Part shown: in pieces, positions 1 through 64,000 of the stretch
How positions within the stretch are numbered: position 1 is the stretch's first letter
Layout: each line of letters opens with the position of its first letter
NCBI GenBank assembly: GCA_022563855.1
Contig: JADFMN010000002.1
Location: forward strand, 1 to 64,000
Reading direction: 5' to 3'
Length of the DNA: 64,000 nt
Source: Armatimonadota bacterium
GTDB taxonomy: Bacteria > Armatimonadota > Fimbriimonadia > Fimbriimonadales > Fimbriimonadaceae
Position numbers and translations under genes: made by a program
The notes under the pieces: model-generated
What the model was told of the DNA's origin: nothing
Database searches by the model: none
What the model saw: the letters and a program-made list of their open reading frames with translations, nothing else

Positions 1-1
1 T

Positions 2-979
2 CTGGATGGCGACGGCGTGGGCGACCTGGCCGTGGGCGCACTGGGCGATGACGACGGGGGCTTCGACCGCGGCGCGGTATGGGTCCTGTTCCTCAACCCC
101 GATGGCACCGTCAACTCCCACCAGAAGATCAGCGACACCCAAGGCGGCTTCACCGGCATCCTGGATGATGGGGATAACTTCGGCTTCTCGCTGGCCTCGC
201 TGGGTGATCTCGACGGCGACGGCGTGGCCGACCTGGCCGTCGGGGCAATCGGCGATGACGACGGGGGGGCCAACCGCGGTGCGGTGTGGATCCTGTTCCT
301 CAACACGGACGGCACGGTCAAGTCCCACCAGAAGATCAGCGACACGCAGGGCGGCTTTACCGGCCCGCTGGATAATGGCGATGTCTTCGGCATCACGGTG
401 GCCTCGCTGGGTGACCTCGACGGCGACGGAATCGGCGACCTGGCCGTGGGGGCCCAGGCCGATGACGACGGGGGCCCGGACCGCGGCGCGGTGTGGATTC
501 TGTTCCTCGACGGCGCGCGCGAAATCACGCCCGACAGTTTCTCCCTGTTCCGCGGGATGCTGACCGGCGGCGGGCTGAGCGACCTGTTCGCCAGCGAAGA
601 CAGTTGGATGACGGTTTTGCCGGGGATCACGCTGAACCAGGCTGAGCGACAAGTGCAGCTCGTCATCGTCGGAACTTCTCCGACTGAGACGCCGAGCGAG
701 CTTCGGATCAGAGTGGAGGCGCACGCCGAGATCAACAACATCGGACAGTGGATCGAGCTGTGGAACTACGACACTAACTCGTACGAGCAAGTCGACTTCA
801 TGATCGCGACGACGGTCGACTCGATCGTCGAAGTGAGCATCACGACAAATCCAGAGCGCTTCATACAGGCGGGCACGAAGGAGATGAAGGCGAAGATCAG
901 CTACAAAGAAGCTGGGATTGTACTCTTCTTCCCGTGGCTGATCAGCTTCGACCAGACCGTGTGGGCTATCGTCCCGTAG
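2..979 (+). CDS. FG-GAP (integrin-alpha-like) repeat protein, 5' partial
   Basis: The reading frame is open at the left edge, so the start lies outside the window. The visible part begins with three nearly identical units of 69 residues (207 bases) carrying the loop LDGDGxxDLAVGA followed by a conserved GAVWILFL strand, the pattern of calcium-binding FG-GAP beta-propeller blades. The last 145 or so residues are non-repetitive, beta-rich and end in WAIVP; I do not recognise this domain. FG-GAP proteins are normally exported and act at the surface in adhesion or ligand binding; here that is inferred from the repeat alone, since any signal peptide is off the window. The closeness of the DNA repeats indicates recent internal duplication. 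Confidence 0.85.
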   Translation: MDGDGVGDLAVGALGDDDGGFDRGAVWVLFLNPDGTVNSHQKISDTQGGFTGILDDGDNFGFSLASLGDLDGDGVADLAVGAIGDDDGGANRGAVWILFLNTDGTVKSHQKISDTQGGFTGPLDNGDVFGITVASLGDLDGDGIGDLAVGAQADDDGGPDRGAVWILFLDGAREITPDSFSLFRGMLTGGGLSDLFASEDSWMTVLPGITLNQAERQVQLVIVGTSPTETPSELRIRVEAHAEINNIGQWIELWNYDTNSYEQVDFMIATTVDSIVEVSITTNPERFIQAGTKEMKAKISYKEAGIVLFFPWLISFDQTVWAIVP

Positions 980-999
980 ACGACTGACCGACGAATACC

Positions 1000-1133
1000 C
1001 CTTGAGGCCGGGAGGGACGGGGACACGGTGTGGCATGGGCTGCCAGCCCATGAGTAGTTCGGGCTTCTAGCCCGAGTCGGGGATCTGGGGCAGGATGCCC
1101 CAGCCACTCACGGCCAGGATGGCCGTGCTACGT
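1000..1133. repeat. multi-hairpin repeat, copy 1
   Basis: Four short perfect hairpins follow one another: 1034-1052 (CATGGGC stem), 1059-1075 (TCGGGCT stem), 1085-1103 (CTGGGGCA stem) and 1109-1127 (CACGGCCA stem). The same ordered array, about 85% alike by eye and with a shared G-rich lead-in, recurs at 2250-2402. The two copies lie on either side of the PD40 gene. No reading frame is evident. It looks like an interspersed palindromic element; function is unknown. Confidence 0.75.
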
Positions 1134-1138
1134 TAATA

Positions 1139-1163
1139 CCCTCCACACTGCGAGTGCCGAGGG
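1139..1163. repeat. imperfect hairpin, CCCTC..CACT-GCG-AGTG family
   Basis: Stem arms CCCTCCACACT and AGTGCCGAGGG with loop GCG pair except for two central positions. It matches the perfect hairpins at 2957-2997 and 31859-31883 in arm sequence and, at 2957, in the GCG loop. Confidence 0.55.
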
Positions 1164-1234
1164 ATGAACCCCCCCCGGCTGGGTCTTGCAACCGTCAGCC
1201 GCGACCACCCCGGGCGTCATGGGGCAGAAACCTC

Positions 1235-2125
1235 CTATCGTTTCTGCCGGAGCGCGAAGGAAGGCGAGAAATCATCTTCCTCGTTATCCGTCAACCGCGT
1301 CTGACCTGTTCCGTCCGCGTTCATGACGTAGATCTCATAGTTGCCGTCGCGATTGCTGGCAAACGCGATCTTGGAACCGTCCGGGCTGAACGAGGGAGCT
1401 TCGTCTTGCGCCGCGTTGTTCGTGAGCCGAGCCGCCGGGCCGTCCAAGTTCACCACGTAGATCTCTCTGTTGCCGTGGCGGTCGGACGCGAACGCGATCT
1501 TTGAGCCGTCCGGGCTGAAAGCGGGCGTGCCGTCGGCGGCAGGGTTGTTCGTCAGGCGGTCAACACGGGAGCCGTCCGCATTTGCGATGTAGAGCTCCAA
1601 GTTATCGTTGTGGAGTCTCATGAACACGATCAAAGAACCGTCCGGGCTGAAGGTGGGTTCGAGATCTATCTCAGGCGCGGTCGCCAACTTCGTCTGTCCA
1701 GAGCCGTCAAGATTCATGACGTAGATCTCAAACATCCCATCGCGGTCGGATATGAACGCGATCTTCGAGCCGTCCGGACTGAACGCAGGCATGGACTCGT
1801 TGGCAGGGGTGTTCGTCACCCGCGTCTTTCCTGAGCCGTCCGCATTCATGACGTAGATCTCGGAGTTCCCGTCGCGCATGGAACTGAAAGCGATCCTCGA
1901 CCCGTCCGGGCTGAACGCAGGGGAGGAATCGTTAGCCTCGTTATTCGTCAATCGCGTCTGACCTGTCCCGTCCGCGTTCATGACGTAGATTTCGGAGTTC
2001 CCGTCGCGCATGGAACTGAAAACGATCCTGGCTCCATGGTCGATGCCTCGACTCTCGCTGCTATCGTTGCATCCCAGCAACGGGACAACCAAACCGACGA
2101 CTAACAGAACAGGGCACCTCTTCAT
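1235..2125 (-). CDS. TolB-like PD40 beta-propeller lipoprotein
   Basis: About 296 residues. The start at 2125 is preferred over the longer reading from 2167 because it follows AAGAAGG and begins a lipoprotein signal (MKRC, hydrophobic core, lipobox LLGC). After the lipid-attached cysteine come six to seven repeats of about 43 residues with the PD40 signatures FSPDGSKIAF, SDRDG and EIYVMNADGSG, as in the TolB propeller. Predicted to be a lipid-anchored propeller in the envelope that binds a protein or polymer; there is no catalytic domain. The gene stands alone on its strand and is flanked on both sides by copies of the same hairpin array, which suggests it could have been moved or duplicated with them. 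Confidence 0.85.
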   Translation of the reverse strand: MKRCPVLLVVGLVVPLLGCNDSSESRGIDHGARIVFSSMRDGNSEIYVMNADGTGQTRLTNNEANDSSPAFSPDGSRIAFSSMRDGNSEIYVMNADGSGKTRVTNTPANESMPAFSPDGSKIAFISDRDGMFEIYVMNLDGSGQTKLATAPEIDLEPTFSPDGSLIVFMRLHNDNLELYIANADGSRVDRLTNNPAADGTPAFSPDGSKIAFASDRHGNREIYVVNLDGPAARLTNNAAQDEAPSFSPDGSKIAFASNRDGNYEIYVMNADGTGQTRLTDNEEDDFSPSFALRQKR

Positions 2126-2249
2126 TGATGAGACCTTCTTACTCGCCCCAGCTTCCACAGAACTCAAGGTTGGACACTGACTGATTGTACCGAAGATCCG
2201 CCAGTCCTCCGCCCTCTCTCAAGGTTGGGCGCTATCGCACCCGAACCCA

Positions 2250-2402
2250 CCACCCCTTGAGCCGCGAGGGGCAGGGGGACAAACCCTCGGTACGGGTGTA
2301 GCATGGGCTTCTAGCCCATGAGTAGTTCGGGCTTCCAGCCCGAATCCGGCGGCTTGGGCAAGATGCCCAAGCTACTCACGGCCATGATGGCCGTGCCACG
2401 TT
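2250..2402. repeat. multi-hairpin repeat, copy 2
   Basis: Second copy of the array at 1000-1133. Hairpins at 2302-2320, 2326-2344, 2352-2372 and 2377-2395 are each perfect, though several bases differ from copy 1 with compensating changes (for example CTGGGGCA becomes GCTTGGGCA with its partner arm changed to match). Preserved pairing despite sequence drift argues that structure is what is maintained. Confidence 0.75.
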
Positions 2403-2435
2403 CATCGGCGCCGCCGCTCTCACCGCACACACCAC

Positions 2436-2918
2436 TCACCAGGGCCACCAATCCTTGATCCGTGCCCAGAGGGACGGGTACCGCGGCTTGACGACGATGT
2501 AGGAAGCGTATGAAGAAAATAGGAGCCCGGTTTTAGCGCCTTGCATGACATGAATCGATTCGATGCTCTTGAAGTCCTCATTAAGAATGAGCTTGTCCGA
2601 AGCACCGTACGGCGGTTCTGCAGCTTTGCTACTGATCATGCACTCTTGGCAAGAATTGCGGAGCATAGCAACAAGGTCCGTGAACTCTGCATCGCTCAGC
2701 ACCTCGGCCTGGTAAAAGCGAGTTCCATCTGACATTATAAGATGGGTTGCCTCGTATTCCTCCCTGTGCTCAAAGCCATACTTGTCGATAACCTCACTGA
2801 GCGTCGCCTCCATTTTCGCGTCGGCAGAATGCCCTTCCATGACGAGCATCACAACGGTAAACAGAACGACGAAACCCACCTCGCTAACGATCCACCAGAA
2901 ATTCCTCTTCTTCCGCAC
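2436..2918 (-). CDS. small single-span membrane protein, unknown function
   Basis: 160 residues from a GTG codon. The N-terminus is MRKKRN followed by a hydrophobic segment at about residues 9-27, so it is probably an inner-membrane anchor with the remainder outside the cytoplasm. The soluble part has two cysteines close together (NSCQECM, about residue 94) and an aromatic C-terminus (WARIKDWWPW). I see no family signature. No convincing ribosome-binding site precedes the GTG, and no better start was found downstream. It is isolated between hairpin repeats. Real coding is supported by length, an N-terminal anchor and sensible composition only. Confidence 0.55.
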   Translation of the reverse strand: MRKKRNFWWIVSEVGFVVLFTVVMLVMEGHSADAKMEATLSEVIDKYGFEHREEYEATHLIMSDGTRFYQAEVLSDAEFTDLVAMLRNSCQECMISSKAAEPPYGASDKLILNEDFKSIESIHVMQGAKTGLLFSSYASYIVVKPRYPSLWARIKDWWPW

Positions 2919-2956
2919 TCTAATTAGTATGCAACGAATCGGCGACTGCTGGCCGT

Positions 2957-2997
2957 GATTCTGACCCTCGACACTGCGAGTGTCGAGGGTCAGAATC
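2957..2997. repeat. perfect 19-bp stem hairpin with GCG loop
   Basis: Bases 2957-2975 are exactly complementary to 2979-2997 around a GCG loop. It lies between the 3' end of korB and the small membrane protein gene, so it could also end korB transcription, but there is no T-run. The core arm GACCCTCGACACT recalls related repeats at 1139 and 31859 and the GACCCTCGAC runs inside korA. Confidence 0.8.
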
Positions 2998-3038
2998 CGC
3001 GGCCATCCCTGTGCTGCAAACCCCCGCTCACACGACGA

Positions 3039-4094
3039 TTACCGGAATCGCTCCTGCAGCTTGTCTAGCTCGGCGCTGCCGGGGCAGAGGTCGGCGAGGG
3101 GGATCTTGACCAGCGGTTCGGGGACCGTGCTCATCTGCTCGTGCATGTCGCGCGAGTCCGTGCTGACGAACAGCAGCCCGGTCGGCACCTCGCCGGCGCG
3201 CTGGTGGGCGCGGATGTGCGAATAAGCCCGGTCACGGTCGGTGGGGTCGTAGTCGGCGGAGACCTTGCGCAGCGTGATCCAGCTCTCGTCGTGCAACTGT
3301 AGCCTCAGCCGCTGTCCGTCGCCGTACTCTGCCGTGATCTCCTCGCGCGGCGCGACCAGGTTTGCCCCGACGAGCTCGATCTGATGCTTGCGCATGTACG
3401 CGTAGCTCTTCGTCGAACCGACGTGGTCGTTGAACGTCACGCACGGCGAGATCACGTCCACGAACGCAAACCCTTTGTGCATCATTCCTGCCTTCAGGAT
3501 CGGTACGAGCTGCTCCTTGTCGCCCGAAAAACTGCGCGCGACGAACGTCGCACCAAGGCTGAGCGCCATCAGCACGCTGTCGATCGACGCCATCGTGTTC
3601 GGAACGCCGCGCTTGCTGGTGGATCCGGGGTCAGCCGACGCCGAGAACTGTCCTTTCGTCAGGCCGTAGACGCCGTTGTTCTCCAGCACGTACAGAAGGT
3701 TCAGGTTGCGCCGCATTGCGTGGCATAGTTGACCGAGTCCGATCGACAGCGAGTCTCCGTCGCCGGAGATGCCGATCATCATCAGATCTCTGTTCGCCGC
3801 AGACGCCCCAGTGGCGACGGCGGGCATCCGCCCGTGCACGCTGTTGAAACCGTGCGCCTCTCGTAAGAAGTACGCCGGCGTTTTCGAAGAGCACCCGATC
3901 CCCGACATCTTCGCCACCTTGTGAGGTTCGACGTCGAGTTCATAAAACGTCTGGATGATCGCCGCCGTGATCGAATCGTGCCCGCACCCGGCGCACAGTG
4001 TTGTAACGGTGCCCTCATAGTCGCGCCTGGTCAGCCCAACAGCGTTGCGCTTGAGCGACGGGTGGTGGACCTTGGGCTTAGCGGTCTTTTTCAT
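3039..4094 (-). CDS. korB: 2-oxoacid:ferredoxin oxidoreductase, beta subunit
   Basis: 351 residues. With KorA it oxidatively decarboxylates a 2-oxoacid (2-oxoglutarate type) to an acyl-CoA, reducing ferredoxin, in the cytoplasm. The thiamine diphosphate site is visible as GDGDS (about residue 111) followed by ENNGVYGLTKGQ. Cysteines for the iron-sulfur cluster are at CAGCGH (about 32-35), GIGCSS (about 68) and SPCVTF (about 217). The C-terminal region after about 240 is the usual KorB tail. GGAG precedes the ATG. It is the last gene of a three-gene operon with KorA and a GltD-like flavoprotein, separated from korA by a 150-base repeat-rich spacer. Length and motifs look intact. Confidence 0.95.
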   Translation of the reverse strand: MKKTAKPKVHHPSLKRNAVGLTRRDYEGTVTTLCAGCGHDSITAAIIQTFYELDVEPHKVAKMSGIGCSSKTPAYFLREAHGFNSVHGRMPAVATGASAANRDLMMIGISGDGDSLSIGLGQLCHAMRRNLNLLYVLENNGVYGLTKGQFSASADPGSTSKRGVPNTMASIDSVLMALSLGATFVARSFSGDKEQLVPILKAGMMHKGFAFVDVISPCVTFNDHVGSTKSYAYMRKHQIELVGANLVAPREEITAEYGDGQRLRLQLHDESWITLRKVSADYDPTDRDRAYSHIRAHQRAGEVPTGLLFVSTDSRDMHEQMSTVPEPLVKIPLADLCPGSAELDKLQERFR

Positions 4095-4106
4095 GCGTTA
4101 CTCCGG

Positions 4107-4235
4107 AGTTGGCAGATTGCAGTTGGCAGGCGGCAGGCGGGAAGGGTCGAGGGTCTAGGGTCTAGGGACAAATCCGGACCAATCCGATCCAACCCGAACC
4201 ACCCCGAACCAACTGCAATCTGCAAACTGCCAACT
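4107..4235. repeat. repeat-built spacer between korA and korB with imperfect terminal inverted repeats
   Basis: The ends read AGTTGGCAGATTGCAGTTGG and its near reverse complement (the right end carries 7 extra bases). Between them are tandem GGTCTAGG / GTCGAGGG units and reiterated CCGAACC units. Some of these words (GACCCT, CTCGACC) also make up the in-frame insertion in korA. Looks like a small non-coding mobile or slippage-grown repeat inside the operon. Confidence 0.6.
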
Positions 4236-4248
4236 GAAAACTCGTTTC

Positions 4249-6156
4249 TCATGCGTAGCTCCTTATCTTGCCGTTGATGCCCTCAAGGACGTGGTGCGCG
4301 CTCATGGGGAACCCCGCGTAGTACCGCACCGAGTCGAGCTTCGCCTGCTCGACGCCGGTTTCCAATAACAGCAGACTGCGGAGTTGGCCGTCCCGGTTCT
4401 GCTCAACGACGAAGTTCTTTTCGTGCGCGTCGAGGAACTCGCGAACGTCGTCTCCAAACGGGAAACCGCGCACGCGCATGTAGTCGGCGATGACCCCTTC
4501 ATCGGCAAGCCGATCCATCGCCTCGACGCACGCCGCGTGGCAGCCGCCGACGGTGACGATGCCGAAGGTCGCCCCCTTGTTCCGCTTGATCAAGGGCGCG
4601 GGAACGGCCTTTGCAGCTCCTTGGATCTTGCGCGCGATTCGGTCGAGCACGTCTTGGTATTCGTCTGCGTCCTCAGTGTAGGCGCCGTACTTGTTGTGCC
4701 CCGATCCGCGGGTGAAGTACGCGCCCTTGGGGTGCTGGCCCGGCAGCGTTCGGTACGGGATACCGTCACCGTCGACATCGAGATACCGGTAGAACTTGTC
4801 CGGGGACTTTTCCTGGCCGTGCGGTTCTAATTCTGAGTTCTGAGAATTTGGTTCGGATTCGACCCTAGACCGTTGACCCTCGACCCTCGACCCCGTCCCG
4901 TGCCAACTGCCCTCTTCCAACTGCTCTGGCGTCAGCACTTTGCCTCGGTCGGGCACGTATGCGTCGTCCCACTCGAGCTTCGGAATCATCCAGTCGTTCA
5001 TTCCGATGTCGAGGTCGCTCAGCACCAGGACGGGCGTTTGGTACCGCTCCGCGAGGTCGAACGACGCGACGGCCATCTCGAACGCCTCGCGCGGATCTGA
5101 AGGGTAGAGGCAGATGTGCTTCGTGTCGCCGTGCGACGCGTAAGCGCACAGTAGCAGATCGCCCTGCTGGGTCCGCGTAGGCATGCCCGTCGACGGACCG
5201 ACGCGCTGGACGTCGAACACGACCGCCGGCACCTCCGCGTAGTACGCCAGGCCTAGTATCTCGCTCATCAGCGAGATGCCGGGGCCCGACGTGGGGGTGA
5301 ATGCGCGCGCGCCGGCCCACGAGGCGCCGACCACCATGCCGATCGCCGCAAGTTCGTCCTCCGCTTGGAGAGTCGCAAAGAGCTTCTTCTGCGTTTTGGG
5401 GTCCTTGCGGTACTTGTGGCAGAACGTGTTGAACGCCTCCATCAACGAGGACGAGGGGGTGATGGGATACCAAGCGCCGACCGTCGCACCTGCGTAGAGG
5501 CACCCCAGCGCGGCGGTCGTGTTGCCGTCGATGAGGATTGAGTCCTTCGTGGCGTCCAACGGCTCCAGTTTGATGGGGAGCGGGCAGGAGAAATTGGCCT
5601 TGGCGTAGCTGTAGCCCAGGTCGATCGCCTTCTGGTTCCATTCGAGCAGCTCGGGCTTTTTGCCGAACTTCTCCTTTGTCAAACCGACGAGGATCTCGGT
5701 GTCGATGCCGAAGAGCGCGGCCAGAACCCCGGCATACGCGATGTTCTTCAGCAGGATGCGTTCCCGGAAGCCCCTGAATTCGGCGATGCACATCTCCGAC
5801 AGGGGCACGCCAAGGTAAACGATGTCGGAACGGCGTCCTTCCTCGGCGAGCGGCCACGTCGAATCGTAAAGCAGCCAGCCGCCAGGCTGCACCTCCGCGA
5901 CGTCGTCGTCGAAGGTGGCCTTGTTGAACGCCGCGATCAGGTCAAACACGGGGGTGCGCGCGGTGTAGCCGTCTTTGCTGACGCGGATCTCGTACCAAGT
6001 GGGCAGCCCCTGGATGTTCGATGGGAACAGGTTCTTCCCGGTGACCGGCACGCCCATGCGGAAGATCGCCTGCATGATGAGGCCGTTGGCGCTGGTCGAT
6101 CCAGTGCCGTTGACCGTGGCGATCTTGAACGCGAAGTCGTTGGTCTTGGATTTCAT
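4249..6156 (-). CDS. korA: 2-oxoacid:ferredoxin oxidoreductase, gamma-alpha fusion subunit
   Basis: 635 residues from the ATG at 6156, which overlaps the stop of the upstream flavoprotein gene as ATGA; the longer frame upstream is that gene read out of frame. Residues 1 to about 190 are the gamma domain (TVNGTGSTSANGLIMQA), and the rest is the alpha/PFOR domain (GATVGAWYPITPSSSLMEAF, FTPTSGPGISLMSE, then DVDGDGIPYRTLPGQHP and RGSGHNKYGAYTE). This fused architecture is the common KorA form. Oddly, about 35 residues rich in SRVEG, SQNSE and similar, with no counterpart I know in the family, sit just before the KFYRYLDVDGDG segment; they are encoded by repeat DNA. The frame is kept, so the protein is probably functional. 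Confidence 0.93.
   Translation of the reverse strand: MKSKTNDFAFKIATVNGTGSTSANGLIMQAIFRMGVPVTGKNLFPSNIQGLPTWYEIRVSKDGYTARTPVFDLIAAFNKATFDDDVAEVQPGGWLLYDSTWPLAEEGRRSDIVYLGVPLSEMCIAEFRGFRERILLKNIAYAGVLAALFGIDTEILVGLTKEKFGKKPELLEWNQKAIDLGYSYAKANFSCPLPIKLEPLDATKDSILIDGNTTAALGCLYAGATVGAWYPITPSSSLMEAFNTFCHKYRKDPKTQKKLFATLQAEDELAAIGMVVGASWAGARAFTPTSGPGISLMSEILGLAYYAEVPAVVFDVQRVGPSTGMPTRTQQGDLLLCAYASHGDTKHICLYPSDPREAFEMAVASFDLAERYQTPVLVLSDLDIGMNDWMIPKLEWDDAYVPDRGKVLTPEQLEEGSWHGTGSRVEGQRSRVESEPNSQNSELEPHGQEKSPDKFYRYLDVDGDGIPYRTLPGQHPKGAYFTRGSGHNKYGAYTEDADEYQDVLDRIARKIQGAAKAVPAPLIKRNKGATFGIVTVGGCHAACVEAMDRLADEGVIADYMRVRGFPFGDDVREFLDAHEKNFVVEQNRDGQLRSLLLLETGVEQAKLDSVRYYAGFPMSAHHVLEGINGKIRSYA
4835..4910. 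repeat. in-frame repeat insertion within korA
   Basis: On the plus strand, short words CTGAGTTCTGAG, GACCCTAGACC, GACCCTCGACC(x2) follow one another. They add a hydrophilic Ser/Glu/Arg-rich loop to KorA without breaking the frame and match in kind the korA-korB spacer. Boundaries are approximate, set by where KorA family sequence resumes. Confidence 0.6.
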
Positions 6157-7967
6157 TTCGCGGGTGCGGGTTCGGCGGCGGGCAGAGTTTTTTCGGGCAC
6201 CGGCTGGCCAGCGTACGGCAGCTGAAGGATGGACTTTCGCATGTCGAACGCGTGGGTCGGGCACCGGTCGGCGCAAAGGCCGCAGTGCAGGCAGATGTTC
6301 TCGTCCTTGACCATCACGCGGCCCGTCTGCTTGAGTGCGCCCGACACGAACAGCGGTTGATCGTGGACGTCGGCGGGTGCGATCAGCCGGCTGCGCAGGT
6401 CCGTTTCATCGCCGTTGTTCGTGATCGTCAGGCAGTCGGTCGGGCAGACGTCGATGCAGGCGTCGCACTCGATGCAAAGCGACTCGGTGAAGTGCGTCTG
6501 GATGTCGCAGTTCATGCACCGTTCGACCTCGACTTTCGCCTGCTCCATCGTGAACCCCTCCTCGACCTCGATCGTCATCTTCAGAAATCGCTCGGGCATC
6601 TCGATGTGGGTCATCTTCTGCCGCTTTGCCGGGTCGTAGTCGTTGCTGTACGACCACTCGTGCAGACCCATGCTGGTGCTCGAAAGCGTCTGGCCCTGCG
6701 GCAGACGATCATCGACGGATTTGCCGTTGCAGTAGTTATGGATCGAGATCGCCGCCTGGTGCCCGTGCTCAACGGCCCAGATGATGTTCTTCGGGCCGAA
6801 CGCCGCGTCGCCGCCGGAAAAAACGCCTTCGCGGGTGTACATGAACGTCGTCTCGTCCACTTCGGGCATGTCCCACTTGTTGAACTCGATGCCGATGTCC
6901 CGCTCGATCCACGGGAACGCGTTCTCCTGGCCGATCGCGACGATCACCGTGTCGCAAGGGATGACGACGTGGCCCGCAGGCTCTTGCACGAGCTTGCCGT
7001 CTATCTCGACGGACGTGAACTTCTCGAACTCCATGCCCACGAGCGTGCTGTTCTCGAGCACGAACTGGACGGGCGAAAGGTTTTCCAGAATTTCAACATG
7101 CTCCTCCTCGGCGTCTTCTAACTCCCACGGCGAGGCCTTGAAGTACTTGCGGGTTTTGCGCGCGACGACCTTGACGTCTTTTGCTCCGAGTCTCTTGGCA
7201 GAGCGACAGCAGTCCATCGCGGTGTTGCCTACGCCGATGATGAGCACCCTTTCGCCGACCGAATCGACGTGTTCGAAATGGATGGACTCGAGCCACTCGA
7301 TCCCGATGAACACTTGGTCCGAGTCGTGCCGGCCCGGTATGTCCAACTCCCTGCCCTTCGGGGCGCCGGTGCCGACGAACACCGCGTCGAACTCTTTGGA
7401 GTCGAGGAGTTTCTTGAGGCTCTTGATGGGCGTGTCGTAGAGGACCTTCACGCCCATGTCGATGATGTAGGCGATCTCCTCGTCCAGCACCTCTGCTGGG
7501 AGCCGGAAGGCGGGGATGTTGATTCGCATGAGCCCGCCCGGAAGCGGCAGCGCCTCGAAAAGGGTCACGTCGTAGCCGAGCGGTATGAGGTCGTTGGCAA
7601 CGGTCAGAGAGGCAGGCCCCGCACCGATGAGGGCTATCTTCTTGCCGTTCTTCTTCTTGGGGGCTTTCGGCAGGCGGTTACGAATGTCCGACTTGTTGTC
7701 TGCCGCAACGCGCTTTAGCCGGCAGATCGCGACGGGCTTTCCTTCTACGCGGACGCGGCGGCAAGCCGGTTCGCAAGGTCGGTCGCACGTTCGCCCGAGG
7801 ATGCCGGGGAAAACGTTCGACTCGCGGTTCAGCATGTACGAGTCGTCGAAGCGCCCTTGAGCGATAAGCCGGATATATTCGGGTACGTTCGTGTGGGCCG
7901 GGCATGCCCATTGGCAGTCCACGACCTGGTGGTAATAGTCGGGCTTGTCAACGTCTGTGCGCTGCAT
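6153..7967 (-). CDS. GltD-like FAD/NAD(P) oxidoreductase with C-terminal ferredoxin domains
   Basis: 604 residues. N-terminal cysteine sets VDCQWACP and TCDRPCEPAC form the GltD-type iron-sulfur domain; ALIGAGPASLTVA at about 114 binds FAD; VLIIGVGNTAMDCC at about 242 binds NAD(P)H. The C-terminus adds two ferredoxin-like 4Fe-4S motifs, CIECDACIDVCP (about 497) and CLHCGLCADRCP (about 559). It is the first gene of the operon and its stop overlaps the korA start, so it most likely passes electrons between the KorAB iron-sulfur clusters and NAD(P)H or a ferredoxin pool. It resembles glutamate synthase small subunit but no large subunit gene is near, so a role in Kor electron transfer is the better reading. 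AGGGTGG precedes the ATG. Confidence 0.9.
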   Translation of the reverse strand: MQRTDVDKPDYYHQVVDCQWACPAHTNVPEYIRLIAQGRFDDSYMLNRESNVFPGILGRTCDRPCEPACRRVRVEGKPVAICRLKRVAADNKSDIRNRLPKAPKKKNGKKIALIGAGPASLTVANDLIPLGYDVTLFEALPLPGGLMRINIPAFRLPAEVLDEEIAYIIDMGVKVLYDTPIKSLKKLLDSKEFDAVFVGTGAPKGRELDIPGRHDSDQVFIGIEWLESIHFEHVDSVGERVLIIGVGNTAMDCCRSAKRLGAKDVKVVARKTRKYFKASPWELEDAEEEHVEILENLSPVQFVLENSTLVGMEFEKFTSVEIDGKLVQEPAGHVVIPCDTVIVAIGQENAFPWIERDIGIEFNKWDMPEVDETTFMYTREGVFSGGDAAFGPKNIIWAVEHGHQAAISIHNYCNGKSVDDRLPQGQTLSSTSMGLHEWSYSNDYDPAKRQKMTHIEMPERFLKMTIEVEEGFTMEQAKVEVERCMNCDIQTHFTESLCIECDACIDVCPTDCLTITNNGDETDLRSRLIAPADVHDQPLFVSGALKQTGRVMVKDENICLHCGLCADRCPTHAFDMRKSILQLPYAGQPVPEKTLPAAEPAPAK

Positions 7968-8202
7968 GCCACCCTAATTATGACTTATACGGCGCGGGTT
8001 GGCGGCATTCAGCGGAGCCGAGTTCAAAACCCACGCGGTTTTACGCCCTATTGCCGCCGATAGTGGCCATCTCAACGCACGACGGACCGCCTGTGAAAGG
8101 GAGCGAGAATAGACATATCGTTACAAGAGTCAACTCTCCATCATTTTCCCACTGTAGGGATCGTAGGTAATGAGCCAAATTAACGATTGACAGCTAGGGA
8201 AA

Positions 8203-8664
8203 ATGCTTGAGACAAGACAGGGATCGTTCAACAAAGTCGGGCAAGGACAGCCCGAGGACACAAGCGATAACGGTGACGAAACGGCGCAGACTCAGCACGG
8301 TTGCCCTGTTCTGGGCCGCCTGATCGTAGCAGGAGCTAACTTTCGAACAGCCAACCTCGCGGTTCGTAGTTCGCTCGCGATCACGGAGCATTGCCTAGGG
8401 CCGTTCTTGAGGGGTTTGCAAGAGCAGGGCGTTGAAGAGTGCTTCGCGCTTTCGACTTGCAACCGGGTCGAAGTGTACGCTCTGACCCCGAGAAACGAGA
8501 TCGTCCTCAAAGCGCTATCCGACAGGTGTGGGAGTCCGTTCGGATCGGTGCGCGACCAGCTCTACGTCCACGCTGGCACGGACGCGATCAAGCATCTGTT
8601 GCGTGTCGTTTGGCCTCGAATTGCACAGGCGATCATGTCAGCCATCGTCGCGAAGCGGCACTGA
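8203..8664 (+). pseudogene. hemA (glutamyl-tRNA reductase) N-terminal fragment
   Basis: From about residue 40 the frame matches the start of glutamyl-tRNA reductase: GANFRTANLAVR, then GVEECFALSTCNRVEVYAL with the catalytic cysteine (about residue 86), then YVHAGTDAIKHLLRVV. Where the family continues with GLDS and the NADP domain, this frame diverges (about base 8608) and soon ends; the next frame briefly reads FGLELH, as expected from a one-base shift. At 154 residues it is about a third of the usual 420 or so and cannot make aminolaevulinate. The first 37 residues are not HemA-like. A complete hemA elsewhere in the genome is likely. Confidence 0.75.
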
Positions 8665-8700
8665 ATGTCATCAAAGATGATCCGCTTCTGAGACGCCTAA

Positions 8701-8964
8701 GAACCGAAACGTCTGATTCTGAATCGGAACCGCCAATCACAGGAAGCTGCCATACAGTCTGTCTCGATTTGTTGCGAGCGATGGTTCCACGAATCGGATG
8801 ACACGTGCAGCGCACACGTCGACTTGGCGGTCGATCGCGTCGATCAGGCACGGATCGAGTGCGGGCATTGCAAGGGCATCTTCTTGCAAAGTTCAGAGTG
8901 CCAGGCACAGATGGTGACTGGACCGCGATATGACCGCGCCTCGTTCAAATATCCCAAGGACTAA
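8701..8964 (+). other. gene-free stretch with a start-less cysteine-rich reading frame
   Basis: The interval 8665-9002 has no normal gene. One frame stays open from a TAA near 8698 to a TAA at 8962 and encodes a protein-like sequence with CCERWF and ECGHCKGIF, reminiscent of a zinc ribbon, but it has no ATG, GTG or good TTG start in its first half. It may be the tail of a decayed gene that belongs with the broken hemA before it, or chance. Confidence 0.2.
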
Positions 8965-9002
8965 GCGTTACCCAGCAAAGGCAGCCATAAAGGAGGACTT
9001 TT

Positions 9003-9050
9003 ATGGGACCTGGTCACATGGAACAGGGGTGCGCATCTGTGGAGGCATGA
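9003..9050 (+). CDS. 15-residue leader peptide, coupled to the next gene
   Basis: ATG at 9003 follows a strong AAGGAGG by 7 bases and encodes a 15-residue peptide (MGPGHMEQGCASVEA). Its TGA overlaps the next start as ATGA. The good ribosome-binding site is here rather than on the downstream gene, so ribosomes probably enter at this leader and re-initiate. Whether the peptide itself does anything is unknown. Confidence 0.45.
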   Translation: MGPGHMEQGCASVEA

Positions 9051-9253
9051 AAAACCTAGAACTAATCCACGATCCGAAGAACACGCCGACCGAGAGCGAG
9101 ACCGTTCGACTGGTCCTTTCGCAAGACGAGGCGCTCGCGCTCTTCATCTCACTGGCTCTTGCGCCGACCGCAAACCCGTCGAACCTCGACGAAGTCCTTG
9201 TCCGCCTGTGTGGTGATCTACGCCGCTCGTGGAGCGTTGAAGCCGTGGGCTAG
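9047..9253 (+). CDS. 68-residue protein of unknown function
   Basis: Begins MKNLELIHDP and has a helical, acidic middle (LSQDEALALFISLALA) and a DEVLVRLCGDLRRSW tail. The ATG overlaps the stop of the short leader peptide, and GGAGG lies only one base upstream, so translational coupling is likely. A longer in-frame reading from 8930 exists but has no ribosome-binding site. The last 36 bases overlap, tail to tail, the 3' end of the WD40-caspase gene. No family recognised; it looks cytoplasmic. Confidence 0.5.
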   Translation: MKNLELIHDPKNTPTESETVRLVLSQDEALALFISLALAPTANPSNLDEVLVRLCGDLRRSWSVEAVG

Positions 9254-12200
9254 GAGGACGTTGCGAGAACTTCTCGCAATGCGCGGCGCTCGGCCAATCC
9301 CGAGACGACTGAGGCAAAGTAGCGGCAAAGCACGCATTGACATTCGTATAGGAAGAGGCGTAGTTGTCACGTGCACAGCGTTCATCGCCGGCTTCATGTT
9401 CGTCTCACCAGCGCGGCGAGGCTTCGCGTGATCTTCAGCGATGATGACCGCAGCCTTGTTCCAGATTTCCTCAGCTACCTTCACGACGTCCGTTTCATCG
9501 GTGACCAGGACGAACTCTTCTATCGGTGACGGCTCTAATGCTCCCTCTAGTGGATCGGACCAACGGTCAACGAAGACGGTGACCGTCAGCGTGCCATTTA
9601 AGAGAGAGTACTTGCCTCCGACGACGTATGCGCCGGGATGTTCGTCCACTTTCCAGACCGAGACGCCAGGATTTCCGCCTCGTGTTCCAGAGCTCTTATC
9701 GAGTGCGTTTATCGCCTTTGCCAACCCGAGCGTGTCGTTGAGCCTTCGGTCGTTCTCGTCTGGGAAGGGGAGCGAAGGCAGCACGACAGGCCTCGGCTCT
9801 TCGAGACGGACCTTTGCGCGAACGACGTCGTTCATGACTCCGACGTCGAACGTGCGCGCTCCGTACTTGACCGACTTCAGCTCGGGCTTCTGGACTCCGC
9901 CGATGCCGGCCTCGCGCGTGAGCTGGGGAACGCGGTCCTCGGCGTACGAGAACCAGGCGAACAGGTCGATGAACTTGGTCTCGCCGTCCGTCCTCAAGAT
10001 GCCGTCGTCCCTCTTGAGCCCTTCGAGCAGGCTGTAGGTGAGCAGCCCCTGGCCGTAGACGCTCGCCTCGTAGCTGACGGAGTTTGCTGCGCAACCGGCG
10101 AGCACGAACACTCCCCCGCGGTCCTTGAGCCGCTCCCAGCTGCGCTTGAGGTCTCCCGTCACGCTCTTGTCCTCGCTCAGGGATGCGACCGCTCCCGCCG
10201 GGCACGTGTCGAGCACGAGGGCTTGCTTGGCCGCCGGCACGTCCAGCATCCACGCGCTCAGCTCGGCGCCGGTGATGGTCTTGCGGGCGACGTCCGCCGA
10301 GAGGAGCTGCAGGTTCGCGTCGGCGGCGTCCGCCGTCAGATAGTAGTACTCGTCGCTCGCCGAGCCCGCGCTGACGCCGTGGCCCGAGAGGAACACGATG
10401 AAGATGTCCGTCAATCTGGCGGTCTCGCTGATCTTCTCAAACGCCGCTTTGATGTTCTCTTTGGTGGCGGGCTTTGCGCCGTCCTCGATTTCGTCGCTGA
10501 CGAGCAGGTGCGTCTCGACGTTCTCCTCGCCGACCCATGCCACTGCTGCTGCGGTCGTGGCGTCTGCGAAGTCCCGCGCGTCCTTCGCGGCGAACTTCAG
10601 ATCCATCCCGTTGCCGACGTAGTCCGACACGCCGGCCGCCAGTATGTACACCTTGGGCTTGTGCGCGGTGGTCACGGGAGGGGGCGGCACGTTGACCGGC
10701 TTGGAGCGGCTGCTCCAGTACTGCTTGTTGCCGACAGCTTCGGCGTCGTAGTTGTACGCCTCTGCGCGGATGTTGTTCGTGACTCCTTCGGCAAGATCCC
10801 ACTCAGGAATGAGCAACCGAGAGTATCTCTTCTCGCTCGTATCGATAATAAAGGTGAACTCGTCTTTCGAGGGGTTGTTCGGCCGTTTGCGCAAGACGCT
10901 CTTTCCGTTGAGGAACACCTCGACCGCGCCGATTCCGCCGCCGCGATTGCGAGCGGTCACTGTCACGATGTCGCCGTTCCTTTCGACCGTCGTCGATGGG
11001 AACAGCTTGAGCGCGCGCTCTTGGATGGGGATGGGCAGGGCTCTTTCAGCTTCGCGGTACCCCACGACCTGAGCGAACAGCCCTGGAGTGTAGTACTCGT
11101 CCTTCAACTGGTCGAGGTCGATAGATTCCAGGATGCCGCGCCCGGAGTCGGTGTAAACCCAGTACAGGTCGTCCGTGTTACCGGTGTTGCTGAGGTCGTA
11201 CCGACCGTCAGGCGTCGTGACGGCCCATCCTCCGCCTTCGAACGACACGAGGGCGCAAACCTCCTCTCCCGTCTCGGTCTTCCAGACCCTGATCGTGTTG
11301 TCTAGCGAGAGCGTGACAATATGCGAGTCGTCTTGTGTAAAGAACGCTTGAAGAACTACTCTACTATGCCCCGACAGTACAGCAAGCGAACTTCCAGTCT
11401 CTGCGTCCCACACTCGGGCGGTATTGTCGCTCGAAGACGTCAGAATCTTCGAGCCGTCATGGGAGTAGACGGCCGAGTAAACGGAATCTGTATGACCAAG
11501 AAAATTCTTTATCGGGCCGCTTTTAGTTTCTGCGTTCCAAGTTTGAACTTCACCATTCCAATAGCCTGTAACGACTCTAGAGCCATCGGGAGAATACTGG
11601 CGAGCGGTCGCAGCTTCCAAGTGTTCCCAATTCACCAGATCTCCAGTGGAGAAATCGTAGGATGTGAGATAGAATCCCTGGTTCATGATAATCGAACCAT
11701 CTGGAGAAAAATGGGGGTCGTCGAAATACTCGTCAGAGATTATTCGTTGCTGCCTGGAAATCTCGGCGTCATATTCGTATTGTTGCCCTCCCCTCTGCCT
11801 TGTCCAGACGTGGACGACGCTGCACATGCTAGCAAGAAATCGCGAGCCCTCGCTTGAAAACTCGACATGGTTGACGTTCCTTCTGTCTTCGTGGGTGCGG
11901 TAATCTGATTCAGACAGAATTGAGTCCTCAAGAGCTACAAGATCCATTGTCTGGATCAGAGAGCCTGTCTCTGCATCTCGAATTCTGACGACTCCCCGAT
12001 CATCACCGGTTGCGATGAAAGTGCCGTCCAGTGATACTGCAACAGACTGGCAATCTTCGGCGTACTGCAAAGTTCTGTAGGAGAAATCGGCATTCCACAC
12101 GTGAACGCCTCCGCTGCCAGTGATGAAGAATGAACCGTCTTCACTTATACTTAGAGATCGCTGCCGTGATACTCGGCTTGCCTGGATTCTACCAAAGCCT

Positions 12201-13177
12201 GTCGAGAGGTAGTTGTAAGATGCAAATGGTGCCCTAGTACCGACGCTCAGGAGAGTTCCATCCAAGGCGAAGTCAACGTCCCAGACATATTCCAATTGAG
12301 AATCAATTTGGTCTAGCAATCGTCCCGAGGCTGAATCCCAGACTCGCACGACGTCAGTCGCAGACGAGGTCGTGGCGAACTTTGAACTGTCCGGTGCAAA
12401 GGCGATCTTATCGAAGGAGCGAAGCGGATCCTCAATGGTGTACAGCAGCTTCCAATTCGCTGTGGCCCAAGCGCGCACGATCGCAGGTTTAGACATTGTT
12501 CGGTTTAGTTCGCCAGCAATGACGATCATCGAACCGTCCGGAGAGAACACTACGGAATTGACCTCGTTTCCGCAGTGCAAAGCATTGACTTGGCTCCTGC
12601 TTTCCGTGTTCAAGATGCGTACGATTCCGCCAGTGCCAGCGTTGGCGAGCATCGATCCGTCAGGGGAAACTGCTCCGTCGTTTGCAGCGTAGTTGACTTC
12701 GTCCAATAGGGCGCCAGTCGTTCGATTCCAGAACCGAGTCGCACCTAAGCTGCCGCCGGTAACAACGATCGTGCCGTCTCGCGATAGCTCAGCCCATGTG
12801 GCTTCTTCTGTCACGTCCCACTCCAACGTCAACAATCTTTCGCCTGTCGTTGCGGACCAAACTATAACTTCCATGTCAGAACAAGAAACGATCGACCGTC
12901 CGTCACCTGAGTACCGGACCGAGGTGATCGCTGATAGATGATAATCCGTATGGCCAGCAAGTGCGAACAGCTGGCGTCCAGTTCTGCTCTCCCAAATTCG
13001 AACGACACTATCTTTACCAGCCGTTGCGTACTGCGAGCCGTCTGGAGACACGTCAATACTATAGAAACCGCCGCTGTGTCCGGTCTGCACCATCAGCGAC
13101 ATAGTTGGTCCATCATCTGCCTGGATAGTCGGTGAAGTGAGACCAGCCGCGGCCAAGAGCAAACAAATCACTATCAT
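9218..13177 (-). CDS. exported WD40-repeat protein with C-terminal caspase (C14) domain
   Basis: 1319 residues. A short signal peptide (MIVICLLLAAAG) leads into a long WD40 region, about residues 30-660, with repeated motifs such as FSPDGSMIV, GHTDSVYSAVYSHDGSKI and ARVWDAETG; twelve or more blades, so probably two propellers. A linker follows, then a caspase-like domain from about 839 (KPKVYILAAGVSDY) with catalytic His at about 931 (FLSGHGVS) and Cys at about 991 (LVLDTCPAGA). Both are present, so a Cys protease is predicted, with the propellers recruiting substrate or sensing. The last 55 or so residues are basic and unlike a folded domain and may be readthrough of a lost stop. It faces a small plus-strand gene and begins the protease-rich locus. 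Confidence 0.9.
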   Translation of the reverse strand: MIVICLLLAAAGLTSPTIQADDGPTMSLMVQTGHSGGFYSIDVSPDGSQYATAGKDSVVRIWESRTGRQLFALAGHTDYHLSAITSVRYSGDGRSIVSCSDMEVIVWSATTGERLLTLEWDVTEEATWAELSRDGTIVVTGGSLGATRFWNRTTGALLDEVNYAANDGAVSPDGSMLANAGTGGIVRILNTESRSQVNALHCGNEVNSVVFSPDGSMIVIAGELNRTMSKPAIVRAWATANWKLLYTIEDPLRSFDKIAFAPDSSKFATTSSATDVVRVWDSASGRLLDQIDSQLEYVWDVDFALDGTLLSVGTRAPFASYNYLSTGFGRIQASRVSRQRSLSISEDGSFFITGSGGVHVWNADFSYRTLQYAEDCQSVAVSLDGTFIATGDDRGVVRIRDAETGSLIQTMDLVALEDSILSESDYRTHEDRRNVNHVEFSSEGSRFLASMCSVVHVWTRQRGGQQYEYDAEISRQQRIISDEYFDDPHFSPDGSIIMNQGFYLTSYDFSTGDLVNWEHLEAATARQYSPDGSRVVTGYWNGEVQTWNAETKSGPIKNFLGHTDSVYSAVYSHDGSKILTSSSDNTARVWDAETGSSLAVLSGHSRVVLQAFFTQDDSHIVTLSLDNTIRVWKTETGEEVCALVSFEGGGWAVTTPDGRYDLSNTGNTDDLYWVYTDSGRGILESIDLDQLKDEYYTPGLFAQVVGYREAERALPIPIQERALKLFPSTTVERNGDIVTVTARNRGGGIGAVEVFLNGKSVLRKRPNNPSKDEFTFIIDTSEKRYSRLLIPEWDLAEGVTNNIRAEAYNYDAEAVGNKQYWSSRSKPVNVPPPPVTTAHKPKVYILAAGVSDYVGNGMDLKFAAKDARDFADATTAAAVAWVGEENVETHLLVSDEIEDGAKPATKENIKAAFEKISETARLTDIFIVFLSGHGVSAGSASDEYYYLTADAADANLQLLSADVARKTITGAELSAWMLDVPAAKQALVLDTCPAGAVASLSEDKSVTGDLKRSWERLKDRGGVFVLAGCAANSVSYEASVYGQGLLTYSLLEGLKRDDGILRTDGETKFIDLFAWFSYAEDRVPQLTREAGIGGVQKPELKSVKYGARTFDVGVMNDVVRAKVRLEEPRPVVLPSLPFPDENDRRLNDTLGLAKAINALDKSSGTRGGNPGVSVWKVDEHPGAYVVGGKYSLLNGTLTVTVFVDRWSDPLEGALEPSPIEEFVLVTDETDVVKVAEEIWNKAAVIIAEDHAKPRRAGETNMKPAMNAVHVTTTPLPIRMSMRALPLLCLSRLGIGRAPRIARSSRNVLLAHGFNAPRAA

Positions 13178-13452
13178 CTAGACCCTCGATCTAAGACTCA
13201 GTCTATCACTTCACTCAGAAGATGGCCCACTTTGCCGGTCATGGATCAGTATTGCGAACAGCTGATTACATCGACCGAGCGCCAAGGAGCACATCAGCCT
13301 GTGCGGAACGGCGCGCCGAGGAAACCCTGTTCGATCGCTAACCCCATGGCGCCGATCTCGGCCATAGCTTCCAGCCTCGTGCCCGGTCGTCTCCTGGGAC
13401 CTTTCGCCACCGTGGTCATACGCGCTGCGCATTCGCATCTAGCAAGGGCGTT

Positions 13453-14067
13453 ATGAACAACATCACAACCCGAATCAAGTCAATCTTTGCAGTTTCCCTC
13501 CTCGCAGCCACCATGGTTGCCGGAGCAACGACCCCGACGCTTCAAGCGTCCGACAATCGCGAGGCGTTCGGCGAAGCCTATAGCTACGCGAGCCTCGTAT
13601 TCGAGGTCTACAGCGCCGTCTACGACGAGGATGGCCGCGAAGACGCTGCCGCCCACATGCTGGAGTACGCAAATGCCTACGCCAACGATGAGTACCGGCT
13701 AGCCATCGAGCAGGCGGTCGGCCAGATCGAGTGGACCGAAGAAGGAGTCGAGCCGGTGCTCGACCTGATCACGTACAGCTCGATAGAGTATCTGTATTCG
13801 CTCGACGACGAGCAGCTGTGGTACAGCGATTTCGGCCTGAATCTCACAGCGTTCCTCATCTCATTGACGGTCGGAGACTTGGACTGGATCGTAGAGGCCC
13901 TTGAAGACCTGGCGGCTACCCTCGGCATGGCTCCTGATGAGATCGAGCCCTTCCTCGCCCCTGTGCTGACCGCTCTAGGCGATCTGGTATCTGACGACGA
14001 CATGAACACGGACGAGATACTGACGATGCTCGACGAGCTCGAGCTGGTCGCAAGGAGCAATCAGTGA
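13453..14067 (+). CDS. secreted acidic protein of unknown function
   Basis: 204 residues. Signal peptide: MNNITTRIK, hydrophobic stretch, probable cleavage after TLQA near residue 32. The mature part is strongly acidic and helical, with many Asp/Glu and Tyr and almost no Lys. No enzyme motif. It stands alone on the plus strand between the WD40-caspase and PDZ-TPR-CHAT genes, both on the minus strand, and is followed by a good terminator, so it is a single-gene unit. Its position makes it a candidate substrate or partner of the neighbouring proteases, but nothing in the sequence proves this. Confidence 0.75.
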   Translation: MNNITTRIKSIFAVSLLAATMVAGATTPTLQASDNREAFGEAYSYASLVFEVYSAVYDEDGREDAAAHMLEYANAYANDEYRLAIEQAVGQIEWTEEGVEPVLDLITYSSIEYLYSLDDEQLWYSDFGLNLTAFLISLTVGDLDWIVEALEDLAATLGMAPDEIEPFLAPVLTALGDLVSDDDMNTDEILTMLDELELVARSNQ

Positions 14068-14097
14068 TAACGTGACGATCAGAAATACGCGCTCACA

Positions 14098-14120
14098 GGA
14101 GTCTGCCGGAGGCAGACTCC
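14098..14120 (+). terminator. rho-independent terminator-like hairpin
   Basis: GGAGTCTGCC and GGCAGACTCC pair perfectly around a GGA loop, 30 bases after the stop of the acidic secreted protein, and are followed by CTTCTCTATTT. The T-run is weak. The rest of 14121-14367 up to the next gene holds nothing I recognise. Confidence 0.65.
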
Positions 14121-14367
14121 CTTCTCTATTTGGAACCGTTTGCTAACCGGTGCCTCGACCATTCATGCTATGGCGATTAATGATGCCTGCGGCTGGCCCC
14201 GAGCTGGTCGAAGTGTTGTGTGCCGCGTACCAGCACGAGGCCGAAAATCATAAATCGTATACGTCCAATACGACATATAGTCCTTTCTTCTGCAGAAGCA
14301 TAATCGGAGCATGAGCAGCCTGAAAGTCCGAGGGCAGTGGTCCGCGGCCAGGCGGGAGCAGGACCGC

Positions 14368-17300
14368 CTATCGCCAATCCCCAACGAGCATGAACGGCGC
14401 CCAGTGGAACGGGTGCCGCCATGTCGCGTCTTCGCGGACCGACGCCATCGCGCGCTGCAGGGCGACGTCCTTCGCCGCGCCCTTTAGCAGCTCCGTGTAG
14501 AACGCGACCATCAGATCTGAAGTGCTGTCGTCTTGAACGCTCCACAGGCTCACGACGATGCTGCGCGCGCCCGCGTACTGCAGCGCGCGCGTAAGGCCGA
14601 CCACGCCCTCGTTCTTGGTGGTTTCGCCGAGCGCGGTCTCGCACGCGCTGAGCACTACGAGGTCTGCGTTTAATCGGAAGCTCTCGAATATCTCCCAGGC
14701 CTGCAAGATGCCGTCATCGTCATCCGATGCCAACAGTGCGATGCCGGACGCTAGCGGGTCTTCGTCGTCCAGCAACCCGTGGCTGGCGAAGTGTACGATG
14801 CGCGCCTTTGCGGACAGCTTCTTCGCCTCCGTCTCAGTCGCCTTCGTGCCCAGACGGACTACCGCGGCGTCGCCGAACAGCGCGGCGATGGACTCCACTT
14901 CCAGCAGCGTGAACGGAAGGCGGGACAGCTCCTGTTGCCTTAGCTGGCTGCGCCGTGTGCGAAAGTTCTCGTCGGCCTCTGCCTCCTGCCCGTTGGAATG
15001 CTCTCCGTACGCGGGATCGCCGAAGGCGAGCAGCTCGTACTCATACTCCTTCGGGGATTCCTCCCACTGCAGGCGGGTCTCCGCGTAGACCGTCATCGAG
15101 ACGATGGTGTGCAGAGGCTTCGTTTCTCCGAAGAAGCGGGCGTTTGCGAGGGCCCGAGGATCCTCCTTGTCCGCTAATGCCCCTACTCCCGCGAACTCGC
15201 TGCGTCTTTGTCCTGAACGCCAGCCGCCCCGCGCGGTTTCACTTTGGCTGCTTTTGCTCGTGCTGGCATCTTTGACATTGGCGACCAGCGCAGCGAACGG
15301 CAGGTTGTGGAGGGGGCCGTCGGGACAGACAAGGACGCGCTCGGCTTTTTCTATTTCGGACTCGGCTGGCCGGACCAGAAGGTCGTAGAGCCCCTTTCCT
15401 TTCTGCACGACCGCCCCCAGCGCAACGATCGCGTATCTGAAATCGGTGACGAGCTGCTGCAGTTCCTCGGCGCCGACGTTCAAACGGTACAGCTTGAGGC
15501 CGAACTCTCTTTCCTTTCGGGGTTTTTCACCGCCCAGGAGCGTGAAGAGGTAGGTCTCCTCCTTGTCCACGAAATAGGTGAGCAGCAACGTCCCCTCATC
15601 GAGCGCCGCCTGCGAACCTTCGAGGTCGAGGGGTTGCGGGTACTGGACCGACGCGTACTTCGGCGACTGCCTGCGGAACTCGGCGTCCAGCTCGCGCTGC
15701 TGGACGCCGAGCCTCAGTATTTCCGCCCGCAGATCCTCTGCCTCAGGCGAGCCGGCTCCGCCGGCGAGCTTGGCGAGCATGGAGTAGGTGGAAGCCCTCC
15801 TCGCGTCAATTTCGTCCTGTTCTTCAACCAGCTCTTGCGGCGCGTCTGCCGCGAAGTCCAATCCTCGCTCGCTGATCTCGTCCAACAGCCCGCGTGCGCG
15901 GCTCCGCTCGACAAGGTCGAAGGCCGCAGTTCCATCCGCGAGCGCCACGTGCGCGCGGACCAGCAGCGCATACGCCGTGAATTTACTACCCAGCAACAGA
16001 GAACGGGCCTCAGCGGAGCGTATCTGCTGCCTCTGCGACTCGATGATCTCGATCGCTTGCGAGTAGTACTGAACTGCATCGGCGAAGTTATCCGTGCCGT
16101 ATGCGACAACGCCCAGGTTCTTGAGGCTGTCGGCCACGTCTAACGAATCGGGAGCGAGACGCTCATAGATTGCCAGCGCGCGTCTTTCATACTCCTCCGC
16201 CGCCTGCAGATCCCCACTCTCCCATGCTACGTGACCCAGACTGCTGAGGGTCGACGCCACGTCGAGCGAATCGGGAGCCAGACGCTCCTTGATCGCGAGC
16301 GCACGCTTGTGATACTCCTCCTCCGCCTCAAGGTTTCCACGAGATCCCGCGATGACTCCCAAGTTGTGTAGGCTCGCGGCAACGTGGAGCGAATCGGGAG
16401 CGACACGCTCGTAAACTGCCATCGCGCGTTTGTCATACTCCGCCGCCGCCTGCAGATCCCCGCGCGCCCATGCCACGTTGCCCAGGTTGTTGAGGCTAGC
16501 GGCCACGTCTAGTGAATCGGGAGCGAGACGCTCATAAGTTGCCAGTGCGCGCTTGTAATACTCTTCGGCCGCCTGTAAGTCGCCAAGATCGTACGCGACG
16601 ATACCCATGTTGTTGTAGGTATCTGCCACGTCGAAAGAATCTGGAGTAAGACGCTCTTGAATCGCTAGCGCGCGCCTGTAATACTCCTCCGCCGCCTGGA
16701 AGTTGCCACGGTCGGCGGCGACGATGCCCAGGCTAAAGAGGCTTGCGGCCACGGCGAGCGAATTGGGGGCGAGACGCTCCCTAATCGCCAGCGCGCGGCT
16801 GTAGTACTCCTCCGCCCCCTGAAGGTCGCCACGGTTGGAAGCGACGTTGCCCAGGTTGTTGAGGCTCATTGCCACGTCGAGCGAACCGGGGGCCAGACGT
16901 TCTTTGATTTCCAACGCACGCGCGTAATAGTTCTCCGCCGCCTGTAGGTTCCCTCGGCCACCTGCGGCGATCCCCAGGTTGTTGAGGCTCGCGGCAACGG
17001 CGAGCGAATTGGGAGCGAGACGCTCTCTGATCTCCAGTGTTAGCAGGAAATACGATTCCGCTGCGCCTGGGTCGCCGCGCATGTCTGCGATGATGCCCAG
17101 GTTGTTGAGGCTTGCGGCCACGCCGAGCGAATTGGGAGCGAGACGCTCCTTGATTTCCAGCGAGCGCTCGTAATACTCCTCTGCCGCCTGCAGGTTCCCT
17201 CGGCCGCGTGCGGCGATCCCCAGGTTGTTGAGGCTTGCGGCCAAGGCGAGCGAATCGGGAGCGAGACGCTCCCTGATCTCCAGTGCGCGCAGGAAATACG

Positions 17301-18087
17301 ATTCCACTGCCCGAGGGTCGCCACGCATGTCTGCGATGATGCCCACACTCGTTAACATGTCCGCTAACCAGAGTTCGTATCCTGCACTTTCACTTGCTTC
17401 GCAAGCTTTGTCATACCACTCCTTGGCCGCCTCAAAATCATTCAGGTTCCGGCTGCATCGACCGAGGGATGACAGAACATCCGATACTGCCGCCATATCT
17501 CCGCTATCCGACAACAGTTCCAGAGCGTGCTTGTTGGATTTAAGCGCCTTTTCCCAGTTCCGCTGGTCGAACGAGACCCCGGCCACCCGGCGATATAGCC
17601 AGGCCGCAGACGTTTTGTCGACCTCTCTCTCCGCCAGATCCGCTGCCTCGGTCCATTTCGCGATCGCCTCATCCACAACGCCCGACTCGAGCAGCGAAGA
17701 GCCTTCGGAGTACAGCGCCAGTACCTCGGGCGAAAGATCGGGCCGGACCTTGACGCCCAATGGCCTCAGCGGCACCTGCAGGCTCAGCGTCTCATCCCCT
17801 CGCCGCAGTCGCAACTCCACGCTATCTGGACCGAACGTGTTCTCCTCCAACGCCTCCAGCTTCGCTGGCGAGGTCAGCGGCTTGCCGTCATACTCCAGCA
17901 GCCGGTCCTCGACCTCGATCCCCGCCTTCTCCCCCGTGGAGCCCGCCTCCACGCTCTCCACGATCAGCCCCTTCACCAGCACGGCCTGCGACAGGTCGCT
18001 TCCAACCGAGAATAGGCCCGAGGCAGACAAGGACGCACAAGCAACGGCGATCCCAGCAGCCAGCGTCGGCAGTATCCGCATCATCAT
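14368..18087 (-). CDS. exported PDZ-TPR-CHAT protease
   Basis: About 1239 residues. Three ATGs in a row begin the frame; GGAGGG touches the first, so the third (18081) has the best spacing. A signal peptide (ILPTLAAGIAVACASLSASG) precedes a PDZ-like domain (about 35-105: GLIVESVEAGSTGEKAGI). Next come degenerate TPRs and then ten close 42-residue TPRs, each with ERLAPxSLxVAxSLNNLG. The CHAT domain (about 880-1239) has LPFAALVAN, catalytic His about 1103 (HFASHG) and Cys about 1149 (LSACET) and the usual end HWAPFMLVGDWR. Predicted caspase-fold protease in the periplasm, with TPRs for partner binding. It is transcribed away from the caspase-sigma operon across a 245-base divergent promoter region. 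Confidence 0.92.
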   Translation of the reverse strand: MMMRILPTLAAGIAVACASLSASGLFSVGSDLSQAVLVKGLIVESVEAGSTGEKAGIEVEDRLLEYDGKPLTSPAKLEALEENTFGPDSVELRLRRGDETLSLQVPLRPLGVKVRPDLSPEVLALYSEGSSLLESGVVDEAIAKWTEAADLAEREVDKTSAAWLYRRVAGVSFDQRNWEKALKSNKHALELLSDSGDMAAVSDVLSSLGRCSRNLNDFEAAKEWYDKACEASESAGYELWLADMLTSVGIIADMRGDPRAVESYFLRALEIRERLAPDSLALAASLNNLGIAARGRGNLQAAEEYYERSLEIKERLAPNSLGVAASLNNLGIIADMRGDPGAAESYFLLTLEIRERLAPNSLAVAASLNNLGIAAGGRGNLQAAENYYARALEIKERLAPGSLDVAMSLNNLGNVASNRGDLQGAEEYYSRALAIRERLAPNSLAVAASLFSLGIVAADRGNFQAAEEYYRRALAIQERLTPDSFDVADTYNNMGIVAYDLGDLQAAEEYYKRALATYERLAPDSLDVAASLNNLGNVAWARGDLQAAAEYDKRAMAVYERVAPDSLHVAASLHNLGVIAGSRGNLEAEEEYHKRALAIKERLAPDSLDVASTLSSLGHVAWESGDLQAAEEYERRALAIYERLAPDSLDVADSLKNLGVVAYGTDNFADAVQYYSQAIEIIESQRQQIRSAEARSLLLGSKFTAYALLVRAHVALADGTAAFDLVERSRARGLLDEISERGLDFAADAPQELVEEQDEIDARRASTYSMLAKLAGGAGSPEAEDLRAEILRLGVQQRELDAEFRRQSPKYASVQYPQPLDLEGSQAALDEGTLLLTYFVDKEETYLFTLLGGEKPRKEREFGLKLYRLNVGAEELQQLVTDFRYAIVALGAVVQKGKGLYDLLVRPAESEIEKAERVLVCPDGPLHNLPFAALVANVKDASTSKSSQSETARGGWRSGQRRSEFAGVGALADKEDPRALANARFFGETKPLHTIVSMTVYAETRLQWEESPKEYEYELLAFGDPAYGEHSNGQEAEADENFRTRRSQLRQQELSRLPFTLLEVESIAALFGDAAVVRLGTKATETEAKKLSAKARIVHFASHGLLDDEDPLASGIALLASDDDDGILQAWEIFESFRLNADLVVLSACETALGETTKNEGVVGLTRALQYAGARSIVVSLWSVQDDSTSDLMVAFYTELLKGAAKDVALQRAMASVREDATWRHPFHWAPFMLVGDWR
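16100..17350. repeat. ten 126-base tandem units encoding TPRs
   Basis: Within the PDZ-TPR-CHAT gene, 126-base units recur ten times, each translating to a 42-residue TPR with the ERLAP linker. Some neighbouring pairs alternate (IIADMRGD units with AARGRGN units), so part of the array seems to have grown by duplicating two units together. Confidence 0.8.
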
Positions 18088-18331
18088 CCCTCCACCGTTA
18101 CACGAATAAGATAGTCCATGCTGGCTGAGAAGTCAAGAACGTTCGGCGTTTAGGCTATGAATGCAGCCCATGCGAGCACCGTGCGCCGCTCCGGCATCGC
18201 TGTGACCGGCAGTGGCGGCGTATCTTCGGTCGGTAAGGATGTCATGGACGCTCTATGGTAATAAAAACGCAATAGGTATATACTCGATCTGAGGTGCCAG
18301 GCTGGCGACTGAAGCGTCAAAGGAAAACGTA

Positions 18332-20446
18332 ATGCGAATCGCTCAATCAGTCCTCGCGCGTCTCCATCGGCCAGCGCTGGCCCTGTGTGGTTCCGTCATT
18401 CTCGTGGCGCTGACCGCCACCTCTCTGCCGGCCACGAATCCCGTTTCGCGGGATTTGGCAACGGAGCCCACCAAGATCGCCATATTGATCGGCGTCTCTT
18501 ACAAATTGTGTGAAGGCAATCCCAAAATGCTACACACCGCGCAAGATGTCGAGGCGCTGAAAGTCGTTTTAGAGAAGGAGCGGTTCGGATTCCAGGTGTT
18601 CACTTTTGTCACTCCAGAAGAAACCACAAAGGATGCAATCCTGAACGGAATCAGAGACATCGCCAAGAAACACGTCAAGCCGGGCGGAGTGCTGTTCATT
18701 CATTTTTCCGGCCATGGCAAACAGGTCCGCGATGAGAGCGGCGACGAGGCGATCGACGGAAAAGACGAGGCGTTCGTACCGTCTGACGTCTGGCAGGACG
18801 GAGTGAAGAAGCGGTACATACTCGATGACGACATTGCCGTGCTGCTAAAGGAGCTAGAACAGTTTCAAACACTGCAAACGTTGCTCACGTTCGACAGCTG
18901 CTTCTCTGGTTCGATGATGCGCGGTGGACCGCTGGCGCGGGGCGATATCGACCAAGAGTCAGCCGGTGATGCAATCGTGGATACAAGCTTTCTGCTTGAC
19001 GAGATGTCGGGTGCGATAGTCATGTCGGCCGCTCGATCGAACGAAAGGGCGTATGAGCTTAGGAATGAAAAGATCGGAGCGTTTACGTTCGCGCTGGCGT
19101 CTGCACTGGAGTCTTCCGCTGGTCCAGACACCACGATTGAAGAAATTCTCGGAAAGGTAAGACGAGTCCTGATGTCGAAGGGGCACACCCAGGAGCCCCA
19201 GGTCGAGGGCGACAGAACCAGAATCATTTTTGCTGGGGGCACAAAGCAGCGTCCGACTAGCTGGCCTGCGGGGTTAAACGGCAACACCGTTCTGCTCCGG
19301 GCGGGCACAGTGCACGGGATCACAGTCGGCAGCGTACTGCTAGGATGCCAACTCGGCACATTCAGTCCCAACGATGACGATGAAGCCGTCATCGGTAAGT
19401 TTGAGGTCACGAAAGCTGGGATGCTGGAGTCGGAACTCGAGCCGCTCGATAAGGGCATTTTTGACTCGATACCGAAGAAGTTCGTCACCTTCATGTATGA
19501 GCGGTCTGTCGCGACAGATCAAACGCGTGTTTACTCCGACATAGAAGAACTGCGGCTAGCCTTGTCGCAGCGGCTTGACGATAAGAGGTTCGCCGTAACT
19601 GCCGACGACCTTATTGCAGACTTATCGATCGTGCCAGCCAGCGAGCAGGGGAGCGGTCGCGTGTCGCTAGCGAGATTTGGCGCAGTTATTCCGCTGATCC
19701 AGGCAGATAAGAGCTATGTGACCTCAGTTGATCCAAACACGGATGAAGGCATCGGTATTCTCACGGATGCGATCAATAGGTTCAGGCTAGCGCAAAGGTT
19801 TGCCGTGCTGGAGAATCCGGAGGAGACCCGGCTCGTCTCGCTACTCCGCGTCACTCCTTGCGCGGTCGAGTACCGGACGCTCGAGTATGACGTCTCCGGC
19901 GGAGAAACAAAGGAGGGAAGATTCTTGTGCTATGTTGCCGACTTACCAAGACAGTCTGGAAACGCCGACAAAGCGGTCGTAATGGAGCCGGGTAGCTACT
20001 TTACGATCAGAGTCAAGAACCTGTCTCCACGTGAAACGTACTACCATATTCTATCGATCGATCCTGCGTTTAGCACTCATGTTCTCTGGCCTCCTAGAAA
20101 CCAAAGCAACGAACCAGCCCAACCACTGGATGAACTTGCGATCAAAGATGACTTGGTCGGCTGGAAACAGTTCATGGTCAATCGGGAAGTTCGAGGAACA
20201 GTCGTAGGAAAAGTAGCGTTGTATAAAGTCGGCGAAGCGGGCGGAAACGAGACTATCAAAGTGATTCTCGCCACCCGTGACATTGGAATTCACGGGGCTA
20301 TCGCAGGGACCGGGCCTCGCAGGGGCGACGCGTTGAGCTCGCTGCTGCAAGATGCTCTACCGGGCACGCAGCGCACTTCCCCGTTACGAGGCTGGGGCGC
20401 GACCGAGATGACGTTCGTCGTTGGCAAGAAGCGTCCGGCCGACTAG
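18332..20446 (+). CDS. exported caspase (C14) protein with DUF4384-like C-terminus
   Basis: 704 residues. Signal peptide at residues 1-36. The caspase domain spans about 45-290: TKIAILIGVSYK, then His128 (HFSGHGKQV) and Cys190 (TFDSCFSGS), the expected dyad, with an acidic-rich loop between. The middle third is unassigned. Near the C-terminus YFTIRVKNLSPRETYYHILSID resembles DUF4384, a beta-sandwich often joined to bacterial caspase domains. AAAGGAAAA lies before the ATG. It is the first gene of the plus-strand operon that continues with the sigma factor 17 bases later, which suggests that the protease and its transcriptional control are linked. Confidence 0.9.
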   Translation: MRIAQSVLARLHRPALALCGSVILVALTATSLPATNPVSRDLATEPTKIAILIGVSYKLCEGNPKMLHTAQDVEALKVVLEKERFGFQVFTFVTPEETTKDAILNGIRDIAKKHVKPGGVLFIHFSGHGKQVRDESGDEAIDGKDEAFVPSDVWQDGVKKRYILDDDIAVLLKELEQFQTLQTLLTFDSCFSGSMMRGGPLARGDIDQESAGDAIVDTSFLLDEMSGAIVMSAARSNERAYELRNEKIGAFTFALASALESSAGPDTTIEEILGKVRRVLMSKGHTQEPQVEGDRTRIIFAGGTKQRPTSWPAGLNGNTVLLRAGTVHGITVGSVLLGCQLGTFSPNDDDEAVIGKFEVTKAGMLESELEPLDKGIFDSIPKKFVTFMYERSVATDQTRVYSDIEELRLALSQRLDDKRFAVTADDLIADLSIVPASEQGSGRVSLARFGAVIPLIQADKSYVTSVDPNTDEGIGILTDAINRFRLAQRFAVLENPEETRLVSLLRVTPCAVEYRTLEYDVSGGETKEGRFLCYVADLPRQSGNADKAVVMEPGSYFTIRVKNLSPRETYYHILSIDPAFSTHVLWPPRNQSNEPAQPLDELAIKDDLVGWKQFMVNREVRGTVVGKVALYKVGEAGGNETIKVILATRDIGIHGAIAGTGPRRGDALSSLLQDALPGTQRTSPLRGWGATEMTFVVGKKRPAD

Positions 20447-20463
20447 CCGCCGCAGTATTGGCC

Positions 20464-21537
20464 ATGAGTCATGCAACTCTAGAACTCCAATGGGATCCGG
20501 TCGTCTCGCGCACGCTGCGAGACGACCAGGGATTGATCGATGAGATCGAATTCGAGAGCCTTATCGAGCGCCATGTCGTTCCTCTTGCTGGTCGCGTGCT
20601 GAAGAGCCGCTTTGGCGGTTTTCCAAGCCGCGGTCCAAACGTGCGAATGACTGTGGAAGAGGACATGGCAGACCTTGAGGGCGAATGCGTTCGGCTCGTC
20701 ATTCAGAGAATCCGCACGGCAGCGGCGGGCGATGCGGATGTGATCCAAAACCTTGATGGGTATGTAGCGAAGACCGCGCACCGCGTGTTCGACGAGTACT
20801 TGCGCCGCAAAAGCCCGTTGCGCAGTTCCATCAGTAACAAGCTGCGGTATCTGTTGCGAAACCGGACAGGGCTTGCGTTGTGGACCGATTCCGAAGGCGG
20901 GCTTGTCTCGGGATTCGAACAGTGGAAAGCAGAGCAGGTTTCTGTGAAGGGTCGCATCCGCCTGCGCGCGGAGCGTGACGCCAACGCCGTACTCCAGGCG
21001 GTTTTCGCAGCCGGAGAAGACCCAAAGGACTTTCAGGCGCTTGCAGTCTGGCTGCTGCGCGAGAACGGCGGGCCTGCGAGCTTTAGCGATCTCGTTGCCT
21101 CGATCGCGCTCGTAACGGGAACTGTCGACCAAGAGCCGGTGTCTCACGAAGACCTTGGTGCCGGCCATGCCGAAGACATCGTTTCTTCCGGTATATCCGG
21201 TCCCGACGTCCTGACTGAGATGAGGCAGCAGCTTGAACTGCTATGGAGCGAACTGTGTGGACTCCCTGTGAATCAGCGTTGCGCGATACTGTTGAACCTT
21301 CGAGACCATCGCGGCAAGGGCATCGTCGCTCTCTTGCCGATTCTCGACGTAGCGAGCCTGGATCAGATCGCGGAGGCGCTTGAAACTAACCTCGACGATC
21401 TCCGGTCCTTCTGGGACGATCTTCCGCTCGATGATTCGGCGATAGCCGAACGGATCGGCGTAACCCCAGTACAGGTGATTGGGCTCAGGCGGGCGGGGCG
21501 GGCGAGGCTGCATAGAAGAATGGAGGCGAAAAATTGA
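20464..21537 (+). CDS. ECF-type (sigma-70 family) sigma factor, divergent
   Basis: 357 residues from the ATG at 20464 (a TTG two codons earlier is weaker). A region 2-like part at about 25-125 has a pattern of acidic helix, then NLDGYVAKTAHRVFDEYLRRK. The region 4-like end has LPVNQRCAILLNLRDHRG and a helix-turn-helix DSAIAERIGVTPVQVIGLRRAGRARL. Between them lies about 170 residues, far more than the short linker of a normal ECF factor. Predicted to direct RNA polymerase to its own promoters; the next gene looks like its anti-sigma factor. The caspase gene lies just upstream in the same operon. Assignment rests on region 4 more than region 2. Confidence 0.7.
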   Translation: MSHATLELQWDPVVSRTLRDDQGLIDEIEFESLIERHVVPLAGRVLKSRFGGFPSRGPNVRMTVEEDMADLEGECVRLVIQRIRTAAAGDADVIQNLDGYVAKTAHRVFDEYLRRKSPLRSSISNKLRYLLRNRTGLALWTDSEGGLVSGFEQWKAEQVSVKGRIRLRAERDANAVLQAVFAAGEDPKDFQALAVWLLRENGGPASFSDLVASIALVTGTVDQEPVSHEDLGAGHAEDIVSSGISGPDVLTEMRQQLELLWSELCGLPVNQRCAILLNLRDHRGKGIVALLPILDVASLDQIAEALETNLDDLRSFWDDLPLDDSAIAERIGVTPVQVIGLRRAGRARLHRRMEAKN

Positions 21538-21634
21538 AAAAAGTCTCGACCGGTGGTCATATCGCGCATTTGTTCGCATCTCGGCACTGCAAGACGGCCT
21601 GTGCATCTGGTTTGCGCGAGCGGGGTTTTAGGCT

Positions 21635-22918
21635 ATGAAGCGAAAAAAGAACGGCGACGAAGAAAGCAAGCGAATCGACAGGGTTGCAAGCTACGAGAAT
21701 CTGGCTAAGACCCTCGCGGACGAATCTGCGCGCAGCGAATTCGAAGATACCCGCCACTACTCAGCGCTTCGCCAGAGCCTCTTAGGCGAACAGTCCGAAT
21801 CGGGCGTCGAGTTCGAGCTTCTGGAGCAGTACGTCAACGGTACTGCTGACGATGTAACGAGAGAGATTGTCCAGGCGCACATGGCCAGCGACCCAACCGT
21901 TCGGCAAGAAGTCGAAGAGCTATTAGAACTTCGAGGCAAGATTGAGCTCGGAGGACAGACTGCACTCTCTCCGAAGCCGTCAAAGAAGGGCCGGGCTTCG
22001 CTCACCAACTGGGTGTTCGGTTCCTTTGGTGCCGTCGGGATGGCTGCGGCCGCAGCAACGCTCCTGTTCATCGCCAACCCTCGCAGCGAACGGATCAATG
22101 GACTCGAGTCGGAAGTCGCGATCCTCGGTCAAGAATCAGACCATGCAAGATCGGGGTTTGAGGCAGCGCTAGAGGAGATGCAAAAGAACATCGATGAGCG
22201 AGAAGGAGAAATCGGTGACTTGAATGTAAGAATAGGCGACTTGAACGAGGCGCTAGAAGGAGCGACGCCTGAGTCCGTTTTTGAGCAAGCGGGAGCACGG
22301 TACGTAAGATCTGCGAACGGGTTGATCGAGAAGAGAGAGCCAGCCTCAGAGTCGGTATTGGCACTGCTCAGCGGCCGCGCGATCTCCGAGATTGCGTTCA
22401 CGGTGCCGGTGGCGGTAGAAGGGGGCGTTTCTCGCGGGGGCGATCTCCGCGCTGTCGGGCTGACTCCGATTCAATCAAAGGTGCCGACGGACAAACCTGT
22501 TTTCCAGTGGGAGCCGGTCGAAGGCGCAGTCCGCGTCCAGGTCGTTGTCGAGACGATCGCAGGCCAGCCTGTCATCACGAGTCCGTGGCTTGACGGCGAG
22601 CAATGGACTTGCAGCATCGAGCTTGAACCCGGGGTCACGTACCAGTGGTACTTGAACGTTGAGGATTCGGCGGGCGGGATTGAATTAGCGACGGTCCGGG
22701 ATGAGCTGCCTGCGACGTTCGAGATCGGACAGCCCGCTGAGTGGGACAAGGTTGGTTCCTTCACGTTGGGCGAGCCGACGCTTGAGGGCTTCGGGTGGCT
22801 GCTCGAGCGCGGCTACCTGGAAGGAGCGGAAGAGGTCTTAGCAAAACTGATCGCAGCTAACCCGGACGATCCGGAACTCGGTAAATGGCAGAGAGAGCTT
22901 TCCCGCATGAGTGGTTAA
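21635..22918 (+). CDS. membrane anti-sigma-like protein with coiled coil and FN3-like domain
   Basis: 427 residues. The N-terminal cytoplasmic part contains LLEQYVNGTADDVTREIVQAHMASDPTVRQEVEEL, whose layout resembles anti-sigma N-domains, but the His-Cys-Cys zinc ligands of ZAS domains are absent. A membrane span at about 127-148 (GAVGMAAAAATLLFIA) is followed by a coiled coil (about 152-205) and a beta domain (about 280-375, PVFQWEPVEGAVRVQVVV and GVTYQWYL) like fibronectin type III. Position right after the sigma gene makes an anti-sigma role the likely one, with the outer domain sensing. The zinc-less N-domain is the main doubt. Confidence 0.65.
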   Translation: MKRKKNGDEESKRIDRVASYENLAKTLADESARSEFEDTRHYSALRQSLLGEQSESGVEFELLEQYVNGTADDVTREIVQAHMASDPTVRQEVEELLELRGKIELGGQTALSPKPSKKGRASLTNWVFGSFGAVGMAAAAATLLFIANPRSERINGLESEVAILGQESDHARSGFEAALEEMQKNIDEREGEIGDLNVRIGDLNEALEGATPESVFEQAGARYVRSANGLIEKREPASESVLALLSGRAISEIAFTVPVAVEGGVSRGGDLRAVGLTPIQSKVPTDKPVFQWEPVEGAVRVQVVVETIAGQPVITSPWLDGEQWTCSIELEPGVTYQWYLNVEDSAGGIELATVRDELPATFEIGQPAEWDKVGSFTLGEPTLEGFGWLLERGYLEGAEEVLAKLIAANPDDPELGKWQRELSRMSG

Positions 22919-23123
22919 AAGGTCTCCTCTGACGCATCGTTCTGGAAAGGTCATTGCCATGGCTTCGTAGCGGTTCGCACTGGGGATTTTTGTTAGCGGG
23001 ACGCGCATACTCAGCACCAAGCGATCTTGTCCGGAAGACTGCACCACTGCAGGTAGGATCAATCGCTGTTCAGAACCTATTGTGCCAACGCGGGCCACAA
23101 GATACCGGGCGAGAATACGCTGC

Positions 23124-23150
23124 GGAACTAGGTATAACTTTCACAGGTCC
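23124..23150 (+). promoter_or_regulatory. possible ECF-type promoter before the metallopeptidase gene
   Basis: GGAACT at 23124-23129 and GTCC at 23147-23150 have the sequence and spacing of ECF promoters (GGAAC, then about 18 bases, then GTC). It lies 40 bases before the metallopeptidase start in a 270-base gap downstream of the anti-sigma gene, so the local sigma factor could drive the last two genes. A match of this size can arise by chance. Confidence 0.3.
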
Positions 23151-23189
23151 ATTCTTTCCACTGGATCGATGGACCAAAGGAGAACCGAC

Positions 23190-25103
23190 ATGACGTTTCT
23201 GCCTTTGCTTTTGCTGCTCTCCGGCACCGCTCAAGACCCGGAATTTACGCAGGCTGACCTCCAGCTGCTAGTCGATCGCGTGAGTGCTGTGGCCGAGAAG
23301 TTTGACAAATACCTCTATCCGCCAACCGTGAGATTGACTTTCAATGATCGGATAAACGCTTTCTCGACAGTTGAAGCAGAAGGCGATGACCTGCGCGCAG
23401 TCGTCGAGTTTGAACTTGAAATGATCAAGGCGTTCGAATACGACGAGGGCATGATAATGTCGGTCTTGTGCCACGAATTCGCACACTTGGCAAAAGGTCA
23501 TTCGTATTACCGGCTTGTGGACATCGTGACAGGAAAGATTCGAACCGACGTTGAATCCAGGGGTCATTCGCAGTTCGCGGAAACAGAGGCCGACAAGATC
23601 GGACTTCGATACTTGCTTCAAACCGGCGGTACGCGTGAAGACGCGATGAAGGCGTTCCGGTGGATGGAAAACGACCAGCGACGCGGCCGGAACGACGGCT
23701 ACGCGCTGCTCCACTTGCTAAGTGCAACGCATCCCTCGGCGATCGACCGTATGGCATCCATCGCAGAAGACCCTGCCGTATGGGAGTCGCTGCTCACATT
23801 CAGGACCGGCCTTGCTCTGATGGAGTTCGGTGAATGGACTCGCGCAATTCGGCAGTTCAATCGCGCTATCCGGCAAGAAGACGGGTTGGAAGAAGCTTAC
23901 GTCAATCGTGCGATATGTTCTCTGAGGCACTATTACGACTTGCTGTCCAATGACGTGCGAGCGTCTTGGCCGATTCCCGAGTTCTATTACGGCGTCTGGC
24001 TGAAGTGGTCGACAATAACGGCACGAGGCGGTGGGATTGATGTCAAGGACCGAGAGCGGTACGCGGAGGCTAAGAACTATATCTCGGAAGGACTAGGAAA
24101 GTTTCCGACCAACGGAAAGCTGCTTGGTATGTCTGTTCAAGTTCTATCATTGCACCCTGATCAAGTGCCAAAAGCCGAATTCCTTGAAAGCCGTCAAAAG
24201 CTGCTGGACCTATGGGAAGCGCCAGGTGTGAATATGAGTTGGGAAGACAAGAGAGTGGATGACACAGCTCTCATGAGCTACTACGATCGCTCTGAGCTGT
24301 CTACGACCGTCGCCAATACGTATCGCGCAGCCCTGATGGATCATTACATGGACATGATGGGAGAGGTGGCACTCGACCTCGGACTGACGAAAGACGAATC
24401 GAAAGACAAATGGGGATTCCTATTGCGCCAGACTCCGAACATAGCAAGCCTTCTCAGCCACCAGAACACCGCCCCGGAGTGGAAGGACGGGACGTTGCTA
24501 TTGATGAATTGGCTCATGCTCAATCCGGCGACGGATATCTGGAATAGAACTAATGAACAGTATCAGCGGCTCTGTGCGGCAATCGATGCTGAACCTGAAC
24601 CAGTTGAGCCAGCTATGCCAACGCTGGCCACAACGATTTCGGTGCAGATCGCTGAAGGTCAGGTGACACTGATGGATGAGGAGAGTGACTTGGTCAAGGT
24701 GCTAGGTGCGCCGTCATCAGCGGTAGATATCGATCCCGGTAGGCCAGGCCTGAGGAGACTGTATTGGATTGGAGCAAACGCATCCTCAGTTCTACTCGTT
24801 GACGGCAAGACCATGGCATTCTCAACCGCTAGGGTTGGCGCAACCATAACAGTACGTTTAGGTTCTGATCGAACTGCGAACGCTCGGACGGTGACGTTTG
24901 AAGTCGGCAAGACGCTCGAACATGCGGTCGCTTCCTCAAGCGGGGCACTCACGATGATTGACCTTCGATCGAATATGCTCGGTTCAGGACTGTTCGATGA
25001 AGCTGACGTACTGGGTGGTCACAAAATATACTTCGCGAACGGTTTGACTATTGCCCGGCGACCATCTGACGGGGTCATCTTGTCGCTTTCGATCAGTGCT
25101 TAA
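23190..25103 (+). CDS. exported M48-like zinc metallopeptidase with TPR-like region
   Basis: 637 residues. The ATG at 23190 follows AAAGGAGAA at ideal spacing and begins a short signal peptide (MTFLPLLLLLSGTAQ). Zinc motif HEFAH at residues 95-99, and ETEAD at about 132 provides the third ligand, as in M48 peptidases (HExxH, then ExxxD). After the peptidase domain, TPR-like helices (ALMEFGEWTRAIRQFNRAIRQ) fill about 205-330. The last 130 residues, beta-rich, are unassigned. Predicted periplasmic protease. It is placed between the sigma/anti-sigma pair and a TPR-CHAT protease, so it could process the CHAT protein or be processed by it; inference from position only. Confidence 0.82.
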   Translation: MTFLPLLLLLSGTAQDPEFTQADLQLLVDRVSAVAEKFDKYLYPPTVRLTFNDRINAFSTVEAEGDDLRAVVEFELEMIKAFEYDEGMIMSVLCHEFAHLAKGHSYYRLVDIVTGKIRTDVESRGHSQFAETEADKIGLRYLLQTGGTREDAMKAFRWMENDQRRGRNDGYALLHLLSATHPSAIDRMASIAEDPAVWESLLTFRTGLALMEFGEWTRAIRQFNRAIRQEDGLEEAYVNRAICSLRHYYDLLSNDVRASWPIPEFYYGVWLKWSTITARGGGIDVKDRERYAEAKNYISEGLGKFPTNGKLLGMSVQVLSLHPDQVPKAEFLESRQKLLDLWEAPGVNMSWEDKRVDDTALMSYYDRSELSTTVANTYRAALMDHYMDMMGEVALDLGLTKDESKDKWGFLLRQTPNIASLLSHQNTAPEWKDGTLLLMNWLMLNPATDIWNRTNEQYQRLCAAIDAEPEPVEPAMPTLATTISVQIAEGQVTLMDEESDLVKVLGAPSSAVDIDPGRPGLRRLYWIGANASSVLLVDGKTMAFSTARVGATITVRLGSDRTANARTVTFEVGKTLEHAVASSSGALTMIDLRSNMLGSGLFDEADVLGGHKIYFANGLTIARRPSDGVILSLSISA

Positions 25104-25128
25104 TAGGAGGTTCATCGACAGGCTGAGA

Positions 25129-28100
25129 ATGTTCGCTGACAGGTCACTTGCCGGTCGCTTCGTAGTCGTTGAGCGGCACCTGTGCCAGCTCCGCAGGCGG
25201 CTGGCGCAGTTCTTGGCGATCGTCGTTCTCGTGGCAGCTTCCATTGCTGGTGCAGAGGCTCAGCCTGCCCGACCGCAAGAGCAGAGCCTCGAGGAAGCAG
25301 TCGCCCAGTTCATCGCTAAGTCATACGACCGGGCGATCCGGATCGTGGACGACGGCATAGAACTCGCAGACCGATGTGCGGCCGCGAAGAACGCAGACCT
25401 GCTCGACACCGTTTACGGCGCAGCCCACGACAAGCTGTCCGCTGTACGAGACGACAATCCCGCAAGATGGACTTTCCAGACCCTTCGCTTAGGAGAAAAC
25501 GCTGAGAAGAACGACAGGGAGGGGCTTCAAGTATCGTCGTTTGTTGAAATCAGCCAGTACAGCCAGACAAGCGACAAAGTTCCTATTCTCTATCTTATTG
25601 AAATAGCGGTTCGACTCAACGAGCAGGCATTGAAAGGAAAGTACCAAGAAGAGGCGGCGCTGGTTAACCTCAACACGTGCAAATCGTCGCTAAGGTCTTC
25701 ATTCGTCCCGAACGAATTCCGCATGCAGCTCTTGGCCAAAGCCTGTGAACTCGGGCTCATCGTAGGCAGGTTTGACATTGTCGAGGAGGCGCTTGAAGTC
25801 GCACGTCCTATCGTCGACGATGAAGCGAGGAATGGTCCGAGGTGGTTGTCATTTATCCCGGCTAACCGCATGCTTTTGGCTCAGAGGCAATCGAGGTACG
25901 CCGATGCGGTTGAGATCGCGCTCTCCTCCGCTTCGAACCTTGAGGCCGCCGGGTTCTTCGATCAGGTCGCTTTTCTTTACGATCAAGCGCTGGTATTCCA
26001 GCGGTCGTATCTGTCTGGTGGCGGCGACATGCCGATCAATCATATCAAGACCGAAGTCCTGCCAAGGGTCGATGACCCCGGAATTCGAATTCGTCTAGAG
26101 GCGCAACTTGTCGCTTGGGACTTCTTTGTTTTGTCAAGTGAAACTGCGGTTGATGCAGCCGGTAGCGTGCTCGAAACGGCTTTCGGTCAACTTAGCTCCA
26201 GCCACTTTTCAGTTTTTGTCAGGCACGATTCCGCATTGGCTCTTAGTGTCTCAGCGAACGTCCTCCTTGCTGCTGGGAAGGAGCCAGATCTCGTATTTGA
26301 CAGGCTCACGACCGGGTCTGCTTTCTATTCGGGATTGGATCCGATTCAGCTGGCGGCAAGAGCAGTATCGAAAGCCAATGTTGCCGCTCAAGTCGATATG
26401 CTTGCCGCATACGCGGCGCTCATGATCGGCGAATTTGGTCAAGCCGAAGCTATCGTCCTGGGCGTGTACTCAGATCCCGAGTACGACATTCTCTATCCGA
26501 TAGTCGCATCTGGAGTTGCACAGCTGCTCGCAGGGATATACATTAATACGGGACGATACGACGCCGCGGCCGACACCTTGGAGCATGCATATCAACTCGT
26601 TGCAGGCACGACTGCCCTGGACTCTATTCTGCATCTGAGTATGTTGAACGACTTGTTGGTCGCAACCGCCAACAGCTTCCGAACGCAACGGTCAATTGAA
26701 GTTGCAGCCGTTACGGAGCATGCGTTGAGTGCGGTCGGGAAGCGCTACCCAATGTGGTCGTCCATGCTTCACCTGAATCTGGTCGGTCATTACATGGCGC
26801 AAGGCGACGCGTTATCCGCTGGAGCGCACGCCATGTCAGCTACGGAGGACCTCTTTCGATCCGGTCTTCCGGCTGCAGATGTGGCACTTTACGTTGCCTG
26901 GGCGGAAGTACTGTCCGCGCTGGCCGCATCGGACGTCGAGTCTGCGAGCACGGCGCTGGGACGGCTTGAAATGGCGATCGATCCTGAGGTTCAGCTTTCC
27001 GGATTGACCAACAGCTGGGTTCCAGAGTTGCTCATGCAGGCCGTTGTCGCTGCGCTGCTCCTGGACATGACCCAAGAGGCGCAGGACCTTGTCGACCTCG
27101 CCTTTGACTGGTTCTCAGACGACCTGGAAAGGAACTTCATTTCTCTTCCGGAGCAGATCGTCATCGGTCGCATGATTAGTGCCCAGTACCTGAAGGCCGT
27201 GCTGCTACGGTTGTCAAGTGACGAGGGAGCGTTGCAAGAGAGTGAGCTTTGGCAGCGGCTCCAGTACCTGAAGAACATCGGTAACTCGCTTTGGTCTATC
27301 CAAGCTAGTGCGAAGATGGCAATCTCCTCAACAGAAGAAGGAGCTGAATTGCTCAAGGAGATCCAGCGGCTGGAATCCCGACCACCGCACTCTGGGCAAG
27401 GAATCGCAGCGCGTACCGCGGACGCACGGCTGGCCCAAGCGTACTTGGAACTGGCGGCGATGATTGATGTCGCAGATTACAGCCTTGAACCCTCGGCCGG
27501 AAACTGGAGCGATAGGCTCGAGGCCGGGGATCTGCTGTTGGACTTCTATGAGGTCGGCGTACAAGACTGGCGAAAGGTCGTCGTCTACGTCGCGACGGAG
27601 AGCGGCCTTCAAGAGTCGTTTGTTGTCGACGCATCGTTCGAAGAGCTGTCGAACCGGGTGAAGAGGCTTGTCGACGCGCTCAACTCGGAAGGACGATCGG
27701 AACCTGTTTTGGCCCCCCCTGGCAATATCGGGCCGATTTGGGAAGAGCCCGCCAAAAAGCTCTACGATCTGCTTATACGTCCTGTCGAGAATCTTCTAGC
27801 CAAGTCGGACCGGCTCATCGTTATCGGAGACGGGATAATCCATAACGTAGTCTTCCCAGCCCTGTCGGACGGTGAGAAGTTCTTGATCGAGAAGGTCACG
27901 TTCGAGCGATGGATGCCGGGCCGACTGCGCAACTCTTCAGCCGAGGCCGGCCCTAGCCTAGTCGTTGCGAACCCCGATTATGATTTCAAGATCGCCGCGA
28001 CCCCGGCCAACCGTGTTGGAACCGTGACGTGGACCCAGCTAAATGGCACGTCTACTGAAGGCGACGAAATATCGAAGTTGCTCGGCGTCGTGCCGGTGAC

Positions 28101-28671
28101 CGGCCCCAAGGCGACGGAAGACGCCTTGAAAGCGGTGGAATCTCCACGAGTACTTCATATCGCGACCCACGGTTTCTTTGAGACGTCCAGCGCCAAAGCC
28201 GATCAGGCAACAGGTAGCTTCGGCATGTTCTCTCGGAACCCTTATAAGAGATCTGGCCTAGTGCTTGCCGGAGCAAACGTGCCGGGGGCGACCCTCGATC
28301 AAGACGGCATATTGGACAGCAGGGAGTTGTTGCAGATCAACCTGAGCGGTACCGAACTGGTCGTCCTCTCCGCGTGCGAGACGGGCCAGGGAGTCGTTGC
28401 GGACGGAATGGGCGTTATCGGACTTCAGCGATCGGTACTCGGCGCGGGCGCCAAGAACGTGGTCATGAGCCACTTTCGAGTGCCTGATGAGGCGACGGTC
28501 TTGCTCATGATCGCCTTCTATGAGAGCTGGCTGGGCGGGCAACGGGTCTCAGATGCGCTTAGCTTCGCACAGCGCAAGATGCTAGCGGACCCGAACACTC
28601 GCGATCCCCGGAATTGGGCGGCGTTTAGCGTTCTGGTCGGAGTGTCCCTCGACCCCAATCCTCGGGGCTGA
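25129..28671 (+). CDS. exported TPR-CHAT protease
   Basis: 1180 residues from the ATG at 25129. GGAGG lies 17 bases before it, longer than usual; a GTG at 25096, overlapping the upstream stop, is an alternative. Signal peptide: RRRLAQFLAIVVLVAASIAGAEA. A long helical TPR-like solenoid (about 50-830) is more degenerate than in the other CHAT protein. The CHAT domain has KLYDLLIRPVENLL, LIVIGDGIIHNVVFPAL, His1014 (HIATHG) and Cys1083 (LSACETG) and ends RNWAAFSVLVGVS. Both catalytic residues are intact. Last gene of the caspase-sigma-anti-sigma-metallopeptidase run, all in one direction. Confidence 0.9.
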   Translation: MFADRSLAGRFVVVERHLCQLRRRLAQFLAIVVLVAASIAGAEAQPARPQEQSLEEAVAQFIAKSYDRAIRIVDDGIELADRCAAAKNADLLDTVYGAAHDKLSAVRDDNPARWTFQTLRLGENAEKNDREGLQVSSFVEISQYSQTSDKVPILYLIEIAVRLNEQALKGKYQEEAALVNLNTCKSSLRSSFVPNEFRMQLLAKACELGLIVGRFDIVEEALEVARPIVDDEARNGPRWLSFIPANRMLLAQRQSRYADAVEIALSSASNLEAAGFFDQVAFLYDQALVFQRSYLSGGGDMPINHIKTEVLPRVDDPGIRIRLEAQLVAWDFFVLSSETAVDAAGSVLETAFGQLSSSHFSVFVRHDSALALSVSANVLLAAGKEPDLVFDRLTTGSAFYSGLDPIQLAARAVSKANVAAQVDMLAAYAALMIGEFGQAEAIVLGVYSDPEYDILYPIVASGVAQLLAGIYINTGRYDAAADTLEHAYQLVAGTTALDSILHLSMLNDLLVATANSFRTQRSIEVAAVTEHALSAVGKRYPMWSSMLHLNLVGHYMAQGDALSAGAHAMSATEDLFRSGLPAADVALYVAWAEVLSALAASDVESASTALGRLEMAIDPEVQLSGLTNSWVPELLMQAVVAALLLDMTQEAQDLVDLAFDWFSDDLERNFISLPEQIVIGRMISAQYLKAVLLRLSSDEGALQESELWQRLQYLKNIGNSLWSIQASAKMAISSTEEGAELLKEIQRLESRPPHSGQGIAARTADARLAQAYLELAAMIDVADYSLEPSAGNWSDRLEAGDLLLDFYEVGVQDWRKVVVYVATESGLQESFVVDASFEELSNRVKRLVDALNSEGRSEPVLAPPGNIGPIWEEPAKKLYDLLIRPVENLLAKSDRLIVIGDGIIHNVVFPALSDGEKFLIEKVTFERWMPGRLRNSSAEAGPSLVVANPDYDFKIAATPANRVGTVTWTQLNGTSTEGDEISKLLGVVPVTGPKATEDALKAVESPRVLHIATHGFFETSSAKADQATGSFGMFSRNPYKRSGLVLAGANVPGATLDQDGILDSRELLQINLSGTELVVLSACETGQGVVADGMGVIGLQRSVLGAGAKNVVMSHFRVPDEATVLLMIAFYESWLGGQRVSDALSFAQRKMLADPNTRDPRNWAAFSVLVGVSLDPNPRG

Positions 28672-28808
28672 CAGCCGGAGACAAGCAGTTGCGACCTTGC
28701 TGGTACTGGCGGGGCGTTGGCGTCTTGAACCGGCTTGAAGATCGCTTTGTTAGACGACTGCCCGCCTTGATTCTGCCGTTTGACGACGTTACCGGGCGAG
28801 GGTTACGA

Positions 28809-31703
28809 TCAGTCGGAGACTTCCTCATCAAAGTTCCAAACACCCGAGCCGACTGTCTGCTCTTTCCCGCTCGGCAACCGCACGACTGCTTCACTGTTCG
28901 GGGGCACCGACACTCCAAGTTCGAACAGACCGTTTTCGATCTTCCAGTCAGTTTTGATGTAGCCACGAACCGAGTCGAGTGTTGCTCTAGCCGACGTCAG
29001 CGGGCCTGGCACGGGCGCGATGAGGAGCTTCTTGTAGCCTGGTTCGATCACCCGGATACCGCCGATCGTTTCGAACATGAACTGTCCGACCGCGCCGTAC
29101 GCGTAGTGTGAAAAGGAGTTCATTCCCGGGTTTGCGAAGCCGTCTTCCGGCGTCCAGCCGTTCCATCTCTCCCAGATCGTTGTCGCTCCGTGCTTGACGC
29201 TAAAGAGCCAGCCGGGGTACTCGTCGCTGAGAAGCAGTTTGTATGCGACGTCGGTTCGCCCGATGTCGCGCAGGACGAGCATGAGGTCTTTTGTCCCGAC
29301 AAAGCCTGTCGTCAGGTGACCGTACTCTTCAATATTTCGGACGAACTTCGCAGTTGCCTTCTGCTTCAGCGGTTCATCTAGGAGTCCAAATCCAAGAGCA
29401 AGAATGTATCCAGTCTGGGTGTCACCTTGGACCGTACCGTCTTCGGCCATGAACTCTCGGACGAACGTTGCGCGCGCCTTCTCGAACAGCGTTTCGTAGC
29501 GCTGCGCGTCTTTGCTCAGCACGCTTGCGATCCGCGCCATCAGGTCTGCCGAGTGCGCATAGTAGGCGGTGAAGATAACCTCGTGCCGCGTGGGGACGTT
29601 GACGTTCACCCAGTCCCCGAAGCAGTGGAACTCCTCGGGCGCGGTGCCGTCTTGTGAGCGGGATTCGCAGAAGTCCATGAACCGCACCATCGAGTCCCAC
29701 TGTTTCTCCAGAACGTCTCTGTCCTCGTACGCTTCGTACAAAGCCCACGGCACGATGAGTCCTGCTTCGGCCCACGCAGGCCCGCCGTCGCCCATGTTGT
29801 TGATGACCGGTGCGACCTTCGGATAGTTGCCATCGTCGCCCTGTGCGTCTTCCAAATCCACCAGCCATTTGTTAAGGAACTGCTGGACGTCCGCGAGGAC
29901 AGTCGCGGTGCGGCAAAAAACTTGGATGTCGCCTGTCCAGCCTAGCCGCTCGTCGCGTTGCGGACAGTCAGTCGGAATCTCTATGAAGTTCGACCGGAAC
30001 GTCCAGTCGATGTTGCTCCACAGCTGGTTGAGCCTCGGATCGGAACACTCGAAACTCGACGCAGGCTTGTTGATGTTGCTGATGGCCTGTCCCGAGATCG
30101 CCGATTGCGGAGGAGCCTCAGTCAGACCCTCGACTTGGACGTACCTGAAGCCGTGGAAGGTCGTTCTCGGCGTCCAATCGACGTCACCCGCGCGCAGCTT
30201 CAGCACGTCTGTGCACCGCGCTCCCCGAAGGTTTTCGGTGTAAACAGTTCCGTCTTCAGCCAGTGTCTCGCCGTGCTTCAAAGTCAACGTCGTGCCGCTT
30301 TCTGCGCCATCGAATTCAAGTGCAGAGACACCGGCGAAGTTCTGGCCCAGATCGAAGACGTAAGTGTTTGCGACTGGCTCACTGATGCTCTTTGCCGGAA
30401 GCTGCGCGTAAGTGCGGCTAGGCATCATGGGATACGGATCGAGCTTAGGATCTAGCTCCTTTCCGATGACAACGGGATGCCAGTCCGGCTCGCCCACGGT
30501 GTAGTCCGTCGACTCGCCCATAAGGAGGTCTGCCTGGCTGATCTGTCCAACCCCTGCACGCCAGTTTTCGTTTGTTTCAAAGACTTCAGTGGTGCCGTCC
30601 TCGTACTCCAGGTGTAGCATCGCGCTGAACCGTATCTGGTCTCCGTAATGTTCGCGCTTGCCAGATCCGACGTGGCCAGCGAACCATCCGTCGGCAAGGA
30701 GGACCTGAATCTTGTTCTCGCCGTCGTTGATCAGTGCACCGACGTCGTAAGCCCGGTAGTGGAGCCTCTTTCTATAGTCTGTCCAGCCAGGGGCGAACCA
30801 CTCGTTACTGATCAGCCGGTTGTTGAGCTCGCACACATAGATGCCGAAAGCGGTCGCATAAAGGATGGCTCGCGAGACGGGCTTCCTGACGGTGAACGAA
30901 CTGCTCAATACGCGAGGTGCCGGCAAGAAGATGGGAGACGTGCGCAGCTTGCCCCAAGGCGGAACGCCGTGGACGCCCATCGACCGCGACTTGATCCAGT
31001 CCGTGTCCTGTTCTCTGCGTACTTGCCAGGTTGTGTCGGTCTCTATTATTGTTTGCTGGGTGCCGCGCCACAACTGAAAATTCGCGAGAAGCGCTGTTGG
31101 CCCGGCCGTGGTGTTCTCGACTTCGACTTCGATAATGTTTTCGCCGACCTTCAGTCCCTCGATGTTCTCAAGGAGGACTGGCCGTTTCCAAGCATCTTGT
31201 TTACCGTCGCTTTTTCCGATCACTTGCCCGTTGATGCGCACGACAAAGGTGTTGTCGGCTGTGATGAGAACGTCGAGCCGGTCGGGCAGCGGTTGCTCGA
31301 TGGTGAATGCGCGCCGAAAGTGATATTTGCCGGCTGGCATCTTGTCCGGCTCGGGGTTTGGATAGTTGATCCACGAAGCCCCCATAAACTCCGGTGGCGT
31401 ATCCTCGGACAGTGGCCCGTCAAATCCGATCCACTCGGCGCTCCAATCGTCCAGTGCAGCAGTCCAAGCCGCTTCTCGGCTCCACTGTCCCTCGACTCCG
31501 CTCCTGTCCCAGACTTTGACCCTCCAATAGGCAGTCTTGCGCGGCTCCAACCTCTCGCCTTCGTAGCGGACGTCGAATGTCTGATCTGATTCGACACGAC
31601 CGCTGTCCCAGAGGACCGCTTCGCCGCGCTGGCGCGATGAGACCTGGATGCGGTACGCGGATTGCATCTCGTTTTGGCTGTCGCCCTCCGTGCTCTCGAG
31701 CAC
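28809..31703 (-). CDS. alpha-L-rhamnosidase, GH78 family, 5' end uncertain
   Basis: 964 residues as read from a GTG. Hydrolyses terminal alpha-L-rhamnose from glycans or glycosides. GH78 landmarks: N-terminal beta-sandwiches (AYWRVKVWDRSG), then SNFIEIPTDCPQRDERLGWTGDIQVF with the acidic catalytic residues, and the C-terminal TTIWERWNGWTPEDGFANPGMNSFSHYAYG. Notably, the family's N-terminal motif (LRCERLIDPLAIADARPRLSW in place of LRCE..PLGID..PRLSW) is encoded just upstream of this GTG in the same frame, which stays open to a stop at 31803 but offers no ATG, GTG or TTG. The true start may be non-standard, or the 5' end lost. No signal peptide. Divergent from the rhamnose-type transporter genes, which fits a shared role. 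Confidence 0.88.
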   Translation of the reverse strand: MLESTEGDSQNEMQSAYRIQVSSRQRGEAVLWDSGRVESDQTFDVRYEGERLEPRKTAYWRVKVWDRSGVEGQWSREAAWTAALDDWSAEWIGFDGPLSEDTPPEFMGASWINYPNPEPDKMPAGKYHFRRAFTIEQPLPDRLDVLITADNTFVVRINGQVIGKSDGKQDAWKRPVLLENIEGLKVGENIIEVEVENTTAGPTALLANFQLWRGTQQTIIETDTTWQVRREQDTDWIKSRSMGVHGVPPWGKLRTSPIFLPAPRVLSSSFTVRKPVSRAILYATAFGIYVCELNNRLISNEWFAPGWTDYRKRLHYRAYDVGALINDGENKIQVLLADGWFAGHVGSGKREHYGDQIRFSAMLHLEYEDGTTEVFETNENWRAGVGQISQADLLMGESTDYTVGEPDWHPVVIGKELDPKLDPYPMMPSRTYAQLPAKSISEPVANTYVFDLGQNFAGVSALEFDGAESGTTLTLKHGETLAEDGTVYTENLRGARCTDVLKLRAGDVDWTPRTTFHGFRYVQVEGLTEAPPQSAISGQAISNINKPASSFECSDPRLNQLWSNIDWTFRSNFIEIPTDCPQRDERLGWTGDIQVFCRTATVLADVQQFLNKWLVDLEDAQGDDGNYPKVAPVINNMGDGGPAWAEAGLIVPWALYEAYEDRDVLEKQWDSMVRFMDFCESRSQDGTAPEEFHCFGDWVNVNVPTRHEVIFTAYYAHSADLMARIASVLSKDAQRYETLFEKARATFVREFMAEDGTVQGDTQTGYILALGFGLLDEPLKQKATAKFVRNIEEYGHLTTGFVGTKDLMLVLRDIGRTDVAYKLLLSDEYPGWLFSVKHGATTIWERWNGWTPEDGFANPGMNSFSHYAYGAVGQFMFETIGGIRVIEPGYKKLLIAPVPGPLTSARATLDSVRGYIKTDWKIENGLFELGVSVPPNSEAVVRLPSGKEQTVGSGVWNFDEEVSD

Positions 31704-31858
31704 CCAGGAAAGACGCGGCCGGGCATCAGCTATAGCGAGCGGATCAATCAGCCGCTCACAGCGCAGTCGTGTCGGAAAGAGGCCGGTAGCGATTGGCAGA
31801 TGTTACCTGTCGCAGTAACCGTCTTCTACTTCATTGCAAATCCACAGATAGCCCGCAT

Positions 31859-31991
31859 CCCTCCACACTCGCAGTGTGGAGGGTTCTCAGCCCCCTTCCT
31901 CTTGTTGCGAGGTCATGCGTGGCTCCATGCTTTAGCATGGTGTGACTTCGTCTCACAGCGGCGCACTCACCACTCTAAAGAGTGGAGCCAC
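31859..31991. repeat. nested multi-hairpin repeat between rhamnosidase and transporter
   Basis: A perfect 11-bp hairpin at 31859-31883 (CCCTCCACACT arm, CGC loop). Then an outer inverted repeat GTGGCTCC (31919-31926) / GGAGCCAC (31984-31991) encloses three hairpins: 31925-31940 (CCATGC), 31941-31957 (TGTGA) and 31970-31985 (CCACTCT, AA loop). It has the same design as the arrays near 1034 and 2302. It occupies most of the 316-base gap, where the promoters of both flanking genes must lie. Confidence 0.7.
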
Positions 31992-32019
31992 CCCTGCACC
32001 GAGGGTGAGCTGAGCGGCG

Positions 32020-34527
32020 TTGCTGGGCTGCACAACGTCCAAACAGCAGGTGGGTGCTCCGCTTGCCGAACTGAGAAACGTATCCAAAGCGTACGGTGGC
32101 GTTCGTGCGCTCGACGGCGTGTCGTTGATAATCGAACAGGGAGAGGTCCATGCCCTTTGCGGCGAAAACGGGGCAGGCAAGTCCACGCTCAACAACGTAC
32201 TCGCGGGCGTCGTGCAAGCCGATTCCGGAGAGATCATTTTCATGGGCGAACTCATGAACGTCAAGTCCGTTCGTGACGCAGAAAAACTGGGTGTGACCAT
32301 GATCCACCAAGAGTTGGTCGCGTTCCCGCATCTAGCAGCGCCGGACAACATCTTCATCGGACGCGAACCGACGAAGCTAGCTGGACTCCTTCTCGATCGG
32401 GCACGAATGGACCGCGAATCCAAAGATCTCATCGAAAGATTAAAAGAAGAAATATCCTTAACAGAAAACCTAGAAGACCTTTCGACAGCTGCCCGGCAGA
32501 TGATCGGGATCGCAAGAGCGCTCGCGCAAGAAAGCAAGCTGCTCATCATGGACGAGCCCACTGCGTCGCTCTCCACGCGCGAGACGGAAGTGTTGTTCCA
32601 AGTCATCCGCGACCTCAAGGCGAACGGTATCAGCGTCCTCTACGTCAGCCACCGGCTCAACGAGGTCTTTGAAATCGCCGACCGGGTGACCGTCTTGAAA
32701 GACGGTCGGTTCGTTGCAACGTCACCGACTGCAGACCTGACGCAGCCAGAGCTGATCAAGCTCATGGTCGGCCGCGATATCGGTCCCCATATTCATGAAG
32801 AGACCAAGACAGGTGAGCCACGGCTCGTCGTCAAGAACCTGTCGGTCCCAGGGTCGTTTCGCGATGTCAGTTTCGAAGTCAAAGCGGGCGAAATCGTCGC
32901 CCTAGCAGGGCTCGTCGGTGCTGGTCGCTCAGAAGTCGTCAACGCGATCTTCGGCATCGATCATCCAACCGACGGTTCTATAAGAATCGACGACCAAGAG
33001 CTCGAACTAGGTTCCCCAGAGGCAGCAAAGCGGGCAGGGGTAGCCCTCATCCCAGAGGACAGGCAGCACCAGGGGCTAGTCCTGCAAGCTCCAATCAGCG
33101 AGAACATCAGCCTCTCCTCACTCAATGAAATAAGCAGCGTCGGTCTCATCGACAGGCGCAAAGAACAAACGCTCGCCGACGATCAGATCAAGCAGCTGGA
33201 CATTAGAGTAGCAACGACGGAAGATCCTGCCCAGTCCCTCTCTGGCGGCAACCAACAAAAAGTCCTCGTCGCAAAATGGCTCGCAACAGAGCCTGACGTC
33301 ATGATTCTCGACGAGCCGACACGCGGCGTCGATGTCGGCGCAAAAGCAGAGATCCACCGACTCATCAAGTCCTTAGCGGCAGACGGTGCCGCAGTGCTCG
33401 TCGTTTCCTCCGAGCTGCCGGAAGTGCTCGCGCTTGCAGACCGGATCATCGTGATGCGAGAGGGGAGAATCTCCGGCCAGCTCGACCGCAAGGAAGCGAC
33501 AGAGGAGTCGATTTTGAAACTTGCCTTGCCGAGCGAAAGGAGCGAGGCAAGACGAACACAACAAGAGGTATCAACCTTGTCACGGATATTCGCAAGGAGA
33601 GAGTACGGAGTACTGGCCCTCCTCCTCCTCGCACTGACAGCGGTGAGCGTGGTCAATCCTGGCTTCTTGACAGTTGCAAACTTCGTCGATTCGCTCGTCA
33701 AAATCTCTCCTGTCGTCATCGCCGCGTGCGGAGTAACGTTCGTTCTCCTCGCCAAGGAGATCGATATCTCAGTTGGCTCAATGATGGGGCTTGTCGCGGC
33801 AATGCTAGGGCTGGCAGTTTCCGCAGAGCGGTGGGGCTGGCCGATCTGGGCAGGCATTGGCTTAGCGATAGCAGTCGGCACGATCATCGGTGCCCTCAAC
33901 GGATTTCTAGTCGCCGTCACACGGGTTCCATCCATAATCGTCACGCTTGCCATGCTCAGCGTGCTGAAGGGGGTCACAGAGTTGGCGATGCAGGGCGAGT
34001 GGATCACCGACGTTCCAAGCGGCGTGAGGTTTTTCGGCACGGGCTCGGTCGCCGGGGTTCCAGTAAGCATTCTGTTAGCTTTGTCGGCTGTTGCGGTGAG
34101 CTCTTTCGTGCTTGCTTGGACACCCTTTGGACACAGAGTTCGCGCAGTAGGCAGCAACGCTCACGCCGCGCACCTGTCAGGTGTTTCACTCAAGAAAATC
34201 CGTTGGACGGTGTTCGCGATTTCTGGACTCTTCGTGTCGATCGCAACGTTGATTACTGCGACACAGATCCCAGTCATCGAATCCGGGATTGGAACAGGGT
34301 TCGAGCTGCTCGTCATCACATGCGTAGTGGTCGGCGGAACTTCGATCCAGGGTGGCCGCGGAACCATATTCGGAACAGTGGTCGGGGTCGCGTTGCTCGG
34401 ACTGACCTCCACGTTTCTCATCTTCCTCAAGCTGGGCGAGGCGCTGAGCTTCTGGGAGCGCGCGATACAAGGCACCGTCATTCTCGCCGCGGTTCTCATC
34501 GACTATAGAAGGAGGAAGAAGAGGTGA
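32020..34527 (+). CDS. sugar ABC transporter, ATPase-permease fusion (rhamnose type)
   Basis: 835 residues. Residues 1 to about 505 are a two-cassette sugar ATPase of the RbsA/RhaT type: GENGAGKST at about 48-56, LLIMDEPTASLS, a second GLVGAGRSEV, LSGGNQQK and VMILDEPTRGVDVGAK. From about 515 to the end is an RbsC/RhaP-type permease with eight or so spans (ISPVVIAACGVTFVLLAKEIDISVGS). These are normally two genes; here the junction is in frame with a short basic linker. Start is uncertain: TTG at 32020 after GAGGGTGAG, or GTG at 32050. Overlaps the next permease gene by 4 bases. The rhamnosidase upstream suggests L-rhamnose as substrate. Confidence 0.88.
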   Translation: MLGCTTSKQQVGAPLAELRNVSKAYGGVRALDGVSLIIEQGEVHALCGENGAGKSTLNNVLAGVVQADSGEIIFMGELMNVKSVRDAEKLGVTMIHQELVAFPHLAAPDNIFIGREPTKLAGLLLDRARMDRESKDLIERLKEEISLTENLEDLSTAARQMIGIARALAQESKLLIMDEPTASLSTRETEVLFQVIRDLKANGISVLYVSHRLNEVFEIADRVTVLKDGRFVATSPTADLTQPELIKLMVGRDIGPHIHEETKTGEPRLVVKNLSVPGSFRDVSFEVKAGEIVALAGLVGAGRSEVVNAIFGIDHPTDGSIRIDDQELELGSPEAAKRAGVALIPEDRQHQGLVLQAPISENISLSSLNEISSVGLIDRRKEQTLADDQIKQLDIRVATTEDPAQSLSGGNQQKVLVAKWLATEPDVMILDEPTRGVDVGAKAEIHRLIKSLAADGAAVLVVSSELPEVLALADRIIVMREGRISGQLDRKEATEESILKLALPSERSEARRTQQEVSTLSRIFARREYGVLALLLLALTAVSVVNPGFLTVANFVDSLVKISPVVIAACGVTFVLLAKEIDISVGSMMGLVAAMLGLAVSAERWGWPIWAGIGLAIAVGTIIGALNGFLVAVTRVPSIIVTLAMLSVLKGVTELAMQGEWITDVPSGVRFFGTGSVAGVPVSILLALSAVAVSSFVLAWTPFGHRVRAVGSNAHAAHLSGVSLKKIRWTVFAISGLFVSIATLITATQIPVIESGIGTGFELLVITCVVVGGTSIQGGRGTIFGTVVGVALLGLTSTFLIFLKLGEALSFWERAIQGTVILAAVLIDYRRRKKR

Positions 34528-35477
34528 GAAGACAGTTCGGCTTGCACGAAGCCGCGCTCCTAACGATGCTCGTCGCCCTCATGGTCTGGGCAGCCATCAC
34601 AGATCGGAAGTTTGTCGAGCCGCACGTCCAGCTCGAGCTGTCGCGGCACGTCTGGGAGCTGGCGATATTAGCTCTTCCAATGGCCCTTGTGATCCTGACA
34701 GCGGGCATCGACCTTTCGATCGGATCAGCCCTTGCGCTGAGCGCCGTGAGCCTCGGGATGCTCCATCGAAACGGCGCTCCGATCTCAGTTGCGATCATTG
34801 GAGCGCTGCTCACCGGCCTTGTTTGCGGGGCGCTCAACGGACTGTTCGTTTCGCGCTGGAACATCCACCCGCTCATTGTCACTCTCGCTACGCTCGCTGC
34901 CTTCCGCGGTATCGCCGAGGGCGTCTCCCACGGGGAGTCGTTCAGCGATTTCCCAGAAGGGTTCTCGAAGATCGGCCAAGGGGACTGGCTCGGCTTGCCG
35001 ATCCCAGGCTGGATATTCCTCATTCTATTGGGAGTCACGACCGTGCTGCTGACAAAGACAAAATTCGGGCGTGTGCTGAAAATGATCGGTCTCAACGAGT
35101 TGGCGACGACGTTCTCGGCGATTCCCGTCGGTCGAATCAAGTGGATGGCCTACTCTCTCGCTGGACTCTCAGCCGGGATCGCGGCAGTCCTTATGGTGTC
35201 GCGCCAGAACACGGCCAAAGCAGACTTGGGCCTTGGAATCGAGCTTGAAGTCATCACGGCGGTCGTGCTAGGCGGTGTGAGCATCCACGGCGGCAAAGCG
35301 ACTGTTCCAGGGCTTGTCCTAGGGATTCTTCTCATCCACGAACTACGCGAGTTCGTTACTTGGCATTGGCAAATGAGCGAGGTCAACTTGCTCATGATCG
35401 GCGGGATGCTCATCCTCTCAGTACTTCTTCAGCGCGCGTTCGCACGGGGGAGCCGTGTCGAGTCGAGCCCAGTATAA
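34524..35477 (+). CDS. sugar ABC transporter permease (RhaQ-like)
   Basis: 317 residues from a GTG that overlaps the previous stop (GTGA), with AAGGAGGAAGAAG just upstream. An RbsC-family inner-membrane permease: about eight to ten hydrophobic spans, the motif ILTAGIDLSIGSALALSAV and the late motif GIELEVITAVVLGGVSIHGGKATV. Pairs with the permease half of the fused gene before it to form the channel, as RhaP and RhaQ do in rhamnose importers. Same operon as the binding protein that follows. Confidence 0.9.
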   Translation: MRRQFGLHEAALLTMLVALMVWAAITDRKFVEPHVQLELSRHVWELAILALPMALVILTAGIDLSIGSALALSAVSLGMLHRNGAPISVAIIGALLTGLVCGALNGLFVSRWNIHPLIVTLATLAAFRGIAEGVSHGESFSDFPEGFSKIGQGDWLGLPIPGWIFLILLGVTTVLLTKTKFGRVLKMIGLNELATTFSAIPVGRIKWMAYSLAGLSAGIAAVLMVSRQNTAKADLGLGIELEVITAVVLGGVSIHGGKATVPGLVLGILLIHELREFVTWHWQMSEVNLLMIGGMLILSVLLQRAFARGSRVESSPV

Positions 35478-35499
35478 TGAGCTTGTAGCCGAGGACTCC

Positions 35500-36513
35500 A
35501 TGCTTAAAAGAATCTCACTCGTCGTCGTTACGATCCTGTGTCTTGGGCTCGTCGTGGGTTGCGGGGACAAGTCCGCTTCAAGCGACGATGACGACGGCAA
35601 GATCACGATCGCGCTCTTGCCGAAGAAGAAGGGCGTCCCCTACTTCACGAGCTGCGCAGACGGTGCACGAGAGGCCGCTGCCGAGCTTGGCGATGTTGAG
35701 CTGATCTACGACGGTCCGACGGACGGGTCGCCGGAGAAAGCCGCGGCGATGATCGAGCTGTGGATCCTCAAAGGAGTAGACGTCATCGCAGTCTCGCCCA
35801 ACGATCCCGCTGTCGTCGGTCCTGCAATGGAAAAAGCCCGGGCAGCAGGCATCAAGGTCGTCACGTGGGACGCTGACGCCGATGCAGAAACCCGCGACTT
35901 CTTCATTAACCAGGCGACGGCACGAGACATTGGCTTCGCGCTCGTCGACGCAATGGCGCAAGACCTCGGAGGCAGCGGCGCCACGGGCGACGTCGCCATC
36001 ATCACAGCCACGCTTACGGCCGCAAACCAGAACGAGTGGATCAAGCACATGCGCGTTCGACTGGCCGATTATCCAGGCCTCAACCTCGTCGACGTCAAAC
36101 CTTCGGACGAAAACCAGACTCTCGCGTTTTCGACCGCGAAAGATCTCATGAACGCTTACCCTGACCTCAAAGGGATTTTCGCTATTAGCTCGGTCGCGTT
36201 CCCCGGAGCGGCAGAAGCGGTCAAGCAAGCCAATCGCTCAGGAGAAGTCATGGTCACGGGCCTCAGCACACCAAATGACATGCGTGCCTTCGTCAAGGAC
36301 GGCACGGTCAAGTCGGTCATTCTGTGGAACACGCGAGACCTCGGTTACCTGACGGTCTACGCGGCGCGCGCGCTCGTTAAAGGCGATCTCAAACCGGGTG
36401 ACACGACCTTCGCTGCGGGCAGGCTGGGCGAACGAACCATCGAAGGCGACAACATTCTTCTTGGGGACATGCTGATCTTCACGATAGAAAACATAGACGA
36501 CTTCGACTTCTAA
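35500..36513 (+). CDS. sugar-binding lipoprotein of the rhamnose-type ABC transporter (RhaS-like)
   Basis: 337 residues from the ATG at 35500 (GAGGA upstream); a longer reading to 35455 only overlaps the permease gene. Lipoprotein signal: MLKRISLVVVTILCLGLVVGCG, with the lipid on the cysteine. The rest is a periplasmic-binding-protein fold of the ribose/RhaS/LsrB type: IALLPKKKGVPYFTSCADGAREAA, GVDVIAVSPNDPAVVGPAMEKA, FVKDGTVKSVILWNTRDLGYLTVYAA. It would deliver the sugar to the two permease domains. Substrate rhamnose is inferred from the adjacent rhamnosidase and the overall likeness; autoinducer-2-like or other sugars are possible. Confidence 0.88.
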   Translation: MLKRISLVVVTILCLGLVVGCGDKSASSDDDDGKITIALLPKKKGVPYFTSCADGAREAAAELGDVELIYDGPTDGSPEKAAAMIELWILKGVDVIAVSPNDPAVVGPAMEKARAAGIKVVTWDADADAETRDFFINQATARDIGFALVDAMAQDLGGSGATGDVAIITATLTAANQNEWIKHMRVRLADYPGLNLVDVKPSDENQTLAFSTAKDLMNAYPDLKGIFAISSVAFPGAAEAVKQANRSGEVMVTGLSTPNDMRAFVKDGTVKSVILWNTRDLGYLTVYAARALVKGDLKPGDTTFAAGRLGERTIEGDNILLGDMLIFTIENIDDFDF

Positions 36514-36579
36514 GTGATGCAGCTAGCAGACTTGCAAAAGAGAAATCCACCCCGAAGGACGGTTTTAGGTTCAAATATA

Positions 36580-36629
36580 TGGCTGCCGCAGTAGGACTCG
36601 AACCTACGACCCGCTGATTAACAGTCAGC
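36580..36629 (-). other. 3' half of tRNA-Asn (GTT), probable integration site
   Basis: On the minus strand: anticodon stem-loop GCTGA-CTGTTAA-TCAGC (anticodon GTT), variable loop, T-arm GTAGG-TTCGAGT-CCTAC, acceptor 3' strand TGCGGCA, discriminator G and encoded CCA. The 5' half (acceptor 5' strand, D-arm) is missing: the sequence beyond 36629 does not fold. Truncation at the anticodon stem beside an integrase is the mark of a tRNA attachment site. A functional tRNA is not expected from this copy. Confidence 0.8.
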
Positions 36630-36732
36630 AACATGGTGTGTGCGTTGGCATCCGTAGTTGTACACTACGAGCCTGATCCTAGGCTAAACTTGGTGAAAAG
36701 TGTGTGCGGCTGTCCGCAGTTGTGCATGGTAT

Positions 36733-36771
36733 AGTCTGACAAATAGACTGACATTTTCGATTCTCTGTCAG
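36733..36771 (+). promoter_or_regulatory. inverted repeats upstream of the integrase
   Basis: AGTCT (36733-36737) / AGACT (36745-36749) and CTGACA (36748-36753) / TGTCAG (36766-36771) overlap in a short AT-rich stretch 30-65 bases before the integrase ATG. Such paired sites could be the int operator or arm-type recombinase sites. Arms are short, so this is tentative. Confidence 0.3.
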
Positions 36772-36797
36772 CTTCGGAGTGAGGTCAACGTGCAATC

Positions 36798-37943
36798 ATG
36801 GCGAGGATAAGACTACGACGGGACAAGGGCACGGGCGCAATCTTTCAGCTCAACGATGGTCGTTGGCGATCAGAGATCGCCTACCGCACGCCCGATGGGC
36901 GACGAAAGGTCGCCACGTTCACAAGGATGAAAAAGGGCCCGGTCGTCGCCGAGCACAATCGTCGCGTGCATTCGATAGAAAACGGCACATACGGTCGACG
37001 GGAGAACGCTGGCACTCTTGATGCGCTTGTTGCGGAGTGGTTGGAGAATGAGATCAGGCCTAATCGTGCAGCCGACACGTATCGAAGTTACAGCGAGCTG
37101 TACGAGAATCACATCGGTCCGAAACTCGGCAAGATGAGACTGGATCAGATCACCCTCTTGCATGTTCGAGAACTATTGCGAACGCGAAAGAGTATTGGAT
37201 TGTCAGCAAGCACCGTGGATCGGATAAAGGCGACCATCAGATCCGCCTTCTCATACGCCATCAGCAATGGCGTGTTGGTAACGAATCCTGCCTCCGGGTT
37301 AAAGGCCTCGAAAGGACAGCGAAGAGAGGTCAAGTATCTAGAACCCGGCCAAGCCAAGGCTCTCATAGAAGTCGGCCGATCGAGTTCTATCGCTGGGCCG
37401 CTGCTTGTTGCGCTTGGTACCGGAATGCGCCTTGGCGAAGTGCTGGGATTGCGCTGGAAAGACGTAGACGAGAGTCAGAGGTACATACGATTGAATTTCC
37501 AACTCAAGCGAGGACCGGGAGGCTTTCGCTTGGATCGATTGAAGACGGAATCAAGCCGCAGGACATTGGAGATAAACGACACTGTTGCGAGTGCCTTGCA
37601 GGCTGCGAAGACTTTGCAAGTGCAGTCAAATGCAGTTGCAAGGAAGCTGGACTTGGTATTCGTTGGTCCCGAAGGAGGTCCTATGCACCAGAAGTACTTC
37701 AACGACCAGCTCAAAGCACTCTGCAGGGAGATTGGCGTGGAGCCGATCTCGGCCCATAGCCTTAGGCATACTGTTGCGACCCTGCTGATCGCGAACAACA
37801 TTGATCTTGCGAAGATTCAGCAACAGCTTGGGCACAGCTCAATCACGTTAACAGCCGACACGTACGGGCACTTGATACGCGCGGGCGGACGGATTACTGC
37901 TAAGGCGCTCGACGATGCGCTGAGGTCTGGCGACGTGTCTTGA
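36798..37943 (+). CDS. tyrosine-type site-specific integrase
   Basis: 381 residues. N-terminal arm-binding/SAM-like domain (TLDALVAEWLENEIRPNRAADTYRSY) and C-terminal catalytic domain with all active-site residues: Arg211 (GTGMRLGEVLGLRW), the beta-hairpin Lys (LDRLKTESSRR), His320 and Arg323 (HSLRHT), His346 (LGHSS) and Tyr356 (ADTYGHL). It belongs to the phage-integrase family used by phages and genomic islands. It lies 169 bases from the tRNA-Asn half-gene and reads away from it, as integrases at island ends do, so it probably inserted an element at this tRNA. A C-terminal relative is at 46030-46311. A run of C then G follows the stop. Confidence 0.95.
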   Translation: MARIRLRRDKGTGAIFQLNDGRWRSEIAYRTPDGRRKVATFTRMKKGPVVAEHNRRVHSIENGTYGRRENAGTLDALVAEWLENEIRPNRAADTYRSYSELYENHIGPKLGKMRLDQITLLHVRELLRTRKSIGLSASTVDRIKATIRSAFSYAISNGVLVTNPASGLKASKGQRREVKYLEPGQAKALIEVGRSSSIAGPLLVALGTGMRLGEVLGLRWKDVDESQRYIRLNFQLKRGPGGFRLDRLKTESSRRTLEINDTVASALQAAKTLQVQSNAVARKLDLVFVGPEGGPMHQKYFNDQLKALCREIGVEPISAHSLRHTVATLLIANNIDLAKIQQQLGHSSITLTADTYGHLIRAGGRITAKALDDALRSGDVS

Positions 37944-38039
37944 CCCCCCCCGGGGGGGCTCCCCCTAGCACATGACCCCGGGGGGTGGAACGATCCATTG
38001 AAGCCCTTCTGCGCACGAGCCTCGCGGCGGAGCCCGGGT

Positions 38040-38276
38040 CTATATCTGTTTCAGCACGTCTACAGGCGGCATATCTAGGCATGCGCAAATACTAAAAAAT
38101 TCTGTGATCGTCAGATTGCGTTCCCCGCGTTCGATCTTGCCGATCGTGGCCGGGTGGAGGTCGAGCATTCTGGAAACTTCTCGCTGCGACAGGCCGCGCT
38201 TCGCCCTGGCAGCGGCAAGGATCTTGATCAGCTGTTCGGCTCTCTTGTGGGCGTGTCTTTCTCCAGCGCGAGGCAC
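38040..38276 (-). CDS. XRE-family DNA-binding regulator
   Basis: 78 residues from a GTG. The middle is a Cro/CI helix-turn-helix: AARAKRGLSQREVSRMLDLHPATIGKIERGERNLT. No effector domain. The start is uncertain because no ATG is available early in the frame. Head-to-head with the membrane protein gene 35 bases away, so it may control that gene and itself. Small XRE regulators of this sort commonly control mobile or defence islands, which fits its place next to the integrase. Confidence 0.8.
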   Translation of the reverse strand: MPRAGERHAHKRAEQLIKILAAARAKRGLSQREVSRMLDLHPATIGKIERGERNLTITEFFSICACLDMPPVDVLKQI

Positions 38277-38310
38277 ACAATTAGCCTGACTTCAACGATG
38301 GTCATTTATT

Positions 38311-39078
38311 GTGACCGATGAGGTACCTTGGGTCATGGCGGACAGTGCCTCTCATTCGCCGGAGCATGAGCTAACCGCTTCCAGTATTCGGAGAATCGAA
38401 GATCTCTACATAGCGAAAGGGCGGCTTGGGAACAGTGTTATTCTGTGGATTTCGCTCGCCGTCGTTTCATTCATCGCGATTCAAATTAGTCCGGCAATTG
38501 CTGACCGCGATCTTTCTGCAACGCTTTACTTCGTGCTTATGGTCCTTCAGGGGTTTCCTGTTATTGGATTGATCAGGGCAGCGGCTGTTGCACCGGATGA
38601 CTTGCCTGGTGGATTCGTCAGTGCTGCGTTAACAATCCTCGTTGCGCTGCTTCCGTTTGGCTACTGGTTGCTGGTCATCAGCCTAAGTACAAGGATCAAC
38701 AGGTCTATCTCAAAGCATGGATATACCGGCTCGCTAGACCAAGGCTCGATGCGCCAGTGGTGCGAAGATCGGTTGAAGCGAATTCAAAGAGCTGCGGCAC
38801 CCTTGGGTACGGGGGAGGCTTTTACAAGTCTCCCGGAAGCTTACGAATCGCGAAGTGGATTGACGATCGTAGACGTTGCGAAGAAAGTGCCAAAGTTCCG
38901 AACGTGGCTCTCGGACCTCGACGATCACTTGCAAGAACACGAAGCTGGCAAGAGTCATGCGGACTTTGATCCACAGCGGCTCTCGTACGGGTTCTTGAGC
39001 GATCTGAGCCCGGAAGAGTTTCTTGAATCACCTGAAACTCGTCGCCGCGCCCTCTCGACTATTCTGGTTCATCGATAA
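38311..39078 (+). CDS. multi-span membrane protein of unknown function
   Basis: 255 residues from a GTG; an ATG at 38335 with GAGG ten or so bases upstream is an equally good start. Three or four hydrophobic segments lie between about residues 42 and 130 (VILWISLAVVSFIAIQIS, LYFVLMVLQGFPVIGLI, ILVALLPFGYWLLVISL). A soluble C-terminal half of about 120 residues follows, rich in charged helices. No family recognised. Between an XRE regulator and a Cas4-like nuclease gene in a probable defence region, so a membrane effector role is possible but unproven. Confidence 0.6.
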   Translation: MTDEVPWVMADSASHSPEHELTASSIRRIEDLYIAKGRLGNSVILWISLAVVSFIAIQISPAIADRDLSATLYFVLMVLQGFPVIGLIRAAAVAPDDLPGGFVSAALTILVALLPFGYWLLVISLSTRINRSISKHGYTGSLDQGSMRQWCEDRLKRIQRAAAPLGTGEAFTSLPEAYESRSGLTIVDVAKKVPKFRTWLSDLDDHLQEHEAGKSHADFDPQRLSYGFLSDLSPEEFLESPETRRRALSTILVHR

Positions 39079-39282
39079 GAATCATGAACAGCGTGGGTAA
39101 CTCAAAATGGCCGTGATCACTCGGTATCGTTCTTGTGTCGTGCGCACGGTACAAAACACTGTCCCTAACAGCGTTAGGAGGAACAGTTTTTCCGCAGGCC
39201 ATGAGTCGCGTTGGCCGCGTAGCTCGTGCGGTGATGTGCGCGATCAATGCAGCGTGTGCTAGAGTCCGGACAGGCGAAGGAA

Positions 39283-39990
39283 ATGGAATTCAGGATTTCG
39301 GCTAAGAACCTCGGCGCTCTGGCGCTGCCAGGATTCTGTCCTCGGTGCGGATGGATCAAGCTGAGGCTAGGCAGCAAGCTGCCGTTCCAAATCTTTCCAG
39401 GGATATTCAGCTCGATCGACTCCTATACGAAGAAGGTCGTGCACGGCACATTCGACACGACGGGCGCATTCCCGCCGTATATTGAAAGGCTCGGTGCCAT
39501 CGCGCGGTACGTCGACCCACCGCACTATACGAAGTTTAAGCGGCTCGACCCGATGAGCGGCGTTTTGATCTGGGGTACGCCCGACGCCATCCTGCAGCTC
39601 AAGGACGGATCGTACGTGATCGCCGACTACAAGACTGCGCGGTACACCAAGCACGCGGACTCTCTCGCGCCGATGTACGACGTGCAGCTCAACTCCTACG
39701 CATTCATCGGCGAGGAGAACGGCGTCTCGCCGGTCAGCTCGCTGGCGTTGCTCTACTTCGAGCCCGAGACCACCGAGGAAAATGCCATCAGCAAGGAGTC
39801 GGCTATGGAGCACGGGTTCCGCATGGGGTTCAGGTGCACGATAAAGCCGGTCGAGCGCGACCCGTCGCTGGTCACCGGGCTCCTGCAAATGGCCGCCGAC
39901 CTCATGCGCCTCGACTCCCCCCGTGAGGGCAGAGATGGGTGCAAGGACTGCGCAAAGCTAGACGGGCTACTGAAAGTAGCCGGCGATTGA
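39283..39990 (+). CDS. Cas4-like PD-(D/E)XK nuclease
   Basis: 235 residues from the ATG at 39283, chosen because family members place the first cysteine pair 15-20 residues from the start. Core nuclease motif: GTPDAIL then VIADYKTA (Asp, then DxK), followed by QLNSYAF, which supplies the glutamine of the RecB-type motif. Cysteines FCPRCGW near the start and GCKDCAKL near the end could hold an iron-sulfur cluster as in Cas4 and AddB. Predicted DNA exonuclease or end-processing enzyme. No CRISPR array or cas genes are present here. GC-rich like the nuclease at 44944, unlike the operon between them. Confidence 0.78.
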   Translation: MEFRISAKNLGALALPGFCPRCGWIKLRLGSKLPFQIFPGIFSSIDSYTKKVVHGTFDTTGAFPPYIERLGAIARYVDPPHYTKFKRLDPMSGVLIWGTPDAILQLKDGSYVIADYKTARYTKHADSLAPMYDVQLNSYAFIGEENGVSPVSSLALLYFEPETTEENAISKESAMEHGFRMGFRCTIKPVERDPSLVTGLLQMAADLMRLDSPREGRDGCKDCAKLDGLLKVAGD

Positions 39991-40069
39991 GCACTTCAAG
40001 CGAATACTCTGTGCCACGTCCATTTGCTCGGCCCGAAATTTACGCTCATCGACGGTTTCCGTGAATTCG

Positions 40070-42931
40070 CTATGAATTGGAAAACAACGATAGCGGGCTT
40101 TGGGGTGCCATCCGCTCGTCGATAACGGTTACTTCGTTGATCTTCGACCCGCCGGCTCCCCGCCATTGGAACGAGAACAGGTTGGTAGCTGTCGCGCGAG
40201 CGATGGCTATCGCCCTGGACTCCTGGTGCAACAAATGGATCAGGGTGAGAGGTCTTCCTGATCGTTTATGCAAGCGTACAAAAGACTCCATAAAGCGGCT
40301 GTACTCTCGGAACGTCGTCTCATCCATTTCCTGAGCAGGATCATCCAGCAGCATTAGCGGGATATTGAATCGACCCCGCAGTAAGTACTGCGAGATGAAC
40401 CAAGCCGTCCCAAGGATATGCGCTTCGGATCTGTTCAAGATATATTTCGCCAGGCGCTCCCGCGTTATAATTCGCAGAATCTGCCCAGTACGATACCGAT
40501 CCGCTTTCATTTCAGGCTTTAGGTCGTTTACCCATGAGGCTGAAGTAAGTGAGTAAACGACCTCATGCCATAGCTGCTGTATTGTCATCGGCAGGTGTTT
40601 CGTCACAATATCACTCAGGGTCTCGTTGAATCGCTTGGAGACAACATCCCAGTTTTTTGGCTCTTCAAAAACTTCGTCGGCCTCCCTCAATTCCCCTTGA
40701 ATACGGTTGGCGATCATCTCAACCAACTCCTCTGTGATCGCGATTTGCTCTGGTACGGCAGGGATCTGTTCCAACGCCTGAGCGGTTGCGATGAGGGCCT
40801 TCCGCTGGTCGTCATCGCCAAGTAGCCTCTCAAAATCACTGGATGCAGCAGTAAGCCATTGCAGAGCACTCATGACTGCTTTTTGATCCGCCGTCCCGAT
40901 CGGATTCTCTGGTGCGCCTGACTCGATGGCCTTGGATTGGGCAGTTTCGGTTTTTTTCGCTAATTTCTCTGCCGTGGCTTGGAGATGTTCAAGCTCCGAC
41001 TCGGTCTGCGATAGCACAGTCTCTAGTTGAGCCATGATCCCACCAGTTTGAGTATAGTCAGCATTGCAGGTTGGACACTCGGAGGCGTGATCTTCCCTCC
41101 AATGTTCGTCGATAAACGCAATCGTAGCCCGGAGGTGAGCGATCCGTTCACGCGTCACTCTACCTTGGCGACGAACACGAGAAAGTTCTTCACGTTGCTT
41201 TGCCAGACCGGTCGTAGTCGCTTTGACTTTAGGCATGCGCTCTATACCTTTCTTAGACCGCTGGCTTTCCAGCCACTTGCCCCAGGTTTCGGCGTTCCTC
41301 AGTACCTCGTCCAGCTCGCCGTGGATCGGCCCGAACCGTTCCCGCGCTTCATCGACGAGCTTCTGGGCGCGACTTATCAGGCCTTGGTAGTCTTGGAGCC
41401 ATGACTCGATGTAGGCATTGGTATCTCTCCTTGAATTTCGAGCTTCCACAATATCGCCTGCCAGCCTTTTGACATGCTCATCTGAATACCACTGCCTAAA
41501 CTGCTCTTCGAGATTGCCTGTGGAGACGCTTTCTATGTTGGACAGGCTTTCGAGCCAAGCTGTTAGGGCTGACGGAAATTGGGCGGCATTGTCCTTCAGT
41601 GCCATTTCGGTCAGCTTGTCGTAGATAGTGCCTTTCCTCTTGATTGATGCGCTCAAGCCAAGGTCGCGGAGGTAGCGCTGACGCTCATCATTGGAATCCT
41701 TCATCCATCGGTCGACTTGGTTCTTAACTGAGTCGGCGATGACCGAGTAATTGCGGAGTACGCTCGACGCTGCATCTTCGGGGGACTGATACAAAAAATC
41801 AATGCTCAATTCTTGACTAAGGATATTGGAAGCTGCCGTCAGCCTTGCTGTTTCCAATTCGCTATCTGACCTTAAGACGAATTTGTTTTCATTCCCGGAA
41901 CCAATTACATATGTGGGCGATGAATCGATATCGTCGATTGGTATGATGTATTGTTCGAGGTATTTCTGATCGTAATTCCCTGTGCCCAAACCAGCTGAAG
42001 GACTATCAGAGCAAAAGTCCTCATATTTATTAGAATGGCCGAATAGCGCCAAAGACATTGCTTCTGCAAGCGACGACTTGCCGGTTCCGTTAGGGCCAAA
42101 GAAGGTCGCACCTTTGATTGGGGATGGCCCGACATCAAAGTGGAGTGAACGTATGCAGCGAAAGTTCTTGACTGTAAACGAGCTGAACTGCGCAGCAGTG
42201 TCATAGCTTGTCCGGGATGACGCGCTCGAATCCTGTGCCGAATTAGTCGACTCGATAAAGCTTTCGATGTCTCTTGCTAGTCTCCTTTCTCCAAGATTAC
42301 TGAACTTAAGCTCGAATCCGATCAGTGCTTCCTTGACACGCGTATCGGCGCTCATCCAAAGCAATGCTTCATCGCTTGCATCCATTAGCAAGACCTTTCG
42401 CAGAGTAATAAGGAGTCGCGGGAACAAGTGTTCGACAATAGCGGAATTTGGCGCAGCTTGATCATAGAATATGGCGTCGAACGAGAGCTCCTCGGAGAAT
42501 CCACTTGTCTCACGAACCGCCACGATCCGATCAATCCAGCTATCTCGATGTTCGTTCGCGACGAGCCACACGAGCACCACGCGCCAAGATCCGTCTGTGT
42601 CTACCTTGGATGCGTCTTTGGACTCCAGGCCTTGCTCACGAGTCAGCAGCGAGCGATGATTCAGGGCTCGAATGATCGCTGGCTCAATGTCGCCATCAGG
42701 TGAGTAATCAAGAAAGAAGTGGATTATGCCGATTTCTGGATCGAGAAGTGCGACCGTGTCAAATTCGCCAGTCGAAGGGAGCGTCGTGCTGAGGTTTTCA
42801 GATTTCAGATACAACCACACCGGCGCATCGATCGCCATGTCTTTTCCAAAGCCGTCTCCTATGCGAATGCCGAGATTTGCCTCATACCTGCGGTCAAGAT
42901 CACGTTGGACTAGATTCAGCGTGCTGCTCAT
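40070..42931 (-). CDS. Rad50/SMC-like ATPase with N-terminal extension and zinc hook
   Basis: 953 residues. The first 230 residues form a separate domain I do not recognise. The ATPase head follows: SFTVKNFRCIRSLHFD, Walker A FFGPNGTGKSS at about 277; a coiled coil is broken by a zinc hook SECPTC at about 620; the second half has Walker B IPLMLLDDPAQEMD at about 862. So it should dimerise and bridge or sense DNA, like Rad50 or the LmuB ATPase of Lamassu. TAGGAGAA precedes the ATG and only 4 bases separate it from the upstream SIR2-like gene, so the two are one operon. A sampled 60-base line at 41401 is 45% GC against 72% at 45181 in the next nuclease gene, a sign of separate acquisition. Confidence 0.85.
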   Translation of the reverse strand: MSSTLNLVQRDLDRRYEANLGIRIGDGFGKDMAIDAPVWLYLKSENLSTTLPSTGEFDTVALLDPEIGIIHFFLDYSPDGDIEPAIIRALNHRSLLTREQGLESKDASKVDTDGSWRVVLVWLVANEHRDSWIDRIVAVRETSGFSEELSFDAIFYDQAAPNSAIVEHLFPRLLITLRKVLLMDASDEALLWMSADTRVKEALIGFELKFSNLGERRLARDIESFIESTNSAQDSSASSRTSYDTAAQFSSFTVKNFRCIRSLHFDVGPSPIKGATFFGPNGTGKSSLAEAMSLALFGHSNKYEDFCSDSPSAGLGTGNYDQKYLEQYIIPIDDIDSSPTYVIGSGNENKFVLRSDSELETARLTAASNILSQELSIDFLYQSPEDAASSVLRNYSVIADSVKNQVDRWMKDSNDERQRYLRDLGLSASIKRKGTIYDKLTEMALKDNAAQFPSALTAWLESLSNIESVSTGNLEEQFRQWYSDEHVKRLAGDIVEARNSRRDTNAYIESWLQDYQGLISRAQKLVDEARERFGPIHGELDEVLRNAETWGKWLESQRSKKGIERMPKVKATTTGLAKQREELSRVRRQGRVTRERIAHLRATIAFIDEHWREDHASECPTCNADYTQTGGIMAQLETVLSQTESELEHLQATAEKLAKKTETAQSKAIESGAPENPIGTADQKAVMSALQWLTAASSDFERLLGDDDQRKALIATAQALEQIPAVPEQIAITEELVEMIANRIQGELREADEVFEEPKNWDVVSKRFNETLSDIVTKHLPMTIQQLWHEVVYSLTSASWVNDLKPEMKADRYRTGQILRIITRERLAKYILNRSEAHILGTAWFISQYLLRGRFNIPLMLLDDPAQEMDETTFREYSRFMESFVRLHKRSGRPLTLIHLLHQESRAIAIARATATNLFSFQWRGAGGSKINEVTVIDERMAPQSPLSLFSNS

Positions 42932-42935
42932 CAGC

Positions 42936-44588
42936 TCATTCTCCTAGGACTTCGACTCCAATTCTACTTGGGTCCGAGAGATGGGTAGCCTTCTGAATCG
43001 CCGCGACTCGCGCTTTGACACGGCGTCTTTCATCATCGCTCACCAGTTCGCCCCGAACGAAGGGTACCAAAAGGACTTTCATCGTCTTGAGCATCGAGAG
43101 ACTCGGATTCCAAACTGCTCGGAGCGCATTGTCGCTTAGTAGTGTGTTCGCTTTCGCGCCGATATTCGCTGGGAGTGGGATTGTCATTTCTTGATCTAGC
43201 TTGAATGCACCCGGGCACGTTTCATAGTCATATGTCTCTAGCGAGTTATCCTCAAGTTGGGTGACCAGAATACGTGCCGCGGCCCTCACGTCGTCACCCG
43301 GTCGACCGTTCAATATCATGGGGATAACATACTCCAGGCTTCCCATCTTGAATAGTGCCGGGTCTACGGGTTGCCCAAGAAGCTGGAACTGCACAAGACC
43401 CTGCCTCCAGCAATATCTTATCCAAGTCGGTAGAAAAAAATCGAACCAGTCGAGAACTCGCTTCGATGCAGTTCTTTCGTCTTCAATCTTTTCCTGGAGG
43501 GCTTCAAGTTCGGCTTTGTCATCATCGTCTGCGTAGCAAATCAAGCAATCCAATGCGTAAAGTGCGTTTATCCAACGCATGAGATTGTCTCCGGACATGC
43601 CGGCACTATCCGTTACAATCTTGACATGCGCCTTGAGTCTCGTCGTGTTGAATGTTTCGCACAAGAGGTCGTGACCTGGCACTTGCCATTCTGGATCGAT
43701 GCACGTAAAGTCGTCCTCCGGCTGAATTCCAGGTCCTCCCGGTCGCCCAATGTGGTCACAAATGAGTTGCCTGAAGTACTTTTCCGATGCGGACCATCCC
43801 ATAATTGTCAAGTGGCCTGAGTTTATGTCTGCTATGAGCGGAGCATAGATGCCGAGCTGTGCTGTGCTCGTTGGAACCAAATCTCTAAGTTCCTTCTCGC
43901 CTATTAAGAACCTTTCATCGCAGTCTGTCGCGGATGTTGGATCGCGGTCCCGTGCTCGCTTTGCGTCAAGGATCACACGGGCGCAGCCATGCGGCTTGTG
44001 GACTCGAAACACTTTGTTGTTATGGGCTTTCGGAAGGTCGCTAATAGCGACAATGGTCACGTAGGCGCTGCACCAGGGCTCGTCGTCTCTAGGATTCTCT
44101 TTGTCCATGCCAGCACTTAACATTGCATTTTCTAGATGGCAGTCCCAGTTCAGCGACCAGACGCTGTCCAGGAGACCCTCTTTCGCGAATCTCGCCAAAA
44201 TACGATGTCGGGCTCGAGTTGGTGCTATCGACTCCAGTGCGCCGAATGCAGGATCGGTGTGCACTTCAAGCGCAACCGCAAGCTTGAGTTTCGGCTCGTC
44301 CTCAAGATTGCTCTTGAGTAAATCGATGATGTCATCAGCCCACTTATAGAGATCGCTCTTCTTATACGTTACCTTTTCTGCAAGCGGTGAGCTGACTCCG
44401 AGCAAAGTCTCTGCACTTTTTCGTCGGTTCTTCAACAGGCAAGCCGATGACGGCGCGTCTCCAAACGAAAGCCCGGCCCCAATAAGCACCACAACGCGCT
44501 CATTTGGATCACGAATTGAGGGGAACACGTGGGGAATGTGGGCTAGCGTACTCGCCATAAACTCTGTCTTTACGAAAATTGTAGGCAT
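42936..44588 (-). CDS. SIR2-like (predicted NADase) effector protein
   Basis: 550 residues from ATG 44588, or 540 from ATG 44558. The N-terminal half has SIR2 signatures: VVVLIGAGLSFGDAPSS (about 38), SLNWDCHLENAM (about 148, in place of the NxD motif), VHKPHG (about 198, carrying the catalytic His) and HLTIMGWSASEKYFRQL (about 264). The C-terminal half, about 300-550, is helical and unassigned. Bacterial SIR2-like domains next to ATPases or Argonautes mostly act by destroying NAD in infected cells rather than by deacetylation; that role is inferred here. Operon partner: the Rad50-like ATPase 4 bases downstream. The 355-base gap upstream (44589-44943) holds the promoters of this operon and of the divergent nuclease, with no other gene. 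Confidence 0.82.
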   Translation of the reverse strand: MPTIFVKTEFMASTLAHIPHVFPSIRDPNERVVVLIGAGLSFGDAPSSACLLKNRRKSAETLLGVSSPLAEKVTYKKSDLYKWADDIIDLLKSNLEDEPKLKLAVALEVHTDPAFGALESIAPTRARHRILARFAKEGLLDSVWSLNWDCHLENAMLSAGMDKENPRDDEPWCSAYVTIVAISDLPKAHNNKVFRVHKPHGCARVILDAKRARDRDPTSATDCDERFLIGEKELRDLVPTSTAQLGIYAPLIADINSGHLTIMGWSASEKYFRQLICDHIGRPGGPGIQPEDDFTCIDPEWQVPGHDLLCETFNTTRLKAHVKIVTDSAGMSGDNLMRWINALYALDCLICYADDDDKAELEALQEKIEDERTASKRVLDWFDFFLPTWIRYCWRQGLVQFQLLGQPVDPALFKMGSLEYVIPMILNGRPGDDVRAAARILVTQLEDNSLETYDYETCPGAFKLDQEMTIPLPANIGAKANTLLSDNALRAVWNPSLSMLKTMKVLLVPFVRGELVSDDERRRVKARVAAIQKATHLSDPSRIGVEVLGE

Positions 44589-44943
44589 TGGTTTATTGCC
44601 GATTGAAGTCTATTCTGACACCTCCTCAAAGCCGAAATGTGGTAGTTCAAGCACATCCCAACTCTCGCGTGCCAGTAAGTCTCCATGCACGCCAGCAACG
44701 CTGCCTACGCCCCCCTCGATCTGCCTATGTCTCTCATTCCAGCGGGACTTAATATTGCGCAACTTTGAGTCGACCTACTCCTTCATCCACTGAGCGGCTC
44801 AGCACCCACGAAAGCCAATCGAGGATTTGCTCTCATTTTACTCAATGGGTCTCAGGATTTGCCTCGCCATAGCGACTCTACCGTCCCGGGATCGGTTGAA
44901 GATCTGTGAATGTTCCTAGGTAAGGTTGAAGCGATAAATCTTC

Positions 44944-45948
44944 ATGGATCCAGGCGAGACGAGTCGCTACGCGCTGTTCCCCAACCTCTCCTGGTTGGGG
45001 ATGCGGCGGTTCCGCGACTGTGAGCGGCGATGGTACAACGCGCATGCCGTCAACAAGATTGATCACGGCAAGACCGAACTGCACTGGGCGCTGCACAGAG
45101 AGGGGCGGCTCGCTCCTTGGAACACTATCACGGGCAGTTCTGTGGACAAAGCGATCACAGCGGCGCTGCGGTGTCGGCGCAACGGGGAGCCCTGGCCCGA
45201 CGACCTGCCCCAGGTTGCCGCGGACCACGTCGATGGCTTCATCGCGTTCAGTCGGAAGTGGGCTGATGCGGTTCGCAGCAGGCAGAAGTGGCCGAGGTCC
45301 GAATACCAGCCGCTTGACCGCATCTATTACGGCGACGAGCCGACCGTGCAGGAGCTGAAGGACGTCCGCGATCGGGCGCGCGAGTGCACCGCCCGGTTCG
45401 AGCAGGGCGAGGTCAAGCGATTCATCTTCGAGCAGAATCCCGCGACGCTCGTCGTGCCGCCTGCCGAGGGCGAGGGAATCCCCTGGACGACCATTGATGG
45501 AGTGCCGACGTATACGAGCTACGACTTCATCGTGCGTACCGAGGAGGAGGTGACGATCTTCGACTGGAAGACCGGGAGGCTCACGGAATTGTCGGAGAAG
45601 AAGGCCGTGATGCAGCTGCACATCTACGCGCTGTACGCGATAAACGAGTGGGGCGTGCAGCAGGAGAGGATCAGGCTCGTGCCCGTGTGGCTCTCCGTGA
45701 GCGGGGATATGCATTCGTTCCCGGTGCAGCAGTCCGTGCTTGACAGGGTCGTCCTTGACCTGAGGAAGACCTACGACGTGCTGTTCGAGCGCATGGAACG
45801 GACAGGAGCGAACATCGCCGCGATGGAGCAAGACTTTCCGCTGACGGACGATTTGAGGGAGTGCGGGCGCTGTATGTTCCGATCGTGTGAGGGGTATAGG
45901 CGGCTGCAGGCGAAGGTCGACGAGGACAACCCGTTCGCGGGGGAGTAA
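44944..45948 (+). CDS. PD-(D/E)XK nuclease family protein with four-cysteine cluster
   Basis: 334 residues. Starts ALFPNLSWLGMRRFRDCERRWYN, the SxxxxxxxxC pattern of Cas4/AddB-like proteins. The core has YTSYDFIVRTEEEVTIFDWKTGR (Asp, then DxK) and MQLHIYALYA. CGRCMFRSCEGYR near the C-terminus, with the earlier DCERRW, makes four cysteines for an iron-sulfur cluster. Predicted single-strand or end-processing DNA nuclease. Divergent from the SIR2 gene and 80 bases before an integrase remnant on the same strand. High GC, like the host background and unlike the SIR2-ATPase operon. Confidence 0.78.
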   Translation: MDPGETSRYALFPNLSWLGMRRFRDCERRWYNAHAVNKIDHGKTELHWALHREGRLAPWNTITGSSVDKAITAALRCRRNGEPWPDDLPQVAADHVDGFIAFSRKWADAVRSRQKWPRSEYQPLDRIYYGDEPTVQELKDVRDRARECTARFEQGEVKRFIFEQNPATLVVPPAEGEGIPWTTIDGVPTYTSYDFIVRTEEEVTIFDWKTGRLTELSEKKAVMQLHIYALYAINEWGVQQERIRLVPVWLSVSGDMHSFPVQQSVLDRVVLDLRKTYDVLFERMERTGANIAAMEQDFPLTDDLRECGRCMFRSCEGYRRLQAKVDEDNPFAGE

Positions 45949-46029
45949 GGGCGCGGTGAGCAAACGGGCCGATGGACTCAGGCGGCACTCCTATGGCTTC
46001 TTCAGGAGCTGGAACGAAGGGAATTCGTC

Positions 46030-46311
46030 CTTGGCCCCGAGGGAGGCCCGATGCATCAGAAGTACTTCAACGACGAACTCAAAGCGCTCTGCAAGGAAAT
46101 TGGTCTGGAGCCGATCTCAGCGCACAGTCTTCGTCATACAGTTGCGACCCTGCTGATCGCCAACAATATCGACATTGCGAAGATCCAGCAACAACTTGGC
46201 CACAGCTCGATCAAGTTGACTGCCGACACCTACGGACACCTGATCAGGGCAGGCGGAAGGATCACTGCTAAGGCTCTCGACGATACGTTGCGCAGCGGCA
46301 AAGTGACTTGA
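46030..46311 (+). pseudogene. integrase remnant (catalytic C-terminus only)
   Basis: From FVLGPEGGPMHQKYFND onward this matches the last 92 or so codons of the integrase at 36798 closely in protein (about 90% alike) but with many silent changes in the DNA, so it derives from a related element rather than a fresh copy. It keeps HSLRHT, LGHSS and the catalytic Tyr (ADTYGHL) but lacks the N-terminal domain and the catalytic Arg. Both copies are followed by TTGACCCCCC. An ATG at 46051 could start an 86-residue peptide; activity is not expected. Confidence 0.85.
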
Positions 46312-46796
46312 CCCCCCTTCCGCCGTTGCCGGAGTCCCAAGACCCCGATTGGGTTCCCATGGCTTGCTTACTTTGCAGAATTTTCAAATATTGCGCTAAG
46401 TAATTCAACCTATGGCCCTTATTGAAATTGGAGATCTGCGAGTGGATGACCAGTCCAACGACTGGTACTGCCAACCAAGACCAGGAATTGAACAGACGGC
46501 CACCGGATGCCGAAACGGCGCTCGATACTTTGAACCGCTAGCGCCCACATTGTGTGGGTTGGACGGCATGGAGGATCTCAGGGGTTCTAAGAACCCTGTT
46601 TGGCTGCCCCTGCGGAATGCACTTCAAAACGCCGCTAAGGCAGGTCGAACCTACCCGAACTCACACTCCGGGATCCGGCCGTCAATTCAGATCCTGCCAC
46701 ATCGATTCCTTGCCTACGTGCTTGAATGGGATCACTCGACGAAGACACACGGCAGAAACTAGTATCCGACGTCCGGTCTCATTGATTCCGCTTAGC
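46312..46796. other. gene-free stretch after the integrase remnant
   Basis: About 480 bases between the integrase remnant and the 3' end of the membrane hydrolase gene. Open frames here (up to 116 codons) have no ribosome-binding site, no family likeness and mutually conflicting frames. Two short inverted repeats (GCCCACATTGTGTGGG and GGGTTCTAAGAACCC near 46541-46592) are the only structures. Probably decayed island DNA. Confidence 0.4.
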
Positions 46797-48761
46797 CTAA
46801 GGCTTGGCTTCAAGTCGGCTTGCAGACCATATAAGATATACGACGTCGTCCTTGAAGATATCGCTGTGTCCACCGCCCGTGACCACAGGTCCCTCATAGA
46901 TCAATCGGCTAGCATCGAGATTCACGGCGTTCGGCTGAGGTTTGGGCATCAATTCTTGCAACGGCGGTGGCGCAACAAGCGTCGAGAAGACGCCTCTTTC
47001 TCCCAGACGGGTGGTACTAGCAACTTTGCTCAAACCGACGTAGCCCGCAGCAAGTCTCCCGTTGTTGGCGAGCGGATACCAGAAACCGTTGGCTGAATCG
47101 TAAGCAGAAAACACACAAGAGACCGGCGCTTTGATTTCATTTATAAGGGCTTTCTCACGCTCGAACCAGTTGCTCGCCATCGCTGGCTGAACAAATATCA
47201 GGTCCTGCAGAACAGCCTTAGTCGATGATTTCGCACCTTGCAGGCGTACAAACTCACGAGCCGCGTTTGCAATGACCAAGCCTCCAAACGAATGGCCGAT
47301 AAGGTGGATTCTGGGGCCAGCTTCATCACTTTCATTTGAAGCCAGTTCAGCCATGAGGTTCAGTAGAAACTCACCTGCTTCGCGCCCGACTTCAGCTCCC
47401 TTGCGCTGCATTTCAAAGAACGCAAGCTGGCTGTCCACGGCCTCGGCCAGCCGCATCACCGCCGATTCTTCTGAGACCATGTTTCGAAGCCAGCGAATAG
47501 GAACTCTCGCAAACTTCGCAAGCCAGTCCCGCCAATTGAAGTATTTGCTCGCGGCCTTTTCGCTGTATAACCCCAGAGGGACTTTCCCAGTTATCGACAA
47601 TATGAACGAGATAAATCCGATAACCACCGCGAAACCGCCCACCCACCACCAGTTTTCATAATAAATGGACAGGCCCAAGCCCACCAAGACAAGTCCAGAT
47701 CGAAAAACAAAGGTGACGATCAGACCCAAGAGTATCGGCAGTGAAGTGAGTAGCTGCAACGGCGCCCACAGTAGGATCGGGATTAGAGGGCTTCCTTGCG
47801 GACGGCTTTCGGAGTCCTTACGGTAGTAGATAAGATACCAGCAGAAGTAAAGCAAGAGCCCGAAAACCGCGATTGCAACGACGTATAGCCCAAGCCCCGT
47901 CAATACCTTCTGCCACAGTACGAAACCCGATCCGCCCGGTGTGAAGTCGAGCAGCCCATTCCAGGCCGTCTCGACATAGGCAAGCAGTATCTCTGGGATT
48001 CCGATTAGGGCTACTATTGCCGCAAGCCCTAACGTTCCGAGCAGGAACTTACCGATTGTGCGAAGTGCCCTGAAGGGACCGCCTACGGGGCGAGCCTCTT
48101 CTTGCTGGTCGGAAAGGTACGCCTTGTTCTGCGCTTCGGTATAGCACTTCCAAAGGCTACAGATCTTCTGATCAGTCGTGGCCGGCACAGACAGAGACCA
48201 GAGACGTATGGGATATTTTTCCAGTGCCTCCGTTAGATTTTTGGAGAGTGCGTCGATGTCAGGACCTAAGGCGTTTAGTTCGGAGGAGGATATCCGTGCC
48301 ATGAACTCGAACATGTCCTCGAAGTCGTTGAGGAACTGGGCTTCGGTTCCGCTGGTTCTGATCGGAGGGAGGTCGAACTCTTCCCGGCAGTTCTCAATGA
48401 AGCTACTCCTTTGACGACGGCCACTCTTGTCGACCCAGCGGTCGTCCCCTGGATCGGAATGCCAGTGCAGGGCAATGAATAGAGGACGAAAGTTCGGTGG
48501 CGGGGCTACCGACGGTCTTTTGGCAAGTCTCCCCCGGGCCATCAGAACTGAAAACCTGCTTAGTAGGCGATCGTACGCGGCTACTCCTGAAAACAGGTTT
48601 CTGTGCCAACCGTGGCTGATGACGTATACGTCAGTGTAGGGATCAAGCAGCGTACTCGCGTGCCCAAGGATATCCTGTTGCACTATGTGGGTGTCCCCCG
48701 GCAAGGCTGCATCACCCAGAGGCAATAGGAAGTATGGTCTGTTCGTGCGAAGATCACTCAT
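46797..48761 (-). CDS. membrane alpha/beta-hydrolase (predicted serine lipase/esterase)
   Basis: 654 residues. The fold is split: an N-terminal strand and VYVISHGWHRN (about 45) begin an alpha/beta-hydrolase, a large insert carries four to five membrane spans (about 235-405), and the nucleophile motif IHLIGHSFGGLVIANAA comes at about 487 with its Ser in GHSFGG. A likely catalytic His is in GGGHSDIF near the C-terminus. Membrane spans inside a hydrolase are unusual and would hold the active site at the inner membrane, facing the cytoplasm by default. Overlaps the upstream 174-residue gene by 8 bases; third gene of the secretin-like operon. Confidence 0.75.
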   Translation of the reverse strand: MSDLRTNRPYFLLPLGDAALPGDTHIVQQDILGHASTLLDPYTDVYVISHGWHRNLFSGVAAYDRLLSRFSVLMARGRLAKRPSVAPPPNFRPLFIALHWHSDPGDDRWVDKSGRRQRSSFIENCREEFDLPPIRTSGTEAQFLNDFEDMFEFMARISSSELNALGPDIDALSKNLTEALEKYPIRLWSLSVPATTDQKICSLWKCYTEAQNKAYLSDQQEEARPVGGPFRALRTIGKFLLGTLGLAAIVALIGIPEILLAYVETAWNGLLDFTPGGSGFVLWQKVLTGLGLYVVAIAVFGLLLYFCWYLIYYRKDSESRPQGSPLIPILLWAPLQLLTSLPILLGLIVTFVFRSGLVLVGLGLSIYYENWWWVGGFAVVIGFISFILSITGKVPLGLYSEKAASKYFNWRDWLAKFARVPIRWLRNMVSEESAVMRLAEAVDSQLAFFEMQRKGAEVGREAGEFLLNLMAELASNESDEAGPRIHLIGHSFGGLVIANAAREFVRLQGAKSSTKAVLQDLIFVQPAMASNWFEREKALINEIKAPVSCVFSAYDSANGFWYPLANNGRLAAGYVGLSKVASTTRLGERGVFSTLVAPPPLQELMPKPQPNAVNLDASRLIYEGPVVTGGGHSDIFKDDVVYLIWSASRLEAKP

Positions 48762-49278
48762 CTTTGGTATTCCCCTGACTTGGTAAGTCGGCCGTCCCCT
48801 GACTTGGCGAATTGGCTTTGAACAGACCGTCTCGTAGCTCTATGCGCTCTAGATCGTAGATGTCCTCTTCAACGCCCTCTGTGGACAATACGCTGGACGT
48901 TGAATGTGCATCGTGAAAGCTCGGACTCATGAAGAACCGTCTTTCACGCCACTCCGGCCAAACGGCGTGGGCCACGATCACGTCGATGTCATAGAGATAT
49001 GTGGGTTTGCGATCCTTCACTAAAATGTTGTGCTCACGCGCTTTCTCCTTGTATTCTCCTTCATGCTTCTCTCGGAAAGCGCGAGTCTTGTCAATGAGTT
49101 CGCGCGTAGCGCTTTTTGACAATACACCGACCAGTTCCGATGGATAGTTAGCCTTGTCTTCGAGTAGAGCCTGCCATGCTCTGCGGCTTGAAGGGCTGAG
49201 CCGCTTGATTTTGGTGGCCACCATCGGTTTCCACGGATATTCTTTATCTGGCTCCACAGGTTCTTCTTGTTCCGTCAT
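48754..49278 (-). CDS. 174-residue protein of unknown function
   Basis: Strongly charged, cytoplasmic-looking, no signal peptide or membrane span. N-terminal half is helical (IKRLSPSSRRAWQALLED, STRELIDKTRAFREKHEG-type composition); the middle has YLYDIDVIVAHAVWPEWRERRFF, a beta-rich segment. The end carries a short repeat, SPSQGTADLPSQG. Overlaps the secretin-like gene upstream by 35 bases and the hydrolase gene downstream by 8, so all three are made together. No family recognised. Confidence 0.6.
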   Translation of the reverse strand: MTEQEEPVEPDKEYPWKPMVATKIKRLSPSSRRAWQALLEDKANYPSELVGVLSKSATRELIDKTRAFREKHEGEYKEKAREHNILVKDRKPTYLYDIDVIVAHAVWPEWRERRFFMSPSFHDAHSTSSVLSTEGVEEDIYDLERIELRDGLFKANSPSQGTADLPSQGNTKDE

Positions 49279-52168
49279 CTCGTGCTTCCTCCGGTATCGA
49301 CTCCACTCTTGGATGTGGTGTGATCCAGTCAGTCCCGCCGCCGAGCGGTGGCACGCCGAACCCCGATGAGAGCAGGTTGCTCAAATCTCCGATCGTCGGA
49401 TACATTGCGTTCTGCACGAAGATGATGCTCGTCTGCGAGACTGCGTCCCTGCCTGATTTCCGGCTAAACCAGCCGATAATCGGAATCTCCGAGAGCGGAT
49501 AGATGCTGTTGAGGAACGGGATCCCCCCCCAGCGCTTTTCGGGTACTCCGAGTTTCACGTTCGTTTCGAACCGGGTCAGCTCCCTGATCTCCATGTTCGA
49601 TATCTGCACCATCATACTCGCTGTGTGGCTGTCGATCCGCGGGAGCGATGGGTTCGTCCCGTCGGAGTCGAGAACGTTAGTGTTCTTGACGTAGTCGAAC
49701 TGGAACCTCAGCGCCTGTCCCGTCGGATCGAACACCGGCGTTACTTTAAATTGCATGCCCGATGCAACCGCGTAGAATTCCGACGTCGGTTCCTGGTCGA
49801 AACCTTGCAATTTTCTGAGCATGTCCGGCACTTTCGAGCCGTTAGCGGCTGAGATCATATCCGCCAGGGCCAGTGCGGCGTCCACCAGGCGCTCTTGCCC
49901 GGCCAGGTCCAATTCCGCAGACGCGTTGCCCTCCACCCTCGACGCGTACCTGTTCGTGGCGAGCAACGAAGTCCGGTCGATCTTGCCGACGCTGATGCCT
50001 GGGCCAATCAAGTCCTTCTTGATTCCGTCTAGCGTAGGTATGACGAACTCCTTTTGCATATCGTCCTCGAGGCTGATCATGATTCGCTTGAGCATCTCGT
50101 CCGCAGCCGCGATCCGCGCGTTCGATTCGTCCGTTGGGAACGATCGCCGGAACCAGTCCTCACATGTCTTCCTGAATTCGTTTGCGATCAGCATGTCGGC
50201 TTTTGCTTGGTCGACTCGAGCAACGCTTTCGTAGCTCTCCTTGATTCGCTTCAGATACCTTCCCAGCCCAGCCATAGCTTGGATACTGATCCCAAACTCT
50301 TGTCTGAACCAGAGAAGCGCGGGTGTCACATAGGCCATCGTCTCCGCGATACCGGCCGCTTCTATCTGTCGGTCGAGCGGGACACGGTGCCAATCTGGCG
50401 TGCTCTTCGGATTTTCAGCTGGGATGTAGAGTTCGCAAAACCAGTAGTTAGGTTTAGCACCTATCGGCATGTCCAGCACGAAGTCCCTTGCAAGGCTAGG
50501 GAAGTAATGGCTGAACTGCGAATAGAGACCCACAATGTCCGGACTCGTTTTAATGAATCTCTCCAGAGCGGTCCGTTTCAGCGCACGCAGGACTTCCAAC
50601 TGATAACCTGTCAGCCCCGCCTTCGGCGAAGTTGAGTTCCCGACGCTGATCTCTTCCATGAACTGTTCGGGAGACCACGCCTCATTATTCTTCTTCCAGC
50701 GCTGGATCTTATCGTCTTTCTCGATGGAGCACTTGAACTCGTTCATCACCGCCTCGCGGTGGTAAGGTGTTCCCAGCATATAGATGAGCAACGCCTCCCC
50801 TAGCGTCGTAGACGCCGCAGGATCCGGGAGCGTCCAGCGGGTGAAGTAGTAGTACGTGGGCGTATTCTCGACCTCGGACAAGTTCAATCCCAGTTGGAAG
50901 GCCACTTCGGGCTCATAGAAGAAGCACCGGGCGAACCTCGAACCGTCCGGCCCGTTGCCCAAGCCAGGATGCAGTTTGAGCGCCCTGGCTTGAATTTTGT
51001 TGACCCGCTTATTGAGAGCTGCTCGAAAATGCATCGTTACTCGTGCCATCTTCATTCGGGCTTCTGTCAGCCTGGCCTCAATCTTCGTGCTCGCGTCTGA
51101 GAGGGCGTTCCGTCCCCGGTTTCCGATCAAGTTGAGCTCCAGTGTCCACAGCGTGATTCGTGCCTGCGGCGTCGGGCGGTCGAAGTCGGCGATGATCTCC
51201 TTCACGATCCTCACGTCCTCTGGCAGACCGCGCAGGTAGATAGTGCTGCTGTCCGGATAGACGAAGATCTCCACGCGCTCTACAGGATCTTTCGCGTGAG
51301 GTTTGGCCTCCGCCTTCCAATACTTCGCTGCGACCCGATCCCTGCTGAACTTCTCCATCCGGCCGGCAGCCTCGATCTGTGACAGTTCTCTAGCGTCCCT
51401 GAGAGCCTTCGTCGCGTCCGCAATTGAAGTCCGGGCAGTGTTCAGGGCTGTCTGCGCGCTCGATAGCGCAGTCGCTGCCGCCGTCCTTTCCGCCGTCGCC
51501 CCCTCGAGATCTAAGGTCGCCCGCTCCTGCCTGATGGCGAGTTCATCCTTGTTCTTTTCGATTATTGATAGTAGCTGGTGACTCGCTAGCCACGTCTGTT
51601 CCTTTTGTTCTCTCCTTTTCTTGGCATCTTCGAGCTTCGCTTCACGTGCAGCCCGTTCTTCTTGAGTTTCATCGGGCGGTTCATTAGAGTGTGTGCTTAC
51701 GTCTTCTTCAGCCTCGGTGACTTCTGCTTTAGCCTCGCGTTCGTTTCGCTGGGCTATTTGAACCTCTGGCTCGAGAGCCTCTACTTTACTGTTCGCGTCC
51801 AACTGCTTATTCTTGGCTATGTCCTCGGCGTCCTTCGTTGCTACAAGCCTGACCTTCGCGTCCTCGACCGCCTGAAGCTTCTGTTGCAAGGCGTTCAGGG
51901 CGTCGATGTGTTCCCCCAAGGCTCCCGCCACGGACTTGGGCTTCTTCGCATCGGCCCCTGTTTGGTCACCCGCTCGATCGTCAGGGGTTTTCGTATCGAG
52001 TGGACTGACCATTTTCCCGTTTGAGTTGAGCGTCGCAGCCAGAACGATCGGGTTCGGAAAATAGTAGAGGGTCACCATCTCCTGCACCCACCCGCTCTGA
52101 TCCCGACCGTGGCTCTGCAACGGAGTCGCAAGAGAACTCAATAGAATTAGTGTTGCAATTGTGCTCAT
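49244..52168 (-). CDS. secretin-like outer-membrane protein with long coiled coil
   Basis: 974 residues. Signal peptide (MSTIATLILLSSLATPLQS). Residues about 95-275 are an Ala/Glu/Arg-rich coiled coil. Then a NolW/secretin N-like module (about 300-345: STIYLRGLPEDVRIVKEIIADFD). A long unassigned middle follows. The C-terminus has the secretin pattern: RFQFDYVKNTNV, MMVQISNMEIRELTRFETNV and the VPxxGGIPFLNSIYPLSEIPIIGWF region, then a hydrophobic strand. Secretins form outer-membrane rings for type II, III or IV pilus systems; no ATPase, pilin or platform gene is near, so it may work alone or with its operon mates. AAGGTGA lies before the ATG. Confidence 0.7.
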   Translation of the reverse strand: MSTIATLILLSSLATPLQSHGRDQSGWVQEMVTLYYFPNPIVLAATLNSNGKMVSPLDTKTPDDRAGDQTGADAKKPKSVAGALGEHIDALNALQQKLQAVEDAKVRLVATKDAEDIAKNKQLDANSKVEALEPEVQIAQRNEREAKAEVTEAEEDVSTHSNEPPDETQEERAAREAKLEDAKKRREQKEQTWLASHQLLSIIEKNKDELAIRQERATLDLEGATAERTAAATALSSAQTALNTARTSIADATKALRDARELSQIEAAGRMEKFSRDRVAAKYWKAEAKPHAKDPVERVEIFVYPDSSTIYLRGLPEDVRIVKEIIADFDRPTPQARITLWTLELNLIGNRGRNALSDASTKIEARLTEARMKMARVTMHFRAALNKRVNKIQARALKLHPGLGNGPDGSRFARCFFYEPEVAFQLGLNLSEVENTPTYYYFTRWTLPDPAASTTLGEALLIYMLGTPYHREAVMNEFKCSIEKDDKIQRWKKNNEAWSPEQFMEEISVGNSTSPKAGLTGYQLEVLRALKRTALERFIKTSPDIVGLYSQFSHYFPSLARDFVLDMPIGAKPNYWFCELYIPAENPKSTPDWHRVPLDRQIEAAGIAETMAYVTPALLWFRQEFGISIQAMAGLGRYLKRIKESYESVARVDQAKADMLIANEFRKTCEDWFRRSFPTDESNARIAAADEMLKRIMISLEDDMQKEFVIPTLDGIKKDLIGPGISVGKIDRTSLLATNRYASRVEGNASAELDLAGQERLVDAALALADMISAANGSKVPDMLRKLQGFDQEPTSEFYAVASGMQFKVTPVFDPTGQALRFQFDYVKNTNVLDSDGTNPSLPRIDSHTASMMVQISNMEIRELTRFETNVKLGVPEKRWGGIPFLNSIYPLSEIPIIGWFSRKSGRDAVSQTSIIFVQNAMYPTIGDLSNLLSSGFGVPPLGGGTDWITPHPRVESIPEEARDDGTRRTCGAR

Positions 52169-52332
52169 GTTTTTCAGTCACCTTCGAATGGCCTAAGCGC
52201 TGCAAGAACGCATGCACCATTGACCCTAGAAGAAAATATTACAACAGAAAACCATCATTCTCGTTGTGATTCTCTGTAACTTCTCCCCATTTCACGGTTT
52301 TTTCATGGAGCGTACGAACCTGTCGCCTCACG

Positions 52333-52611
52333 ATGGCTTATGTAGCGTGTTCATTGGGAGCAAGGGAATCTTCGCAATCTCTTCTTGAAGAGATCGAAGC
52401 AGCAGAGGAGCGGTTAGTTCTTGATGAACGAGTGCTCGTCTGTGGTATCCACAACGATTCACACAGGAGGGAGGCAAGGCTCTGGTGGTACAATTGGGAT
52501 TCTCGGACAGACCTCGCTGTTTCAAGGCGGGCTCTGGACAAGAAGCCGACCTTCGCCTGCTCCAACCCGACCATCGACAGGCTTTTTGAAGCTCTGGCAA
52601 CTCGCCAATAG
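52333..52611 (+). CDS. possible 92-residue protein, unknown
   Basis: An acidic N-terminal helix (SLLEEIEAAEERLVLDERV) is followed by an aromatic patch (ARLWWYNWDSRTDL) and NPTIDRLFEALA. A strong hairpin terminator lies 70 bases after the stop, which supports transcription in this direction. Against it: no ribosome-binding site before the ATG and no family likeness. It may be the tail of a decayed gene. Confidence 0.35.
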   Translation: MAYVACSLGARESSQSLLEEIEAAEERLVLDERVLVCGIHNDSHRREARLWWYNWDSRTDLAVSRRALDKKPTFACSNPTIDRLFEALATRQ

Positions 52612-52680
52612 CTCGGACTTCGGTCCAGGGTTGATCCGCTGACTGCGATGCTCGCCTGAGCACGTAAGCAGATCCACTTC

Positions 52681-52707
52681 ACGAGCCCTTCTCGAAGAAG
52701 GGCTCGT
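52681..52707 (+). terminator. perfect 12-bp stem terminator-like hairpin
   Basis: ACGAGCCCTTCT and AGAAGGGCTCGT pair perfectly around a CGA loop. No long T-run on either side, so it may act in both directions or mainly as a structure. Confidence 0.6.
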
Positions 52708-52779
52708 TACCTATCTAGAAAGAATACTGATGATGTGACTGTCAGCGAGACGTTGCGCTAGTAGGCGAAACAGATCAAA

Positions 52780-53041
52780 ATGAGCGATCTGCTCAAGGAA
52801 GGCTTGCAACGTGAAGCAAAACTGCAAGCTTGTCGGCAGGTTGAAAGCTGGAACCAGCGAGCTTATGTTCATGATTTCAACAGCTACACCGCAGTTCTGG
52901 ACGTCATTGAGGATGAAGAAACTGCTAGCCGAGTATGTTCATTGAGGTCGCAAAGGAATTGGTAGAAACTGACCGCATTAAGAGACATTTCACGATGGAA
53001 TGTGGTAAGTTCGTCTTTGGAAGTAGGGATTTATTTGCGTA
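52780..53041 (+). pseudogene. small gene with probable frameshift, unknown function
   Basis: A first frame from ATG 52780 gives MSDLLKEGLQREAKLQACRQ to DVIEDEETASRV and then loses sense. The neighbouring frame picks up at MFIEVAKELVETDRIKRHFT and runs to a TAG at 53039, directly before a large hairpin. Together they would make one protein of about 86 residues. Either a one-base shift has broken the gene or two tiny coupled genes lie here. No family recognised. Confidence 0.3.
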
Positions 53042-53111
53042 GCGATAGGGGCCGTTATCGACCAAGGATTTGCTCTCCCCTTGCCTTGGTTCCGGTGACG
53101 GCCCCTATCGC
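53042..53111. repeat. nested inverted repeat
   Basis: GCGATAGGGGCCGT (53042-53055) is the exact complement of 53098-53111, and inside it ACCAAGG (53061-53067) pairs with CCTTGGT (53084-53090). It would fold into a two-step stem. Placed right after the small broken gene, so it could be a terminator or a structured RNA; no T-run follows. The rest of the 385 bases to 53496 has no gene apart from the upstream extension of the next one. Confidence 0.55.
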
Positions 53112-53496
53112 GCTTGGACGTCATCGTGGCGGCGTGCCAGTCCCAACTGATGTCTCAAAAGCCGCCGACGCTACCGGCGTGTTCTGAGCCAGATCGAGGA
53201 GAGGGCGGTTCGAACTGCTTCAGTGTCATATGTCGCCAGCGGCTCATCGTCCTTATGACGGTTATTACGTCGCCATGTTTGAACAGCCACAAGCCCACGC
53301 GGTCACCGTTGATAAACGGAAGCACTCATAGCGGCGGCTTCGTTCCGAAACTTGAGGGGCACCGGGAATCCGGTGCCGTGTTCAATATGGATAAAGCCCC
53401 GAAGACAGATCCGTAGAAACAAGAAGGCTTGAGTACAAGTCTGCGCTGCTTTGGAACAGGAGGAGCGGTCGAAAGGAAGGAGAGCTGCGTGCTGGC

Positions 53497-53901
53497 GTGC
53501 TCAGGACGATCGCAGCGTTCGCCAACTCTGACGGCGGCGATCTCATTATTGGAATTGCAGACGACGGGTCTGTTCAAGGCATCGACGACGAGGTAGCCGA
53601 GCTGTTCCAAGACAAGCACCTCGACAGATACGAGGCTCTGTTGCACGAACACGTGAAGAACTCCCTGTATCCTCACCCACACGCGGGCTACACGGTCTCG
53701 ATGGAGATGCGGGGAAAACGGACTGTCTGCGTCGTCAGCGTCTCGGCGATACCAGGCGTTACGTACGTCGTCGGCAAGAATGATTCGGGGAAGAAGCAGC
53801 ACGAGGTGTACGTCCGAACAGGAAATCGGACGAATCGATTGGTAGATGTTGACTGCGATCGCTTCGTAACGTCCCGCCTCGGAGGAGTCTGGCCCTATTG
53901 A
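53497..53901 (+). CDS. AlbA_2 (Schlafen-like) domain protein, probably 5'-truncated
   Basis: 134 residues from a GTG. The core FANSDGGDLIIGIADDGSVQGID is the AlbA_2 nucleotide/DNA-binding signature seen in transcriptional regulators and Schlafen-like proteins, and VYVRTGNRTNRL is its usual second motif. The family's first motif (RLEYKSAL in place of xxEFKxS) is encoded about 23 codons upstream in the same frame (from 53425), yet that frame opens at a TAA at 53392 and has no start codon before it. So the gene has lost its start or uses a non-standard one; the GTG version lacks the first strand. Usually this domain heads a larger protein; here nothing follows it. Confidence 0.6.
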   Translation: MLRTIAAFANSDGGDLIIGIADDGSVQGIDDEVAELFQDKHLDRYEALLHEHVKNSLYPHPHAGYTVSMEMRGKRTVCVVSVSAIPGVTYVVGKNDSGKKQHEVYVRTGNRTNRLVDVDCDRFVTSRLGGVWPY

Positions 53902-54102
53902 GGCAAACGCCGCAGGCTCTGGGGAGACAAAGACCCGGGGCAGCCAGCCAATAAAGGCTGACCACGACATACTACCATCCGACCTTCTATGGTCTTGCTG
54001 CAGTCGAAGCAGGCCTCCGCATATGAATATGAGTCTAGCAACACGGCCAGAAACTCGATCAACGTCGAAGATTCGTGATAACATGCAGGTCGGGGATAGA
54101 CA

Positions 54103-54414
54103 ATGGAAAAAGGTGAATTGGATCGGCTTTTGGAACGCGCAAAGCGTATGGACGAGGAACAAGCGGATCCTGAGGGGTCTGGTCAGCTCGGTCAGATCGC
54201 TGGACTAGACGCAGAAGACAAGTCTAGGGAGGTCCGCGGGCAGATTGAAAGGCGATTCGAGGATATGGGCATCTTCCTAACATCAGAGGCTGTGGAACGA
54301 ACGATTCGGAGCGACCCTGAGTTCATAGTAATCAACAGACCGAGGCTGATGGTAGAACGTGCCAGCCGAGTAGGATGTCGTAGCCTCGCCTGTCGCTGTG
54401 CTCTGTCTGCGTAG
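54103..54414 (+). CDS. 103-residue charged protein, possibly interrupted by an in-frame TAG
   Basis: Begins MEKGELDRLLERAKRMDEEQ with GGGGATA upstream; helical and acidic, ends in a Cys/Arg-rich stretch. After the TAG at 54412 the same frame stays open and protein-like (SNKYTWRRVLCSDDALTATC, then ISRWIAYKGVSVDSITALQED) to a TGA at 54634-54636, which would make 177 residues. So the gene may carry a premature stop. No family recognised. The tail of the long form overlaps the methyltransferase gene end-to-end by 23 bases. Confidence 0.45.
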   Translation: MEKGELDRLLERAKRMDEEQADPEGSGQLGQIAGLDAEDKSREVRGQIERRFEDMGIFLTSEAVERTIRSDPEFIVINRPRLMVERASRVGCRSLACRCALSA

Positions 54415-54613
54415 CCTGCGCTCCCGCCTGAGCGTATCAGATCTAACAAGTACACGTGGAGGCGAGTCCTCTGCTCGGATGATGCATTGACCGCCACTTG
54501 CATCAGAAACTCCTGTCGAGTGTTCATGACCAACGTCCAGCGGGCGATCGAGCCTGAAGCGGCAGACGGCATCAGTCGCTGGATCGCGTACAAAGGCGTT
54601 AGCGTGGACAGCA

Positions 54614-55789
54614 TTACGGCGCTACAGGAGGATTGAGAGGGCTCTTGACAATTATCCAAGACGGCCACTCCTTTTCCTTCGTAACATGGATCGACAGACC
54701 GTGCTCTGCAGCGAACCGATCCACGGCAGCCAGATTCTCGGGCCAACGCTCGTGATAGTCGTGCCCGGCCATCACTCCTCCGGGCTTGACCTTCGGCCAC
54801 CACTCGCTCAACGTGTTGCCTGACTCCTGACCGGTGTGGGCGTACCCGTCGACGTAAATGAAATCCAAGGACTCGGACTGGAACAGATTGACGGCCTCAG
54901 AGAACGAGGCGCGGACTACCGTGTTGTTGGAAGCGTACGGTTGCAGGAGCTTCACCGCGCTCACGTACCGTGCCGTGTCGTGCCCCCTGTCACCGCCCCA
55001 GCGGTCTATCGACCAAAGCATGTCCGGTTTGCCCTTCTCAAGGAGGAGTCGCGAGTAAGTACCGCGATCGACACCAAGCTCAACCCACTGACCAGTCAAT
55101 TCTGCTTCTTTGAGCGCCAACGGAATGTCATCCCGGGTCTGGCACGCCTCGAACAGGTTCTCAGCGGTATGCACTATCTTGTCTCCAAGAAGCGGTTCGA
55201 CCGTTATGGCGTACTGCTCTTGAAGCTCACTGATCCGCCTGAACTGCATGTCGTAGGAGCCCGGCCCACCCTCCGTACTATGGAACTCCTTAGACCTCGT
55301 GCTTCCACCATCAACGCCGATCGTGAACATGTGCTTGACTCCGATCAGTGCCAGTATCTCAATGGCACTCTCCGTCGAAGAGTACATAGCCAAAACTGGT
55401 TGCTTGTCAGGGTACTTCCTAAATCTAGTCGTCCTCATATCAAACGCGTAAAGGAGTCCGCGTTCGTGCAAGCTTCTAGCTGACTTTTCGATTGACACCC
55501 AGTGCTCAAGACTGTACTTGCCCGGGGATTGGTACCAATGCGGAATCGCTGGCAGCGCAACCGCCGTATCGGGGTTCTTCGGTTCGGTATCCAGCCACGA
55601 CTCGAAGTCGTTCATCACAGCTAGAAGGCAATGCTGGAATGACGCCGTCTGATTTATGCACACGACGTGGAACTTGTCAGCGATGTCGTTCGGTCTCGCT
55701 GCGAACGACGGACCCTTGCCGGCAATGAGCACTGGCTTCGCGTTCCAGTCGGTCAACGATGCGATTCTATCGATGTTGGGGATGTTCAT
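54614..55789 (-). CDS. DUF115/glycosyltransferase-like domain fused to a class I methyltransferase
   Basis: 391 residues. The N-terminal half (VLIAGKGPSFAARPNDIAD, VVCINQTASFQHC, LALIGVKHMFTIGVDGG) resembles DUF115/sialyltransferase-like proteins that act on nucleotide sugars. The C-terminal half is a class I SAM methyltransferase: ELGVDRGTYSRLLLEKG (about 238), LWSIDRWGG, LDFIYVDGYAHTG and WPKVKPGGVMAGHDY. Likely modifies a surface glycan. Same strand and 32 bases after the glycosyltransferase gene upstream, so one operon. Confidence 0.78.
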   Translation of the reverse strand: MNIPNIDRIASLTDWNAKPVLIAGKGPSFAARPNDIADKFHVVCINQTASFQHCLLAVMNDFESWLDTEPKNPDTAVALPAIPHWYQSPGKYSLEHWVSIEKSARSLHERGLLYAFDMRTTRFRKYPDKQPVLAMYSSTESAIEILALIGVKHMFTIGVDGGSTRSKEFHSTEGGPGSYDMQFRRISELQEQYAITVEPLLGDKIVHTAENLFEACQTRDDIPLALKEAELTGQWVELGVDRGTYSRLLLEKGKPDMLWSIDRWGGDRGHDTARYVSAVKLLQPYASNNTVVRASFSEAVNLFQSESLDFIYVDGYAHTGQESGNTLSEWWPKVKPGGVMAGHDYHERWPENLAAVDRFAAEHGLSIHVTKEKEWPSWIIVKSPLNPPVAP

Positions 55790-55821
55790 GGATTTGCTAG
55801 GGCATGTCCAACATCATTCAT

Positions 55822-56664
55822 CTAGGTTTTGCCCGGCCACAAGTCGTATGGCGGAGTGAAGATGTTGATGCCGAACAGTTCTTCGGACGTCGGAACGTTT
55901 CCCCGGCCGTATTGGGCCTCTAGCTTCTTCGCGAAGGCTATGTTGCTCGCTGCGAGCATGCGCTGGGTGTCCTCCGCTGGCAGGGTCTTGAAGCTGACAT
56001 GGCCGACATGTTCCACAAACGTGTCCGTTGCAACGCGCAGCTGGTAGCCGTGATACCGCAATCGCCAGCAGTAGTCGAAGTCGTCGCATCCGAGGAACAG
56101 TTCCTCATCGAGCAGGCCGACCTCTTCAAGCGCCTTTCGCGAGAGCATCATGCAGTAGCCAATGATTAGTTTCGTCCCGACGGACTGGCCGCAGTTTCTT
56201 TCACGGACCATTTCATGCAATTGGTCGTAATTCAGGCGATTGTCACCCTGCTTGGGAATGTGGAACTCGACGTACTGCTGCCCGGCTGTGTAGTTTGAGA
56301 GCGGGCCGACCGCTCCAACTTTCGGTAGGCGGAACACCTTTTGCATTTGGTTCAGCCAGCCCGAGCGAACGACCGTATCCGGATTTAGCAGTACAACGAA
56401 TTCTCCGCAGGTTTCGCGGACTCCAATGTTCGCGGCCGCGGCATAGCCGAGGTTGTCATCGTTGCAGATGATGGTTGCTCGCGGCGTACCTGTGGCAAGC
56501 TCTTTGAGAAATGCTGCCGTGCCATCTGCAGATCCGTTATCGACGAAGATGATCTCAGTGCTGTCAGCTGTCTCGTTTAGAACACTGGAGACGCAACGTT
56601 CAAGAGTCGTCATCGAGTTGAACGTGACGATTACGATAGACGACTTTGCAGGCTGCAGCTCCAT
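55822..56664 (-). CDS. family 2 glycosyltransferase
   Basis: 280 residues. GT-A fold with SSIVIVTFNSMTTLERCVSSVL, IIFVDNGSADGTAAFL, DNLGYAAAANIGV and the metal-binding LLNPDTVV in place of DxD; then LLDEELFLGCDDFDYCWRLRYHGY, the acceptor-side motif with ED-like acid residues. Rhamnosyl- or other sugar transfer to a surface polysaccharide or glycoprotein is likely; the donor cannot be read. Leads the small minus-strand operon with the methyltransferase fusion. The 347-base gap to 57011 holds the divergent promoters and no gene. Confidence 0.9.
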   Translation of the reverse strand: MELQPAKSSIVIVTFNSMTTLERCVSSVLNETADSTEIIFVDNGSADGTAAFLKELATGTPRATIICNDDNLGYAAAANIGVRETCGEFVVLLNPDTVVRSGWLNQMQKVFRLPKVGAVGPLSNYTAGQQYVEFHIPKQGDNRLNYDQLHEMVRERNCGQSVGTKLIIGYCMMLSRKALEEVGLLDEELFLGCDDFDYCWRLRYHGYQLRVATDTFVEHVGHVSFKTLPAEDTQRMLAASNIAFAKKLEAQYGRGNVPTSEELFGINIFTPPYDLWPGKT

Positions 56665-57011
56665 GTAGTGAATTTAACCGGCAGGCAATACTGTCGCTCA
56701 GGCGATCTGCCCACTTGAGGCCCATCTTCACTCAATGCTACCTCTTACCGCCTCTGACAGCGGCTGTGCGCTGGCACCGGTTCGCGATGAGCAGCTACTC
56801 AGAGACAAGGCCTCGGCCCAGTCCTGCAACGATGGAGAGAATGTCGTTATCACCGGCTGCGCCAAGGCTTCTCGCGCCGTGAACGTGTAGCACGTTGGGG
56901 GTTTGGCAGAGCACGACGATTACATGCTTCGTCTGTTTTTCAGTCAGATTCTCACCGATTGCGAGCTGGATCAGACGAGTGTGGAGTAAATTAAAGGCCA
57001 GGGTCGCGTTT

Positions 57012-60000
57012 ATGAAAGCCGAGAGTCAAGGCGGCGTTGCCGCCGTATACCGCCTACATGCTGACAGCGCGTTTCTTGCTGACTCGATAGCAGCGCTCGA
57101 AGGGCGGGTTCCAGTTTTCGTATTTGTGAGCAGGCTGTCTAGATGCGGCGAGCCGGGAGACTGGGAAGAGGCCGCTGCAATCGCTGCTGGCGCCGGCGCG
57201 GAGGTAATCGAGGGAGAATGGGTCAGCGAGGACGAGCACAAACGTGCGGCGATCGCAGAGCTTAAGTCCAGAGGGTATTCGCATGCGCTCATACCAGAGT
57301 CAGACGAAGTCCTGGACTCCAAACTGCTGGGACACCTATTAGCAATTGCCGAGAACGATCTTGCTGATCGTGTGTACGCTATGTCGGATGCATATTGGAA
57401 GACTGTAGAGTACGTAGTTAGACCGAGGGAAGATACGCCGCGTTGCATTCTCGTTGATCTATACAGCGCGGACCATACGAGTCTGCACGATCAACAACGT
57501 GGACGGCGTTTGGTCCTTGGGGAGGATTACGGCTTGATCCACCGGCTGACGTTCGTGGGCTCCGATGATCAGGTTAGAGACAGGTTAGATTGTTGGAGCG
57601 ACAACGACGAACTCGTTTCAGGATGGTGGCAGAGCGTATGGAGGTCTTGGGAGTCAAATAAGTGCCTCAGGAACCTTCACCCGACGCGCCCGGAGTCCTT
57701 TAGGTTTGCTGAGAGGATCGAGGTCCCGCAGGTACTTGCAGACTTGATGAACGGACGGACGTCCGGCATTTGCTCTCCATGGCCAGCTGCCGCGCCCGAG
57801 GTTTGGCCACGAGTTTCTATCGTCATTCCTGTCCATGGTGGCGCAGCTTTGCTCCGGTCTTGTCTTGAATCTCTGTCAAAATGCGCGGATTTGGTGCACG
57901 AGGTGATCGTCATCGATAACGCGTCGCCAGATGACTGCCTGAGAGTCCGCCAGGACTTTGACTTCGTAGTGGGGGTGGAGAACGATGAAAACCTCGGATT
58001 CAGCAAGGCCTGCAATCAGGGCTTCGGCGAATCGACGGGAGATATCGTGCTCTTCTTGAACAGCGATACGATTGTCCCCCGGTCTGGCCTCATCCGGCTG
58101 ATCGAGCCACTAATACCGAGCGGTACGATCGCGGCGAGCGGCCCTCTCACGAACAACTGCGGTCATCTTCAGCGCATCGATCCGACCTATACGGACAGAA
58201 CCAGGATCGACCTGTTCGCAGATGATTTCGCAAACGTCGATGAGGAACCAAGAGAGGTGGATATGCTCGTGGGCTTCTGCCTAGCTGTCAAACGCACAGC
58301 ACTCGAAGACGTCGGCCCTTTTGACGAGCGGTTCGGTTTGGGCACGTTCGAGGACAACGACCTTTGTCATCGATTGCGGCGGTCGGGCTGGCGGCTCGTG
58401 ATTGCTTCCAATTCCTTCGTCCACCACGAAGGATCTCAAACACTCCGGAAAGTTGCGCCCGAGACCGGAGAACTGCTACGGACAAACGAGAAGAAGTTCC
58501 GCGAGAAGTGGAGAACAGACATCGAGTCGGGTTACGCATCACATCTTGCAGGTACGTCTGCCGAACCGATCAAATTTGACGAAGCGCGCAAGCCGGAGCT
58601 TCGTCTTAAAGAGATTGGTCGAAAGAGAACTGCCGCCAACATATCACTTTGTATGATTGTTCGCGACGAAGAACGCGTCCTTGCAAATTGTCTTGAGAGC
58701 GCAAAGCCGTTCTTCAAGCAGATGATCATTGTCGATACAGGCTCTACGGACAAGACTGTCGAGATTGCGAAGTCATTTGGAGCGGAAGTGCGACAAATGG
58801 AATGGCCGGACTCTTTTTCTGTGGCGAGAAACGAGTCGATGCGTGGCGCGAAAGGAGACTGGCTTTTTTGGCTCGACGCCGACGACACGTTGCCTCTCGA
58901 TTGCGGTGAGGCGATTCTTGACGCTGTGATGAATGCCAAGGACGATGTGATTGGATTTGTCGTACCGGTGCAGTTTGTCGAGGACGGTCCAAGCGGCGGC
59001 ACGCGGGTAGACCACGTCAAACTCTTCCGCAACCTTCCAGGCCTTGAATTTGAAGGTCGCATCCATGAGCAGATTCTGGGCAAATTAAAACAACATCCAG
59101 GCAAGATCGCGAGATGCAGTGCACACGTGCTCCACTCCGGATACGACACGTCCGAAAGCGGGCAAAGGAAGAAGAGAGTGCGCGACGAGAAGCTCCTCAA
59201 GCTAGATCTTGAAGACAGGCCGGATCATCCGTTCGTGCTGTTCAACCTCGGCATGACGGCGCATTACACCGACGGCCACGAGGAAGCGCTCAAGTGGTTC
59301 GACCGATGCCTCGAAGTATCGAATCCGAACGATTCTCATGTGAGGAAGACTTACTCGCTGAAGGCGGTCTCGCACAGAGAACTCGGGCAGACGGGAGAAG
59401 CGATTCATGTTCTTGAAGAAGGACTGAGTATCGTTGGCGACGACCCAGAGCTGCACTTTCATCTCGCATTGATGCTGTCGAATGCTGAACGGTGCTCGGA
59501 ATCGTTGCACCACTACACGATGGTTGCAAAGTGCGATCCGTCGACGTACTATACAAGCATGGACGTCGGCATTCTCGGCTTCAAGTGCAAGCACAACATG
59601 GCGGGCGTTCTCATAGAACTCGATCGGTACGAAGAGGCGAAAGTAGAGTACAAATCTGCCTTGGAACTTGCGCCTCACTACATGCCGAGTGCGTTCGCCC
59701 TGTTCGACCACGCGTTAAAGAGGCAAGATATCGCAACAGCGCAATACGCAATCCAACACGTCACCAGCAACGAAGGTGAACGGAAGAGCTGGGCCGAGAT
59801 GAGATTGAAGCTGGCGGAAAATGTTGGCGGCCCGGAGAACGTACACGCAACATTCACAGCACTTTCTGAAAGAAACATCCATGCAGCCAAGTCCTACTCA
59901 ACCTGGCTGCTCAAGCAAGGGATGGAACAGGAGGCGTCGAGCTTCTGGCCGGCCCTGAGCGACCAAGGCGACGCAGAGTCCGCGTTCTTCTTAGGAATCA

Positions 60001-60131
60001 GCGAAACGCGCAAAGGCAGGTTTAAGAGAGCGCTGGACTATATGCAGCGGGCGTTAACCCTAAACCCTGGTCACGAGGAAACCCTGAAGCAGGTCGAGGG
60101 TTTGGAGCGAGCGATTGCGGCGGAGAAGTAG
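57012..60131 (+). CDS. multidomain glycosyltransferase: three GT-A-like modules plus TPRs
   Basis: 1039 residues from the ATG at 57012; longer readings have no ribosome-binding site. Module 1 (1 to about 260) is a diverged GT-A-like domain (SHALIPESDEVLD). Module 2 starts at about 269 (VSIVIPVHGGAALLRSCL, VIVIDNASPDD, NDENLGFSKACNQG, LFLNSDTIV, FGLGTFEDNDLCHRLRRSGW). Module 3 starts at about 545 (ISLCMIVRDEERVLANCLES, DTGSTDKTVEIA, LFWLDADDTLPL). From about 735, TPRs follow (HPFVLFNLGMTAHYTDGHEEALKWFDRCL) to the end. Such proteins elongate or glycosylate surface polymers and proteins. The stop abuts the start of the NifU-like gene, so they are coupled. Confidence 0.85.
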   Translation: MKAESQGGVAAVYRLHADSAFLADSIAALEGRVPVFVFVSRLSRCGEPGDWEEAAAIAAGAGAEVIEGEWVSEDEHKRAAIAELKSRGYSHALIPESDEVLDSKLLGHLLAIAENDLADRVYAMSDAYWKTVEYVVRPREDTPRCILVDLYSADHTSLHDQQRGRRLVLGEDYGLIHRLTFVGSDDQVRDRLDCWSDNDELVSGWWQSVWRSWESNKCLRNLHPTRPESFRFAERIEVPQVLADLMNGRTSGICSPWPAAAPEVWPRVSIVIPVHGGAALLRSCLESLSKCADLVHEVIVIDNASPDDCLRVRQDFDFVVGVENDENLGFSKACNQGFGESTGDIVLFLNSDTIVPRSGLIRLIEPLIPSGTIAASGPLTNNCGHLQRIDPTYTDRTRIDLFADDFANVDEEPREVDMLVGFCLAVKRTALEDVGPFDERFGLGTFEDNDLCHRLRRSGWRLVIASNSFVHHEGSQTLRKVAPETGELLRTNEKKFREKWRTDIESGYASHLAGTSAEPIKFDEARKPELRLKEIGRKRTAANISLCMIVRDEERVLANCLESAKPFFKQMIIVDTGSTDKTVEIAKSFGAEVRQMEWPDSFSVARNESMRGAKGDWLFWLDADDTLPLDCGEAILDAVMNAKDDVIGFVVPVQFVEDGPSGGTRVDHVKLFRNLPGLEFEGRIHEQILGKLKQHPGKIARCSAHVLHSGYDTSESGQRKKRVRDEKLLKLDLEDRPDHPFVLFNLGMTAHYTDGHEEALKWFDRCLEVSNPNDSHVRKTYSLKAVSHRELGQTGEAIHVLEEGLSIVGDDPELHFHLALMLSNAERCSESLHHYTMVAKCDPSTYYTSMDVGILGFKCKHNMAGVLIELDRYEEAKVEYKSALELAPHYMPSAFALFDHALKRQDIATAQYAIQHVTSNEGERKSWAEMRLKLAENVGGPENVHATFTALSERNIHAAKSYSTWLLKQGMEQEASSFWPALSDQGDAESAFFLGISETRKGRFKRALDYMQRALTLNPGHEETLKQVEGLERAIAAEK

Positions 60132-60500
60132 ATGGCATTCAACGACACCGTGATGATCCTCGCAAACAGCCCTCGCAATGAAGGGAAACTGGAAGGAGCA
60201 TCACACACCGGAACGATGGGAGTGCCTGGAGAAGGGCGCTACATCAGGATTCATTTGATCGTCGAAGCCGGCACGATCAAAGCAGCATCCTTCGAGAGCA
60301 ACGGATGCCCTGCCTCGATAGCCAGCGCCAGCCTGGTCTGCCAGCTCGTGTGTGGAAAGCCCGTTGAAAACGCCCGCCAAATCGGTGGAAAGGACGTTAT
60401 AGTAATTCTACGGGGTCTGCCAGAAGGGAAAGCACCGATGGCAGACATGGCCGTTTCTGCGCTGAACGAGGCGCTTGAGACGCCGGTTCCGCAAGACTGA
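60132..60500 (+). CDS. NifU/IscU N-terminal-like protein lacking two of three cysteines
   Basis: 122 residues, beginning directly after the glycosyltransferase stop. Layout matches the NifU_N/IscU scaffold: ANSPRNEGKLEGASHTGTMG, IRIHLIVEAGTIKAASFESNGCPASIASAS, LVCGKPVENARQI, then LRGLPEGKAPMADMAVSAL. In true scaffolds three cysteines hold the cluster; here the first site reads GEGR and the third KAPMAD, so only Cys59 (GCP) remains. It is therefore unlikely to assemble Fe-S clusters; similar cysteine-poor relatives are found beside peptide and glycan gene clusters. Its C-terminal codons and the following bases are duplicated at 60724-60780. Confidence 0.75.
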   Translation: MAFNDTVMILANSPRNEGKLEGASHTGTMGVPGEGRYIRIHLIVEAGTIKAASFESNGCPASIASASLVCQLVCGKPVENARQIGGKDVIVILRGLPEGKAPMADMAVSALNEALETPVPQD

Positions 60501-60522
60501 CTGAGCAGAGAGGAGAACAAGA

Positions 60523-60567
60523 ATGCCGACACAATCTGTTGCCCGCGTCTCGAGTCTTGCAGCTTGA
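60523..60567 (+). CDS. 14-residue peptide with strong ribosome-binding site
   Basis: AGAGGAGAACAAGA precedes ATG and a 14-codon frame (MPTQSVARVSSLAA). The same upstream sequence precedes the cysteine-rich protein gene at 60777, so this is best read as a truncated or emptied copy of that gene start. Confidence 0.35.
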   Translation: MPTQSVARVSSLAA

Positions 60568-60609
60568 AACGCTTAAGGAACGTGGGAATATTTGGGCATT
60601 TCATGCAGA

Positions 60610-60650
60610 TTTCATAGTTGCCCGTGACAGTTTCAAAGTTGCCCTTGACA
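60610..60650 (+). promoter_or_regulatory. tandem 20-base direct repeats ending in a -35 TTGACA
   Basis: TTTCATAGTTGCCCGTGACA (60610-60629) and TTTCAAAGTTGCCCTTGACA (60631-60650) differ at two positions and are 21 bases apart, two helical turns. The second ends in a consensus TTGACA, and TAGCGT lies 18 bases further on (60669-60674) as a fair -10. Together they look like a regulated promoter for the cysteine-rich protein and RHS genes. Confidence 0.5.
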
Positions 60651-60723
60651 ACTGGATGCTAGGTTTGCTAGCGTGATTCAAGGACACCGAGCATACGCTC
60701 AAGGTCGTCTCTGCGCTGAAAAA

Positions 60724-60780
60724 GGTGCTTGAGACGCCGGTTCCGCAAGATTGACCGAATCGAGAGGAAAACAGGAATGC
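60724..60780. repeat. duplication of the NifU-like 3' end and gene leader
   Basis: GAGACGCCGGTTCCGCAAGA, the stop codon and the GAGAGGA..AACA.GAATGCC leader recur almost unchanged from 60475-60526. The copy lies just before the cysteine-rich gene, the original just before the 14-residue peptide. Confidence 0.7.
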
Positions 60781-61034
60781 CATCACATCCAGGTAACGGC
60801 GGCGGCGGCACAGGGCCAGGCCCATCCGACGACTGTTGCGGCAGACCAGGCGTAGCCCTTTTCGGAGGACCACAGCCACCACCCGAAGACTGCGACGACA
60901 AATGTCCCGTCAACAGCTTCTGCTCCGATATGAACCTAGCGCAACCGACTCCCGGGCCCAACAACCCCGACATCGGTCCATGCGCGCCCCCTTCGGAGTT
61001 CATCAGCCTCTCTTGTCAGATGGCTGAAGAGTAA
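60777..61034 (+). CDS. small cysteine-rich Gly/Pro-rich protein
   Basis: 85 residues from the ATG at 60777 (GAGAGGAAAACAGGA upstream). Gly-rich start, then seven cysteines in DDCCGR, EDCDDKC, SFCSD, GPCAPP and SLSCQM, spread among Pro and Asp. No signal peptide, no membrane span. Such composition suits a disulfide-rich or metal-binding small protein, or a precursor peptide for modification. Ten bases before the RHS gene and in the same direction; it could be a partner of the RHS protein. No family recognised. Confidence 0.65.
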   Translation: MPSHPGNGGGGTGPGPSDDCCGRPGVALFGGPQPPPEDCDDKCPVNSFCSDMNLAQPTPGPNNPDIGPCAPPSEFISLSCQMAEE

Positions 61035-61043
61035 GGACGAGAA

Positions 61044-64000
61044 ATGCACACCGATCCGAGACACAGCAGCGGTCAGAAAACCGATTTCGACATGGGAATC
61101 GAAGTTGACGCCGAGAGGACTCATCCGCATCGCCCTACCCCTGATCCGGTCACCGGCGACCTCTTGATCGACCCCGAGATCTATCTGAGAGCGAAGGCGT
61201 TCGATCTCTCGATCAGCTTTTTCTACAGTGCCAAGTCATCTGTCAACGAGATGTATGGCAAGCACCGGTCTGCCAATGTCAACAACCATGTAATCTCGGG
61301 AACGGACGACATCACGCTCTACCGCGGCAACTTCCAGGCCTACACCTACGACAAGGTCGGCACCGCTGGCGGCATAACGACCTACACGTCGGTATTCAAC
61401 GCCACCAAGACCACCTTCAGCTTCGACGGTGCGGAGTTCACCGAGTACTTCACCGACGGCATGAAGGCGATCTACAAGAAGCAGAAAGCCGCGGGCAAGC
61501 GGCACGAACTCATCAGATGGGAAACTCCTGCGGGCGTGAAGCATACGTACACCTACGGCACTGGAGTCGAGGAAGGGCTGCTCAAGACCATCGAGGTCCC
61601 CAGCGGCGACAAGGTCACCTTCGCATACATCGCAGGCTCTCCGACCTCTCTTCTGCAGAGCGTCGAGGACTGGAGCAATCGCCGGTGGACGATGCAGTAC
61701 GACGCCAACAACGAGCTGACGCAGTTCTCGACGCCCATAGGCTGCACCACCAAATACGGCTACTCGTTCGCGGGCGCCGGCAGTCCGAACACGATGCTGT
61801 ACACGATCGAAGATCCGCGCGGCTACATAACGACGTACATGTACACCACGAACAAGCAGGTCGCGAGCATGGCTGTGGGCACGGCGATCTGGACGTACAC
61901 GTACCTTGGCGGGTTTCGCCAGGACAATCAGACGATCACGACTTCGCCGACCGGCGCGAAGACCACTTACAACTACTCCGCAGGTGGCGCGGTCGAATCG
62001 GTCAACAGACCAGAAGGGTACACCGAGAATTACACCTACGATGGGAACGGCTGGCGCACGGTCACAGCGCTTCCGCTCGGCATCGTCAACACCACTTCGT
62101 ACAACGCCTTCGGCCAAATCGAGACCGCCGAAGACCCCGAGGGCAACGTCACGACGTTCGAGTACGACTCCGACCTCAACCTGACCACGATCACCAACGC
62201 TCTCAGCGAGACCACCACGATGTCGTACAACGCCGACCGCCTGATGACAGGCCGGACCGATGTGCGCGGCAACAAGGAGACGTTTACCTATAGCGCAGCC
62301 GGTCTGAGGGAGACGGCCACCGACCAACGAGGGCTGACAACGACCACGGTCTACAACGCTGACGGCTTCGTCGAGGCTACCGTCGCTTCGGATGGCGGCA
62401 GGACGAGCTTCACATACGATTCGCTGCAGAGGGTTGTGACCAGCAAAAACCCTCTCGGGCTGGTTACCACCTACACGTACGACGACGCGGACAACGTCAA
62501 GACCGTCGAGAATCCGCTTAATGAGACAACCACGTATATTTATGACTCGTGCCTGCTGCAGGCGACGGTGAACCCGCTCGGCAACCGCACCACCAACACC
62601 CACAACAGGTGGAGCAAAATCGCGACCACCGAGAACGCTCTCGGCAAGGTCACGACGTACAACTACGACAACATGGGGTACCTGACCGCGACCGAGAACC
62701 CGCTCGGCAACCGCTGGACCTCGGTCTACAACGATGCCAAGCAGAAGACCGCCGACATCGATCCGCTAAGCAACCGCACGTCGTACAACTACGACGCTGC
62801 AGGGCGGCCTGAATCGACGAAAGACGCACGGGACAACTTCACGACAACCGTCTACTTCAAAGATAGCGCGATCAAAGCGCACATTGACGCGCTGGGCAAC
62901 CGTACGTCATACACTTACGATGCAATTAGACGCCAGACCACCACGAAGAACCCGCTGGGTAAAGTCTGGACCACGACCTACTTGTCGAACGGCGGAGTCG
63001 TCTTGAGCAAGAATCCGCTAAACAACGTCACGACCACGACCTACAACAAGGTCGGCGCTGTCGAAACGGTCAAGGATGCGCTAGACAACGTCGCCACTGT
63101 GGTCTACGAGAGCGATTCAAATCGACCTGAGGCGACGATAGACGCGCTCGGCAATCGCACGACGTCTGTGTTCAACGACGCGGATCAGTTGACCGAGACT
63201 GTCGACGCCGATGACGGCAGGATAACGTATACGTATGATGACGCGGGTCGGCAGGAGACGATCAAGAACCAGATAGGCAAGGTCACGACGTCCATTTACG
63301 ATGCCGCCGGACAGGTCACTGCGGCAATCATGCCCTCGGGAGACCGTCAAACGATGTCCTACGACGATGCGGGACAGCTTGCCAGCATCCTGTATGCCAG
63401 CGGCGACGTGTTGACCTTCGCCTACGATGCGGCAGGGCAGCAGACGACGATGGTCGACGACGAAGGCGACTGGGTGTGGGCGTTCGACAGTGCGGGCTAC
63501 AACACCAAAGTCACGCTCCCCGACAGCGACGTCATCACCTATGAGTACGACGCGGTCGGAAATCGCGATCTCATGATCGACCCCGACGCTGGACGGTTCA
63601 CGTATACGTATGACGCTGCGAACCAGCGCCTGACAGCGAAAGACCCGGATGACGACACCTATACGGCTGCCTACGACGCAGCCGGCCAGCGAACGACTCT
63701 TCTCATGGGCCTCGGGTCGAAGCGGCAGTACGAGTACGATGCAGCCGGCCAGCTGACCACGCAGATTGAGCTGAACGCGGCGGACGCTGAGATCATCACG
63801 ATGATCGACGGCTACGACGCAGTCGGCAACCGCCTGACGCGCGATCTGGACGGTACGCTGACGACCTGGACGTACGACAATGGCTACAGGCTGTCCGAGC
63901 AGGACGTCTCTGGAGCGGCTGCGACCTTCGCGTACGACAACGTCGGCAACATGACGGTGAAGAACCACGAAGGCTCCGACCCGATGAGCTTCACGTACAA
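61044..64000 (+). CDS. RHS/YD-repeat protein, 3' partial
   Basis: At least 985 residues; the frame is open at the right edge. AAGGA precedes the ATG. No signal peptide. After an N-terminal segment (TPDPVTGDLLIDPEIYLRAKAFDLSISFFYSA, as in other RHS proteins just before the shell) come dozens of YD repeats: TTYTYDDADNVKTVENPL, RTSYNYDAAGRPESTKDA, FAYDAAGQQTTMVDDEGD. RHS proteins fold into a hollow shell and usually carry a variable C-terminal toxin released on delivery; that part and any immunity gene lie outside the window. The cysteine-rich protein gene directly upstream is probably cotranscribed. Confidence 0.92.
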   Translation, partial: MHTDPRHSSGQKTDFDMGIEVDAERTHPHRPTPDPVTGDLLIDPEIYLRAKAFDLSISFFYSAKSSVNEMYGKHRSANVNNHVISGTDDITLYRGNFQAYTYDKVGTAGGITTYTSVFNATKTTFSFDGAEFTEYFTDGMKAIYKKQKAAGKRHELIRWETPAGVKHTYTYGTGVEEGLLKTIEVPSGDKVTFAYIAGSPTSLLQSVEDWSNRRWTMQYDANNELTQFSTPIGCTTKYGYSFAGAGSPNTMLYTIEDPRGYITTYMYTTNKQVASMAVGTAIWTYTYLGGFRQDNQTITTSPTGAKTTYNYSAGGAVESVNRPEGYTENYTYDGNGWRTVTALPLGIVNTTSYNAFGQIETAEDPEGNVTTFEYDSDLNLTTITNALSETTTMSYNADRLMTGRTDVRGNKETFTYSAAGLRETATDQRGLTTTTVYNADGFVEATVASDGGRTSFTYDSLQRVVTSKNPLGLVTTYTYDDADNVKTVENPLNETTTYIYDSCLLQATVNPLGNRTTNTHNRWSKIATTENALGKVTTYNYDNMGYLTATENPLGNRWTSVYNDAKQKTADIDPLSNRTSYNYDAAGRPESTKDARDNFTTTVYFKDSAIKAHIDALGNRTSYTYDAIRRQTTTKNPLGKVWTTTYLSNGGVVLSKNPLNNVTTTTYNKVGAVETVKDALDNVATVVYESDSNRPEATIDALGNRTTSVFNDADQLTETVDADDGRITYTYDDAGRQETIKNQIGKVTTSIYDAAGQVTAAIMPSGDRQTMSYDDAGQLASILYASGDVLTFAYDAAGQQTTMVDDEGDWVWAFDSAGYNTKVTLPDSDVITYEYDAVGNRDLMIDPDAGRFTYTYDAANQRLTAKDPDDDTYTAAYDAAGQRTTLLMGLGSKRQYEYDAAGQLTTQIELNAADAEIITMIDGYDAVGNRLTRDLDGTLTTWTYDNGYRLSEQDVSGAAATFAYDNVGNMTVKNHEGSDPMSFTY

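Follow-up and report, generated by a model that had tools for sequence, protein, structure and literature searches.

A divergent sigma factor, a single-span anti-sigma-like protein and exported caspase-fold proteases as a candidate transmembrane signalling module in Armatimonadota

Why would a bacterium keep four predicted exported proteases of the caspase fold side by side with a sigma factor and a membrane protein resembling an anti-sigma factor? This question is raised by positions 9218–28671 of the window (the 64,000-nucleotide stretch analyzed here, from contig JADFMN010000002.1 of a member of the Fimbriimonadaceae), where all seven predicted ORFs are present and open. The locus is best explained as a transmembrane signalling module, in which a core formed by a sigma factor with a delta-like middle domain and a single-span anti-sigma-like protein is coupled to exported caspase-fold proteases; at the level of sequence, family relationships, intact catalytic dyads, matching topology and repeated linkage across the phylum are evident.

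The four protease genes encode: (i) a WD40-repeat protein with a C-terminal caspase-fold domain (9218–13177, minus strand; H933/C992), (ii) a protein composed of a PDZ domain, about 11 TPRs and a CHAT domain (14368–18087, minus strand; PF12770, E 1.9e-62; H1103/C1149), (iii) a caspase of the Peptidase_C14 family (18332–20446, plus strand; PF00656 above cut-off, E 9.5e-23; H128/C190), and (iv) a second CHAT protein (25129–28671, plus strand; PF12770, E 4e-67), the ORF of which is open from TTG 25051, with ATG 25129 as refined start and the dyad at H1040/C1109 if counted from the TTG. Catalytic pairs were located by alignment to the profiles. Both CHAT proteins exceed the cut-off of PF12770 and carry the His/Cys dyad, from which proteolytic activity is predicted. 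The WD40 protein is absent from the PF00656 matches of the genome and is recognized by the NCBIfam model caspase_w_EACC1 (E 4.5e-13) below the cut-off of that model; its His/Cys pair aligns with that of other caspases, and its relatives, which adjoin the same sigma family at L037 and L046, do pass PF00656 in the case of L046. A hydrophobic N-terminal segment is found in all four proteins, as judged from hydropathy only and not from a signal-peptide predictor. The sequence-only reading is upheld in its count of four exported caspase/CHAT proteins with intact dyads. Their clustering exceeds chance, since the 3.18-Mb host genome contains just three CHAT genes, two of them within the locus, and three PF00656 matches, one of them within the locus (18332–20446). 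The PDZ-TPR-CHAT protein has a paralogue (76 % identity) at another site of the genome, where sigma genes are absent from the vicinity.

A gap of 17 bp separates the end of the caspase gene at 18332–20446 from the sigma gene that follows it (20464–21537, plus strand; ORF from TTG 20458, refined start ATG 20464). The encoded protein alone yields no Pfam match. Its assignment to the sigma-70 family is based on weak family-level matches, namely Sigma70_r2 in 10 of 24 members and Sigma70_r4_2 in two of the 24 (E down to 1.9e-5), together with a weak match to SigW (E 0.029); a profile built from the host's own 25 ordinary sigma factors picks up several members of the family (E down to 1e-8). Homology to the sigma2 and sigma4 regions of ECF (group 4) sigma factors is thus indicated by weak family-level matches. 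ECF sigma factors consist of only sigma2 and sigma4 in about 200 amino acids with nothing in between. The present protein comprises about 350 and carries between these regions a beta hairpin followed by a three-helix, delta-like winged helix. Due to this length and the additional middle domain, the earlier designation as ECF-like is imprecise, the protein being no standard ECF factor.

Delta-subunit chains of RNA polymerase make up the five best matches of the middle domain (E 5e-4 if the full profile is used, 1.1e-5 if the domain is searched by itself), the latter value referring to the delta N-terminal domain (2KRC; HARE-HTH type). Delta is a separate subunit, whereas the corresponding domain is here inserted into a sigma factor. 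Since the likeness was not seen in the reverse test with Pfam, the middle domain is probably, though not certainly, delta-like. The structure model of the sigma protein reached a mean pLDDT of 84.5, and a structure search with it placed sigma32 and sigma28 near the top, with nothing at E ≤ 0.001. The one annotated record retrieved is labelled hypothetical protein, and a search of plasmid proteins retrieved one relative, on a plasmid of Abditibacteriota. An earlier description of a sigma/HARE-HTH fusion may exist.

The gene downstream of the sigma gene (21635–22918, plus strand) encodes the anti-sigma-like protein. Hydropathy predicts one membrane span (residues ~124–147), and the structure model contains confident helices at residues 60–105 in the N-terminal, cytoplasmic part, resembling a degenerate ZAS domain. 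The extracytoplasmic part consists of a coiled coil, an FN3-like domain and a C-terminal helical part. With its helical domain, single span and gene adjoining that of the sigma factor, the protein conforms to ZAS-type anti-sigma factors, sigma binding being putative; the HX3CX2C zinc motif of ZAS/zf-HC2 class I is lost in the window protein. Of the family members scanned, 15 of 21 match zf-HC2. At 25 of 33 loci a relative adjoins the sigma gene, and most of the anti-sigma-like proteins carry a membrane span according to hydropathy.

Further downstream, an M48 metallopeptidase with the motif HEFAH is encoded (23190–25103, plus strand; PF01435, E 3.7e-9; refined start ATG 23190 preceded by AGGAG). 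With the refined starts, this gene and the second CHAT gene are 25 bp apart and do not overlap. The zinc metallopeptidase noted by the sequence-only reading is accordingly present; its inclusion as a conserved part of the system had to be abandoned, since the M48 profile has no other match in any of the sigma neighbourhoods fetched. In one genome (G093), an M48 gene adjoins a caspase gene at a site away from the sigma gene.

Relatives of the sigma factor are present in 33 of 291 genomes of the phylum, in a patchy distribution. Neighbourhoods of about 10 kb per side, several of them shortened by contig ends, were retrieved from 31 other genomes and typed with purpose-made profiles. This comparison, covering essentially one phylum (Armatimonadota), had been named beforehand as the one that could overturn the proposed linkage. 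In 16 of 32 genomes (the window included), the sigma gene has a CHAT or caspase gene within about 10 kb, as compared to an expectation of 0.45 calculated from the gene numbers and the sizes of the genomes, and these 16 represent seven families. The nominal probability of 5e-23 presupposes independent genomes; as they are related, the seven families are the better statement. Thus, the sigma/anti-sigma genes are recurrently and non-randomly linked with CHAT/caspase genes. In line with this, 31 of the 33 sigma-bearing genomes possess a CHAT gene versus 125 of the 258 others (not corrected for kinship). All four PF00656 matches of G066, both CHAT genes and all four PF00656 matches of G072, and the only CHAT gene and only PF00656 match of G001 are situated around the sigma gene.

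The most regular arrangement is found at ten loci of three families (f26, f33 and f35), where CHAT, sigma and anti-sigma genes follow each other on one strand with a CHAT–sigma gap of -1 to 115 bp, the CHAT gene being the sole one of its genome; in f33, an ordinary ECF gene is placed between sigma and anti-sigma. This order is not absolute, since in two genomes of f35 (G233 and G234) the CHAT gene resides on another contig. Moreover, roughly every second sigma locus lacks a caspase-fold gene in its vicinity, and at L039 and L041 a Ser/Thr kinase gene adjoins the sigma gene in place of the anti-sigma gene, indicating that a protease is not the sole possible input.

According to the alignment to the profiles, all sigma-linked CHAT proteins retain an intact dyad, and most of these proteins possess an export segment by hydropathy. 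In a quick CHAT tree they fall into several lineages, requiring eight changes of label, at least five of which are forced by well-supported branches; the sigma tree needs seven changes, at least four of them forced. The origin of the sigma-linked CHATs from several lineages argues for repeated recruitment to one sigma family. The PDZ-TPR-CHAT protein of the window clusters with the CHAT protein that is sigma-linked in family f12, where this relative is encoded convergently to the anti-sigma and sigma genes (L059/L062). PDZ as a common sensor was rejected, as the 14 other sigma-linked CHATs have no such domain.

A linkage of sigma and caspase genes as such is already published for other phyla. 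Operons of metacaspase and sigma-70 genes were reported in 2012 for Myxococcus, Anaeromyxobacter, Haliangium, Sorangium, Ralstonia and Fibrobacter (PMC3501461). They resemble the present locus in joining a caspase-fold gene to a sigma-70 gene in a predicted operon, and the passage concerned does not name Armatimonadota or describe sigma type, anti-sigma or CHAT proteins. Neighbourhoods described in 2021 combine an EACC2-caspase, an ECF sigma factor and a DUF1822 TPR protein (PMC8195603), i.e., likewise a caspase with a variable sensor domain adjoined by a sigma factor and a TPR protein; differing from these, the present proteins score only below the cut-off of the related EACC1-type caspase model, and no EACC domain was recognized.

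A close functional precedent is Craspase of type III-E CRISPR (Cas7-11, Csx29, Csx30 and CASP-sigma), where the TPR-CHAT protease Csx29 cleaves Csx30, the inhibitor of CASP-sigma (PMC10028731); in the present locus, too, the gene of a TPR-CHAT protease accompanies those of a sigma factor and its putative inhibitor. Craspase, however, is cytoplasmic and RNA-guided, whereas the present locus features export segments, a membrane-spanning inhibitor-like protein and a delta-like insert in the sigma factor. Among the seven ORFs and the neighbours scanned, no Cas family was found apart from a weak match to Csx29 (TPR-CHAT) far below cut-off. The literature search retrieved no operon of CHAT, anti-sigma and sigma genes other than Craspase, which is weak evidence for absence as many journals lie outside the search. 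The earlier statement that no such system had been described may therefore hold for the exact gene set, with these three reports as close precedents.

In the RpoE–RseA–DegS system of E. coli, too, a single-span anti-sigma factor meets an extracytoplasmic protease, and the PDZ domain is shared by one of the window's proteases; the protease of E. coli, however, is trypsin-like rather than of the caspase/CHAT type, the other sigma-linked CHATs have no PDZ, and cleavage is putative in the present case. By analogy, the TPR, PDZ or WD40 part of an exported caspase-fold protease would act as a sensor and be engaged by an envelope ligand. Once activated, the protease would cut the extracytoplasmic part of the anti-sigma factor, corresponding to site-1 cleavage as by DegS on RseA, and the freed sigma factor would alter transcription, possibly including that of neighbouring protease genes as feedback. 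The proteases coupled in this way would be TPR-CHAT proteins, joined by WD40-caspase and caspase in some genomes belonging to the same order as the window. That an exported caspase-fold protease acts upstream of the sigma factor by cutting the anti-sigma factor is our tentatively preferred reading, held at somewhat short of an even chance, the linkage itself being regarded as very nearly certain.

Alternative sigma factors often transcribe adjoining genes. Accordingly, the proteases may instead be outputs, an envelope signal freeing the sigma factor, which then transcribes the genes of exported proteases directed, e.g., at damaged envelope proteins or competitors, or serving lysis. Besides this habit of alternative sigma factors, the varied caspase-fold genes surrounding one sigma/anti-sigma pair in several transcription units, as in the window, G066 and G072, agree with such a role, which we regard as a real possibility, though a rather doubtful one. 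Against it stands the promoter evidence from the other families: an extended -10 of the housekeeping type (TGnTAnAAT) precedes seven of the ten CHAT-sigma-anti-sigma operons as compared to 0.16 expected from simulated sequence, a count that includes several closely related operons and relies on approximate start codons. Such sites suggest that CHAT is made before the sigma factor becomes active, and a genome-unique CHAT heading the operon is more readily understood as part of the switch than as a member of the regulon. The operon promoters do not favour sigma-driven expression of CHAT, and a position of CHAT upstream of the sigma factor fits them at least as well.

In the window, the protease genes are split over several transcription units, none of them with an extended -10 site found in front, which leaves room for sigma-driven expression there. 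A weak promoter-like site of the housekeeping type (TTGACT-N17-TATCTT; 18108–18136, minus strand) lies upstream of the PDZ-TPR-CHAT gene, in a scan of the window whose counts do not exceed those of shuffled sequences. Taken together, the extended -10 sites of the operons and the Craspase precedent make cleavage of the anti-sigma factor by the protease slightly likelier than production of the protease by the sigma factor, and both could hold.

Alternatively, the sigma/anti-sigma pair and the proteases could belong to one genomic island, or have a signal in common, and not act on each other. A tyrosine recombinase gene 8 kb from the locus (36798–37943), the patchy occurrence of the sigma factor and the half of its loci that have no proteases would be compatible with this. 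Two observations speak against it and render this explanation improbable: the near-abutting same-strand order is kept across families, and CHATs of different lineages have been recruited independently to one sigma family.

TPR-CHAT and caspase proteases occur in known defence systems. An anti-phage or cell-suicide system, with caspase-fold proteases killing the infected cell, is nevertheless highly improbable here, as the known defence roles of such proteases (PMC10028731) and the weak PADLOC matches, all generic (caspase, TPR or repeat models), are countered by the hydropathy-based export segments on all four caspase-fold proteins and the absence of a nuclease, NTPase sensor or other defence gene among the seven ORFs.

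To our knowledge, few bacterial caspase-like and CHAT proteases have an established natural role. The conserved sigma/anti-sigma/CHAT operon offers a concrete candidate substrate, the anti-sigma factor, and a simple reporter assay, and it could represent a non-CRISPR counterpart to the Craspase circuit. The pairing of sigma switch and caspase-like proteases recurs in at least seven families of Armatimonadota, which suggests that both share one signalling circuit, and the delta-domain sigma factor, if confirmed, would be an unusual transcription initiation factor missed by curated family models. One may speculate, as an unlikely extension, that exported CHAT/caspase-fold proteins quite generally serve as a class of site-1 proteases acting on anti-sigma factors and were repeatedly recruited by one sigma family, that Craspase is a cytoplasmic, RNA-guided version of this protease/inhibitor/sigma logic, and that the delta-like domain modulates RNA polymerase. 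CHAT genes were also observed near ordinary ECF genes at four loci (L113, L119, L122 and L131), the first three of which contain a relative of the anti-sigma factor.

In two of the fetched loci (L049 and L050), a single operon holds two sigma genes, the gene order being CHAT, delta-like sigma (sigma-70 family, with a delta-subunit-like domain), ordinary ECF sigma and anti-sigma. Ordinary ECF genes are also located near CHAT genes in loci L113, L119, L122 and L131, the first three of which additionally contain an anti-sigma relative. These four loci represent a parallel association of sigma with CHAT genes, here involving ordinary ECF factors.

In loci L039 (8332-9366) and L041 (8483-9436), a Ser/Thr protein kinase gene follows that of the delta-like sigma factor, replacing the anti-sigma gene, and in one genome a family member carries an N-terminal FHA domain (L042, 9070-10497). 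Taken together, the kinase gene in this position and the FHA domain suggest that the delta-like sigma factor is controlled by phosphorylation in these genomes. The Abditibacteriota plasmid pIAD-21 (AP024153.1; locus L138) encodes a delta-like-family sigma/anti-sigma pair (9683-12247), both annotated as hypothetical proteins; next to the pair, in place of a caspase-fold protease, is a gene whose annotation reads serine proteinase, and a Calx-beta protein is also encoded there.

A full-length paralogue (76 % identity) of PDZ-TPR-CHAT, one of the window's exported caspase-fold proteins, is encoded on a different contig of the same genome (locus L104, G000:C3:22500-42400; gene at 8680-12390 therein) in a vicinity devoid of sigma genes, and is the product of intragenomic duplication.

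Between the window's WD40-caspase and CHAT genes lies a gene for a small acidic protein (13453-14067, forward strand; 204 aa, likely export signal), with a terminator-like hairpin 3' of it (14098-14120). Three large reverse-strand ORFs (42936-44588, 46797-48761 and 49244-52168) have no Pfam match at E 1e-6. The region 36798-39990, possibly the edge of a mobile element, contains a tyrosine recombinase gene and, ~1.3 kb beyond that gene, one for a PD-(D/E)XK-like nuclease.
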